Assembly: GCA_951799425.1 (NCBI GenBank)
Contig: OX637399.1
Coordinates: forward strand, 16,236,501 to 16,300,500
Direction of reading: 5' to 3'
From: Ilex aquifolium
Lineage: Eukaryota > Streptophyta > Magnoliopsida > Aquifoliales > Aquifoliaceae
DNA length: 64,000 nt
Part shown: positions 1-64,000 of the stretch, one piece after another
Layout: each line of letters starts with the position of its first letter
How positions within the stretch are numbered: the first letter of the stretch is position 1
Position numbers and translations under genes: made by a program
The notes under the pieces: generated by a model
What the model was told of the DNA's origin: nothing
What the model saw: only the letters and a program-made list of their open reading frames with translations
Database searches by the model: none

Positions 1-345
1 GACAAAGCAAAAGCACGACAGTAGGAGGACAGAGAATCATAAGAAACAAATTTTGAAATAGGATGTTGGCTACAAGTCCAAACTTCTTCTCGAATAGCAA
101 TAGTTAAAGAGCTATCATCAATATGATTACTACAAGGAAGCTTATTACATGATATAGGGGAGGAGGTCTCAAGAACTAAATTAGGAGATTATGACTAACT
201 TGGTGGCTTATGGGTGGTGATCTGCTTAGTTTGGTGACTAGTCTAGCACAACAAATTATCCCTGTCTAATCTGCCACAAGTTGTTTGCTCCCCAGAATAG
301 GTGTTTCTCCTTGATGTGCCCCTTGACTAGATTTGTCTCCCTAAC

Positions 346-1100
346 TCAAGCACTGATAAGGAGGTAAGAGAGAATCCATTTCCATCCTCTAACATCTCTT
401 CCTGAATATACTGTTTCCCCTAAAGAGATGGTGAAGGAGTGAAAAAATATGACTGTCTCATGAAATGTGACATTTATACTAACATACACCTTCTGAGACA
501 GAGGATGATAATACTTATACCCCTTCTGGGTAGCAGAGTAGCCAATAAAGACACATTGCAACGCCCTTGGATCCAACTTTCCCATAGTATTTCGATAATC
601 GTGAACAAAATACACAACCAAACACCTTTAAAGTATCCACACAACTAGATTGGTAAAGAATTCCATAATCCATAAGATAAGCTCGATAGTCTCCATTAAA
701 GTACTCAGTACCATTATCTGTCTTGAGAACTTTAATTTTGACATCAAACCGAGTAATTATCAGTTTATAAAAATTCTTGAAACAAGTAAACACTTCGTTC
801 TTGCTATGCAACATATCAACTCAAGTAACTCGAGAGCAACAGTAACAAACAATCGACATCCAGCAAGAAAAACAACACGAGATGGTCCACACACATCAGA
901 ATGAACAATCATAAATGGAGTAGTACTTCTATTATTATTACTAGGATAAGAAGTTCTTGTATGCTTGACACATTCACAAGCATCATAGAGAAAGTTATAT
1001 TTATTACATTGTTTTACCAAAACTTGAAAAAATTTCTCTAATACTTCTATTGATGGATGACCAAGTCTTCAATGCCATTGATATAATTGTTGGACGGCCA
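346..1100 (-). pseudogene. Copia integrase remnant with internal deletion
   Basis: Minus-strand frames between about 1100 and 346 give recognisable Copia integrase text: a GPS-type core start near 880 (HSDVCGPSRV), the block EYFNGDYRAY near 680, and the C-terminal block LQCVFIGYSATQKGYKYYHP near 540. Between SCVDT and LKVFGCVF (near 620) roughly 50-60 residues expected in the family are missing. In Copia elements that stretch carries the third catalytic acidic residue (in the NGVAERKNR-type block). Several frameshifts separate the blocks. This is a dead integrase, part of the element spanning 1-4639. Confidence 0.8.
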
Positions 1101-1438
1101 CAGAACTAGAAGCCTGAAGTGCCTAAGAAGGTTGATCATCCGACAAATATAAATCACCATGAACTCTACCATTGCCAATCATTCTTCCCGTTCCCAGTTC
1201 CTAAAAGACACAATGAGAAGAGAGAATGTTTCAGAGCAATTTAGAGACTTTGTAATGCTACTTACTGAGAGTAAGTTAGTAGAAAAATTAGGAACATGAA
1301 GAACTGAAGATTAAGACATAGATGGATAACAATGGATGGAATCTTTTTCAGATACAGATGACAATGAGCCATCTGCCATTCTAACTTTATCTCTACCGCA
1401 ACATGTGGAATAAGAAGTGAAAAAACTCGAGTAACCAG

Positions 1439-1800
1439 TCATATGGTCACTGACTCCAGAATCAATAATCCAAAGATTAGAAGAACAAGTGGCAGTAAAA
1501 GCATTGACATGTATACCTGTGTTAACAAAGTTGGAAGCAACAAAGTGGAAACAAATGCAGAAGAAGCATTAAGTCTGGCCATCAGATGCTTGAGAACTTG
1601 CATCTCATCTGTAATGAAACTCGCACTATCAGAAGCAGTAAATGGAGACGGGCCACTAGTGGAGGGGATATAATCAACACTCTTAATCAAATGAGCACAT
1701 GAGTGTACACAACTAGCCCCCCTTGATGGACGACTGTGTAGCTTCCAACAATGGTCCTTGGTGTGCCTCGTCTTTCCACAGTAATCACATTTTAACAGAT
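1439..1800 (-). pseudogene. Copia gag zinc knuckle and protease start
   Basis: On the minus strand, 1791-1742 encodes a CDYC...H...C knuckle followed by HCWKLH, the usual end of Copia gag. Downstream (about 1690-1560) is a serine-rich spacer with TDEMQVLKHLMARLNASS. Near 1475, in a shifted frame, comes a WIIDSGVSDHMTG-like protease start whose DSG triad corresponds to the retropepsin catalytic Asp. At least one frameshift separates knuckle, spacer and protease. Confidence 0.75.
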
Positions 1801-1849
1801 CATTTTCAAAGTTCTCATTTTTCCATCACCACGAGGCTAAAAAGATTTA

Positions 1850-3083
1850 GGACCTGTTTGGTTTGGGTTTTGGTTCTCTAATTTTCGAAAAAAGGACGTA
1901 AAAAACAAAAAATGAAAAACAAGCTAGGCTTGTTTCGGGTGTTTTGGAGACGAAAAAAAAAAAAAGGGAAACATAGAGAACACCCAATTCCTCATTAATG
2001 AGGTCTCTCCTTCGAACCTCCTTAGCAGCAAACCATATTTTACTATAAAAAGTTTTTTTTTCCTTTCTCTCTCCCTGAATTTCTCTCTCCACTTCGGTGA
2101 AACCAGATGACACGCACAGTCTTCTCCGGCGATCTCAGATCTTCTTTGCTTTAGATATGGTATTTTCTCTGGTTTTTCGGCATCAAGCACAGATCTGACC
2201 TTGTTTTTTGTTTGTTTTTGATTTGATCTAATTTTTTGGTTCAAATCTGGTCTCAGGGCTTCAGATATGATAATATATATATAATCAACAAACCAAGGGG
2301 CTTCAGATCTGGCGTTGGTTCAAGACAGCATATCGGCACTCATTAGTAGGGAGGCTTGCAGTAAAATCCTCATAACTTTCAGTTGGTTCGCCGAACTTTT
2401 CCACAACCACATGCTTTTGCTTTCTCTTCAATCTTGAAGACAAAAAAATGATAGGTTTTTTTTGCCTTCAAGTCTAAAAACTTCACCTTGTAGTCATCAT
2501 GAACATTTAGGGCTCCGAGAAGGAATGGAGGAGAGCGATCGAGAAAATTTAGGGCTCTAATGCTGTTAGCGTTGGTTTAAGGGGCTTTAGATCTGGCGTT
2601 AATTTTTTTTTTTTTGAAAAAAAATTTATTGATTTATTGATTTTATATATAAATTGATATTGAATCTATTATAAATTGATATTGATATTGAAATTGATAT
2701 ATAAATTTATTTATTTTATATATAAATTGATATTGAATCCCTTATAAATTGATATTGATATTGAAATTGATATATAAATTTATTGATTTTATATAAAAAA
2801 TTTATACATAAATTGATTTTATTTTTTATGAAGACCATTGAATCTGTTTGATTTATATATAAAAAAATTCTCATTTTTTTTTATTAATTTTTGAATTATT
2901 CTCCAAACATATATTTAGACTGTCCAAACGAGTTTTACTGTTTTCTATTCTACAAAGCTGTTTTTAGAATCATGTAACCAAACAAATTGTTCATCTTAGA
3001 AAATATCAAAACACACTTTTCTAAAACTCTTCTCAGAAAATGTTTTTGGAGACTGTTTTTTGATATGCAATCCAAACACGCCC
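1850..3083. mobile_element. PIF/Harbinger-like (Tourist-type) non-autonomous element
   Basis: The block interrupts the Copia gag. Its left end reads GGACCTGTTTGG and its right end, reverse-complemented, GGGCGTGTTTGG. It is flanked on both sides by TTA (1847-1849 and 3084-3086), the target size and sequence typical of PIF/Harbinger elements. The interior has no transposase; it contains AT-rich tandem stretches (2640-2800) and two copies of a GGGGCTT(C/T)AGATCTGGCGTT motif (about 2297 and 2580). At 1234 bp it is long for a MITE. A 3-bp duplication is weak evidence alone, but with matching ends the call is reasonable. Confidence 0.65.
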
Positions 3084-3269
3084 TTATTCTCTCTCTATGG
3101 AACAATCGCTAGAGCTGAGCAATCATTAGCAGGAATTATGAAGCATAGCACTCCTACTCTCCTCCTACTGTGCATAAGAATATGCTTGCCTCAAAGAAGG
3201 AAAAGGATCTCTACCTAAAACCTATATACAGATCTGATCATACTCTGTATTAAGACTGTAAAAAAATCA

Positions 3270-3790
3270 TATACTCGTTCTTTCTCTACCAATTTCTGAA
3301 ACTTAGCGTTATCTCCGGTACAATCTTCTTGAAAATCCTAATAATAATCCAGTTCCTGCCACACACTACTCAATCTTGCATTAATACTTTGCAATAAACA
3401 TATCCCTCAATCTAGTTTCATGAATCTTCTTCTGAAGGTTATAAATCTGGGCATCATTCCCCACCCATGAATAAGTCTGAGCTGCAGCTAACCAAATATC
3501 ACGGGTTGTCTCAAGAAACTAGAAACGACGACTAGTGTGAGTCTGTATCTAGTTAAGTAACTATGTCATTACCAACGAGTTATCAGAAATTCACTAACTA
3601 AGATTAGGCTCCAATTTGGGTTTTACTTGCCCCTGTCAAGTATCCATTTAATCCTTTTGCCTCCATGGATAACAAACATGATCTTAACCTGGCTAAATTG
3701 TTCCATCTAACTTTACTAGACTGAACTGGAGGGAAGGATTACATCTCAACCCATTTTTTTTAGTACTTATAGAATCTGTACTAACCCCTG
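3270..3790 (-). pseudogene. Copia gag (UBN2-type) remnant
   Basis: Minus-strand translation around 3600-3390 gives a decayed but clear Copia gag core: TTRDIWLAAAQTYS, then GNDAQIYNLQKKIHETR. These correspond to the W..(L/A)...YS and LR..(I/L)H...Q blocks of the UBN2/retrotran_gag family. N-terminal text (NPSLQFSLVKLDG) is visible near 3720. Stops and frame changes interrupt it. Its continuation to the CCHC knuckle is separated by the transposon at 1850-3083. Confidence 0.7.
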
Positions 3791-4431
3791 ACATATCTAT
3801 CTAGCAAAATAAGAGTCTTTGTCGCAAACAATCAATAACTAAACAACGATTGGGACTAAGCTAACACAAAACAAGGTGAAATTAGCCACCGGTAGCACAG
3901 AACAGCAAAAACAACACAAAGGGCTAAACTAGCACCAAAATTCGACAAACTAGCCACCGGTAGTGCAAATAAGGTACACCTAGCCACCTGTTGCACCACA
4001 AATCCTTCACAAATTGCTCACAGCCCTTAAAGAAAAAAGAATCAAGCAAATAGAAGCTGTTTGCCATAATGTGAACCAGTCAACTGAATGTCCAAAAAAC
4101 TACCGAAAACCACAGAGCTGTTCACCAAACTCGACCAGAGTCCCAATATACTCTAGTTGGCACCTACAAGATGGATTAAATGGGAATTTTGGTCCCAAAC
4201 TCAACTAGAGAGTAGATCTCAAAATATAACCCATAAAATCCGAAAATCATTCAAAAATTAAAAAACATACCATATGACTTGAAAAAATTCCAAAAAAATC
4301 ACCATAGTACTTGGGAGAAAAAACTGAGCCAGGCCATATCACGTTTGATCATCTTCGGCGAAGACGTTAATAACTCCAGCAAGTGTCCGAGCCCTTCATG
4401 TGTCCTGGTAACTTCAAATTTTTGATAGATT

Positions 4432-4443
4432 GCTCTGATACTA
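4432..4443 (-). promoter_or_regulatory. Primer-binding site of the first Copia element
   Basis: The reverse complement reads TAGTATCAGAGC, one base from the plant initiator-Met-tRNA primer site TGGTATCAGAGC. It lies 3 bases inside the 5' LTR end, as expected for a minus-strand element. Confidence 0.8.
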
Positions 4444-4446
4444 AGT

Positions 4447-4639
4447 TGAAATTTAGTTTTAGGGTTTATATTGGAGAAAAGACAAGAGAGAAGAAAAGAG
4501 AAGAAGGAGGTGAAAGAGATTAGAGAAATTAGGGTTTTAAAGAATGAAAGTTAACATGACTCTCCTCTTATCACACATTTATATTAACTTATAATAGGCT
4601 GCAGATTACAATTATGCCCCTAGTTAAAATATCTTAACA
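4447..4639 (-). repeat. 5' LTR of the first Copia element
   Basis: This 193-bp block begins TG and ends CA on either strand. On the minus strand it starts TGTTAAGATATTTTAACTAG, a typical small Copia LTR start with an internal palindrome. The inner end abuts the primer-binding site. The partner LTR is outside the window, so neither identity nor a target duplication can be checked. Confidence 0.7.
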
Positions 4640-6311
4640 TTTTATACTTTCACTAGCCAAAAAGTAACTAATAACACATTGTGATAGTAGCTAATCGGGA
4701 AAGCATTTTTGTGATTGTTTAAAGGAAGAGACTCATAGTATTGTATCTGCTTGTATTATATATATGTACTGGTAATTGTCCGCATAGTAACAAAGAAAAA
4801 TTGTTGTCAATTAAAAGGCATACCAAATAAAAGAGCATTGAGAACATTAAGGAATGTACCTTTCCATATACCAGGATCCACTCTTTCAACATTCAACCAC
4901 CTATCCAGAAACACTACTATCAACAACATATTACATGTGGCTATGACTATACGCATGAATCTCTGATTAAATAATTGGTGTAACAAGCAAAATTTCAATA
5001 GTTGATATAAATCAACTATTATCTTTTAAAAAATTTTGACAGAGTTCCCACTGAAAACATGATCCAATTGACAATATCAACCTGTGTGTCAACTATAATC
5101 AAACCTTTATGCAAATAAAAACTACCTTGCATCAATAATCTCATCGCATCACGTTAGTACCCATTATTACCACTATTTATCAACTATTGCAATACAATAA
5201 CCCAAACATCTAATACCAAAATAAATAAGATATAAATATAAACTGCATTAACACCAAACTCAAACTAATATGAATAACTAAGTACATTCACTCACTTCGT
5301 AGAAGCCAAATAACTAAAATCAATATATTGTGCCTCCTCGTATTGGTAAAAATTAGCATTGATCGAAGCGAAAATGGCGTAGAAATTTGCGAGTTGCAAT
5401 AATGACTGGCATGCCAAAGAATACGCACGACACAACGAATCAATCTCACTGAATTACTTACAGTGATCACAAATTAAGGGAAAATTCATTGTAGAATTGA
5501 ATTCGAGATTAAGAGAAGAAAAGAAAACAATGGCTGAAAGAGTGAAGAGAGGTAGATAGAAGACTCTTGTACCTGTTTTAAGTCTTGAAGCAATGGAGGC
5601 AACAGGCTCCGCAGATCCAACACAAAGCTTTTGGATGTTCTAAATTTTAGCTTCTTGTGAATTTTGATAGTTTAATTACACGAAAAATAACCATCTAATT
5701 AACAATCTTAAAATAAAGGCATAATAAACGAAATTAATAGTTTAATAAACGCATTTTTTTTTTTGCCCTCATTTGCAAATGGTGCACTTAATAGACGATT
5801 TAATACGCACTTGGAATTGTTTTCTTTAAGTTGTGGATTGCTAGATTGTTTTGTGAAAATTTGATAATGGTAGAGATCAAGGTGTCTCTTAATGCCTTGG
5901 TTAATATGTATTTGCAAGCAACAAAGCTTTGCCGAGTCGGTGCTGCGACACCTAGAAGAGAAATAGATTGCAATTTATATTTTCGTTTTTTTTGTATCTT
6001 CTCCACTTCTCTTTGGGGCTATGGCTGAGATCTGAGAGTCCACGTTAGATAGAGGGAGAGATGGCTGAATTTAGGCATAGAAGAGAGAGTATGAAAGAGG
6101 GAGTTTGGATGGGAATATAAAATTTAGAGAGAGTTAATATTAGCCTTCGGATCAAATTTTGAGTAATTTAAAACGATCTGAACCACATAAAGCAAAACTC
6201 ATTTTTTATGTCTTTTGGTATTTGAGATCCTTTGTATTTTATTATATAGATATATATCGATAGATGTGTTATGCTTTGCTCATGATGATTCAAGCGAATT
6301 GATCTTCTAGA
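4640..6311. other. No gene recognised (4640-6311)
   Basis: AT-rich non-coding sequence between the Copia LTR and the TRIM. Only short chance frames are seen. A minus-strand stretch near 5650-5575 reads openly (VLDLRSLLPPLLQDLK) and ends at a possible GT donor, but it is too short to call. It may be part of an upstream intron of the EGY gene or intergenic DNA. Confidence 0.5.
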
Positions 6312-6667
6312 TGTTAGAGCATCCAATCTAAAACCAATTGGCAATGGGTGGAGTGATCCTCAAATATATAAACCAACTTTGGTGGTTTTAATTATTTGAT
6401 ATGGGATACGAATTCTCTTAACACTCTCCCTCACGTGGGACTCAGGCTCGCTCGTGGGGTCAATAAACAAACAAACAAACAACCATGCGTATCTACAAAA
6501 TCAAATGAATAAGAGACTTGACCCACTATAAACCAAGGCCTAGCTCTGATACTATGGTAGAGCATCCAACCCAAAATTAATTTGCAATGGGTGAAGTGAC
6601 CCCTCAAGTATATAAACCAACCTTAATGGTTCCAATTATTCAATGTGGGATACAAACTATTTTAACA
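6312..6667 (-). mobile_element. TRIM (terminal-repeat retrotransposon in miniature)
   Basis: A complete 356-bp miniature LTR element. The two LTRs are 6312-6423 and 6555-6667 (112 and 113 bp, clearly similar, both TG...CA). The interior is only about 131 bp. The primer-binding site in reverse complement (GCTCTGATACTA, 6543-6554) directly abuts the right LTR. A purine tract (minus strand GAGGGAGAG, 6424-6432) abuts the left LTR. The order puts the element on the minus strand. A perfect 5-bp target duplication CTAGA flanks it (6307-6311 and 6668-6672). There is no coding capacity, as expected for TRIMs, which are mobilised in trans. Confidence 0.93.
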
Positions 6668-7159
6668 CTAGAATGTTGTTTTCAACAATGCTTGTTCTTT
6701 TTGTATCTTCTCAGTTTCATAGCCTATGCTGGGTATCTTTTCCTTCTTTAGGCGTTAGCCCACTTGCACGCAAATGAACACTCTCTTTCTCTCTCTTCCC
6801 TGGTCCTTTTAAGTGATTTCTTTTATTTTATGTTGATCACAGGTGTGTTCAGACTATCATATTTGAGGCGCCTTATTTGAATCAAATAGTCTTATATTTG
6901 TGCTTTATTTGACAAATTATGTTTATAATAATGTTTGGACCCTTACCCTAAGATGCATTGGTTGAATTAAATCTTGTAAATAGCCAAAGACATCTCTGTT
7001 GAATTCCATGTACCATAGCTGGGAACGAATAATCTTGTCTTATAATTAAAAAGCATCTATACTCATTTGTTAGATGCTTCATCATGATTTCAGTAATGCC
7101 TTCTGATTTTTTTATGGGCACAATTTTTTTGCCCATCTCTTTTTGATTGGATCTTGTAG

Positions 7160-10100
7160 TTCAAATCTATCCTCCCTGATCAAAAGACGAAAGTTGACAT
7201 TTCTTTAGCTGGCCCATTTGCCAGTGTTGCGTTGTCTTTTTCAATGTTCGCTGTTGGGCTGTTGCTTTCATCAAATCCAGAAGCTGCAGGAGATCTGGTG
7301 CAGGTTCCTAGCATGCTATTTCAAGGCTCTTTGCTTCTTGGGCTTATTAGTAGAGGCACTCTTGGTTATGCGTACGTTTCTTCTTTGTCTTCATAATTTT
7401 AATTGGCTGAAATTGATGCTAAACAGACTAAAAAAATCATTACAAGATAGGGGTACAAGATAGTTTGGTGCAACCCGAAAACCGAACCAAGTCAACTACT
7501 GTTGGGTTGGTTTAACTTGGTTCTTGTGGTAGTTTGGGTCCCTCTTTTTAGTGGTAGGGTGTTGTTTAAACTGAAACAAACTGAAAATTTTTATGTCATT
7601 AAATATGTGTATATATGTACATGTTGTGTATTAAGATTTTTTGATTGTTATTCGAATTCTTCTTTGCTTTGGGGTCTTAAAGCTCATTTAGTTCTCATCC
7701 TTTTATTTTTTTGTTTCATCTTCTTTTACTCTTGATATACACACACTCTCCCAATTATGTATCTAGGCCTTTATATATAGTATTCTGTTCCCCTTTTCTC
7801 TATTCTATTTTAGTGCTTGCTTACAGTAAATATTCCTTTTTTTGTTAATAGTTTTGAGATATTTGTACTTTGAATTTAGCGAGTTGGTTCATCCTTGCCA
7901 AAACTTAACTAAAACAATGATTGCTTTCGGCATTAAAATCTATTATTGTAAAGAATCTATTTGAAAGTGTGTAAAAACTCTTGCGAAACCCAACCAACTT
8001 CACGAACCTATATTGGTTTGGTTTATGGTTGAGGTCAAAATAAACCAAACTTTCCCGACTTGCGCCCCTTTTGGTGGAACCACTCTTGTTTGTGGCCAAA
8101 CTCATGCGTCCCCTTGTGGGCAAGGCCAAGGCATTTGTTATTTCAGATATTGTCTCTATTCAACTGTGGTATGTTGTTTTTAGTATTTTTGGTATTGTGT
8201 ACTTTTTTGAAGTTATCTTATGTTTTGGCCTCGTCTTCAAGTTATATAGTTTGTCATTCTGCTGTTATGAATGTGCAGAGCAATGCATGCAGCGGCAGTT
8301 TCAATTCATCCTCTTGTGATTGCTGGCTGGTAACCTACCATTCTTGGGTGTTACTTCTTTATCATGATTTATTTTTAATTTAAATAGCTTACTGCTCAAG
8401 CCCTTCTTCCAGGTGTGGCTTAACAACATCAGCTTTTAATATGCTTCCAGTTGGATGTCTTGATGGTGGAAGAGCTATGCAGGTATACAATCCTTTTCTT
8501 CTGTTTAAATTCAGACACAACAGTTTCAAGGATTGATTCTAATTGAAGTAATGTGATAGAGATTAAACCCCACCCACCCTTAAAGTTGCAAAGTTGTTGC
8601 CCTTCTGAGTGCATGAACATTGCCTAAAACGTAAAACTAAAGGAAAGTTTGTCTTATTGGTGGGTTGGTCATGATACACAGAATTTGTAATTTGACTCTG
8701 AGAGCAGCATTCACCAAAAAACAAAAAAAGATTTAAGACTGAGAACCACAAATGGAGTAATGAGAGTTCGTGAGTTGAGGATTGGAGAAGTTTTATTCTA
8801 GACTTGCCTTTCAGATGCATGCATTTGCTGAGGAATTGTTATTTTGGAAGTCAAACTTCCCATTTTGTGGATCCTATTTGATTCATTTTTATTCACCCTC
8901 GAGGGAAAGACTCGAAGGGACCTTAACGTGACCTGGTTTTGATTATGATGTATGATGACGAAAAGAATTTATTGTCTGTCTTAGAGCTGGTAGACTTTTT
9001 TAGTATAAAAGAATGAGCTTAGTTTAGTCAATGAACCATAGCAAGTTAGGAATTCTGTCATGCTTGACTCTCTCTTTTTCATGCCACCCGGTTTAATGAT
9101 TTGGTGGGATCCACAGATGTAGTGGCTGGTGAATTGCTTCTTATTCTTCCACGAAGATTCAGACAAAACCGTTGGTCCCTTTTATAGGAAAGATGTCTGT
9201 AAATGACCACATTTTAAGGACTGATTAGTCTCCTAGCTAACAAGATAGGAGAACCTCACAAAGAATTAAAGGTTGTAAATCATGCTGACTAGGTGGGAAT
9301 CATATCTCTACTTAGATCTCGCAGTCATAAATTCTTACCTTTTATATAGTTCTCTCAAAGGATTTTTTTTACATTTCTCTGAAGTTGCTCCCCATTCCCC
9401 CTTGTGGTTGGGTCCCATTGGACTTCATTCTCCTATGCTTCAAATAAAATCACAAAACCCTCATGGTTTTGGACTAAAGTGGACGGTACGCTATTACTAC
9501 CATTACCTGTCATACAAAAATGACCTTATTACCCTCGGTTGTTCCTCCTCTTCCTTCTCCACTCTGATTCTCATAAATTAATCGTAACGAATCTGAAATA
9601 AAAAATATGCATTGGCACAATAATCTGACAAGGGCCTACCTATATTGTAAAATAAAGCCTTGAAATTGCTTTTTGTTAGTTTGTTTGTGTGCTCTAAGAT
9701 CTGATAGTGTTCCAATTCCATCAGCCACAAGTAAAATCTGCTCTTTCCTGTAGTTTCTTAAATTTTCCTGGGGTTTTGGAAAAAGTTGGGTCTTCATGGG
9801 ATTTTTCATCTCATACTTTTGTCAAAAAGGCAGCTGGATTCCCTCCAAATGCTTCTTGCTCTAATGTCAGCTTGGTCACAGAAATATGCACTTCCATATT
9901 TTTTAGTTATGAGCTTGTCTTTTCCTGAGAGGGAGTGATGTGATTAAAATGTACAATAATGGGTGAGCGAGTCCCCGGGAAAAAAGACACGTCCCAGTTA
10001 GCACCCATCTCCACGTACTCAGCAGCTCAGAGAGAGACAATAAGGGCTGAGAAAATCGTGAGAGCATAAACTATTGCAATAGAAATAGTGAAAAGTTAAA

Positions 10101-13100
10101 TTGATATGTTCATGACTAGAAGAGACTAAATAACCAAATGGCAATGATGCTCAGATTGCGAGGGTCCTCAGATTGTGGTAATGCTCAAATTGCAAGATGC
10201 TCTGCCAGGAATTTGATTCATCACTAGTTAGGAAGCACGGATACGAACATAGGTGGCACATTTGATACGATATGAATACGGGGATATGATAAAGTTAAAA
10301 AATATAGAACATGGGTACGACAAGGATACTACTATTAAAATAATATAATATATTTTTAAAATAATAATAGATCTGTAATATATTAAAAATAAAGCATATA
10401 TTATAACAATATTAATAATAAGACCTAATAAATATTATTTTTTTTATTAAAATTAAAATAGATCAAATTAAATATCCACTATTTTCATTAAACATCGTTG
10501 CATCTATTAACATTCATAATACATGAGTTATATAACAAAAAATATGTTAAAAAAAGTAAAAATACACTCCTTTTAATAGTTGAAAGTTATTTTTTTAATA
10601 AAAAAATTCTTGACTGTGTCCTGGTCGTGTCCGATTGAGTTCACTATTCAGAACACTTCTAACCGTGTCGGACACGTATCCGACACTGCCACGGCACCCT
10701 TGTGGGAAGTATCTGTGCTTCCTAGATCATTAGCAAATCATTAAAAATTTGATAAATATAGATATGGCATGGCTATAGCAAAACATACTAACATTGGATG
10801 ACTCATCAATTCAAAGCATCAAAATCATCAACGATGTCATCCATGCAAATACCTGCTCCTTGTTATCTATCCCAATCAGACTTGATTGGTCGAATGGTAG
10901 TGTGTGCGATTAAAGTGTCAAATCATAAAAAATAGTGTGCAATTTGCAAGTGTGCAAAATAAATGCGAAAATAAGAACATCTACAACAAAAGCAATTTGT
11001 TGACATGAAAAGCTTGCTCGGGAAAAATCGTAGAACGGATCTTAGTTCACCTAGAGCCTAATCCATCATTGCAAATTCAGTTTACAAGTACTAGAATTTT
11101 ATACCTCAATCAATCCACATGGTTAGATGCTCCTTCCTGATATAAATCTCTCCCTGATTCACCCACTGAAGTCTTAAGTAACTTCACTTGGATGTGCTCA
11201 CCGCAATGAACTGTCAAGACCTTGAACAATCTTCAAGGATCCTCTCCCAAGATTCTCGGTATGTATACACTAATATGAGTTTCGTAGAATACCAAGCTAG
11301 ATCTTCTTTAATGTGTGAGGATGAATTGGAAGAATCAAGATGATTTGGCGATTTGGATCTCAGGGATCTAGGGTTGTTCTTGGCTCTCTCAAGGTTTAAG
11401 AGGCTGATTTTTGGCTTTTAAGAGAGTTACCTATTTATAGGTTTGCAATTAGGTTTGTCTTGGAGTCCAAGTAAACACAAATTCGCGAATCATTGCTCGT
11501 GCTGTAAGACAGCGGTGGGACGACAATTGGCACTGGAATGAAAAAATGGTTCAAACTAGTCATCTTGAGTAGAAACCGTTGAGCAGTCTGCGGGTCGCAC
11601 GAGTGGCCTACAAGCGGCCAGAGGGTGATCTCTGTTACCCAACTCGTCGCCCTTTTTAAATTTTTTCCTAAGTGTTCAGGGACGTCGAACACCAGAGTAG
11701 ACGGTCCCTACTAGTTTTTAAGCTACAAACTAAGCAATAACTTGACCAATTGAGCACTAAGGAGTGTTGCTCAAATAGAATCAGATTTATGACGCATCCT
11801 ATGTTTTCAAAATACATTTTGATGTTTAGATAATCTTTTTCATGAAAGCCTAAGAGTCATTCACAAATATTCCTAAATCCATTTCAATGAACCTAATTAG
11901 CCAAAGTCTAAAATTAAACTAAGGGGTTCTTAGGTATTTATGTCATTATCTTTGTCCTAAACTCTGGAAGGTGCACTAAAGATCGTTTGATACGACTTTG
12001 AAGCTTAAATTCCTTTCTTCCTTGAAGCTTTTAGAACTTGATCTTTGAAGCAACATGACCATGGGCTTAGATTGAGATTTACAACAAGACTTCATGAAAT
12101 TAGTTAATTACAATCAATTTTCTATCAATTTCCCCCATTGGCAATTTCGTGACAAAATAAAAGAGTAAGAAATTTAATATTATAACTCGAAAATCACAAA
12201 GAATAAAGATAATTTTAAAACGATTTCAACACTCTAAGTAAAAATTATAAAACGGTCTCAACACTCAAATACAAGCCTCACAATCTCAATCTATGTACAA
12301 AAGTTGTTTTTAATGTTGCTTTGAAGATTATATTCCAACACACATAACAACTCAACCAATACATCATGAAAAAATTGTATATGTAAATGACATAATACCA
12401 AGAGAAGCAACAAGCCATTTTGATGTTAGATACGTCGTGAATTCTTCAAAACATAGAGGAGGATGTACAATTTTTTATTTTAATATATGCCTTCTCTTTT
12501 CGAGTTTACATAAAATACAAAACATCAACAAAATTCTATCTAATTTTGAAGACGAGTGTTTTTCAAGTATTATCTACTATTACATGTCAAAAGAATATAA
12601 AAAAATGAGTTAGTTATACTATAATCTTAAAAACAAATACTTGTAAACAAATCAACTAGTTAAATGTGGTTCTGATTCCTGTAATTGATCACGCTCATTT
12701 TATGGATTTATCATAATGAGACGATATCACATCTTTTTAAAGGTAAATTTTTTTAATTTTGCTTATTACTATTAAAAGAATTATTGAAAATTGTAATTTT
12801 AAAGTTGTTAAATAATAGTAAAATATAAAATATATTTTATTATAGACGTATCTTGACTGTACCCGTATCCTGTTTTTTTAAGTATTGTCGTATCGCAGTA
12901 TCCATATTGTATCGTACCCATATTACGTATCTGTACCCGTGCTTTCTAAGTTTCAATTAGAACGATTGTATTTGACTAAAAAAAAAAAATTAGAACGATT
13001 GTGAATTCTGTACTTTACAAATTATGCTTCTCAAAACGTGTGTAACATAGCTCTATGAGCTTTACATATGAGCAATGACATTAAGTATATAGTACTCTCA

Positions 13101-16100
13101 ACAATTCAAATGCATTTGACACTAGCCATTACTACTTTTGCTGCCTCACCTTTTTATATTTGGTCATATTGAGTTCTTTTCTCACAGACTATTTAGCATC
13201 ATTTAAGGGATTGGGGCTTAACTAACTTTTAGATATATGTTCACCTATCACCAACACTTGAGTCATGTAAGGTTGTTAATCACTCAATCTAGCAAGACTC
13301 CACGTAGATGAAGGTGATTGGTAAGACGTGCACTTGGTTTTATGAATTTTCACAAACACTAACACTATTCAAGCACACTAGGGTGAAAGAGACTTGGTTT
13401 AAAGATAAAGCACTAACTTAGATCACATGGAAAGAAAGCGAGGGCGAGAGCACAAAAGAGCAAAAATTCAAAAATTTCTTAGAGCGAGAGTGTCTTGAGG
13501 GCGTCAATACTATATTCATATATACAAATTTACATTATTTAAAATGGAAAATTTCATCCACACTCCATGTAGTAGGTCTAAATTCAATGACACCCCTTCC
13601 CGATTTTGAAACTACACTGCACCTCCTTCTGGTTTATACTGTCGAATCATGGACACTCCCTAATAGTAACATCCGTCTCTGATAGTAGATAAAGTGCACG
13701 ATTTGACTACCTATTCTTTGACAGTAAAAGAATATACAAACTGAGTGCAGAGTCCCGTATATATAGCCAAATAAAAGTACAAAATGACTTGAACATCCCT
13801 CTAGTCTAGGCAGGACATAAAAGTTATAGTAAGGGAAAAAAGAGAAAAACTTAATAAACTAGACTATAACTCCAACACTCCCCTTCAAGCTAGGTGCAAA
13901 AATATCAATTAAGCCAAGCTTGACAATGGAGTCCTAGAGAATGGATAGAGTAATAGGTTTGATAAAAACATACGTAACCTGATCACTGGTCCCTGTAAAC
14001 GATGGGGTGACAATACCACAACTAACCTTCTCCTGAAAAAAGTGAACATTGATCTTTATATGCTTCATCCTCTCGTGTAGTATAGATTCAGAAGCAAACT
14101 GAATAGCAGATCGGTTCTAACAATACAATGTGGATGGAAAAGTCACTGGAAATCCCAACTTGCCAAGAATCAATGCTAGCCAGATAATCTCACGTGCCAA
14201 GTGTCAGTGTCAGTGCTTGATCCTCTGCCTTTACTGATGAGAAGGAGATAACTGCCTATTTATTGCTCTTCCAATAGATAAGATGAGTCCCTCGAAAAGT
14301 ACAAAAGTTCGTAGTAGATCGATCGTCACATGCTCTCCCATAATTTGAATCTGAATAACTGGCTAGAGAATCGGTCTGAGATCCTGATGCATAGAACAAC
14401 CCAAGTTCAGGACAAGACTTGAGGTACTGAAGGATATGATAAACTGCATCCAAATGAGACCGACACGGCTTGTGCATGAACTGACTAACTCGGCTGATAG
14501 CAAATGAAATATTTGGCTTAGTGTTAGCTAGGTAGATAAATCTATCTACCAACTACTAATAAACAGTCGGATCTCTTAACTTTTCACCTTCAGTAGTAAG
14601 CTTCAGGTTTGGAATCACGGGTGATGATGCCGGTTTGCACTCCAGCATCCTAGTGTCCGAGAGAAGATCTAGAACGTACTTCATCTGAGAAAGAACAATA
14701 CCTTGCTACGGGCAACCTCAATTCCAAGAAAGTATCACAGAAATCCAAGGTCCTTCGCATCGAAGGCCTTCCCAAGGTCAACCTTGACCTATGCAGTCCA
14801 AGAAACATCATCTCCAGTAATAATAATATCATCCATATATACCAAAAGAATGACACACTGTATAGAAGTATTCCGTTGAATAAAACATGTATGATCATAA
14901 TGACACCTGGTGAACCCTAAACGTACAACTACACCACTAAACCAAGAGAATTAGGCTCGTGGTGACTGTTTTAGTTCATAAAGAGACTTACGCAATTGAC
15001 ATACCTTCTCAGCATACTCCCCTTCACCACGAAAGCCCGATGGTGCATCTATATAAATAGTCTCGTCCAGATCACCGTGAAGAAACGCATTCTTCACATC
15101 CAACTGATGAAGGGATCAAGAGTACGAGGTAGCTAGATAAATAATCAATTGAACTGTAGTCAATTTTGCCACGAGGGCAAAGGTAGCACTAAAATCATGA
15201 CCTAGTGCCTGAGTAAAGTCATTCGCCACAAGCCTAGTCTTGTGTCGATCAATAGTACCATCCGCAAGAAACTTCAGGGTGTAAAACCAGCGACAGCCAA
15301 CAGACTTTACCCATGAAGGTAAAAAGACAAGATCCCATGTATGATTACGTTGAAGAGTGTCCATCTCCGTCTGCATGGCAAAGACCCACTGGGGCTCTCG
15401 CATAGCCTTTGAAATAGAGCGAGGAATCGGCGTATCTTATAAGGCCATACTATAAGCTCGAAATGTAGCAGACAGATCACCATAAGAAACATAACTAGAG
15501 ATCGGATATAAAGTCCTGGCGGCTCAATCACAACGAATAACTAGACGGCAACCACACTGCGGATAACGACGCCCTAAATCATCATCCTCCACCACTGACA
15601 AAGTCTCATCTCGTAAAGTGATTGGCTCACAACCTGTAATCTCATCAGTGCTAATTGTAGGTGCATCAATATGTACAACGAATTGAGAAATATTATCTGC
15701 ATTGCCTGAGGTAGAGGGGATATCAGCAGGGGGATGAGAGCGAGGGCGACAAACATCTAGACTATGATACCTACGGCGTCTGATAGAATCATAACATCGA
15801 TACCCCTTACATTGATGACAATAGCTCACAAAGACGCAACGAATCGTTTTATCATCAAGCTTATGGTGAGTAGAAGACCGATCCTGAACAAAACAAGTAC
15901 AACCAAAAACACGAAGGGGGATTGGAAAAAATGTTCGCTCAAGGAATAAGCCTTGTAAGAGAGCCCTATGTTGAAGAACACGACTCGGTGTACGATTGCA
16001 CAGAAAGGTAGAAATCAAAACAACAAAATGCCAATAAGATTTTGGCACCCCCATACTTCTAATCATACAACGTACCATCCCTATCAGACTCCTATTTTTT

Positions 16101-19100
16101 TTTTTCAACAACTCTATTTTGATTAAGAGTATATGTGTAAGTGAGCTGTTGAAGGATACCCAGAGAAGAAAGGTGAGACACTAAGGCATCAGACACATTC
16201 TTTGGCATTATCCGAACGAAGAGTAAGAATAATGACATGAAATTGTGTATTAATCATCTGTAGAAATTGAGTGATGACCTGGAGTACATCAGACTTCCTA
16301 TGTAAAATGTAGACCCAAGTACAACGGGTATGGTCATCTATAAATGTCACATAATATCGGGCACCTGACAGAGCAGTAAACAGGGGAGGGTCCCCAAATA
16401 TTAGAGTGCATTAGGTCAAATGGTCTGGGTGATTGGTGCATGCGAGGAATATAACTGGTCCTAACATGTTTAGATAGGGAACATATAACACAGTCAAGTT
16501 TACCACTAATACAAGCATTCCTCAAAGCAGGAGTCAGCATACATAAATATTTAAAATTTGTATGCCCAAAACGGTTAAACCACAACTGAATTGTTTGTGA
16601 CGAAAAATCATAAAGACAAGTACTAGGTAAAATACTAGCATGCAAGTTAGGAACAAATAAAGATAAAACAGGTGCAAGTGATGAAACTGGAGGTGGATCG
16701 CCTAGATAATATAGTTCGTCTCTTTCATGTCCCCTGATAATTATCTTCCTGGTATTTAGGTCCTACAAATAACACGAATCAGATAAGAACACAACTGCAC
16801 AGTGAAAATCTCTGGTTAACTAATGTACAGATAATAGATTCATTGCCAATTTTAGTGCATGAAAAACCGAACGTAATGTAAAGCCATCTAGAAGTTGGAT
16901 TGTATCCTTATAATAGGGGCATGTCTCTCATCTGCTCATTGATCCTGTGTATATAACTGCTCGTCAAAGTGGTGAACTAATGAGCCTCACCTGTCATGTG
17001 ACCATTCGCACCCGAGTCCAGCATCCAAAGGGGAGACGGACTGGTGCAAGAATGAAAGGCATGAGGTATATCTGTAGTAGTCGCAGCAGCAATAGTCGGA
17101 CCCTAAGAAGTCAAGGAAGGCATAAGTATATCCAATCGGGAAGTGATAGCATCCATATAACTTAGTCAAGGAGGAGCAATCGTAGCAGGAGGAGGAGCAG
17201 CAGTAGTAGGTGGTGGTCTCTTAGCAATAGCAACAGCACGGTCTCGAGGTGGCTTAAGCTCCGGATGGAGCTTCTAGCAAGCAACCCTAAGATGTCCTGG
17301 TTGACCACAATAATCACATTAATGAGAATCCCTTGTTTGTGCTGAGTTGGGCGCCCTATCTAAGCTGGTCAGGACACTGTCCACCCCTGGCTAAGGGTCC
17401 TGAGCGTGATCCGGTAGCAGCTGCAAGGGTCATCTGGTCAGCATGAGGAGTCAAGGTCGTAACTGGAAGTGATGCAATACGGACGCGGCGCTCATGCTGC
17501 TCAATCATCGCTTACACTTCATAAAGAGACGAAATCCTCATCATCGATAAGATCTGAGAACGAGGTCCCTCAAGCTCATCACGAAGTCCCATAAGGAACT
17601 TATGAATCCTATCCTCCTACTTTCAAGTATGCATGAATGTTGCTCCCTCGGGCCCTATCCTCGAAATAGCAACAAGGGGGCGTAGAGTCTCATACTCAAG
17701 TCAGCGCTGAGTGAAATAGTCATAATAATCTTAAACCGTCATATCTCCTTATTAACCATATGAGAGCTCTTGAGAAACCTCATAAACACGAACTCCACGT
17801 CTTGATTGGGAATAGATTTCTGATAATGCACTCCATAACTTCGGAACAGAGCTATGAAACTGATGAATCTTGCAAACAGATGGCTCAATTGAGCCAAATA
17901 ACCATCCAAGAATAGCGCAGTTCTCAAATAACCACGCAGAATATCTAGGGTTGTCATCAGGTGGCTTTGGGTGCGACCCCGTCAGCCAACCAAGCTTCCC
18001 ACGCCCTAAGAAAAGCTTGAAGTAGTGTGACCATTAAGCAAAGTTGCGGTCATTCAACAACTGTGTCGTAACCTTTTGAGAGATCATACCCAACATTGCC
18101 AGTAATGCATCTGTGTCAGTAGGTACTGTATACTGGTCAAACATAAAAATGAAAGAGGTAGTCCCTGCAGAAGTCGGCGGTACATTCTAAGTGGGGTCGC
18201 AAGTCCCTCTATAGTGGCTATAACAATAACAATACTTTGGCAACCGTGATAAAAAATACTCTGAAAATAAATAGAGGGATAAAACAAGGGAGAACAATAT
18301 ACCTCCAGTTGAACAGTAGCGAAAGATAAAGAAGGTCCAGAAAGCTCCTAAATAACCAGGTCGTGGTGCCAAGAAATCCAATAAATATATAAATGTGATC
18401 TACTGCATCAAAAATAGATTAATAAAAGAGGAGATCCGACCCCTCCTAAAAGTCCCTAGATGCTTTAACCCTAGGGAAAAGAATACCCAGCATTGCGAAG
18501 AAGAGGAGCACAAAGGCATGGGCGAAACACGAAGTCGAAAGGCGCTGGCGAAAGGCACTGGGTGTTGGAGATGCTGGGCTGGACTGGTTAGGCTAGTGCT
18601 GGTGCGGTGGTTAAGCTAGTGCTTGCAGCACTAGTTTTGGGCAGCGGAGGTGTGGGTGCTGATGGGCGGCGGGTAGAGCCGTTTAGGGTTATGGTTAGGA
18701 AAGGCGAAGGGATTAGTGGTAAGTAGGTTAGGGTTTAGGTTCTGATACCAACAAGAATTCTTTGAGAGTAAAAGGATACACAAACTGAGTGCAGAGCCCT
18801 GTATATGTAGTCAAAATAAGAGTACAAAATGACCTGAACATCCCTCTAGTCTAGGTAAGACACAAAAGTAATAGTAAGGGTAAAAAATAAAAAACTTAAT
18901 AAACTAGACTATAACTCCAACACTTTGAAAATGTCAAAATTACCCTTTGTTATGTTTAATAGAGTAAAATGCCAAAATAAAATCATTCAAGGTCAAAAAT
19001 ACATACAAACAAAACAAAGGGTAATTTTGTTTGTATATATATATATGACATTTTACCAAAAAATAAGGTTAATTATAGTCATTTTTAATTGCTCTCAATG

Positions 19101-22100
19101 AATTTTTATCATTTTAAAGCGTTGTATGATATTGTTATAAATATCACCGAGAATATATATATATATATATAATCGAATTTTTTAGCTAAAAAGTTTAGTC
19201 ATCATATTATCACTCACTTAGTTACTTAATCTAATTTTTATAAATTTTATAGTTAAAAATGTTTTATCTACGATAAAAATTACATTCGATAAAGTCAATG
19301 TCAAAGTCCCACTCATTTTCAACTCATGTACTATTGTCTGTCCTCTCTTCACACATCACCCTTCACATATCAAATTTAAATATTATTTGATAAAATTTAA
19401 TGTTAATTGAATAAATTTGAATGTTGTTTAGATGAAATTGAATATTAATTTGGTATTAAATTAAAGAAATGACATTAATTTGATGAGGTTAAATGTTAAA
19501 TTAATGAAATTTGATATCCTGTTTAATTTAATATAATTAAATTTTAATTTGATAAAATTGAATGTCAATTTGGTGTTGATTTGATGAAATTAAATAATAA
19601 TTTAGTGCTAAATTAAAGATATAATATTAATTTGATTAATTAAATATCAATTTTGTGTTGATTTGATGAGATCGAATATTAATTTAGTTTAAATTAAAGA
19701 AAAGACATTAATTTGAAAAAATTAAATATTAAATTGATGACCATGAAGGTTAATACAATAGAACTAAAAGGAAGTGCAATGAAATTTTAGAATCGGGAGG
19801 GGGTGTCGTTAAAGTTGGGCTTATTTACAGGGGCATGGATGAAATTTACCCTATAAAATACGAAGGGTATTTCTGTAAAACAATGCTCGCAGTTAACGTC
19901 GTAAGTAAACAATAACTGATAGAGGGTGTCAATGAAATTTTAGAATCAGGAGGGAGTATCATTGAATTTAGACTTAACTACAGGGTGTGTGGATGATTTT
20001 TTCTATTTAAAAACTATTAAAAATAAATTTTTAAAAATTTAAATTTAATATACAAATATATGAAAAATTATTTAAGTTTTATTAACTATTTATTTGATTT
20101 TTAAATTTCACACAAAATAAGGATGGAAACCCATCAAAGAAAAAGGCTTAAGGGAGGAATAAGGCTTATTCGTGTACTATGGATATGAATCCCACATCGA
20201 CAATAGAGGACAATTGAAGGCTACTAATGGCCTATAAAACCAGTGGCCCTCTAGTAGGTTTGATGCCTTAGCGTGTGACTTCTAGTCGGAGAAGCTTTTA
20301 AATGAAGGCTAGTACAGTTGGATTAAGTTGTTGGTACGAGTTGAGTTTGAAACCTTGGCTGAGTGCGAATCGCGAGTTGAATTCATTAAAATGGGAGCGC
20401 TTTTTTAGATGAATTCGCTCTCAATTCGCAAATTCATGCGCGGAGCTTGAGAACGTGAGTAGGAATAGGCGAATCATGTGACTTAGCTTATAACCACTAA
20501 GTTTTCTATCCCTTAATATGATTCATAGTAATGTACTCAAACTTTGATTTAACGGTGAAGAAGTTTCTATCCGAACCAAAGTGTGATTACCATGATAAAC
20601 AACAATAATGACAATAGAAAATATTTTTGCTTTTTTCATTTTTTTTTATTTTTCAAAAAAAAAATAACATCAAAACATAAAAATGTGCATATAAAATTAG
20701 CAATACAGTAACAAGGGAAAAATAAAGTAACTACAAGTAAATCCTAAAAAATGTCAAACTAAACATCAAAAGCTCTTTTTGGATTTTCTTTTTCTATTTT
20801 TTGTGTTTTTCATATAATGAAAAGTAAAGTAAGTAAAACAAAAAAAAATATTTACAATACATAAACCTAGGATGTAATTCATGAATGTTACTTGGATCGT
20901 CGGTCGCTTTGGTACGTGATACGAGTACGGGTATACGGTACGATGAGGGTATACTTAGCTGGTACGGTATTTTGGGTCACAATTTATTTTAAAACTCTTA
21001 TCTAGATTGTTTTATCACTATATAACATTATATATCATAGAACATTTATAAACTTTAAGTTAGTTACCATTTATTTTATAGTTGTGTTCGATTTCTATTA
21101 TCTAAAATAATATTAATTATGAATCTATATACATATAGTTAGTTAATATGTATTTTATATTTGTGCTACGTATACAATTTGGGATCGTACATTTTGGTGA
21201 TCTGGATCGCGAACTTACCCTGTTTGGGATCTATGTACCCAAATCGTGGATCGTTAGGGATTTAGTGAATTTTGGTAACTCTGTTCATGACTATGCACCT
21301 AGGTATGCACTCTCATCTCATCTACTTCTTAAGTGACTCAAGGTCTTCACTCCATATCCACATTTGTTTTCCCTTCCAATATCTCGGGTTATTTCAGGAA
21401 ATGGGTGGAGGACTCACTCTATTCTCAGAAGTTTCTAAATCAATTTTAATCTTGGGAGTAGAAGGAGTCTTTTTTAACCTAAGTAGTGAGCCTTTAGGTG
21501 GGAAAAAATTCCTAGGCTTCGACTCACCCATAAGCTTCATAAGGCTCAACACTTAATCATTTAAAGCCTTGAATTGGTTTGCTAGGCGAGTGAGTTTTTT
21601 GTTCATGACATCCCTATTGTACATGCAATGTGTACTATAGTGACAGTGTTCTCCACAAGTGAAACAAACAAATTGTTTGGCATAGGGTTCCGTAACAACA
21701 ACTTTCTTTAAGCTTTGTAAGTTTCTACCCTTGTTCTCAATTTTAGCCATTGTAGGATTATTGTTCACTCACGGGAGGGATGAGTTTGCATTACCCTTCA
21801 CAAATACAGTCTTGGAATGAGTGGTGGTGGTGTGATCATTTGTGTACCGTAGGAATCTTTTGTCATCAACAATTTTCCCTATGGACAACATTTTATCAAG
21901 CTTTTCGAATCCTAGGAATAGTTGTTTGGAGAGTTCTTGCGACTCTCGAAGGTATCTATCAAGTTTGACCAACTTAAACTCTAGACCTTAGTCCCATAAT
22001 TTGTCTAAACTGCCAATGCTCTGGTGCTCGTCTGGTGCTCGAATTCGTGCTCTCATTTTATAAAATTCGCGGATTCAATTTTTTATACGAATTCGACTAA

Positions 22101-25100
22101 TTTGCGCACTTACTTATATGCTTACTTATTACTACTCAAATATTTATTTAAAAAGTACTGGCTCATCCCTAACGATACATATCAAACTAATATTTGTAAA
22201 CTATAATTGCTATTTTAGGACCTTATAATCAACATATATTTAAAAATTAAATAGTTTATTTCATAGTTGTGCATGAAATTTAATTTAACTTTTTTGGGGT
22301 GAATGTGTGTCGGTATGCATATAATATAATGCTCTCAAAGTGCTCTCGCTCTTAATTTTTTTTTTTGAATTTTGCCGCTTTTTTGCTCCCACTTCCGCCC
22401 CCGCCCCCGCCCTAGCTCTTGCTCCTACTCTTGCTCTATGTGATCTAGCTCTAGACCCTTCTTGGACTCTACTAGTCCATGACACTCTCTCCAAAATGTT
22501 CAACTTGTCCATTGAGGAATTATTTTCCTCTTTAAGCCCACAAATATGTGCTTTCGACTTCACTAAATCCACAAGGAGTGCTTTCTTTTTTTTCTTCACT
22601 CGTGTTGAGCCTCGCGCTCAATGATAACACTCTCTTTGTTTGCTTTAATAACTCTATATATAATTGATCATAAGCATCATAGATATCCTCAACATTTTGT
22701 GTCTTATTCTCAGTCGTTAAGACTTCAACTTTCAAGTCATCTACCACGATGGTAAGACTTGATTCCCCCTCTCTCTGTCTCTCTCTCAACTTTACTACTT
22801 GAAGTTTCACTCGGGAGGGGGAGGGGGGGAGTGTGAGCTTACAAACACTGTAAAATTCTCATCTTCTTGAGAAGAAGAATCCTCACTCGAGTGGACTCAA
22901 ACTCATAGTCACTCAATTTGGCCTTCATGCCCTTCCTCATTTCTTTGAGCACATCTTTTCTCTTCCTATTAGGACATTCCGTAGCCACATGTCCATATCC
23001 TTGACACTCGTAGCATTGAAATCTTTTTCCCTTCTTTCCATCCCCTTGTTGAGATTTCTTTCTCCCATTGTTCTCTCTTCCTTCCTTGAGAGTTCTAGGT
23101 CTACTCGACTTGCCCTTCGACCCCAAGGAGTCAACACCTCTAGCCTTGAAATACTTATTAAAATTTTTCGCAAGAAAAGTTTAGGTCCTCATGTCCTAAG
23201 TGGTAACTTGGATTCATCTCCCTCTTCTCGTATTGAGCCTAAGGCTATACCCTCAATTTCTTGGGTTGTAGGATATTCATCTCAAAAGTCAAGATAGACC
23301 CTACAAGGTCTTCCACAGACACTCCCTCCAAGTTAACGTCGGTTTCTAAGGCCGTTGTCTTTACTTGAAACCTCTCCGATATAGATCTCAATAGCTTCTA
23401 TTTAATTGCGGAGTCTTCATATTTAAAATCTAAGGCAGAGGATGAATTGACAATGTCACTTAATTTAGCATTCAAGTCACTAAAAGTTTCATCCCCTTGC
23501 ATCTTCAAGTCTCAAACCAGGAGGTGTAGCGTTGAAATCGAGACATCTTCACTAAGGGTGTACCTTCGTGAGAGATTTTTAAGATGTCCCAAGCCTCTTT
23601 GAAGGTCTTGCTATTGGAGATCCTTCGAAACTCGTTGGGTGAGACGGCATTGAATATCACATTCAAGCCTTTCGAGTTCCACACCGCAGACTCGTACTCG
23701 GTTTTGGTCCAAGTGCTTAGTGGTTTAGGTTCGGTCAAGGTGTCGGTCTCCTTGATAGTAGTCATCGTTGGAGCTGTTCAACCTTCTAGCATTGAAAACC
23801 ATACTCTCTCGTCGATCGACTTTAGAAAACCTCTCATTTGAGTCTTCCAATATGCACAATTAGTTCTGTCAAAGAGTGATGGTATCGTAACTAACCCGTC
23901 ATCTATTTGAAAATTCATTGTAGACTAACCAATAGTTACAACGAATCTCAATCAACAAAAACTAGGTTAAGTAAGCAAAAATAAAATATTCTTACAATGT
24001 GCCTACGTGGAATTCACTGGTAACCTCGCTCTGATACTAATTGGAAAATACATTTCACGTGAAGGATCTTCCCACTCAATTATACACAAGGAATCACACG
24101 TACAGCCTAGAGAGAGGGTGAGTAAGTTTATGAAAATTAAGGCTCAGACAACCACTAATTTAAACCTAATCAACCACAATTACCAATTAATCAATTAACC
24201 CTATGAATTTTTACCGACAAGAACTACCCGCCATGTGAATGAATTGATGATATATATATACAATTAACAAGCCCAACACTCCAATCAATCAACCAATTTG
24301 CTCAACACTAGTTTGCTCTTTTTGTGCCCAGTCCATTTTTCAACTTCCCGGGAGCACTAGAGAGTAATATCTACTCTTCTTAAACCAAGACACTTTTTCA
24401 ACTTCCTAAATACCAAGGAGTGTACCTAAAAAGCCTCTATACCATAATCATTTCAAAACATGTTTTTAAAAACACGCTAAAGTTTCAAAAAATGTTTTTA
24501 CACAAAAAACACCAAAGTCGTGTTGTGGATCTAATAAGCATACTCTAAATCCATTTTAACAACCTAAGTTAAAACAAACTAAGACAATTCAGTATTTAGG
24601 TCATCGAACCTCACCTAAGCTTGATGGGATCCAAGAAGTCTTCTTCATTTCGCAATGTAGCTTGATCTTCTTCACCGCATCTTGCTTTGGTCTTTAATCT
24701 TCATAAGCATCTTTACCATGGATTTAGTTGAGATATAAAAATATAAAGTGACCAAATGGAATTTGCCAATTGCAATTAATTTTATAATAGGAGTGAATAG
24801 GTTTTAAGCACTCGATGCGAAAACTATGCCCAATTTAAAACCTAATTCACTCAGTTGTTAATTAAGTGGTCAATTAATGTTCAAAACCCCTCAATTAGAT
24901 GTACAAACACTTGGATATATGGGTGAATGGATGGATGAATGCAAAATACCCAAATTCAACAGTCAAACACAGTGCTCAATCCACCAACCTTATTTATCCC
25001 TCAGAAGTCTTTCCACCAATTCAACTACCACAACATGATAAAATTAATAAATCAATCATTCAAGCATATTATCAAACACATGGTGAGTGTAAAAATTGCA

Positions 25101-28100
25101 AATGTGTGTCGAATAGAGAAGAAATAAGCACAAACACGAGGCAAATAATTTTTACATAAAAACCCTCTCGGAAAAAATCATGGGGCTCTAGTCCACCTAG
25201 CCTAATCTAATATACTTCTTTTTTTTTAATAATCTAATATACTCAAAGTTAGATTACAAGTTCAAAGTCTTATACTTTAACCAATTCTATGATTAGATGT
25301 TTTCTCCCTTGAATATTCACTCTGAATTCCACTATGAGGTCTTTAATAATAGCTTCACTAGGCGATAAACCGAGCTCCAGTCCTTGGAATCCTTCTTGAT
25401 CTTATTGGAATCTTCCTAAGATCTTCTCACCACTATGGGTTTAGTGGGTTTCTACTAAATCTATTTATTCTTCAAGTTTTAAGGTGTAGAATAAGATTGA
25501 TCTTTGTAGACTTATGACCTTTGGATGCCTAGGGATGTTAGAGTTTGTTCTTGGCTCTCTAGTTGATAGATGAGATTATTTTATGATTATAGAGGCTTAC
25601 CCTAATGAGATAATACCAACCCTTATATATAGGCCTCGTAAATAAAGTTTAACAGGCACAAGAAAACTTAGATTCATGAGAGACCGCTGGAGCTATTGGC
25701 CAAAGGTCATCGAGCAGTGGTCACTAGAATGTCAAGATGAACAAAATGGGACCTCTGATACCGACAGCGCTCGAGCCATCAGGCGGCTCGAGTAGTCAGT
25801 CGACGGTGGCCACTAAGTCTTCGATTGTGACTTTGTAGCTTGGACTTCATTTTCCTTCTTTGCTTTTGTCTTCTACTTCATATCATCCTGACTATGGATT
25901 TAGTTGAGATTTATATGTGACCTCACGGAATTAGCCTATTACAATGATCAATTTCCTAACAAATTGCAATATTTGAATAGTTTGTAAGCAAATTATGAAT
26001 TTTCAATGCATGAATAATATTATTTAACTATTATGGCGCTTTCCATTAGTCTAATAAATTTTCTTAGAGCTAAAAGGAATTATATATGTGTGTGTGTGTT
26101 TGTGTGTAAGAGAGTGTGTGTATGTATGTTATCCTTGCCACTGTTTGCTCATTGTACAAAAGCTTTTTTGCCCGGCCATTCTAATTAATTCTTAAAATGT
26201 TTAGTAATTTTTGTATGAACTTACACATTAGCTACTAATCACAAATTTGTTTTAATTTTTCACTCTATATGATTTAGCAGTTAGAGTATGTATATTATGG
26301 GTAGTTTAGACATTTACTTTATTTTGTTGTCCTACTATATAAGTGTCTACATTGTGTATTCTAGGTCAAGTTGTATTACAGACTTGTTTAATAATAATAA
26401 TATTTTCTTCTTCTCCTTTCGCTCTTCTTTATTTGACCAAAGTTTACATGGTATCAGGACATGGTTTCGATCGAAAATATATTGTAGCACCACGGTAAAT
26501 TTAGTTGGAGAAAGAATATGTTCTTGGCTTAGGGCTAACATCATCTATGGCGATTTTTTTTGCTATTTTCTTTGACCTCGTTACTTCAAATCAAGCATAA
26601 GTAGTGCGACTAAAGGTTCTTGATGCTGAGTTGTGTGATTTGAGAGCTAGTGATCGATGGGTTGCTGACTTTTTTAGATTCTAAGGGCTGTGAACAGTGT
26701 CCAAATTACTGTTCATGCGATGTGAACAGTACCGGAATTACTGTTCATGTTGTGAACAGGACCAAATTTCGATATTTAGTGCCATTTTTGCTGTATTGTT
26801 GTGTAAGAAATCTCAATTTGTTATGGGTATTTGATTTGTAAAGCTGTTGAGTCGATTTGTGACGAACTTTAGATTGTTTGGTGTTGGCTGCTTCTTTTGG
26901 TTCTAGTTTCTGCTCTTGGCTTCGCTGGTATTTTCTTTGACTCTTGTTTTGCGTTTGAGAACAAAACTGAGTTTGCACCTATTTGGACTATTGGGCTTCG
27001 GCTATTTGATTTGGACTTTGAGCTTTGCACCTATTTTGGTTGCTTGATTTGAGCTATTTGATTTGGGCTTTTTGATCCTTTGGTTAACATAATAACTAGT
27101 GAAAATTATAATTCTCTTCAGACTATTAGTAAGAGTCACTGAAAGGCACAATGTCCTAAATTGATAAACATAAATGCTAAGGGATATTAAATCAGCAATT
27201 TAAGCCCAAAAATTATCATACAGTAGTAGCTGCATCACCAATGGATGAGTCACTCCCATCAGCTCCCAGCATGACTATGATAGTTGATCAGTTGCAGAAG
27301 CTTCTTTCCCTTCATCAACCAGGTGCCCTATCAGTTTCTCTCTCAGCAGGTTCTTTCACTTCGGGTCCTTCAAGTATATCGGAACTGTCTTGGTTTTTGA
27401 CTCAAGAGCCACCCATCACATGACTAGTAATTCTTCCTTATTTGCTTCTATTGATTCCCCTCCCTCTATATCTATTGTTGCAGCCAATGTCACCCAAATG
27501 TCTTTGGCTGGTATTGGAACAGTTGTGTCCTCTTAGTTTACACTTCCTGATATCTACTATATTCCTCAGCTTACTTTAAATTTAATCTCAGTTGTTTGAT
27601 TCGGGCCTTTTAGTTCACTTTTCCTCTACTGGTTGTGTTGTGCAGGATCCACGATCCAATAAGCTGATTGGGACAGACCATAGAAATGGAGGATTGTGTG
27701 TGTTGGACGAGCTTCATGTTCCCGAAGTTAATGCATCTATTGTTGATTTATCTTCTTTTCAATTGAGTCAACAATTGTCTAGTTTTTATTTATGGTATTC
27801 TCGTATGCATCATATTTTTCATTCTCGTTTGAAATTTTTAGCTTCTACTGGTAGTTTAGGTAGTTTAGAGTGTCATGATATTTCAGATTGTACTGGATGT
27901 AAGTTAGCTAAATTTATTGCATTGCCTTTCAATAAAAGTAATTCTAGTTCTTCTGCACTTTTTAATTTAATATATTCTGATATTTGGGGACCAGCTCCTA
28001 TTGCTACTAAAGGGAGGTTTAGATATTATATCTCTTTTATTGATGATCATACCAGATACTGTTAGATCTATATGATGAAACATAGGTCTGAATTCTTTTC

Positions 28101-31100
28101 TGTCTTAACTGTTTTTCGTGCTATGGTGCTTACCCAATATTCTTCTATTATCACATGTTTTTTATGTGTCTAAAATAGAGAATATTCCTTTAGTTCTTTT
28201 CGTGATTTGTTGAAATCTGATGGTACTATTTATCAATCGTCTTGTACTGACACACCTGAGCAGAATGTAGTAGCTAAGCGGAAACATCGTCACATTTTTG
28301 AGACTACTCGTTCTCTGTTATTGTCAGCTAGTGTTCCTAGCTTTTTTTGGGGTGAAGCAGTCCTTTATAACAGTTCACTTGATAAATTGCATTCCCACAA
28401 TCCTCAATTCTAGTGTCTCACTATTTGAAAAATTATATGATAAGACATCTGATTATTTCTTTTTCCATGTGTTTGGATGTACTTATTTTGTTTTAATACC
28501 TAGTGTTAATCGTACCAAACTCTCTACTCGCTCAGCCTTGTGTGTTTTTCTTGGATACGGTGAGGGACAAAAAGGATATCGTTGTTATGATCCTAGTACA
28601 CAAAAACTCTACGTTTCTCGTCATGTTGTCTTTACGAAGCATATTCTTTTTTTCTCTATTCTATCTGGTTCTTTATCTCTGCATAAATCTGATCTCATCT
28701 ATATGAATCAATTTCCATCTGATGTTTCCCCTGATACATATGTTAGTGATATGACTGTGTCTGATCTGCTCTCCTCGTCCTCTTCTTCTTCTTCTTCTTT
28801 TCTTGATTTGTCTGTTACTTGCCCCCCAATTGTGTATACTTATGTTCGCAGGACTCTTACTCTCTCCTCCACAGATGTTGTACCTTCATCCGTATCTCCT
28901 GTTCCCCAATCAAATTCTAGGACCATGGATCACACTCCTCGCTACCCTCAACGCACCTAGAAGTGTCCTGATAGGTTTGGTATTTCCAACTCTTGTTACT
29001 CTTCTGATTTTTGTTCTTTCCTTACTTCTATACACTCTCTGTCTGAACCAACCTCCTATAAGGAGGTCATACTTGATCCTCTTTGGCAACAGGCTATGGA
29101 TGAAGAGTTTTCCGCTTTACATAAGACACAAGCTTAGGAGTTGGTGTTTTTACCTCCGAGTAAACGCACAATTGGTTGTGAGTGGGTTTACAAAATCAAA
29201 ACCCAATCTAATGGTTCTGTAGAAAGATATAAGACTAGATTAGTGGCCAAGGAATTTGCACAAGAGTATGGGCTTGACTACGATGAGACTTTTGCTTCAG
29301 TTGCTAAGATCACGATTCGCACAGTAATTGTTGTGGCAGCTATTCGTCAGTGGAGTTTCTCTCAGATGGATGTGAAAAACGCTTTTCTTTGTGGTGATTT
29401 ATCTGAAGAGGTTTATATGACTCATTCTCCTGATTTGTCTCATAGTCCTAGTCATATGTGCAGACTTTACAAGGTTTTATATGGTCTTAAACAGCCCCAA
29501 GGGCATGGTTTGCAAAAAACATTTCAGTTATATGTGATTTAAGCTTTTGTGTTAGTGATCATGATTCTGCTCTCTTCCTTCAATCCACTTCTTTCGGGTT
29601 CATTCTTCTGTTACTCTATGTGGATGATATGATTATTACAGGTGATGACAATACTAGAATTCAACAGTTGAAAACTCAGTTACAGGATTATTTTGAGATG
29701 AAAGATTTGGGTCCACTTCGATATTTCTTAGGGATTGAGGTTGCTTCCTCTCCCAAAGGTTATCTTCTTTCTCAATTAAAGTATGCCTCATATGTTATTC
29801 AGCGAGCTTGCTTATCGGATAATCGAACGGTTGACACTCCCTTAGAGCTCAACGTTCGTTATACTTCCTCTGATGGTTCTCTACTGCCTAATCCTACCTT
29901 ATATCGTACTATTGTTGGGAGTCTAGTATATCTTACTGTTACTCGTCCAGATATTGTTTATTCGGTTCATGTGGTTAGTCAGTTTGTTACTGCTCCTACC
30001 ACACTTCACTGGTCCGCTATTCTTCGAATTCTTCAGTATTTGCGGGGTACGTTGCATTGGACTGGTGACTGTATGGATCGCAAATCCACTACTGGTTTCT
30101 GTCTCTTTTTTGGTGATTCTCTTATTTTGTGGAAAAATAAGAAACAAACTATTGTGGCTCGATCCTCTGCTGAAGCTGAGTATCATGATATGACCACCAC
30201 AGCAGAGATAGTTTGGTTGCGTTGACTACTTGCTGATCTTGGCATTTCCTTGTCTACTCATTCTCCTATGTATTGTGATAACACTAGTGCTATTCAAATT
30301 GCCCACAACTCGATGTTTTATGAGTGCACAAAACATATTAAGATTGATTGTCACTTTATACATCACCATCTTCAGCTGGGCACGATATCTCTCCCCTTCC
30401 TTCCTTCTACTATACAGTTGGCAGATTTCTTTACGAAATCTCATACCATCGCGCACTTCCGTTTCCTTTTTAGTAAACTCTTGATGTTTGATGCTACCAC
30501 ATCATGAGTTTGAGGGAGGATATTAGAGTAGTTATATTATGGATATAAGGGCCTACATTATGTATTTTAGGTCAGTTGTATTATAGAATTATTTAGCAAT
30601 AATAATTTTTTTTTTCTTCTCCTTTCGCTCTTTTTTATTTGACCAAAGTTTACACTAGCATCTGCTCTCAATGCGTATGCAAGTGGCAGAATGTGTTATT
30701 GTAACGCCCTAACCCAATTCATACCATTCAAAATGCTTAGTAACCTCAATAATGCAAATTCAATTCCCGAATTATTCTGAAAATAAGAAATATTACCACT
30801 TCCAAAAATTACAAGGACATGAATATTACAATCACATGCTTTCGATCATTATTCCATAAACAAATCCATGCATCAATTCTCTCTCGGACCACCAAAATAA
30901 TCTGTCTTCATTTAGTCCTATTTGTCAACCTACTTTCGGGATGATTTTGATAACTACGAAAAATATATCAACTAAGTAGGTGAACAACAATATGGCCAAT
31001 TGTATTCTAAAATCAATAGTGTCCAAAAAATAAACTGTGGATACATATATCTAAAAGGTTATTTGTCGAGCATTTGAAACATTGTTCTACACCAGATCGT

Positions 31101-33600
31101 AACAATCCTAAGACATCAAAATGTTAACATCATATCACAATATCAGGGTTCAAAGTATCGGCCAAGTCTGATACGACTCAGACTCGGCCATGACAAATCC
31201 GATAACGATACACGTTACACAATTATCACGAGTCTAACCTGAATCGGTGTTGACTCGGAATGGCTCAGCCATATCGGTACAACTCAGAGTCAACTCGGTC
31301 TAACTTGGCCAAGTCAGTCGATATCGGACTGTTATGGTGAGATCCTTCAACCCATAGATCCAGAAACACGCTTTGAAAATCTTTAATTCTTCAACCCTAG
31401 ATTCATAAGGCGTACCAATCAAAACTTATTTTTCTTCTCATAAGCGATGATGTAACACATAGCAAAGGACGAGAGCCATCAATGACCTATCACAGCTGTC
31501 TCAGGTTTTCGATCTCTCTAGTTTTCCTTCTTGCCCATCTCTTAGGCTCCCTCCCCCCTCTATCTCTCTCTCACAAATGAAGTGTCTGTCAAACGCACTC
31601 TTTGCCAGTGCATAAAAAATTTCACACTTTTCATTTTTTATATTTGTGGGAAAGTTTATTTTTGGATTACTTTTGGGGGTAAAAATATTGTACCAATCTA
31701 ATAGTAGTAGTTTGTTTTGCATTATTTAATTGGGTACATTTGTATTTGGATAAACTTTACATTTTTTTACATTCTAATAAGTTTTTTTGGGGTTATTTAA
31801 TTGGATACATTTGCATTTAGATAAACTTTACACCCTTATATTTCATTTTCACTATGTTTAACGTGTTAGATGATGTATTTTGAGCATATGACACATGAAT
31901 ATTATTGTTTATATATATTTTTTTTAAATTAAATTTATTTAAAATTTTTTTGGGCCTTCTATCTATTAAAAAATCAGATCACATAGTACCATTTGATTTT
32001 AATCGTAAAGATTTTACCATATTGTAAATCAACTCTATTAGATGATGTTGTCATCAATTTAATCTTAATCAGAGTTCATTCGTTGATTTTGATGACAAAC
32101 TTCACGGATTTATCCTCCCTTTCTCCTCCCCTTTTCTCTCTCCTCTTTCTTCCTTTCTCTTTCCTTTCCTTCCTTCTCCTTGAAAGCCACAAACTTTTCT
32201 ATAGAATTTGTCTTCCATTTATAGAGCTAAGATGAGGAGGTGTCCCCTTGCATGTATTTGACCCTTCTTTTCCTTGACACGTGTACACACCTTGTTCATT
32301 CTTGTAACACCTATAATGTTAGTAAATGACACCAGGCCTGTTGGCCATGTCTCAAGCCTTACTTCATGCATCACAAGACATGTGTATACATACCCATTTA
32401 TTTACGAGACAATTGCACATTGGCTGCCCAACCATGGACGTGTCCACTTTAGTTCTTCTACTCATCAATATATCCATACACTTGGTGACTAATCAAACGA
32501 AACACCCTCAAATTCCATCGCGACTCATGGTAAAATTCATATCTCCATTTCCTTGTGTTACTGTTATTCACATTTCACAGTATGAATGCCATCAAGTTGG
32601 TTGAATATTTGACCTTTCGATTTTTCATGATAAAAGAAAAAAGCATCCGTCACTAATGTGGAAAGAGGACAGATTTATATCAACAAAATAATAATTGGGG
32701 CTCCAGTGTCTATTTTGTATAGCTTTTGTGAAATATCTGTTTGTTTTTTGACAGGGTGCATTTGGGAAAAATGCGCTGATTGCATCTGGTTTGGCAACAT
32801 ACACATTGCTGGGCTTGGGAGTGGTATGCCTTGTCTTCGCTTGATCTTTTACAGAGCTAACTACGTCGCTATATATCCATCAATTTTATTTATGTAATTA
32901 ATGATGTTGCTAATATATGATGACCTGAAAATGCCAATTCTTATGCTTGTTATATTAAGTGAAGAGATCATAGAGATGCACTTAACAGATGCTGCTTGTT
33001 CTAATGAGTATATATTTTGTTGGAACTTGTTTTATTTACTAAAATGTTAAATATACTTACAATGCTCCTATTTTTCAGTTTACAGTCTTTAATGCTGTTA
33101 TTTCATGAGCACCTTTGCTTTAAGTAGGATTAATTGCTTTTGTATCTGGTTCTTGATTCACTCTAAGCAAAGATATTTTAAACAGTTATGCTATTACAAC
33201 TATACTTTGATTGGTCTACAATGGGTATTACTGAAGTTCCTTGCCTGTTTTTCTGTCAGCTTGGTGGACCTTTGTCACTTCCTTGGGGATTGTATGTGCT
33301 GATATGTCAGGTACGTGAACAATTGAGGATAACAACTTGAAAAGTTAGGAACATAAAAATACACTTTTGGTATTTGCTTCGGGATAAAAGGAACAACTGT
33401 TGCTGTATAAGCCTAATTTCATTCAAATATGGCCTTTACAGAGGACTCCAGAGAAACCTTGCTTGAATGATGTGACAGAAGTTGGAACTTGGAGAAGAAC
33501 AGTTCTTTTAGTGGCTATTTTTCTTGTTGTCTTGACCCTCCTCCCTGTATGGGATGAACTTGCTGAGGAGCTGGGTATAGGTCTTGTAACCACATTTTGA
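7160..33600 (+). CDS. EGY2: EGY-family chloroplast site-2-protease-like metalloprotease, C-terminal exons
   Basis: Six exons with GT-AG borders join into one open frame of 203 residues ending in TGA: 7160-7371, 8279-8329, 8413-8482, 32755-32823, 33260-33310 and 33442-33600 (intron phases 2,2,0,0,0). The product matches the C-terminal half of plant EGY proteins, multi-pass thylakoid/plastid relatives of site-2 intramembrane proteases. A LAGPFAS membrane segment is followed by [19 protein letters not shown], then [13 protein letters not shown], whose NxxPxxxxDG motif carries the second zinc-binding Asp. Two more hydrophobic segments follow, then the tail [14 protein letters not shown]. The HExxH exon, transit peptide and start codon are not in the window. 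The base before exon one is an acceptor AG whose upstream frame holds a stop, supporting that border. The 24-kb intron is unusual, but splice sites and frame look intact. The EGY2 symbol rests on memory of its C-terminus; EGY1 is the alternative. Confidence 0.88.
10229..10724. mobile_element. MITE-like repeat with 16-bp inverted ends
   Basis: The left end TAGGAAGCACGGATAC and the right end GTATCTGTGCTTCCTA are inverted repeats matching 15 of 16. The interior is AT-rich and non-coding, with GTGTCGGACACGTATCCGACAC palindromic text just inside the right end. Target duplications are not clear. A related right-end fragment lies at 12842-12952. Confidence 0.6.
10850..12127 (-). repeat. SIRE-like Copia LTR, minus strand (left border uncertain)
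   Basis: On the minus strand, at 12160-12040, a GCCAATGGGGGAAATTG tract passes into text closely similar to the LTR start at 63320: AACTAATTTCATGAAGTC here versus GGCTAATTTCATGGAGTC there, then CCATGGTCAT in both. So 12127 is the likely start of a 3' LTR running left, ending somewhere near 10850. The sequence 12128-13260 to its right would be decayed internal region; no readable frame was found in it. Confidence 0.5.
12842..12952. repeat. Fragment related to the 10229-10724 repeat
   Basis: The end GTACCCGTGCTTTCTAAG resembles the end of the 10-kb repeat (GTATCTGTGCTTCCTAG). The interior has repeated GTATCG/GTACCC text in the same style. The other end is missing. Confidence 0.4.
13713..13877 (-). 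repeat. 3' LTR of the nested Copia
   Basis: Partner of 18757-18922. It ends ...TAACTCCAACA and is followed by the CTCCCCTTCAAGC pyrimidine-rich tract (a purine tract on the element's strand). The outer border is approximate. Confidence 0.75.
14240..15531 (-). pseudogene. Copia reverse transcriptase and RNase H remnant
   Basis: Minus-strand blocks in several frames: [16 protein letters not shown] (RT start, near 15380), [14 protein letters not shown] near 15230, a YxDD-type block near 14840 (read as [15 protein letters not shown] in the neighbouring frame), [19 protein letters not shown] near 14510, then [16 protein letters not shown] of the RNase H region near 14350. Several frame changes and stops make it non-functional. 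Confidence 0.8.
15524..16645 (-). pseudogene. Copia integrase remnant
   Basis: The zinc-binding part is around 16600-16460 ([13 protein letters not shown]...CVICSLSKH). It is followed by HSNIWGPSP near 16390 (core start). A 195-residue open block (16111-15524) contains [35 protein letters not shown] and [20 protein letters not shown], the conserved second half of Copia integrase. The core between the blocks is broken near 16100-16330. Confidence 0.8.
16850..18700 (-). pseudogene. Copia gag with CCHC knuckle, and protease start
   Basis: On the minus strand, about 17320-17274 encodes a [14 protein letters not shown] knuckle. A protease-like stretch ([16 protein letters not shown] in mutated form) follows near 17010. 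Upstream, 17960-17520 contains gag text with stops. The far end (18700-18500) holds an untranslated leader next to the primer-binding site. Confidence 0.65.
18757..18922 (-). repeat. 5' LTR of the nested Copia
   Basis: Direct partner of 13713-13877 with about 10% differences, which implies a fairly old insertion. On the minus strand it starts TGTTGGAGTTATAG. The tRNA-primer site is just inside it. Confidence 0.75.
19431..19732. repeat. AT-rich degenerate tandem repeat
   Basis: Three copies of an approximately 70-bp unit of the form TGATGA(A/G)AT..AAT..TAATTT.G....AAATTAAAGA...ATTAATTTGA (about 19431, 19582 and 19664). It lies between the nested Copia and the MULE right end. Confidence 0.6.
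20013..21552. other. No gene recognised; repeat-like text
   Basis: Non-coding DNA right of the MULE. It holds a CCCACATCGA-containing stretch near 20190 that resembles LTR/TRIM promoters, and a GGATCG/GGTACG-rich region (20890-21260) in the style of the 10229-10724 repeat. Borders cannot be set by eye. Confidence 0.4.
21553..24041 (-). pseudogene. SIRE-like Copia gag remnant
   Basis: On the minus strand from the primer-binding site leftward: gag text at 23765-23505 ([20 protein letters not shown], then [15 protein letters not shown]), the SIRE/Tork-type gag signature. A first knuckle [14 protein letters not shown] lies near 23010, an acidic/serine-rich coiled region at 22810-22300, and a second [14 protein letters not shown] knuckle near 21660, just before where protease would begin. 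No protease, integrase or RT follows; the element is cut off at about 21550. Stops and frameshifts separate the parts. Two spaced CCHC knuckles and a long gag suit the SIRE/Maximus lineage. Confidence 0.75.
24028..24039 (-). promoter_or_regulatory. Primer-binding site of the SIRE-like element
   Basis: The reverse complement reads TAGTATCAGAGC, one base off the initiator-Met-tRNA primer site. It lies two bases inside the LTR that starts at 24042. Confidence 0.75.
24042..24789 (-). repeat. SIRE-like 5' LTR (outer border approximate)
   Basis: It begins TGG right after the primer-binding site and extends to a minus-strand start near 24789. There, GCAATTGGCAAATTCCATTTGGTCA and AACTAAATCCATGGTA resemble the LTR starts at 25961 and 63320. 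About 750 bp. Confidence 0.5.
24790..25961 (-). repeat. Second SIRE-like LTR, minus strand
   Basis: The right end, read on the minus strand, is TGTTAGGAAATTGATCATTG, followed by GGCTAATTCCGTGAGGTCAC and CTCAACTAAATCCATAGTCA, homologous to the LTR at 63320. It contains GCTCGAGCC and GGCTCGAGT cores (25765-25792) like those at 63870. It directly abuts the 24042-24789 LTR, so it is probably a separate solo LTR or a nested insertion. The left border is not certain. Confidence 0.5.
26279..26448 (+). repeat. 5' LTR of the intronic Copia
   Basis: The 170-bp LTR shares TTAGAGTA, TTCTTCTCCTTTCGCTC and TTTGACCAAAGTTTACA with the right LTR. It ends in CA immediately before the primer-binding site. Confidence 0.85.
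26461..27240 (+). other. Leader region where gag is expected but not found
   Basis: This 780-bp stretch between the primer-binding site and the first pol text has no recognisable gag or CCHC knuckle in any plus frame. It holds three repeats of a GTGAACAG(T/G)(A/G)..ACTGTTCATG type (26690-26762) and TTTGG-rich text. Gag has apparently been lost or replaced. Confidence 0.55.
27241..30507 (+). pseudogene. Copia pol remnant (protease, integrase, RT, RNase H)
   Basis: Protease: [10 protein letters not shown] passes in a shifted frame to a [12 protein letters not shown] block (27390-27440); the usual DSGA is altered. Integrase: [36 protein letters not shown] and FIDDHTRY, then a stop at 28063; later [11 protein letters not shown] and [54 protein letters not shown], a frameshift, then [13 protein letters not shown] (YVDD intact, near 29620) and [13 protein letters not shown]. 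RNase [34 protein letters not shown]. At [16 protein letters not shown] about two dozen residues including the DADWAG block are missing, so the first RNase H Asp is lost. Confidence 0.9.
30521..30654 (+). repeat. 3' LTR of the intronic Copia
   Basis: Partner of 26279-26448, with an internal deletion of about 36 bp. It starts right after the purine tract and ends ...TTTACA. Confidence 0.85.
30700..32562 (-). repeat. Probable Gypsy-type solo LTR
   Basis: The left end TGTAACGCCC is the reverse complement of a GGGCGTTACA LTR 3' end, a chromovirus hallmark. GTTAT flanks both ends (30695-30699 and 32563-32567). The right end reads TGTTACT rather than the canonical ...ACA, one base off. The interior is non-coding: a GGTGAACAAC-type LTR stretch near 30980, ACTCGG-rich text (31140-31335), a 45-bp direct duplication (about 31723 and 31794) and a pyrimidine-rich tract (32110-32180). 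No internal domains were seen. Confidence 0.5.
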
Positions 33601-33652
33601 CTACTAATGTACATAGCAAAGCAAATTTTGTCTTTAATTCAAAAGAGAAGAA

Positions 33653-33658
33653 AATAAA
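33653..33658 (+). terminator. Candidate EGY polyadenylation signal
   Basis: AATAAA lies 53 bases after the EGY stop codon, within a short AT-rich 3' region. Plant signals are loose, so the true site could differ. Confidence 0.45.
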
Positions 33659-33927
33659 GGAATGGATTTAAGTTGGTCATCTGATTAGCGTATTATTCCT
33701 ATGTTCCCTCTGACGCTAAGTGCACATAGAGTTATATTGTGTTGCTATATAATATATCTACTTCTGGGTGTGCAATCTCCTGTTGGCGGAATTTTTCAAT
33801 TTTTTATGACATCAAAAGTCTTGCGTTATGTCTTTTATTTTAGTTCAGGGGTATTTTGTACTTTGTGTAACTCCTTTTGTTAATGCTTAATTTATGGGAT
33901 AGACGTGTTGTCAAAAACCACCCTCAC

Positions 33928-33930
<3 letters not shown>

Positions 33931-34004
<74 letters not shown>
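33931..34004. repeat. (CT)37 microsatellite
   Basis: An uninterrupted 74-bp run of CT dinucleotides 330 bases downstream of the EGY stop. Confidence 0.98.
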
Positions 34005-34009
<5 letters not shown>

Positions 34010-34256
34010 AAGAACTTCACAATTTTTTTGAACACAACACTTACACAACCTCTTAAAAGGGGAAGTGCAAGTGAAGATATTTAAATAACACACACACCCA
34101 AAGCAATCCCGAAGAACTTCACAATTTAAAACCTCAAAAACTCATTGGAATCAGTCAAGCATATGTCACAATAAGCTGAAGTCAGCATCCAACTTGTCTA
34201 AGTCAGCATAGACTTGGCCATATTCTGTTGAAAAAATGGAGTTAAGATTCAGACAA

Positions 34257-34880
34257 TTGGGTACAACTACTATTACATGGGGTCATGTTACAAAACATTG
34301 GGGTAAATTCACAACTTAATGGGATCCATTTAGTGCAAAATGGGGAAGGTTGCAACATAAAAGGGGTGACATTATTGCAAAATTAGGGCATTTTACAATT
34401 CATTGAGTAAGTTACAATAATGGGAGAGATTACTTCAAAATGAGGTGAGCTAATAGTGCACGTTGGGGAAGTTAGAACCAAATGAGTGTAATTTACGAAC
34501 AACTAGGGCAAAATTACAACACAATGTGGGAATCTATTTTCATTTGGTGGACACAGACTCCCATTGTTTTGTAACATAGCCCCATTTGGTGTTAAATATG
34601 CCATGCAGTGTTATAACATGGCCTTGTTAGCTTGTAAATTGACTCTATTTGGCAATAACTTCACCGAATTTTGTTGGAAGCTTATCCCATTTTGTGATAG
34701 CTTCTCCCTTATGGTATTATAAATTGACCACGAGTTGTTGTAACCTGACCTCATTTGATGGTAAATATTATTGCATTGTGTTAACCTTTCCCCATTGTGC
34801 TGTAAATTGAGCACTAGTCTCATTTGGTAGTAACTGGGCCCACCTCAGTATCACTTTTCCTTGTTTCACAATAAATAGAT
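34257..34880. repeat. Inverted array of degenerate ~21-bp units
   Basis: The left arm (about 34257-34535) is a chain of units near 21 bp of the form GGGG(T/A)AAnTTACAACAnAAT, for example the units starting at 34279, 34300, 34321 and 34342. The right arm (about 34558-34880) is a chain of the reverse-complement form CCCCATTTGTGTTGTAAATTGA, for example from 34580 in 21-bp steps to about 34700. Roughly 12 units lie on each side of a 20-bp centre. Units differ strongly, but the G-run/C-run spacing is kept. On the minus strand the right arm reads as a 70-residue open frame of seven-residue repeats. Long inverted arms built of short degenerate repeats recall Foldback-type transposons. Confidence 0.75.
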
Positions 34881-35169
34881 CATGTGTTGTAAGCAACCTT
34901 CAGCGATAGATTAAACTTTGACTCAAAGTTGAAAAACTTGATTTGATATAAAAAACTCTACATAAACTCAAATTTCTATTTAAAACTTTTTTACAATTAT
35001 CATGTTCCCCCAAGAGTCCATCTCTTTCATTTTGTCCCGCCCGAACTCTTTTTCAATCTTTTTTTTTCTTATATTTTTTCCCTTCTTCCATTTGAATTTT
35101 CACTTCATCCAAAATCTCATTATCTCTCTATTTCCATCCAATTTTAAATCTTTTTGCAAATCAAATTTC

Positions 35170-36720
35170 AGCAAATATTTCTAATTAGTAAACCTATCAT
35201 TAATTTTTCTCGTTGTTTCAAGGAACTTGGCATAATAAAGGGCTTGTTTGATAGCATCTAAAACTGGAATGTTGATCTTTACTTGCTTGAAAAGCTTGTA
35301 AATATCAACACAATTGTTTAGCTTCTGCGGCTTCTTATGTCTTTGGGGAAAGGGAGCAGGTATGCGACATGGTGGCTTCTCAATTTCCCTAGACCCAATC
35401 TCATCTGGGGAGACTTGTACAGGTTCAACCACGGGTGAAGATTCTGTGTGTGGTGGTATTGTCTTATCTACAACCTTCCCACTTCTAAGAGTTGTGACTA
35501 CCTAAACATGCTCCTGTGTAGGATCTGTGGTGAGAGGGTTGCCTACTGGAAATTGACCTTATGGTTGTTTTAGTTGGGTAGAAAATTTACCTTTTTCCTA
35601 AGTGGCCATTACCTGGGTCAACTTATGCATGTGAGTCTTAAGGTCATCAAAAGATTGTGCAGTCTGGGCTTTGAATTCATTAAAGGCCTGAGTGTTTGGA
35701 TTATTATAATTTATTTGGGCTTACATGAACTGGTCATCCTCCAAACTACATTTTTGTGATGGCTGATATGGTGAGTACTGTGGTGGTCCTTATGGTGGGT
35801 GATTGACTAAGGTTTACTGTGCATTCCTCCAACTGAATTCGGTTGGTTCTTTCCACCTTAGATTGTAAGTCTCAAAATATGGGTTAGAGTAAGTGGAGAT
35901 TACATTGGATTGCTCCAACAAAACTTCCTTAAACGTAGGTATAGTGGGGCACTCCCTCGTGGGATGCCCTGACAAAGCACATATCCCACACACTTGTTCT
36001 GTGGGTGGCACATTAGTCACTTCATTAACCTTCCTCATCTCCAATGCCCCAAGCTTTGGGGATAAGGTGGTCATGTTGGCCTTCAGGTCATCCTTTTCCT
36101 TTAATATGTATTTTCCCCCTTGAGAAGTGGTAGCCTTGGTCTCTAGATTGGTAGGTGAGGCCAAGTCCTATATCTGAAAACTCTCACCTAAAGTATTGAA
36201 AAAGTCAAAAGCCTCATCAGGACTCTTTCCCGTGAACTCTTCTTGAGACATCATCTCAACGAACTAACGCAAAGGTGTAGGGAGAGCATCATAAAAGAAT
36301 CCTACCAAAGTCCAATTCTCAAAACCATTGTGGGGGCAAGTTTGGAGAAAATCCTTAAATCTCTCCCAACATTGATAGAATGTTCCTCCCTCTTTGACAA
36401 CAAAATTCATGATTTGACATTTTAGTGCATTAGTACGGTGGAGAGGGAAAATTTTCTTGAAAAACTCTTTCTAAAGAACTTGTCAGTCTGGGATGGAATA
36501 TGGTTTTAATGAATTTAGCCACAACTTGGCTTTATCCTTCAGTAAGAAGGGGAAAAGCTTGAGGTAACAATTGGATTGTGCTTGGTTTGGTTGTGAAGTT
36601 TTCTGCATTGGCAAGGAAAACAAAACAAGATGGGACACTACTCCTTTGCGGGATGTAGATAGTCCCTCAGGGTTCTACCCTGCTCATTGACCTCTTGACC
36701 TAGGTTATTATAGTCACTCA
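35170..36720 (-). pseudogene. Athila-like Gypsy gag remnant, minus strand
   Basis: From right to left: a retrotrans_gag-type block at 36480-36180 (WERFKDFLQTCPHNGFENWT, LVGFFYDAL, SPDEAFDFFNTL), then CGICALSGHPTREC (C-X2-C-X4-H-X4-C knuckle, near 35985), then NPYFETYNLRWKEPTEFSWR. Further left (35432-35181) is FPQRHKKPQKLNNCVDIYKL...VLDAIKQALYYAKFL, the gag/protease linker typical of Athila-type Gypsy elements. Stops at several positions break the frame. No protease, RT or LTR was seen on this copy. Confidence 0.8.
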
Positions 36721-38042
36721 TATTGCTACCTGTTCTGCTTAGATTAAAAGTAGTAAATGTGACTGATGAATTTGAATGACTCGAAGGACTAAACAGACCA
36801 ACTAACTCTCAAAATAGGGATTCAACTTGATTGGATGCAACTACTAACTAAAATTAAAACAAAATAACAAGAAAAATAAAAATTCTGACAGCAGTAAAGC
36901 AAAAGTACAACTATAGAATGGACGAAGTTACTCGTAGAGAAATGTCTGCAGGTAGCTCATTGGTAAGGTGGATTTTTCCTTCTTCGTTTTCTTAAATTGA
37001 CTTCTAATCCCTGTAATTTTTTTCCAAAAACTTGCTTGATATCGAATAGGTGCACCCAAGTGCAGGTGATCAAGACGTAATAATGGAAACATCCCTCCAA
37101 GCATCTTGCATGGGCAAGGAGGACGTTTCCTCTTTGGAGGCTCTCCAGCCATGCAAAGCAATGATTTTTGTCATAGAAATCATTTTTGAAGCAGATAGAA
37201 AAGGATCAGAACAATAGAAATTGTTTGGAGGAGAGAGTAAATTTTGGGTTTTTGTTAGAGAGTGATTTGAGGTGCAAGGGCTATGCCAAAAGCTATGTTT
37301 CAACTCCCTGAATTTAGTGGTAAGCTTGAATTGGTGTGGTGTGTGACCTCGAATTTGAGTTTAAAGTTGTAGATGGGTTTCGGTTTTCAAATGGTTCTTG
37401 TATCTAGCTTGGTTTTCTTTCAAATTAATGGTTATGGTTGTGTTCTTGGGTGTTTTAGGAGTAGTTTGTGGGTGGTGGGGAGGTTGGTCATGGTCTATCG
37501 AGGTTGAACCAAGTTTGGCTAGGGCTTAAAAACTTGAATTTTGATCTTGTGACAAAGTAGTTTAAGCTTTTAAAGGGGACTTAGGTCTAGCTAATTGCGG
37601 ATCAACGAATCCATTTTTGGACTTTGATTCAAGTTTTGAGGTTGTTTGGGGGATGAAAATGGATTTTTATGTCTGGTCGTGGGTTTTAAGTCAATTTTTG
37701 AGCCCACTTTGACCACAAATTCCTGAAGCATGATGAGAATTCAAAGGAGATGGTATGTGAGATTCAAAATTAGATTGTGAGTTGAATTTTTTGGCTTTGT
37801 AATAGAGGAAAAAGTTTGAGTGTGGAGGGAGAACAAGGTGAGCAAAGGGAGGAGGTTAGACAGAAAAATTGGAAATTAGGGCAACAAGTCAACGACTCAA
37901 GGAAAAAGGAGGATAAGAGGTGGGGGTGACACCAAGCCACCCCTACGGAACATGAGAGCACGTGGGGACCTGGTGGACCCTCAGTTAGTCTGGTTGTACT
38001 CCTCACATCCATGTGGAGGTCCTGGTAGCTCCATTTCGCAAT
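36721..38042. other. No gene recognised
   Basis: Non-coding text between the Athila gag remnant and the truncated chromovirus LTR. It could be the leader/LTR of the minus-strand Athila copy or unrelated repeat DNA. The right border is abrupt: similarity to the chromovirus LTR starts at 38043. Confidence 0.4.
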
Positions 38043-39965
38043 CCTAGGGTTGTATATGAAATGGGTAAAATGATTAGAGATGAATTGTCTTGTTTAGCAT
38101 ACACCTAGTGTAGCTAGAATTTGAAAAATGGGTATGAGAGTATGTTTAAACCAATTCTTGCATGATTTGGGTTTGATGAGATTGCTTGGTTTGGGTTTCA
38201 TGAAATGGATTGTTGGGCATGCTATGTGTTTACATATTTTTGCCCACTAAGTGTTTGATAAAATGCTTAGGAATCTAAGTATGTTGTTTGGATTGAAAAT
38301 GCTATAACATGCTTAGTGATGTTATGAAATGTTATTTAATGCTTTATGATATAATTGACACTTGAGGAATTTGGGTATGATTGTGGATAATAGATATGTT
38401 CATTATATGTCGTATGATATGATGAGCATGGGATAGAAATTGTAATTGTACAATTTTATTGCATATGCACGAGTAACATCGCATTCATAGGCATTCGACG
38501 TGAGTGTAGGGGTGTGTGTGCATGTTTTTGATCAAACATCATCCTTGGTGGGTTGATACGTGGGCTCGGGAAAGTTGAACCTAGGTTCGACTGAGTCACA
38601 CAGGTTGCATTAAAAATATGTGTAGGGTTAGCAAAAAAGGCTAGATTCTCCCTCAGGTGCAAGACCCGGTAATTTCATATACCCACTCCCATTAGTATTG
38701 AGTCCATAAAATGTGTCGGTGTATATGAAACCGTTGGTAGAAGTTCATAGATGTCATGTCGATTGGGTACCCGTTGGTGGAAGTCCATAAATACCTACCC
38801 CAAGAAAGACACAAGATTTTATAAAATGGTCATTGGATGTCTAACGTCAATGGCGAGGGCTTGGAATGCCCAGATGCATACGCATGACATGACATGTGTT
38901 ATGGGAGCCGGTGGAGGGCTCGAGTTTGCATTGCATGCGTGAGTTCATCTCATGACATGACATAAAATAGTAGCATTCATTTATGACATGTATGTATTTG
39001 AATGGATGCTTGATGTGATAAATTGCATGTGACATTTTATATGCATCTGGGTTGGGGAATAACCTCCTTAGGAGATACTCTATTGAGCGTATCTCATCCT
39101 TTATGGGGATATATATTTCAGGTGTTGGACAAGCCTCAGCAGATGGCCCTCACTTGGGCCCGTGTTGAAGAAAGAGTTGGATTGTGGTTCTAACAAAATT
39201 ACATGTTGTAATCTCATGTATATTTTGTTTTTGTCTTATATTAATCATGTACAAAACTTGTATTTTGAATAAGGCATGTAATGAGACATTATTCTTTTGT
39301 AAAACAAATGAATGAAATAGATGTTGAATTAGTTATTGGGTTAAAAGTAAGATTTTGTAGAGTTTGGGGGAAATCTGGGCTCTAGGTACCGGTACCTCAC
39401 AGGTACCTGGCATCCGGAGAGCTCAAGTACCGATACCTAGGCTCACAGGTACCGGTACCCCGATGGACAGTGGGCTCAGGTACTAGTACCTATACTCACA
39501 AGTATGGGTACCCCCGAAGATAATGGGCCCAGGTACTGGTACCAATGCTTACAGGTACTGGTACCAATGCTTACAGGTACTGGTACCTAACAAATAGAAG
39601 GCTCAGGTACCGGTACCACATATCTGAGGTACCGGTATCTCTTCCAAAAACTTGAAAATTTGAAATGTAACATTGTCGAGCCTTCACATCTTGAACAATC
39701 TTCTTTGGATGATATAAATGGATAATAATACGTCCTAAACTTTGTGATTTGGACATTGGAATGGTCTTATGAATAATATATAAACAGATTATGCGTTGGG
39801 TAGCGCTTCCATGCAAAGGAGGCTCTGCCCGGACTCCATTTGCTATAATCCTGGTGAATGGGGTGTAACAACGTGGTATTGGGTTATACAGTAGCCACGG
39901 GTATTTCACGGGTTGATGGGTGATCAACGGGTTAAGAAAGGACCCCCAGATTTTGGGGCGTCACA
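38043..39965 (+). repeat. Left LTR of the chromovirus, 5'-truncated
   Basis: It aligns with 47431-49096 from CCTA(G/A)GGTTGTATATGAAATG to TTTTGGGGCGTCACA. It carries about 230 bp (38173-38400) that the right LTR lacks. Sequence left of 38043 does not match the first 700 bp of the right LTR. Confidence 0.85.
39383..39640 (+). repeat. GGTACCGGTACC palindrome array in the left LTR
   Basis: About ten copies of (A/G)GGTAC(C/T)(G/A)GTACC cores, spaced by AGGCTCACA- or GGGCTC-type linkers. Some copies have decayed (ACTAGTACC, GTATGGGTACC). The matching array in the right LTR is shorter. Confidence 0.9.
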
Positions 39966-39968
39966 ATT

Positions 39969-39980
39969 TGGTATCAGAGC
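39969..39980 (+). promoter_or_regulatory. Primer-binding site of the chromovirus
   Basis: An exact TGGTATCAGAGC, complementary to the plant initiator-Met tRNA 3' end, three bases after the left LTR. Confidence 0.9.
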
Positions 39981-40319
39981 TTAGGTTCCCAATTACCTTG
40001 GACTTGAGGATAGATTGGGTTAAGCCACTGCATTCATGATGCATTACATGTAATGTACATTAAATGCTACATGTTGTGTGATATGTGATTATATGCATGA
40101 TTGAATGTGTATGGGAATGAGACACTTGGGTTAGAAAACATAAACTTGGGGAAGGAAAAAGAAAGAATGGGAATGTTTACGGTTTGGGCATCTGCTAGTA
40201 GGTGACATACCTCCTACCAGAGAGACGAGGGGAAGTTAAATTTTCAAATTTGTAACTTTGATCCCTGACTTTGGGATACTAAGTTAGTGGTATATTGCTA
40301 TATTACGTGTGTGTAGATA

Positions 40320-43100
40320 ACAAATAGAGGAAAAGGACATCGCAACGGTCAAGGGGATGGACGGAACAACCAACCACCACCACCACCGGCCTTTGATCAA
40401 CAAGTCTTTATAGAGGCTATGGACACAATGGATGCTACCTTTGTATAAGTCAGTGCCAACATAGGCCAGGGAGGCTCGAATAACCTCCAAAAGTTTAGGC
40501 ACACAAGCCACCGACTTTTATGGGAGGGGCGGATTCGGTGGTGGCTGACCATTGGTTCCAACAACAAGTAGACAAGATCTTGGAGGCTATGGAGGTGACA
40601 TCCGATGCCACCAAGATAGGACTAGACACATTACAGCTTGAGGGAGAGACTCATCTATGGTGGAATTAGGCAAAGGCCTCAAAGAATGTTGAGGCAATGA
40701 CTTGAGAAGATTTTCGTGAGCTCTTTTGGGCAAGTATTTCCCATCGTCTATTCTGCAAGTGAAAGCCTAGGAATTCTTGGATCTAAAGTAAGGGACTATG
40801 ACGGTGATGGAATACGTGGCTAAGTTCATCGAGCTATCCCCTTTTTCCGATGACTAGGTGACCACTGACTTGGTCAAAGTAAGAAGATTTGAGGATGGCT
40901 TGAAGTTGTCCATTGGGGGAAAGATTGTAGGCCACCGCCTACAAGACCAATACTCGATGGTCGAGACGGCTGATGAGCACGTAATATTGCATATTTAACA
41001 GCCTCATTACATGCACTTTAACTCAACTTTGCATTTAATTATTTAGAGTTAGTCGAATTTGTGAATAATGTGAAAATTTTGATGTTACAAGTAATCATAG
41101 GGTAATTGATGGCTTTCGGAACCCTACAACTAATTGTAGATGAGTGGTGAAGAGATGGACACATTACATAAGGATTTAGAGGCTTAAAAGTGAAATAAAT
41201 CAAGGAGGTATCAGTACCTGGTATCATAGGTACCGGAATTCACACCATTTGGTATTGGTACCCCGGTATTTTACATTTTTGACCATGGTCCACTTCAAAT
41301 TTGAAAAAGTGTAAAAAATGAAATTTGTAGATATGGATATCCTCTATTTTTTGTCAAAATTTCAGCTCAATCAGACGGTAGAATCAAAAGTTATGACAAA
41401 TTTATGAAATCTGAAAATGAGCTACTGGTAACAGACCCCTTACGACCTAGCGATAGGAGCTTACAACCTACCGGTAGGTTACCCATGACCTACCGGTAGA
41501 ACATGCCCAGAAAGCTCAGTCACTTCTCCACACGACTCCACCAACCACGGGGGCCCACCTTTTGTCATCTAAACTATACCCTGACATTTTTAACACCCCA
41601 TGATGATCTCCTAACCCCAAAAACTTATTTTTGAAGCGTGAGGGAGTGGGGAGGAAATAGAGAGAAAGGGAGTGGTTGGAAAAGCATGGGAGGACCATGC
41701 TTTGACTAATTTTTCTTGCTTTTGTGGACAACCTCTCTCTAATCACTTCAAGTCAGCCACTCATGCCAAGAGAGAAGGTGATGGACAAAAATAAAGGGCT
41801 CCTACACACAATTGCAGATAACAATACTTTTAGAGAGAGAAGCTCCAAGGTAGAAAATGAAGTTTTAGAGAGAGAAGTTGGGTTTTTACATTTTCCTTCA
41901 CCATTTCCATTGTACTAAGCTCCATTTAACTTGTAATCTTTCCCTTTTGCACTCTAATCTATTTTATTCAAGTTATAACCAAGTTTAGCTAAGTGTCCAT
42001 GTATTTCATTTTTACATTTGGGTATTTTCTCTACAAACTTTGCATTTTGAGTATGAATATCATTTCTTTTGTAGTTTAAACTTTCTTCTACATTTATACA
42101 AGTCTATGTTTGATTTCGTCACAATGTCTTTCTCTTTCATGTTTGTTCTTGTTTTTTATCATGTATAGCTAAAATTTTAGTTGGCTAATCCAAGAGGGAT
42201 TTCCTCTTGGGTATGTGAAATAGACTTTCTTTCATTCTTCCTCGTAGTGTAAAGTGTTTAGTTCGACTAGATTGAGTGCAGACGTAGTTGTGGGCTTTTG
42301 ATACACCGTAGACTTGTCACAAGGTATGTTTTCGCCCAACAAAACTACATTAGTCCCTCACTTCCTACAAATCAATCAAACACCGAGACACCATTGGTTG
42401 AATGAAATGAGTCGATTTGGCATTCCCATTGGAATGACCTCTATGGATTATCCAACCTTAGTTACTTGCATATTTCATAACTCACAACTCACCAAACTTC
42501 AAATCACAAAGATTTTCCAATTTTCACCTTTTCACAAATCACCCTTCAAAAACATTCGACCTTGCCTTCCCTAAGGAGATGACCTTGGAATACTCATTCC
42601 AAGTAAAACACGACATCGCAAGACTCTCTCTACGATTAGGGATCAATTTTGTGCACACACACGTTTTTGTTCATCCACACACAATTTTTCCATTTCTTTC
42701 ATTGAACCCAAGGAAGAGTGACACTCACCAATCTCTATTAGCCATATACACATAATTCGGGTTCAAGTTGGACGTCGGGGAAAACAATCAAGCAACGGCT
42801 ATGGCCATTGAGAGAGAAGTAGAGACTCTAAAAGCATCCGAGAAGTGGATGCTAAGGACAAGATGAAAGAGGGTCAGTCCTCTTCCACTAGTTCGGGGAA
42901 GAAACAAAGGACATCTACCCCACAAGGGTTTCAAGAGTAGGGCGAGGCTACCAAAGCCAAGGCCAAGGTCAATCCTCCCAAGGTGGGAGAAATTTCAGGG
43001 TGCCCTATCAGGCTGGCCAGAAGACATGCTACATATGCCACCAACCGGGCCACTTGAAACGGGATTGTCTTCAGAGGCAGGAATCCTGTAACTCCCAGTC
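40320..43100 (+). pseudogene. Chromovirus gag, split by a solo LTR
   Basis: Gag text before the insertion: VADHWFQQQVDKILEAM, then LEGETHLWW, EDFRELF, VKVRRFEDGLKLSI-like in shifted frames, and GHRLQDQYSMVETA at the break (40970). After 42795 the frame resumes with AMAIEREVETL, a basic linker, then the CCHC knuckle CYICHQPGHLKRDC (43027-43068). Stops and frameshifts interrupt it. The ACGGC target duplication lies inside the coding text. Confidence 0.8.
40971..42794 (+). mobile_element. Solo LTR (1824 bp) inserted in chromovirus gag
   Basis: It starts TGATGAGCAC and ends AATCAAGCA, with a perfect 5-bp duplication ACGGC on both sides (40966-40970 and 42795-42799). No internal domain, primer site or second LTR is visible, so it is a solo LTR left by recombination. 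A close relative is at 58916-60769. ACCGGT and GGTACC cores lie at 41205-41275 and 41452-41500. The lineage is probably Gypsy of the Athila/Tat group from the TGATGAGCA start, but this is not certain; orientation is by analogy. Confidence 0.9.
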
Positions 43101-43267
43101 AACGATGGGGAATCCACAGATATTTTTTACTCCTCCCTATCCGACCATAGGCTAGGGAAGTCAATTCTAGTTTCAAGGTGCTACACAGGCCCCTACAAGG
43201 CTTACAGGCAGGGACCTAGGGGTGAGTTTTTATCATCACACAACAGACTAAGTCGGTAGATCAGTCA

Positions 43268-46200
43268 ATGATTCAAGGTATATTTTTACTCTCTCGCTTC
43301 TGGGCAACGGTGTTATTTGATTCGGGTGCATCTTACTCATTCATTTCTACATCATGTGTAAGAGATTTGGACTTAAAGGTTGAGACCTTAGAAGAGCCAT
43401 TGCATGTGAGTTCTCCCGTAGGAGCTAGGGTTTGTATTAATAAGATATGTCGAGGATGTGAGTTAGAGATCTCATAATTCAACTCACTATGGACCTTAGG
43501 GTATAGACATATCGGAGTTTGATGTCATCCTCGAGATGAATTGGTTGACAGCACACCGAGTCATCATTAATTATGATCAGAAGAAGGTCACTGCTTATAC
43601 ACCAGAGGGTGTCTACTTCAAATTTTAGGGAGAAAAACAAGATGATTTACCCCAAGTCGTGTATTACTCTAATTGGCACGAACATTTGATGGGTTGACTT
43701 GCGAGTCTTACACTTGAGGATAAGGCAAGACAGGAGTTGGGTCTACCTCAGGTAGTTTGCAACTATGCAGACGTTTTCCCAGATGAGTTATCAGGATTGC
43801 CTCCACATTGGGATATAGACTTCGCCATTGAGTTACAACCCGGTGCATTCCCCTATTTCTATGACTCCGTATAGGATGGCACCTACGGAGTTGCAAGAAT
43901 TCAAGGTCCAGTTACAAGAGTTGTTAGATAAGGGTTTTATTAGACCGAGTACCTCACCTTGGGGTACTCCAGTGTTATTTGCCAAGAAGAAGGACAGGAC
44001 CCTTAGACTATGCATTGACTATCGACAGTTGAATCGAGTTACCATCAAGAACAAGTACCTATTGTCGCCCATCGATGATCTTTTTGATCAACTGAGAAGA
44101 GCACGGGTCTACTCCAGGATAGATCTGCGCACGTGATACCATCAGTTGAGGATTAGGGAGGCTAATATCCCTAAGATGGCGTTCAGGATGCGATACTGGC
44201 ATTTTGAGTTTACAGTTATGCCTTTCGATTTGACAAATGCTCCGGTGGCATTCATGAATCTCATGCATAGGGTGTTTCAACCCTACTTATATCAGTTTGT
44301 CGTAGTCTTTATTGATGACATTCTGATCTACTCCAATTCGAGGAGATGCATGAGGGTCACTTGAGAATCTTTCTCTAGACCTTAAGAGACCATCAGTTAT
44401 ATGTCAAGTTCAGTAAGTGTGAATTTAGACTGACGGAGGTGAAATTTTTAGGACACATGGTGTCTGCTAAGGGTGTGTTAGTGGACCCAGAGAAGGTTGA
44501 GGCAATTATGAGTTGAAAGATGCCTAAGTCAGTCTTCGAGATACGTAGTTTCTTGGGATTGGCGAGGTATTATCGGAGGTTCATTAAGGACTTCTCGTGA
44601 CTAGTTGTAGGTTGACTAGGAAAGAGGTCAAATTTCAGTGGGATGACTCATATAGGAGGGCATTCCAGGAGTGAAGAGAAGGCTTACTTCAGCTCCTATC
44701 CTTATAGTTCTAGAGAGGGATCATAGGTACACAGTTTATTGTGATACCTCAAAAGACGCACTTGGATGTGTTCTGATGCAGTCTGAGAGGGTGGTAGCTT
44801 ATGGTTCATGGCAGTTGAAGAACCATGAGCATAACTACCCCACTTACAACATGGAGTTGGCGGCTGTTGTCTTTGCCTTGATGGCATGGCGCCACTATCT
44901 ATATGGAGAGTAGTTTGAGGTGTTTTCAGACCACAAGAGTATGAAGTACATCTTTACACAGTGAGACCTCAATATGAGGTAGAACAGGTGGATGAAGTAC
45001 CTGAAGGATTATGACTTCACTTTACATTACCATCTTGGTAATGCAAATATGGTGGCTGATGTACTCAGCCGAAAGTCCCGGGGAGTCTTGGCTAGTATAG
45101 CTTCCCGAGAGTGACAGATGCTTGAGACTGTAGGATAGTTCAGGCTACACTACAGAGATCAAGCTCATGGCACTTTGGGCAGTCTAGTGGCTATGCCTTC
45201 CTTACTGAGTAAGGTGATCGAGTCCTAAGGGCAGAACATGGATATATTGTCCATCAGGGACTGGGTATAGTCAAGTACGAGTGACGAGGGCTAGGCCATT
45301 CATGCAAATGGTAGTCTTTGATTCAAGGGAAGGGTTGTGGTTCCCCAGTCTACGGATCTGAGAGAGGAGATCCTCAGGGAATTCCTTTACTCCCATTTTG
45401 TTGTACATCCTGGTAGCACGAAAATGTACCATGATCTTCGCCGCCAATATTATTGAAGTGAGATGAAGAGACATGTCGGAGATTTTGTTAGTAGGTGTCT
45501 CATATGTCAGCAGGCCAAGGTTGAGCACCAGAGACCAGCAGGGTTGCTTCAGCCTTTGGAGGTGGCTGAGTGGAAGTGGGAACACTGTCACTATGAATTT
45601 TGTGACCTACTTACCACAGACTTCGTGTGGACATGACGTGGTGTGGGTGATCGTGGACCGACTTACGTAATCGGCACACTTTTTGGTTGTGTGGATGACC
45701 TTCACATTGGAGAAATTTTGTGGGTTGTATACACAGGAGATAATTCGGTTGCACGGGGTACCCGTATCTATAGTATCAGATCAGGATCCCGGGTTTATGG
45801 CCCATTTCTGGGAGAGCATCCAACGGGCTATGGGAACATATTTGATGATGAGTACATCCTTTCATCCCTAGATGGACGGCCACTCAGAGAAGACCATCTA
45901 GATTTTAGAGGATATGCTTAGGGCATACGTCCTTGATCTCAAGGATAGCTGGGAGGAGCACTTACCCTTAGTGGAGTTCGCCTACAACAATAGTTACCAA
46001 ACGAGCATACAGATGGCACCCTATTAGGCACTTTATAGGAAGTCATACCATTCTCTGGTATGTTGGGCGGAGGTTAGAGAGGGAACTTCCACATGTCCGG
46101 ATTTGATTAAGGACACCTCAGTGAAAGTGGACTTGATACGGAAGCGTCTTCTTACGGCTCAGAGCCGACAAGCGACGGAGACCTCTAGAGTTCGATGTTG

Positions 46201-46620
46201 GGGATCACGTCTTCTTGAAGGTTATGCCCAAGGGGAGTGGTCAGGCTCGGGAAGCGAAAAAAACTATTGCCAATGTATATCGGGCCCTTCGAGGCACTCG
46301 AGAGAGTTGGTACAGTTGCTTACCGGTTGGTATTACCGCCAAATTTATCAGGTGTTCATGCGGTGTTCTATGTCTCCATGCTTCGAAAGTACACTCCAGA
46401 TCCTACACATGTGGTGGATTGAGGTGAGCTGGTTGTTGATGCGGATGAGAACTTCTAGGAGGGACCGGTGCGTATCATGGATAGCCGAGAGCAAGTTTTG
46501 CGTGGCAAGACTATAAGGTTGGTGAAGGTGTTGTGATAGCACCTAGTATGGAGGAGGCGACATAAGAGCGTGAGGACACTATCCTTACTACCTACCCGTT
46601 CCTATTTGAGGATGTAGGTA
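43268..46620 (+). pseudogene. Chromovirus pol: protease, RT, RNase H, integrase, chromodomain
   Basis: Protease: ATVLFDSGASYSFIS (DSGA, near 43320). [50 protein letters not shown], a stop at the RT.YHQLRI step, [17 protein letters not shown] and [11 protein letters not shown] (FIDD catalytic pair, near 44310). RNase [45 protein letters not shown]. Integrase: HFVVHPGSTKMYHDL and CLICQQAK (HHCC zinc site), VSDQDPGF, HSERTI, LVEFAYNNSYQ. Tail: GVHAVFYVSMLRKYTPDP, then EGPVRIMDSREQVLR and EEAT.ERE...YPFLFED, the decayed chromodomain of the Tekay type. Numerous in-frame stops show it is dead. Confidence 0.92.
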
Positions 46621-46713
46621 CATTTCTTGTAGTTATAAAGTAGTACATGACTTGTTGCATATGAATTTTGTTACATGTGCAAGTATGTGTAATTTCGGGT
46701 ACAAAATTCCTTT

Positions 46714-46726
46714 AAGAGGGGAAGAA
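46714..46726 (+). promoter_or_regulatory. Polypurine tract of the chromovirus
   Basis: AAGAGGGGAAGAA sits directly before the right LTR start TGTAAAATCC, as needed for plus-strand priming. Confidence 0.8.
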
Positions 46727-49096
46727 TGTAAAATCCGAAAAAATTAAAACTTTATTACAAAGGGCAAAATGCAAATTAACCGTTATGGTACGGGTTAAAA
46801 ACTTGAATTTTTTTAGAACTCGAATGTCAAAACGGACATCGCCGTTGGATTCACATTGTGAAATCTAACTACCAAGGCAGTCTTCGTTAAATTTCGAGAC
46901 AGTTGGATTTTTTTGCGTTTTACGATCGGGTGTCGCGCAACTAAAATAAATGCGATCAAATTTTATTCGTGAAACCCGAGAAATAATTTAAAGTTAGTTC
47001 AATAAAAATGTACTAAAATTAACACGGGACGAGATTTAATTAATTTGGGATAAAATTGGATCAAAAAAATCGAAACGTATGGCGCAACGAGGGCCAAGTA
47101 TTTGAGGAGTATTAGATTCTTCCCCATTATTCAGCCCATTTCCGGAAATAAGAGAAGAAGAGAAGAGAGAGAAAAACCAAGCTTTCTCACCTTCTTCCTC
47201 CGATCTACAACGATTCGATCGTCGGATTGCTTTGAGCCAAGAATTGAAGTCGTTCTACGCAGTGAGACCTACAAAACTATACCAACGATGGTGAATTTTG
47301 CCAAAATCTCAAGAACGGGAGTTTCAGGATAAAGCTTTGGAAGCTTGATTTGGGATCTTTGGGACTCCCTCTACACGTATATACGCTATAAGAGGTAGAG
47401 TTCTTTTCCTAACTAGGTTTTTTTTTTTAACCTAAGGTTGTATATGAAATGGGTAGGATGATTAGAGATGAATTGTCTTGTTTAGCATACACCTAGTGTT
47501 GCTAGAATATGGAAAATGGGTATGAGAGTATGTTTAAACCAATTCTTGCATGATTTGGGTTCATTATATATCGTATGATATGATGAGCATGGAATAGAAA
47601 TTGCAATTGTACAATTTGATTGCATAATTATATGAAATGTAATTGTACATTACATTTGCATATGCACGGATAACATCGCATTCATGGGCATTCGATGTGA
47701 GTGTGGGTATGTGTGCATGTTTTTTGTCAAACACCATCCTTGGTGGGATGATACGTGGGCTCGAAAAAATTGGACCTAGGTTTGACTGAATCGCATGGGT
47801 TCCATTGAAAATATGTGTCGAGATTAACAAGAAGGGCTAGATTCTCCCTCGGGTGCAAGACATGGTAGTTTCGGATACGCATTCCCATTGGTATTGAGTC
47901 CATAAAGTGTGTTGATATGCGCGGAACCGTTGGTGAAAGTCCACAGATGTCGTGTCGATTGGGTACCAATTGGTGGAAGTCCATAAATACCCACCCCAAG
48001 AAAGACACAAGATTTTATAAAATGGTCATTGGATGTCCAACATCAATGGCGGGGGCATGGAATGTCTGAATGTATATGCATGGCATGACATGTGTTATGG
48101 GAGTTGGTGGAGGACTCGGGTTTACATTGCATGCGTGAGATCATCTCATGATATGACATGAAATAGTAGCATTCATTTATGACATATATGTATTTGAATG
48201 GATGTTTGATGTGATAAATTGCATGTGACATTTTATAAGCATCTGGGTTGGGGAATAGCCTCCTTAGGAGATACCCTATTGAGCATAGCTCACCCTTTAT
48301 GGGGATATATATATTTTAGGTGTTGGACAAGCCTGAGCGGACGGCCCTCACTTGGGCCCTGTTAAAGAAAGAGTCGGGTTATGTTCTAACAAAATTACAT
48401 GTTGTAATCTCATGTACACTTTGTTTTGGTCTTGTATTAATCATGTACAAAACTTGTATTTTGACTAAGGCATGTAATGGGACATTATTCTTTTGTAAAA
48501 CAAATTATTGGAATAGATGTTGAATGATTTAATTGGTTAAAAGTAGGATTTTGTAGAGTTTAAGGGAAATCTGGGCTCTAGGTACAGGTACCTAACAAGT
48601 ACCTGGCATCCAGAGACCTCAGGTACCGGTACCTAGGCTCACAGGTACCAGTACCCCAATGGATACTGGGCTCAGGTACCGGTACCCCGTAGACAGTGGG
48701 TCTTACAGGTACCAGTACTTGACAAACAGAAGGCTCACGTACCAGTACCACTTATCTGGGTACCGGTTCCTCTTCCAAAAACTTAAAAATTTGAAATGTA
48801 ACATTGTTGAGCCTTCATATCTTGAACGCTCTTTTTTAGATGATGTAAATAGATAATAATAAGTCCTAAACTTTTGGGTTTGCACTTTGGAATGGTCCTA
48901 TGAATAATATGTAAACAGGTTATGTGTTTGGTAGTGCTTCCGCGCAAAGGAGGCTCTGCCCAGACTCAGTTTGTTATCATCCCGGTGAATGGGGTATAAC
49001 GACGTGGTATCGGGTTATACAGTAACCACAGGTATTCCACGGGTTAATGGGTGATCAACAGGTTGAGAAAGGACCCCCGAATTTTGGGGCGTCACA
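46727..49096 (+). repeat. Right LTR of the chromovirus
   Basis: A complete LTR of 2370 bp, TGTAAAATCC ... GGGCGTCACA. It contains purine-rich promoter-side text near 47150, the region shared with the left LTR from 47431, and the palindrome array at 48579-48770. Confidence 0.88.
48579..48770 (+). repeat. GGTACCGGTACC palindrome array in the right LTR
   Basis: Shorter than its partner at 39383-39640 (about 192 against 258 bp), with some units lost and others changed. The flanks align closely. Confidence 0.88.
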
Positions 49097-50945
49097 CCAA
49101 CTCTTACTTTGAGACATATAATCCAGGGTGGAAAAACCACCAAAACTTTAGTTGGAGGAACCACCAACAACCACCCATTAATCAGCCACCACATTTGGGT
49201 CCCCCGTAATACCCACCTTATCAACTACTGCATAAAAGGACCTTGTGGATACCTTGGATCAGTTCATGCAAGGCCAAATACAATTTAATACCTCATACAC
49301 TCAGGCCTTTAATGATTTTAAAACTCAGACTTCACAATCAATTGATGACATCAAGAGTCACTTTCAGAAATTGACCCATTCATTGACCACACAAAAGAAG
49401 GGAAATTTCCTGTCCAACCTAAACCACCACAGGGTTAACTTTGGATAGATAACTCCTCCACCATAGACACACCACAAGAGCATGTTCAGGCCATAACCAC
49501 TCTTAGAAATGGAAAAGTTGTAGATAACGTCATTCTAACACCCATAGAGTCCTATTGTTGAGCCGCTCCAAGTCTCCCTTAAAAAGACTGATACAAAGGT
49601 GAATAAGAAGCCTCCATGTCTCATTCTTGCTTCTTTCCCCTAAAGGTTGAAGAAGCCCTCAAAACTAAATAATCATGTCGATATTTATGAGCTTTTCAAG
49701 AAAGTAAAACTCAATATTTTGCAGCTCAATATTCCGCTTCTAGATGTCATTAAGCATGTCCCTTCTTATGTAAAGTTCCTAAAGGAATTGTGCATAGTTA
49801 CAAAGTATATTAATATTCAAAAGGGCCTTTCTCACAGAGCAAGTCAGTGCCATAATCCAACACAAAGCTCCTTCCAAATATAAGGACCCCGAGTATCTTT
49901 TTCATGCATTATTGGGAACTTCAAGATTGATCAAGTTTTGATTGATCTTGGAGTCAGTGTCAATTTGCTCCCATACTCAGTCTACCAACAAAGGTCTAGG
50001 CGAGCTCAAGCCTATAGGAAGCTCTATATAGTTGGCAGACAGGTCTGAGTTCCAATAGGAGTAGTTGATGATGTTCTTGTCCAGGTGGATAAGTTCTATT
50101 TTTCAGTAGATTTCATTGTCTTGGACACCCAAATGGTTGTGCATTATGGGAGTCAAATTCATGTTATCCTTAGTAGACCCCTTCCTTGCCACTACTAATG
50201 CTTTGGTTAACTGTAAGGATGGTGTCATGAAATTTTCTTTTAGGAATATGACTCTAGAACTTAATATTTTCAATATTTCCAAACAACTGGGGGAAGAGGT
50301 GGAAGTAAAAAAGGTTAGTTGTACAGAGTCATTGGCAAAAGAGCACATAAATAGGGCATTCATCGGGGATTCTTTAGAGGCTTGTTTGGTCCAGTTTATA
50401 ACTGAAAACTTGTAGTCATTGATTGAGGAAGACTATTTGAGTCTAGCTAGATAGTTGAATTCCTTGCACATTGGTACAGTCAGGCAATGGGTGCCCAAGT
50501 TTGAAGGGTTAACTCCAAGTTTCTTCTAGTGTTAGTCCACCAAAATGCTAGTCCACTTTCTTCTAGTGTTATTCCACCAAAGGCTAAATTGAAACTCCTC
50601 CCATCTAATTTGAAGTATGCATTCCTTGGGGAGGGAGATTCTTACCTGTTGGTAATTTCGTCAAAGCTCAACAAGTCACAAGAGTCTAAGTTGTTAGAAG
50701 TTCTCAAACGTCATCAGAGTGTTATAGGGTGAACCATAGCTGATTTGAAAGGCATAAGTCCTTTAGTCTATAATCATTTCATATACCTAGAAGAGGATGT
50801 CAAACATTCTCGCCAAATGCAGCATCAGTTAAACCCTTATATGAAGGAGGTTGTACGAGCTGGGGTCCTTAAGTTGTTAGATGTGGGAATCATCTTCCCC
50901 ATCTTGGATAGCAAATGGGTCAACCCAACCCAAGAACATGTTATG
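49097..50945 (+). pseudogene. Athila-like Gypsy gag-protease-RT remnant, plus strand
   Basis: It begins exactly at the chromovirus LTR end with SYFETYNPGWKNHQNFSWRN (gag C-terminus). Then LKKPSKLNNHVDIYELFKKV...IPLLDVIKHVPSYVKFL (49650-49800), and a protease at about 49905-50270 (KIDQVLIDLGVSVNLLPYSV; the usual DLGA/S triad is read as DLGV). Next come LPSNLKYAFLGEGDSY and HQSVIG, and the RT start NPYMKEVVRAGVLKLLDVGI with GIIFPILDSKWVNPTQ. It stops near 50945, before the RT catalytic core. Stops and frameshifts are common. Confidence 0.82.
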
Positions 50946-50948
50946 CTT

Positions 50949-53348
50949 TGTATAACACCCTGTATCACAAGAACATGTTATGTGAGAACAATAGCATAAC
51001 AGAGTGAAAAATCGACCCAATCCACATGAAACACAAGTCATGTATCAAACAACTTGTAATAGTTATATAGTAATCACACCTAGTCATTACGTTTTTGAAC
51101 GCATAGTAGTACAAACTCAAACTTATTACAATGTACATGTTCCTCATAACCATTCTAAGTTTATATAAAAATAGGTTGGTAGTTCAGCTATACTCCATAA
51201 TTACACCACCCGTATAGATATGAAAAAAGAGGAAACAACGTAGGGTGAGCATCAACAACTCAGTAAGAAATCTTAATTCCAAGGCACACGAGTTTGAAAA
51301 TAAGTAATCTAATATGATTAGGCATACGAAACAAAACAGTTGGTACATAGCTATTAATGCAAAAGATAGTCATTGTAAATAGTGGAATATGGTAAAAACT
51401 GTAAAGCAATACCAATACCATTACTAATACAATGCCATATAGAAAAACAATCATCCTAATAGACTACCCAGGGTCGATACGAACTATACGATCCAACTTT
51501 TTAGGGGACTTGAACCCCAAGGAAGATACACTCCCTTATCAAAATTCAACACAAAAAGACCAACTGGGCCACCAAGGCATTTAGGAACTCAATGAAAGCC
51601 TCTACTGTCGGACCCCACTCTCGCGGATGAATTTATTGTTAGCTTATAATTTAGCGTAGCGTAGCAAGCCAACCCATTAAGCATGTAATATAGCTTTGAA
51701 AAACTAAAACATGTAAAACCCAAGTCATTACAGAAGTACACCCTCAGATACTACGATTTACATCCATGTACACTTGAACATAAGGTTAGTATTTTTATTA
51801 CATGATTAACTGTACCAAAAAAACGATAATATTAAAACAGTATCTACATTAGCAGTCCCCATATAAACAGGTGCACTCGTACTCGGTTAATCTAAATATG
51901 GTAAACAATGTAGGGTGAGCATCAACAGCTCAGTAGAGTAACTCAATAACAAAGCAAACAAGTTTGAAAATAACATAGTTTGACATGATTGGAAAATAAC
52001 ATAGTTTCACATGATTGGGCAATATAAAAACGAACATTTGATACAGAGTAATAACCAAAATAGCATTATCTCATGTGAAATAATCATCAAATGAGAATCA
52101 GATAAAATAGAACAATAATATCAATACAATGTCGCACTGTTGAGCTACCATCCTAACAAACCATGCAAATTCAAAACAAATATAAACTTTTAGGGGACTT
52201 CCATCCCAAGGAAATATGTTCCCTGAATCAATTCGATGCCCAAGTCCGAAGACCAACAAGACCTCCTAGGAATTTAAGAACTCAATGAGAAACCCTCTAC
52301 AGCCTCAACCTGGAACATAAACCCTCTGTCACTTTTTCGTTGCACACTTACAATTAATTCCAAAAAGATCCCGGAGTTTCATTTAGTACGAACATTTTGA
52401 GCATTTGTACGAAATTGAACTTAAAGCCCTAATCCAGGTTTGAATCCCAAGTAAATATTCAAACACCCAATCATATATTTTAAAACAAATTAAATGACCA
52501 TAAATAACATATGCAATAATTTAGAAACAAGTTTAAAAAGCCTCGCCTATTTTGGAATTGATAAATAATACTAATTGTGGTATTTGACCTGAAACTGCCA
52601 AAAATAGAACAGTGTTATTTTTCCATAAAATTTTATATATATAACATAAATAATTTTTTAAAAATGAATATCAAGTTGGTTTGTTCAAAGTCCCCTCAAG
52701 AAGTAGGCCAAATCGACATCGAAGGCAAAACGAGCGAACTGAACTCTATTGAACCGGTTCATGCTTGTATTGGTTCCTCGTTGTACCAGAACAACATGAC
52801 AACCATGTTGTCCCGATTTATCACACTCCAGAGGGCCCTGTGCCAGTATAACAAGCCTTGTACCGATTCATCCTTTCACAGATCATCCATTGTACCGATT
52901 CAATCCACTTCGTACCAATTCCACCCTTGTTTCACCCCTATAACTCCACTCCATCACCACCTCCAACCACAACTCACCACCAAACAACCCCCACAACCGT
53001 CCTTGACCTCCAAGATCACACCCCAACTAACAAAACCCACAAAAACACCCATAAATTCGAGACCCATTTCATGGAAATCTACCTCTATGTAAGCTTAAAA
53101 CCCATAAAACATGCATTTATACTAACCCAACTCATAAACTAAGCATGTGAATAGATTTCTTACATCCATATAAATCAAGAAGTATGCATTTGATTGTTCA
53201 AAACACTTTTCGGTGAAAACCCAAAACTCCAATCTTACGGTGAGCTTTTTTGAACTCCTCTCTCTCTCTCTCTCTCAACCAGATTTCCCCTTCTTAGACC
53301 CCCTTAAAGGTCAGTCCTTCCTCCCGTGGAAGAAATGTAGAGAAAATA
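50949..53348 (-). repeat. LTR-derived block with internal ~680-bp duplication
   Basis: Non-coding text in LTR style starting TGTATAACACCCTG. Two tandem copies about 670-690 bp apart share AGGGTGAGCATCAACA(A/G)CTCAGTA (51242 and 51912) and TTTTAGGGGACTT (about 51498 and 52188). The part 52790-52915 has several GTACC(A/G)(A/G)(T/A)TC-type copies. A 171-residue open frame at 52577-53092 overlaps this repeat and looks non-coding (Pro/Thr-rich, no family). Borders and strand are uncertain. Confidence 0.45.
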
Positions 53349-56300
53349 TGTGAGACCCGAGCATTCATAACATTGCATTTCATAAATATGGTGGGTCAAA
53401 GTGTAATTTGTTAATATTTGTGTGGAGTTAGAATTGTGAGAATTAAACCTTGAAAATTAGATATGTTTCTAACTAAAGAACTTTATGGTTGTATTTCAAT
53501 GAGATAGAGAGTATGAATGGGAATTAATTAAAGTGTCAGACATTTGGGTGTAAATCATTAAGTGATTTAAATTATGGGTTGTTTGTGTGAGCAAGGGAAA
53601 CAAAAGGGGGACTTGGTGTATTTATGGTTAGATAGGTGAGTCATAAGAGACAATCGTCTCTTCCTCAATCTATTTCCTTCTATATATATATATATATGTA
53701 TGTATGTATGTATATATTGTTATGTATGTATGTGTGTTTGACATAAGAAGGAAGAGAGAGAGAGAGAGAGAGAGAGGGAAAAGGTCAAAGAAATTCAAGG
53801 GAGAAAGAAATTTAGAAGAATTTTTTGGAAGTAACTTCTTTTGGTAAGTAAATGTCTTGAAAATTCATGTGTTTTACTATTAAAAGCATGAGTTGGGTTT
53901 TGGGTGTTGAATTATGATTGTGAGGGATGGTTTGGGTTTTGGTTGTAATTGTGATAAGGGTATGTTATTTGTATGGTTTTCCATGAAAAACATGGTTAAG
54001 ATTGATGGTTGGTGTTGGAAATTTTGGGGTTGAAGAGAAGGAAGAAGAAGGAATTAAAATAGGGTTTTGTCAAACTTCTACCAGTAGAAAGTGAAAACCT
54101 ATTGGTAGGACGATGTTCTATTAAGGTTTCTATCGGTAGAAAGTGAAAACCTACCGGTAGAACAATATTCTGTGAGGTGTTCTACCGGTAGGAAGTAAAG
54201 ATCTACCAGTAGGATGCAACTCTGACAGACTACTACAGGTAGACAGAGGTGACCTACCGAAAGAATAATATACTGTGAGATGTTCTCCCGGTAGGACTTC
54301 TATTGATCTACCGGTAGGAACATGAACTATCACTATTTTGTCGTATCATATATGATTCATTGTCCACTCAACCTCAAACCTTCTTTATGGATTTTAATGG
54401 GTTTGAATCAATTGTAATTGGTTTTATTTATCTACTAAAACCTCAGCAAACCTAAGGATTCGATATACGATAGTAAATGAAAGGGGTGTTAAGAAAGTAT
54501 TGGGCTAAGCCTGATTAATCACTCATGCATGTGTAGCATAATATCATATATTTGTAAATGATATTTATGAGATCTATGGTGGTGCGTGTTAGGTGCAAAT
54601 ACGACGATGCCAACGTCGGATTCACCTAAGACAACCTAAAAGGATTGAGTCCGGGTAGGAATTTAACCCAAGGTGAGTGTGCTTTTTCATGTGACAAACA
54701 ATAATTAAAATATGCCTATGTGTTATTATGTGTGAGTGTGATACTGTGATGATTATTGATCTCTAATTGGTATGTGGCTTGGAGATAGTAAAAGTAGTCC
54801 CTATGGCTAACATCAATTTTTAGTATCAAATATGTGGTAAGTTATTATTTGACAATGATTATGTGAGGGGCTTAAAACCTTATTGATGTGCAAAGAGCCT
54901 ATTGGCTAGTATAGCCCATGAAGGGCAATTGTTTGGCCTTAGTGACAATTTTTTGCCATAGTGGCGTTATTATGCCTAAGTGGCAAAGTGAGCCTAGATG
55001 GCATAAATATAGCCTAAATGGCTAAGTTGTGGCCTTAGTTGAGAATAAATATGAATATGTGAAAGTACAATGTGTGATGGTTTGTTAATATTATCTATTG
55101 ATACTTACAAGTTAAAATGCTAGTGCGTGAAGTATGTTTATTTGTAAAATAAAAAATGTAGATTCATTGAGCGTGTTGTGCTCACTCCCCTACAATTTGT
55201 GGTTTTCAAGGAACTGGGAGAAGAATGAAGTCCATTACTGAGTGCTAGAGAGTCGGGGAATCTGGAGTTGAGAAATGATGTCAAATTTTATAAACGTTTA
55301 GACATGTAAATTTATATTATTATCAGATGTAGAGTTTAAGTACGTTGATTTAGGGTTGAACAAGGTTTTAATGTAAATGTATGAATTTATTTTTTTGTAA
55401 ATGGGCTATGCGAGTATATGTGAGTATGTTGGTTGTTGTCTGTGCCATGAAATATTTAATATCTTGCACAGAGTGACAGGTTCATGAAGTTTGTGTTTCA
55501 GAGACGTTTAAACTTGAGAAAGGGGCTAGATAAGTTTATAAATATTTTTTAGGTCAAAATAAGGCCATCAGTGAATTGGGAAGGTCGAGAAATCTTTGGA
55601 TACGTAATATGAGGTATATTAGAAGTTAGAAAGTATTTTGGAGTTAAAACATATTTTGGAGAGAATTCGGATAGGAAGAAATTAGACACTACTTTAGTAT
55701 TTTGCCTATAACTTTTTATCCCAATGTCCGAATGATCTGAAATTTGGATAGTAGAAAGTAGACTTCAAGGGCTACAAAAATATATTTCACAAAATTTTCT
55801 CCGTTTTTCACCTTATATATACCCTAGGGCCGCAATTTGACATTCTTTTATCTGCTTTTCACTCCCAACAAGCCTAATAACTTCTAAGAGCAAGAAAAAG
55901 AGGAAGAATGAGGGGCACACGCGAAGGATTAACACACGGGGATTGTGTCAAATACACGTAGCAACACACAATCACTATATTAGAGGTAGGTAATTCTTCT
56001 CAAGTTCTTTCATTGAGTCTTAGGGTGTTATTTATGTATGTTTTGAAACTTCTAGACTATTTTATGTTAACTAACTGTTCGTTCTTGATTCTTTTTTGAG
56101 TAACATGTGGTTTTCAACTAGATACGGGCCTCCCATTCAAGAAACATTGTTCTTAAATTTTCAAAACCCTAGTTTTTCCTAAACACATGTTTTATGGTGA
56201 AAGACCTATTGATTCTGAAATTCAAAAATTCCTATTATTGATTAAATTAGGTTTTCAATTAACTACTTTTTCTTGTTCAAAGAAATTGTGATTTTCGGAA

Positions 56301-56685
56301 CCCTAGAATTTGGATATCAATATTATGAGGCTTCTTGTTATGACCTCTTGCATATTGTTATTCCTTTATTATTATAGTTTATTAGGAACTGTGAAATTGT
56401 AATACTTGAATTGTTTATGAAAATTGTGATTGGTTAAGACTACGGCTGTTGTGGAAGTTATGGTTTAATCTCTTGTATGGTTTGGGTGTGATGGACTTGA
56501 ATTGCCTTCGAGAGTTATCGTTGAGCTATGGCTTTTAGAGACTTAAGATAGGTCAGTCATGAGCATGAGTTTTTTTACATTTATTGATGGCCTATCATAA
56601 AGTACTCTGTTATTTTTTTGTTGACTTTTTATCTTCTATTGACTTTTACTTGTTTTAGCTCTAATTTGTTTGTAGTTTGTTGTGA
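53349..56685 (+). repeat. Gypsy LTR-derived sequence
   Basis: It begins TGTGAGACCCGAG, an LTR-like start. It contains microsatellites (TA/TG at 53681-53730, GA at 53753-53776), a CTACCGGTAG array, and text resembling chromovirus LTRs (TTGAGCGTGTTGTGCTCACTCC near 55165, parallel to ATTGAGCGTATCTCATCC at 39082). No coding domain was found. The right border and number of insertions are not resolved. Confidence 0.4.
54077..54320. repeat. CTACCGGTAG palindrome array
   Basis: Ten copies of a CTACCGGTAG-like core, four intact in CTACCGGTAG form and the rest one or two bases off (CTACCAGTAG, CTATTGGTAG, CTATCGGTAG, CTACAGGTAG). They are spaced about 20-30 bp, with linkers such as AAAGTGAAAAC. Confidence 0.92.
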
Positions 56686-56979
56686 TGTACTGTGACGCCC
56701 CAAAATCCGGGGGTCCTGTATTAACCGTTGACAACCCGTCAACCCGCGAAAATACCCGTGGATGTCGCTTAACCCGATACCGCGGCACCACATTCCCTTT
56801 ACCGGGATAAAAGAAAAATACAAGTCCAATTTCTTTCGGTAGGTTGACCTATCCGAGATCCAATATACCACCATTGGTATCCCCTTATTATCCATTTGTA
56901 ACATTAGGAGGGAGGAAAACATAGTCCAAGAACTTGGCAAAAGAAAAAGAAAATAAAAAAAATTCTGAAGTTTGGAGAG

Positions 56980-57080
56980 CGTACCGGTACGCGTACCGAT
57001 ACGCTACGACCTCTGGACCTGATCGTACCGGTACGCGTACCGGTACGCTACACCTTCTGGACCCTAGCGTACCGGTACGC
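56980..57080. repeat. GTACCGGTACGC palindrome array
   Basis: Five copies of GTACCG(G/A)TACGC in about 100 bp, two of them as back-to-back GTACCGGTAC-GC-GTACCG pairs, separated by CTCTGGACC-type linkers. Confidence 0.92.
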
Positions 57081-58915
57081 CTGGCCCAGAATTTTCCTTT
57101 TTACCTGATTTTCGTTTCCAAGCCATTCCAAACCTCCCAAAACTCATCCAACACATGTTTAATGAGATTTTCCATATAATACATAACTTATACAAGTTCC
57201 ATTACAATTAATTCCATAATTTACACATCAAAATGGAATTTATACAAAAGTTTTACAAAAACTCGAACTAAGGTCACAAGCCGGCCCCCTTCATGCTTGA
57301 TGCTCTCCAAGTGAGCCATCCGCCGGTGCAAACCCCACACCTGAAATGTTTCCCGTATAGGGTGAGCCAACGCCCAGTAGAGTAAATCCTACAAGGGCTA
57401 CTCTCCCCCTAAATGCTCATGCTCATGCAACATTCATTTGCAAACAACCATTTCTCATAAGAACATGCATTCTAAGTTGGAATGCAATACTACCATGCCA
57501 TGAAATGAGATGACACCCACTCATGCAATTCAACCCGAGTCCTCTCCGACTCCTACTACACGATGCAATGTCAAAGTGTTTCATTCCGTCATTTATGTTT
57601 ACATCAAATGACATTTTCAAAACTAGGGTCATTCTTGGGATCGGACTTCTTCATGGGCTCAATACCAATGGTCTTCCACACCCGTACACTTTATGGGCTC
57701 TTATACCAACGGAGTGCACCCTCCAAATCACCGGGTCTTTCACCCGAGAGGTCGTCATGCCTCTTCTTGCTCATCCCGACCCAATTTATCATGCAATCAA
57801 GCGGCTTAGCTAGGTCTTCGACCCAACTTTTCCCAAGCCATACCGTCAATCACCAATTGTGGCGTTGACATCAACCATGCACACACCCATGTAATGAGAT
57901 GTTTCCGTGCACATGCAATGCTATGTCCCATTGCATACCACATGATGTTCAATATGTCAAGAACAACCCATGCACAATCTCAACACATCTATGGTAAATT
58001 TATATCCTAAGCATATAAATGCCATATTCATTTCAATGTTAATATATCAACATATGCATATATCAACAAACACATCCAATCATATCAATAGCATATGATT
58101 TCACAAGTTGAACTTAACATGTTATTTCAATTAAATCAAAACAACCATTCCATTCAAGCAAGGCATTTAATCAAACACCTTCTAGGCACAATTTATAAAA
58201 CACAAAGCATTCCTCAAATTTTTCCTAAGTTACATAATAAATCACATGTAACTTCATACACCAAAATCAAGCTAGAAAATAGATTAAACCATTTCTATGC
58301 TCACTTTTCCATTTTCATAACCATAAATCTATACATGAGGGTCTATCCCTATGCATAACATATCAAGCCTTTAAACTACCAACATCTAAGGGAAGATTAC
58401 ACCAAAGTAGGGAGAACCCTACCTCTTGAAGCGTAATTCACCCGAATGAAGCTTCAAGAATACTTCCCGAGCCCAAGACTAGATTTCGCCCAAATCTCCT
58501 CCTTTGGATCTTCGGTGAAATCCCTTGCTCTTGGTGTGGTTGCGTAGCCCTCGTCGATGTGATCGACTTTAGCTCTTGGCTCGACGGAATCCGAGCGACG
58601 GAACTCCGGGAATCGACGGAGAAAGCTTGAAGATCAAGGTTTTCTCTCTTTTCTCTCTTCTCTCTCTTCTCTCTCTCTTGGCCGGCCAAACAAGAACACA
58701 AGGGGAAAGAAAATCTGATTTTCTAGATATTTACCCCTATTTATAGTTTTAAATACTCGGCCCACGTCGCGCCACGTGTCCCTCGTTTAATCGGGTCCGA
58801 TTTCGTCCCGAAACGATTCGTTTGATCCCAGTTTAAGTTCAAATTAATTTTATTTGAACTTTAACTTAATTTGAAGGAAATTTTATAAAACTTATTTATG
58901 GGGACGTTCGTAGGG

Positions 58916-60769
58916 TGATGAGCACATAATATATCATATTTGAAGGGCTCATTACATGAATTTTAACTCAACTTTTGCATTTAAGTACTTAGAGTTAGCC
59001 GAAATTATGAATAATGTTGATATTTTGATGTTGCAAGTTTTTATTGCTTAAATCATGTATTTTAGGACATTGCAACTATGTTGGATGTGTGGTGAAGGCA
59101 TGGACACAATACATGAAGAATTGGAGGCTTAAAAGTGAAGAAATCAAGAAGGCATTGGTGCTTGGGAACAAGGGCACCAGCTGCAGCAACAATTGGAAGC
59201 ACTGCCTCGGAATTCCTCCATTTTGACCATGATCTAATCAGAATTTGGAAAAGTTAAAAACATGAAAGTTGTAGATATGGGTGTCTTCTGTTTGGTGTCA
59301 AAATTTCAGCCTAATCCAACGGTTAGATCAAGAGTTATGCCGATTCTACCGAAGGTGGTCCAGTGCAGAAAAACAGTACCGGTACCTAGTACCGGTACTC
59401 CGGACCTTCTGGTCGCGAAAACAGCCTGTAACTCAACTTTGAGGCTTGGGGGTCCCACCTACACTTCTCCCACGCCTATCCCAACATTTCCTTACACATT
59501 TGCAGGCCTCCTACACTTAAGTGGAAGACTTTGAAGGCCAATGCATTGATGGAGGATGGGATAGAAGTGGGCTGCCAGGGCTATGATCTCCTAGCCTGTC
59601 AAGCCATCCATTCAGCCCTCTCTTGATGGGAGCTCGTACACACAACTAGGGGGGAGCCTCTTGGACGTTTTGGAAACTCTCTCACACCATTATATTCAGC
59701 ATTCCATTCATTTGTAAAGGGTTGGCTACCTAAGCTTAGGAGAGAGATAGAAAGCTCTAAGGAAGAAGATGAATAGTAATTTTCGTTTTTTGCATTTCCT
59801 TTCCATTGCAAGTGCTGTAAGCTTTAAACTTCTTGTATTCCTTAATCCTTGCACTTTAATCTCATCTATTTCAAGTTCATTGCAAGTTTAATCCTTTGTT
59901 CTAGCTTTCACCATTTATGTTTTCAAGTTCTTTAATTTTCAAGTTTTACATTTGGGTATTTGTTTCAATATGTGTATTATGTTCATGAATGTCATTTCTC
60001 TTTCACCTTAGCTCTTTTCTTGCAATTTCTACAAGTTCAAATCTCCATTTCTCTTCCATGTCCATTTCCTTTATGCTTGTCTTGCATTTTTAATATGAGT
60101 AGTTAGGATTTAAGTTGGTTAATCCAAGGGAAAATTCCTCTTGGGAATACCATTTTCAACTCTTCTTCATTCCTCCCTTTAGAGTCAAATGGTTCGGTTT
60201 GACGGGGTTGAGAGTGGATGAGTTGGTGAGCCTTTGATATTCCGTAGGCCTAGTCACGGTTTATGCTTAGATACTCATCAATCTCGTCCCTAGCTTCCCC
60301 CGAATCAATCGTTCATTCATGCTCAATCGGAGGAAGGCTTTGAGTTGATTTGGTATTCCCATTGGAATGAACCCTTTGGATTAGCCAACACTTGCTTTAT
60401 TTGCATTTTCATTTACAAACCAAACACAAAACTCAAACAAAAGATTTTACATTTTCTTTTCACTTTTGCAAAATCACTTTCACAAAACTCCCTTTCCTTC
60501 CCTGAGGAGACGACCTTCGAATACTCTTCCAAGTAAAACACCGACAACGAAAGACTCCTTGCGATTGGGGAGCGCTTTTGTTCATACCCGCATTTCATTC
60601 CACATATTTTGTTCATTCCACATTTCCATTCACATTTGTTGTTGCTCCTATATCTCTTGCATTATCCGGAGGGAGTGACACTCCCCCATCATTATAAGCC
60701 ACATACACACATTGAGGGTGAGGGTGATGTTTAGGGGTTAGGAAACAACACCGCATTTCCAACAAATCA
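58916..60769 (+). mobile_element. Solo LTR (1854 bp) nested in the chromovirus LTR
   Basis: It starts TGATGAGCAC and ends CAACAAATCA, with a perfect TAGGG duplication (58911-58915 and 60770-60774). It is the same family as 40971-42794: shared blocks include TTAACTCAACTTT, AAAATTTCAGC, GATATTTTGATGTT-like text and AGTAAAACAC(G/C). No internal region. It inserted after the 56691-60993 LTR was already in place. Confidence 0.9.
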
Positions 60770-60998
60770 TAGGGTGAATCGCCACGCAGTCGCCTCGAAC
60801 GACGTGCAAAATCCGACTACTTCGGAATTCGACGAAATTTGACAAGGTGACTAAATTTCGCGATACGAATTCAACAACGAACTCCGTCTCCTCATCCGAG
60901 GTCTAGAACATGAGTATTTTAAATACGCATTATAGTGGCAAATTACTATTTTGCCCTTTTTTGGAAAAAGTTCAAATTTCCCAGGTTTTTACATGTAC

Positions 60999-62719
60999 TC
61001 TTAGTCTTGTTCATTGATGTTTAACCATATTTGACTTTGACTTATATGTCTTATTTGTCGCTTGCTTAGTTTGCTTGCATGATTTGGCTAGTTGTTATGC
61101 ATTCATACCTTCTTGTTATACTATGATTCTATGTCATGATTGTTATAGGTGTTCATTGGGTAGATATTCGTAGCAAATAAGATAAAAATATGTTGGGTAA
61201 CTTGATTTTGTACGGCGTTTGTTGCATGTTGTCTGATTAACCCTAAATAATGCGTGAATGCATTAGGTTTTAAAGTTCATTGTGTGCGTAAATTAGGTTA
61301 AAACAATTAAGCTATAGAGTGTTAGGGTTAATGCATAGATTGGACATTTTGCAGGGTTTCGAGCGAAAATACAGAAATTTAGGAGGATTCAAGTGTACAA
61401 GCTAAATAAGGAAGGGGAGGCAAGTGCAATTATCAAATAAATAACAAGTCAACAACTAGGCTGCCAAAGCAAAAATCTAGAGGAATGCCACCGTCCGGAC
61501 GGTGGATGGTCCTTTAACCGCCTTAACTCTCTCTCCTCTCTCATTGGTCCAATTAAGCAACAAATTCACCTCATTGTCCAGTCAGGGTGTCTACCACCTT
61601 AAAGCCCTCTTCTGGAGCCTATAAATAGCCTACTTCAGCCATTTTTCAGAGAGATTCACCGGAGTTCAGTCCAGTGCAAGAAAGAAGAAAGGAGAGAAAG
61701 AAATAGGTGGGAAGCCCTGCCAGAATCACTTCCCAACCAAAATTTTCTCTACTTCTAGATCTATTTATCCTTTCTAATTGGAGGGTTGAACCTCTCTCAG
61801 TATTACGAGTGGCAGTGTTTCAGCTATTCCTTGGGGAAGGACTTTTGTATTTTGTTTCCGGTTGTAATTGGATTATCTGACTCCTTTTGCTCGTCTATAG
61901 CAATGAGGCGTGAGTAGTTTGGTTATACTCTTTAGTGAAGGTTGAATGCATGTGTAGTATTGTTTCCATTATGGAAATGCCGATGTTTTAGTTATGCGTT
62001 AATGTTTATACCTCCCTTGATTGATGGATGGTTACATTTATAATATGCTCTTGGTTATGAACATTGAGTAGAGCTTAATGCTATATATCATATTATCTAT
62101 GATTATTACGCACTTCATGCATGATACAATGATGTACGTAGTTGGGCTTTATGTAACAGTCGGGAGATTGGTTATAGACGGGTTAAATCTCGTCATAGCC
62201 AATACTTTTGATTCAATACATAATCCGAAACTCCGCCATCATTGAATCATCAACCTACCGATTAAATAACTAGAGTAAACATTTTGAATGGTTCACCTTC
62301 AAGTTTAATATGGTTATTTGATTGATGCATGGTACAAAGACCTTCCAGCTAACCTAATTAGTTGTTGTGTTATAGTTCAATATACATCAAACCTACCGGT
62401 TAACTTTCCAGTAAAATGGGAGTTAATTATTGTAAGGTGACATTTTCATAAACAAACAATATAATGCATGTTGGATCCCCGAACTGAAGAGTACCTTTTA
62501 TCATTGTCTTTTCAAGTTGTATTTCAATATTTATTTGATAGTTCTAAGCTCACCCCATAAGCTATTCCACTGCACATTATATCCACGACAATTTTTCCAT
62601 TTCTGTTTTGAATCCTGACAGTTAGCTCCCTGTGGGTTCGACCCCAGACTTAACCGAGAAATATTATAATTTGATCACTTATACTTGGGTGTATGATATA
62701 AATCAAGTCAGATCATTGT
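60999..62719. repeat. LTR-like block (Tat/Ogre/Athila style)
   Basis: Non-coding. A CTCCCTGTGGGTTCGACCCC motif (62627-62646) is typical near the LTR 3' end of Athila/Tat Gypsy elements. A perfect 18-bp palindrome lies at 61488-61505, ahead of a TATAAATAG-like promoter element (61620). Borders were not determined. Confidence 0.4.
61488..61505. repeat. Perfect 18-bp palindrome CCACCGTCCGGACGGTGG
   Basis: The two halves are exact reverse complements. It is a single copy within LTR-like DNA, about 130 bases upstream of a TATA-like motif. Confidence 0.97.
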
Positions 62720-63319
62720 CATTGGGTTGTCATTTGTGAAAAAAATGGAGGAGAATATTTTAGGTACATTGGGAGAAATCGGGGATTAGGGAAAATATGT
62801 TGCATGAGAACATAGAAAGAGGGAGTTTGTTCGAATACTCAGGGGGAGTAAATTTTGCAAATTTGGCATGAAGTCACACATTTTTCTCTGTTTATTTTGC
62901 ACTTGTTATTTTACTTGTGAACACCAACTAAGGAGGAGAACTTGATGTGTTTCATAATGATAAATCAATAGGTTCTCAAGCATATTGGGCAAGTTAGTTT
63001 CTAACATCTTACATATTTGCACTTGCATGATGTATACATACTTATGCCCTACGCTTAACTTGAGTTTTCTATACCTGTGATTATGTTATGTATTTCTTTA
63101 ACATATGATGCTTTTGATGAGGTTTTAGTTTGAGTGGTGGTGTGCAAGATTACGATCTTCAAGCTTCATCAAAAGAAGTAGATCCTTGTACAAGATAGAG
63201 ATTTAGGATGCATGCATGAAAGTTGAGATTAGTTTACAATTCTTTTGTTCAATGGTTTTGAGTTGTAATCTTAATTTCTAACTTGTGTGTTTTGTCACGA
63301 AATTGCCAAAGGGGGAAAT
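62720..63319 (+). other. 3' internal end of a SIRE-like Copia element
   Basis: Non-coding text with AGGGGGAG purine tracts (62842-62847) and the terminal purine tract AAAGGGGGAAA (63308-63318) just before an LTR start. The phrase TCACGAAATTGCCAAAGGGGG is shared with the minus-strand copy at about 12175-12135. Upstream coding domains are absent. Confidence 0.6.
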
Positions 63320-64000
63320 TGTTAAATCATATTTGTAATTGGCTAATTTCATGGAGTCCATTGTAAAATCTCAAGCTATTCCATGGTCATAATGCTATCA
63401 AGTTTAAGATCCAAAAGCGTCATTGAAGGGAGGAGATCGTCAAAGCTACATCATTCAACTTCCATATGCACCTTCATGCTTAGGAAAAAAGTAATGACCT
63501 AGACACCTAAGATGAACCCTTAGTTCATTTAACTTAGGTTGATTAGGATTAAAATGAAATTGGAAGCGATCCAATTATGACTCTTAAATGATTTTAAAAG
63601 AAAATTTTTTCTAAACCATTTACATTTTTTTGAAAACATAGTTTGAGTCACAATCAGACCCCTTTTTTGAACAACACCCTTTAGTGCTTAAGAGGACAAG
63701 TTTTTGCATGGTTTTAGGCATATATACCTGCAAAGACCTATCTATATTCACAAGCCTTCGATAGAGCGGTCTCTTTATGATTTAGGGAAGGAAATGGGAA
63801 AAGTCCACGGAAGGCAGCACAGGGCTCACTCTATGAGCTTGCTCCAGTGGTCTCACAGTCGCTCAAGCGATGCTCAAGGTCGCTCGAGCAGTGCCTGTCT
63901 TAGTCGTGTTTGAAATGTTATTTTCACTCCAACGACAACTGCCCTATGACCGCCCTCTACTGATCGAGCGATCGTTCATGAATTTGAGTTTTCTTATTTA
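63320..64000 (+). repeat. SIRE-like 3' LTR, cut by the window end
   Basis: It starts TGTTAAATCATATTTG after the purine tract. It is homologous to the minus-strand LTRs ending at 12127 and 25961. CGCTCAAGCG, CGCTCGAGCA and GATCGAGCGATCG cores lie at 63851-63973. The right end is outside the window. Confidence 0.65.

What the first reader, a model, noticed from the sequence alone, without database searches (positions are those of the whole stretch)
39383..63973. Palindromic hexamer arrays recur inside long LTRs of different families
At least seven LTR or LTR-like blocks here carry short perfect palindromes, often arrayed: GGTACCGGTACC (39383-39640, 48579-48770), GGTACC and CTACCGGTAGG (41205-41500), CTACCGGTAG x10 (54077-54320), GTACCGGTACGC x5 (56980-57080), AGTACCGGTAC (59375-59399), CCGTCCGGACGG (61488-61505) and CTCGAG/GATCGAGCGATC (25765-25792, 63851-63973). 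Core sequence differs between families, and even between two members of one family, while being palindromic is kept. That pattern suggests selection on, or a mechanism creating, self-complementary DNA/RNA (stem-loops, dimerisation, protein-dimer sites, recombination). I know of no named feature of plant LTRs that covers this; it is inference.
Basis: partly seen in the sequence, partly recalled or inferred. Interest (0 to 1): 0.8.

Follow-up and report, generated by a model that had tools for sequence, protein, structure and literature searches.

The report
Paired-site arrays in plant retrotransposon promoters
Several groups of jumping-gene sequences in this plant carry rows of one short mirror-symmetric DNA word in two flavours, which looks like a docking platform for an unidentified DNA-binding protein that works in pairs.

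Summary
The arrays share one core, TACCGGTA, the most over-represented 8-mer in the window (17 found, 0.57 expected). What differs is the next base pair: GTACCGGTAC or CTACCGGTAG. In the 800-Mb source genome CTACCGGTAG occurs 22,728 times against 353 for its reversed control, and GGTACCGGTACC 5,913 against 76. The asymmetric hybrid CTACCGGTAC is not enriched: 938 against 1,250. Half-sites therefore co-vary strictly. None of 36 arrays mixes the two types. Related sequences carry either type at the same place, arrays change as blocks, and one block is shared between lineages. Spacings are quantised: near multiples of 10.5 bp in GGTAG-type arrays, but not in the listed GGTAC-type places. In 8 of 36 arrays a TATA box lies 47-54 or 73-74 bp from the edge. 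Best reading: clusters of a dimeric DNA-binding site in LTR promoter regions, binder unidentified. CTCGAG and CCGTCCGGACGG are not part of it. Nearest parallels: ONSEN heat elements and VANDAL/VANC motif arrays.

The parts
38043..39965 (+). 5' LTR of element A (start = start of homology; ends in CA); Ty3 chromovirus-like
   Evidence: 83% identical to 47559-49096, and 95% for 38043-38173 vs 47431-47561; perfect 12-nt tRNA-iMet-type PBS at 39969
39386..39638 (.). Array A5, GGTAC type: 10 sites (<=2 mismatches), spacings 41,22,31,22,31,22,22,30,22
39713..39721 (+). Putative TATA box TATAAATGG, 74 bp after the array
   Evidence: same distance in L006
39969..39980 (+). Primer-binding site TGGTATCAGAGC
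   Evidence: letters recalled as tRNA-iMet PBS
40971..42794 (+). Solo LTR B1 inserted in element A; TSD ACGGC at 40966-40970 and 42795-42799
   Evidence: homologous to B2
41205..41275 (.). Decayed GGTAC-type half-sites in B1, about 150 bp before its GGTAG-type array
   Evidence: GGTAC 5, GGTAT 4, GGTAG 0; no exact core
41422..41499 (.). Array B1b, GGTAG type: 4 sites, spacings 25,21,22
42892..44913 (+). Broken gag-pro-RT-RNase H pieces of element A
   Evidence: Pfam zf-CCHC, RVP_2, RVT_1, RT_RNaseH_2 on separate pieces; the piece 43819-44136 gave no family
47431..49096 (+). 3' LTR of element A
48582..48769 (.). Array A3, GGTAC type: 7 sites, spacings 41,22,31,33,30,21
54078..54317 (.). Array C, GGTAG type: 10 sites, spacings 21,31,21,31,21,30,21,31,23; LTR status not shown
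56691..58000 (-). LTR D, 3' end at 56691; the other end is not fixed
   Evidence: 128-bp match to the end of LTR A, alignment over about 1.3 kb, 921-bp match to L006, which also matches A
56981..57078 (.). Array D, GGTAC type: 5 sites, spacings 12,32,12,32
58916..60769 (+). Solo LTR B2; TSD TAGGG at 58911-58915 and 60770-60774 (chosen among three TAGGG copies because it follows CA)
59376..59398 (.). Array B2, GGTAC type: 2 sites 13 bp apart

Best explanation
The arrays are homotypic clusters of a two-fold symmetric DNA site of about 12 bp, N-S-TACC|GGTA-S'-N', bound as double-stranded DNA by a homodimeric (or higher-order) protein. Each half-site is GGTAC or GGTAG, giving two specificity classes. 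The clusters sit in the promoter region of LTRs and serve to switch on transcription or to keep silencing away. Arrays grow, shrink, are replaced and are exchanged between elements as blocks, so related elements can change class while both halves of every site stay matched. Shown here: core, two classes, covariation, purity of arrays, block turnover, non-random spacing. Inferred: protein binding, dimer and promoter role. Unknown: which protein.
For: Enrichment: CTACCGGTAG 22,728 vs 353 control; GGTACCGGTACC 5,913 vs 76. Covariation: hybrid CTACCGGTAC 938 vs 1,250 control; systematic sample 27 of 28 exact cores symmetric at the next pair, 16 C..G, 11 G..C, 1 G..T. Purity: 0 of 36 arrays hold both types among sites with at most one mismatch; e.g. 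A5 GGTAC 30, GGTAG 0 and L009a GGTAC 0, GGTAG 15. One pair further out is also matched: in GGTAC-type sites other than GGTACCGGTACC, 40 of 83 vs 25.2 +/- 2.9 shuffled, 0 of 2,000; in GGTAG-type 13 of 21 vs 6.9. The two pairs beyond are not: 33 and 26 of 131 vs 35.1 and 34.3; 7 and 9 of 21 vs 7.9 and 6.7. Spacing: 26 deduplicated gaps among 50 listed GGTAG-type places R=0.76 at 10.75 bp, 0 of 10,000 uniform nulls. Opposite type at the same place: L009_8982 (C) vs L048 (G), flanks 87% over 439 bp; L009_4221 (C) vs D (G); B1 (C) vs B2 (G). TATA box reading away from the array 47-54 bp from its edge in 5 arrays and 73-74 bp in 3.
Against: No binding, expression or methylation data. Helical spacing is not general: the listed GGTACCGGTACC places give R=0.10 at 10.5 bp (20 gaps), and all 36 arrays together R=0.38 (104 array-spacing entries); 13 bp occurs in 17 arrays and 16 bp in 13. 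The R (0.76, 12 arrays) left out gaps under 16 and over 70 bp, is broad (0.72-0.78 from 9 to 11 bp) and treats related arrays as independent. The 12-bp limit is a pooled result: L015 has longer palindromes, up to 7 matched pairs beyond the core. 28 of 36 arrays lack a TATA box at the two distances, A3, C, D and the B group among them, and the 450-500 bp bin is as rich (12 of 65 flanks) as 50-100 bp (14 of 72). LTR B1 holds decayed GGTAC-type half-sites near its GGTAG-type array, and L009b has 1 GGTAC against 13 GGTAG. Array blocks are shared between lineages, so recurrence is partly common descent. The CCGG centre is a methylation target and decays as such (27 of 37 single changes). 22 of 36 arrays come from a GGTACCGGTACC search, and the 28 systematic cores come from few arrays, some in repeated copies.
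Confidence: 0.52

Rival explanations
1. Common descent and trading: one ancestral GGTAC-type and one GGTAG-type array were spread between LTRs by recombination; symmetry was inherited from the founders rather than kept by selection.
For: Types are pure within arrays; arrays change as blocks at otherwise homologous places; L032 and L034, whose flanks match LTR D, share array blocks with L033, L043, L047 and L049 of another group (e.g. 81% over 171 bp, L034 526-692).
Against: The outermost pair varies (GC, AT, CG) and is still matched; linkers differ widely between arrays; arrays of both types show different spacing series.
Confidence: 0.18
2. RNA-level selection: copies in the array pair with each other in the element RNA (stem-loops, dimerisation, export or packaging signal), and homogenised arrays must then be individually self-complementary.
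For: RNA folds are far more stable than shuffles: z -6.3, -5.0, -7.8, -10.1 for four arrays.
Against: Any array of repeated palindromes folds well, so the z-scores do not discriminate. It does not predict one fixed core or the spacing of GGTAG-type arrays. Arrays before a TATA box would be absent from the RNA 5' leader.
Confidence: 0.12
3. Mutational mechanism: template switching at quasi-palindromes or slippage makes and perfects palindromes; the arrays are by-products with no selected binding.
For: Arrays are tandemly repeated and unstable: A5 has a perfect 22-bp tandem of 2.6 copies and 10 sites against 7 in A3.
Against: Template switching acts on any sequence, yet among CG-containing 10-bp palindromes in 250 kb only the two TACCGGTA forms stand out, and pooled symmetry stops at 12 bp.
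Confidence: 0.1
4. Host-imposed site: the arrays are bound by a host repressor or mark a methylation nucleation site, tolerated rather than used by the element.
For: CCGG offers symmetric CG and CHG methylation; decay is mostly C-to-T or G-to-A at CCGG (27 of 37).
Against: An element would be expected to lose such sites, yet arrays persist and are exchanged in several lineages (inference).
Confidence: 0.08

Closest known systems
ONSEN heat-response elements in an Arabidopsis copia LTR (PMC3907296; abstract and passages seen)
   Same: A short, roughly symmetric motif (nTTCnnGAAn) in the LTR promoter, bound by a host factor of an oligomerising family (HSFA2).
   Different: One family, one known factor; ONSEN's promoter has no CG or CHG sites, whereas every intact site here has CCGG at its centre; here there are several lineages and two motif classes.
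VANC target motif arrays in VANDAL transposons (PMC5735166; abstract and passages seen)
   Same: Short motif arrayed at high density in non-coding parts of mobile elements; related subgroups carry different motif types (C-type, T-type); arrays gain, lose and diverge together by tandem repeat formation.
   Different: VANDAL21 motifs stand in one orientation and the binder is encoded by the element; here the motif is palindromic, the elements are LTR retrotransposons and no binder is known.
Tto1/Tnt1 LTR repeats bound by MYB-type factors (recalled; only a search listing seen)
   Same: Repeated short factor sites in the U3 of plant retrotransposons; the recalled GGTAGG-like site resembles the GGTAG class.
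   Different: As recalled, not inverted repeats with zero spacing and no GGTAC class.
Palindrome preference at LTR retrotransposon insertion sites (PMC6911290; passages seen)
   Same: Palindromes and plant LTR retrotransposons.
   Different: Concerns weak, 5-6 bp approximate palindromes at target sites, not arrays inside LTRs.

Membership tests
Ty3/gypsy chromovirus (element A) | Gag zinc knuckle, aspartic protease, RVT_1-type RT and RNase H | tested here: met
   zf-CCHC, RVP_2, RVT_1, RT_RNaseH_2 above cut-off on separate pieces; one RT-region piece gave no family
Ty3/gypsy chromovirus (element A) | tRNA-iMet primer-binding site directly after the 5' LTR | tested here: met
   12 of 12 at 39969 (PBS letters recalled)
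Ty3/gypsy chromovirus (element A) | Chromodomain at the integrase C-terminus | not tested
   A piece at 46459-46536 looks like one by eye; no profile was run on it
VANC-type target array (works like) | Dense tandem array of a short motif in non-coding TE sequence | tested here: met
   36 arrays; 25 of 28 systematic exact sites have another exact site within 120 bp
VANC-type target array (works like) | Motif variants differ between related subgroups and change together | tested here: met
VANC-type target array (works like) | Motifs arrayed in one orientation | tested here: not met
   Sites are palindromic, so have no orientation
VANC-type target array (works like) | Bound by a protein encoded by the element, with loss of methylation | not testable with these tools
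   No binding or methylation data
ONSEN-type response-element cluster (works like) | Symmetric motif cluster upstream of the transcription start | tested here: inconclusive
   TATA-like boxes at 47-54 or 73-74 bp from the edge of 8 of 36 arrays; no start-site data
ONSEN-type response-element cluster (works like) | Promoter without CG and CHG sites | tested here: not met
   Each intact site is centred on CCGG

The most novel reading that the evidence does not exclude
Several LTR retrotransposon lineages in one plant genome share and trade a two-letter recognition code (GGTAC or GGTAG dimer sites). It is read by two paralogous factors of one DNA-binding family, and elements switch between the two by replacing the whole array: a cross-family promoter or anti-silencing code with its own spacing grammar for each class.
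Probability: 0.3. Interest if true: 0.87.

Novelty: new variant of a known kind. Interest (0 to 1): 0.7.

Why it matters
If true, tens of thousands of places in retrotransposon sequence of this genome are addressed by one small set of DNA words. That gives a direct handle on which host or element protein drives or shields these elements. It would be a palindromic, LTR-retrotransposon counterpart to the VANDAL/VANC system and a natural series of two-class arrays for studying how a DNA-binding specificity and its targets change together. The absence of hybrids above background makes the dimer idea testable with oligonucleotides.

Tried and rejected
Rejected: a general excess of palindromes in LTRs. 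Among CG-containing 10-bp palindromes in 250 kb only CTACCGGTAG (16) and GTACCGGTAC (11) stand out; TGATCGATCA (6) lies in one stretch, L022. Rejected as parts: CCGTCCGGACGG and the CTCGAG items. Not used as evidence: RNA folding z-scores, since repeated palindromes fold by construction. Withdrawn: helical phasing as a rule for all arrays; it is kept for GGTAG-type places only. Considered and not accepted (recalled motifs, no call): SBP-type factors (GTAC core) explain only the GGTAC class, and R2R3-MYB AC elements (CCTACC) only part of the GGTAG class.

Led nowhere: viral contigs for an RT piece (12 pattern stretches, none confirmed) and for the LTR 3' end (0); Rfam (0); tRNA scan (0); papers by motif letters or topic (no paper on such arrays seen among the rows listed, which are capped). 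The organism was not identified.
Full report
WHAT IS IN THE WINDOW. The stated palindromes are present. Perfect palindromes of 12 bp or more with at least 40% G+C number 22 against about 3.9 in simulations. TACCGGTA is the most over-represented 8-mer of the window among words seen at least 6 times (17 found, 0.57 expected from a third-order model). All 17 lie in six arrays between 39387 and 59397. With one mismatch there are 49 hits against 12 +/- 3 in shuffles. Damaged copies in all sequence held are mostly transitions at CCGG, 27 of 37 single changes, as expected if methylated CG and CHG cytosines decay.

THE ELEMENTS. Element A has LTRs at 38043-39965 and 47431-49096, a perfect iMet-type primer site at 39969 and broken pieces matching zf-CCHC, RVP_2, RVT_1 and RNase H. 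LTR D, on the minus strand with its end at 56691, is related to A: a 128-bp match at the LTR end, an alignment over about 1.3 kb, and both match L006. Two solo LTRs, B1 (40971-42794, target duplication ACGGC) and B2 (58916-60769, TAGGG), are 70-75% alike in two blocks. B1 is inserted in A. The array at 54078-54317 and the single palindrome at 61488 could not be tied to LTR ends. So the window holds two lineages with arrays plus one unassigned array, not seven families.

TWO CLASSES. Each half-site is GGTA plus one base, and an array uses C or G there: A5 30 GGTAC to 0 GGTAG, A3 21:0, D 9:0, against C 0:13 and L009a 0:15. Of 36 arrays with two or more sites (6 in the window; 8 in systematic 10-kb stretches; 22 in loci found with GGTACCGGTACC), none holds both types among sites with at most one mismatch. 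Some of these 36 are copies of each other (L009 twice, L019 three times). Two points against purity: L009b has 1 GGTAC against 13 GGTAG half-sites, and LTR B1 carries decayed GGTAC-type half-sites about 150 bp from its GGTAG-type array.

GENOME-WIDE TEST OF HALF-SITE COVARIATION. Three searches of the source genome (800,232,872 bases) were answered. GGTACCGGTACC occurs 5,913 times against 76 for the same letters reversed. CTACCGGTAG occurs 22,728 times against 353. The hybrid CTACCGGTAC, with the same core and an allowed base on each side, occurs 434 + 504 = 938 times on the two strands against 609 + 641 = 1,250. The tool calls its counts of repeats lower bounds. The count for GTACCGGTAC could not be had. 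In the systematic sample (25 stretches, 250 kb; exact cores in 6 stretches) 27 of 28 are symmetric at the next pair: 16 C..G, 11 G..C, 1 G..T; they come from few arrays. Over all 158 exact cores held, 131 are G..C, 21 C..G, 5 G..T, 1 G..A and none a hybrid; most come from loci chosen with a symmetric pattern.

HOW FAR SYMMETRY GOES. One more pair outward is matched: 88 of 131 vs 49.3 and 13 of 21 vs 6.9. Leaving out every GGTACCGGTACC, the word used for choosing loci, 40 of 83 are matched vs 25.2 +/- 2.9 in shuffles, 0 of 2,000. The next two pairs are not matched in the pool (33 and 26 of 131 vs 35.1 and 34.3; 7 and 9 of 21 vs 7.9 and 6.7). Single arrays can go further: L015 has up to 7 matched pairs beyond the core. 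A site of about 12 bp with dyad symmetry is what a protein dimer needs.

SPACING. Gaps are quantised: over 36 arrays, 13 bp occurs in 17, 16 in 13, 21 and 22 in 6 and 9, 30, 31 and 32 in 9, 20 and 9 arrays. For GGTAG-type places, 26 deduplicated gaps among the first 50 listed on contig C1 sit at 20-24, 30-32, 43-46, 52-55, 75 and 86 bp (R=0.76 at 10.75 bp; 0 of 10,000 uniform nulls). Twelve arrays examined first gave R=0.76 at 10.5 bp for 21 deduplicated gaps of 16-70 bp (0 of 5,000). But the listed GGTACCGGTACC places give R=0.10 (20 gaps, with unlisted sites between them), and all 36 arrays together R=0.38 (104 entries; 65 within 0.2 turn of an integral number of turns). Helical phasing is thus supported for GGTAG-type arrays and not for GGTAC-type arrays in general.

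TURNOVER AND EXCHANGE. Flank comparison puts arrays of opposite class at the same place in related sequences: L009_8982 (C) vs L048 (G) with 87% identity over 439 bp of flank, L009_4221 (C) vs D (G), B1 (C) vs B2 (G). An alignment of L009_8982 with four relatives shows flank identity up to the array edge and then different class and spacing. L032 and L034, whose flanks match LTR D, share array blocks with L033, L043, L047 and L049, which match the L001/L009_8982 group (81% over 171 bp at best). So arrays change and travel as blocks, not by paired point changes at each site.

PLACE. TATA-like boxes reading away from the array lie 73-74 bp from its edge in A5, L006 and L041 and 47-54 bp away in L009_8982, L036, L039, L043 and L047. 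The other 28 of 36 arrays have none at these distances; L009_4221, L009_8495, L032, L034 and L045 have boxes at 77-126 bp, in part on the other side. The binned count alone is weak, because the 450-500 bp bin is as high. The L009_8982 group has not been shown to be an LTR.

MECHANISM. I take the arrays to be clusters of dimer sites in promoter regions, read by a protein family with two specificities, for activation or anti-silencing. Core, classes, covariation, purity, turnover and spacing are shown; binding and effect are inferred. The RNA model is not excluded, but the strong folds (z -5.0 to -10.1) follow from repeating a palindrome. Spread of founder arrays by recombination very likely contributes and may explain more than I allow.

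WHAT IS KNOWN. ONSEN (PMC3907296, abstract and passages) and VANDAL/VANC (PMC5735166, abstract and passages) are the closest in working. VANC21 targets are also arrays of a short motif whose C- and T-types mark subgroups and evolve by tandem repeat formation, but they stand in one orientation and are served by an element-encoded protein. I saw no report of TACCGGTA arrays among the rows listed, which cover open-licence papers only.

Noticed in passing
window 7160-7396: Host-gene-like open piece resembling a plastid EGY-type protease exon (recalled resemblance; no Pfam match).
   Followed up: no
window 29491-30225: Copia-type reverse transcriptase piece, RVT_2 match.
   Followed up: no
window 39940-39965, 49070-49096, 56691-56720; L006, L009: LTR 3' ends share a GGACCCCC..ATTTTGGGG.GTCACA block with an inverted CCCC/GGGG pair, conserved across lineage A.
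   Followed up: partly
B1 near 41.56 kb, B2 near 59.45 kb, L015, L019: Some tens of bp after the B-lineage arrays a GGG(N)CCCA-like motif is kept, resembling a TCP/site II promoter motif (recalled).
   Followed up: no
L019 1-10000: Near-identical (98-99%) 3.6-kb units in tandem, each with a two-site GGTAC-type array.
   Followed up: no
L022: Six copies of palindrome TGATCGATCA in one 10-kb stretch.
   Followed up: no
window 61488-61505: Single 18-bp palindrome CCACCGTCCGGACGGTGG about 115 bp before TATAAATAG at 61620; may be a separate promoter element.
   Followed up: partly
L032, L034: Array blocks shared with sequences of another group although their flanks match LTR D: a likely trace of recombination between lineages.
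   Followed up: partly
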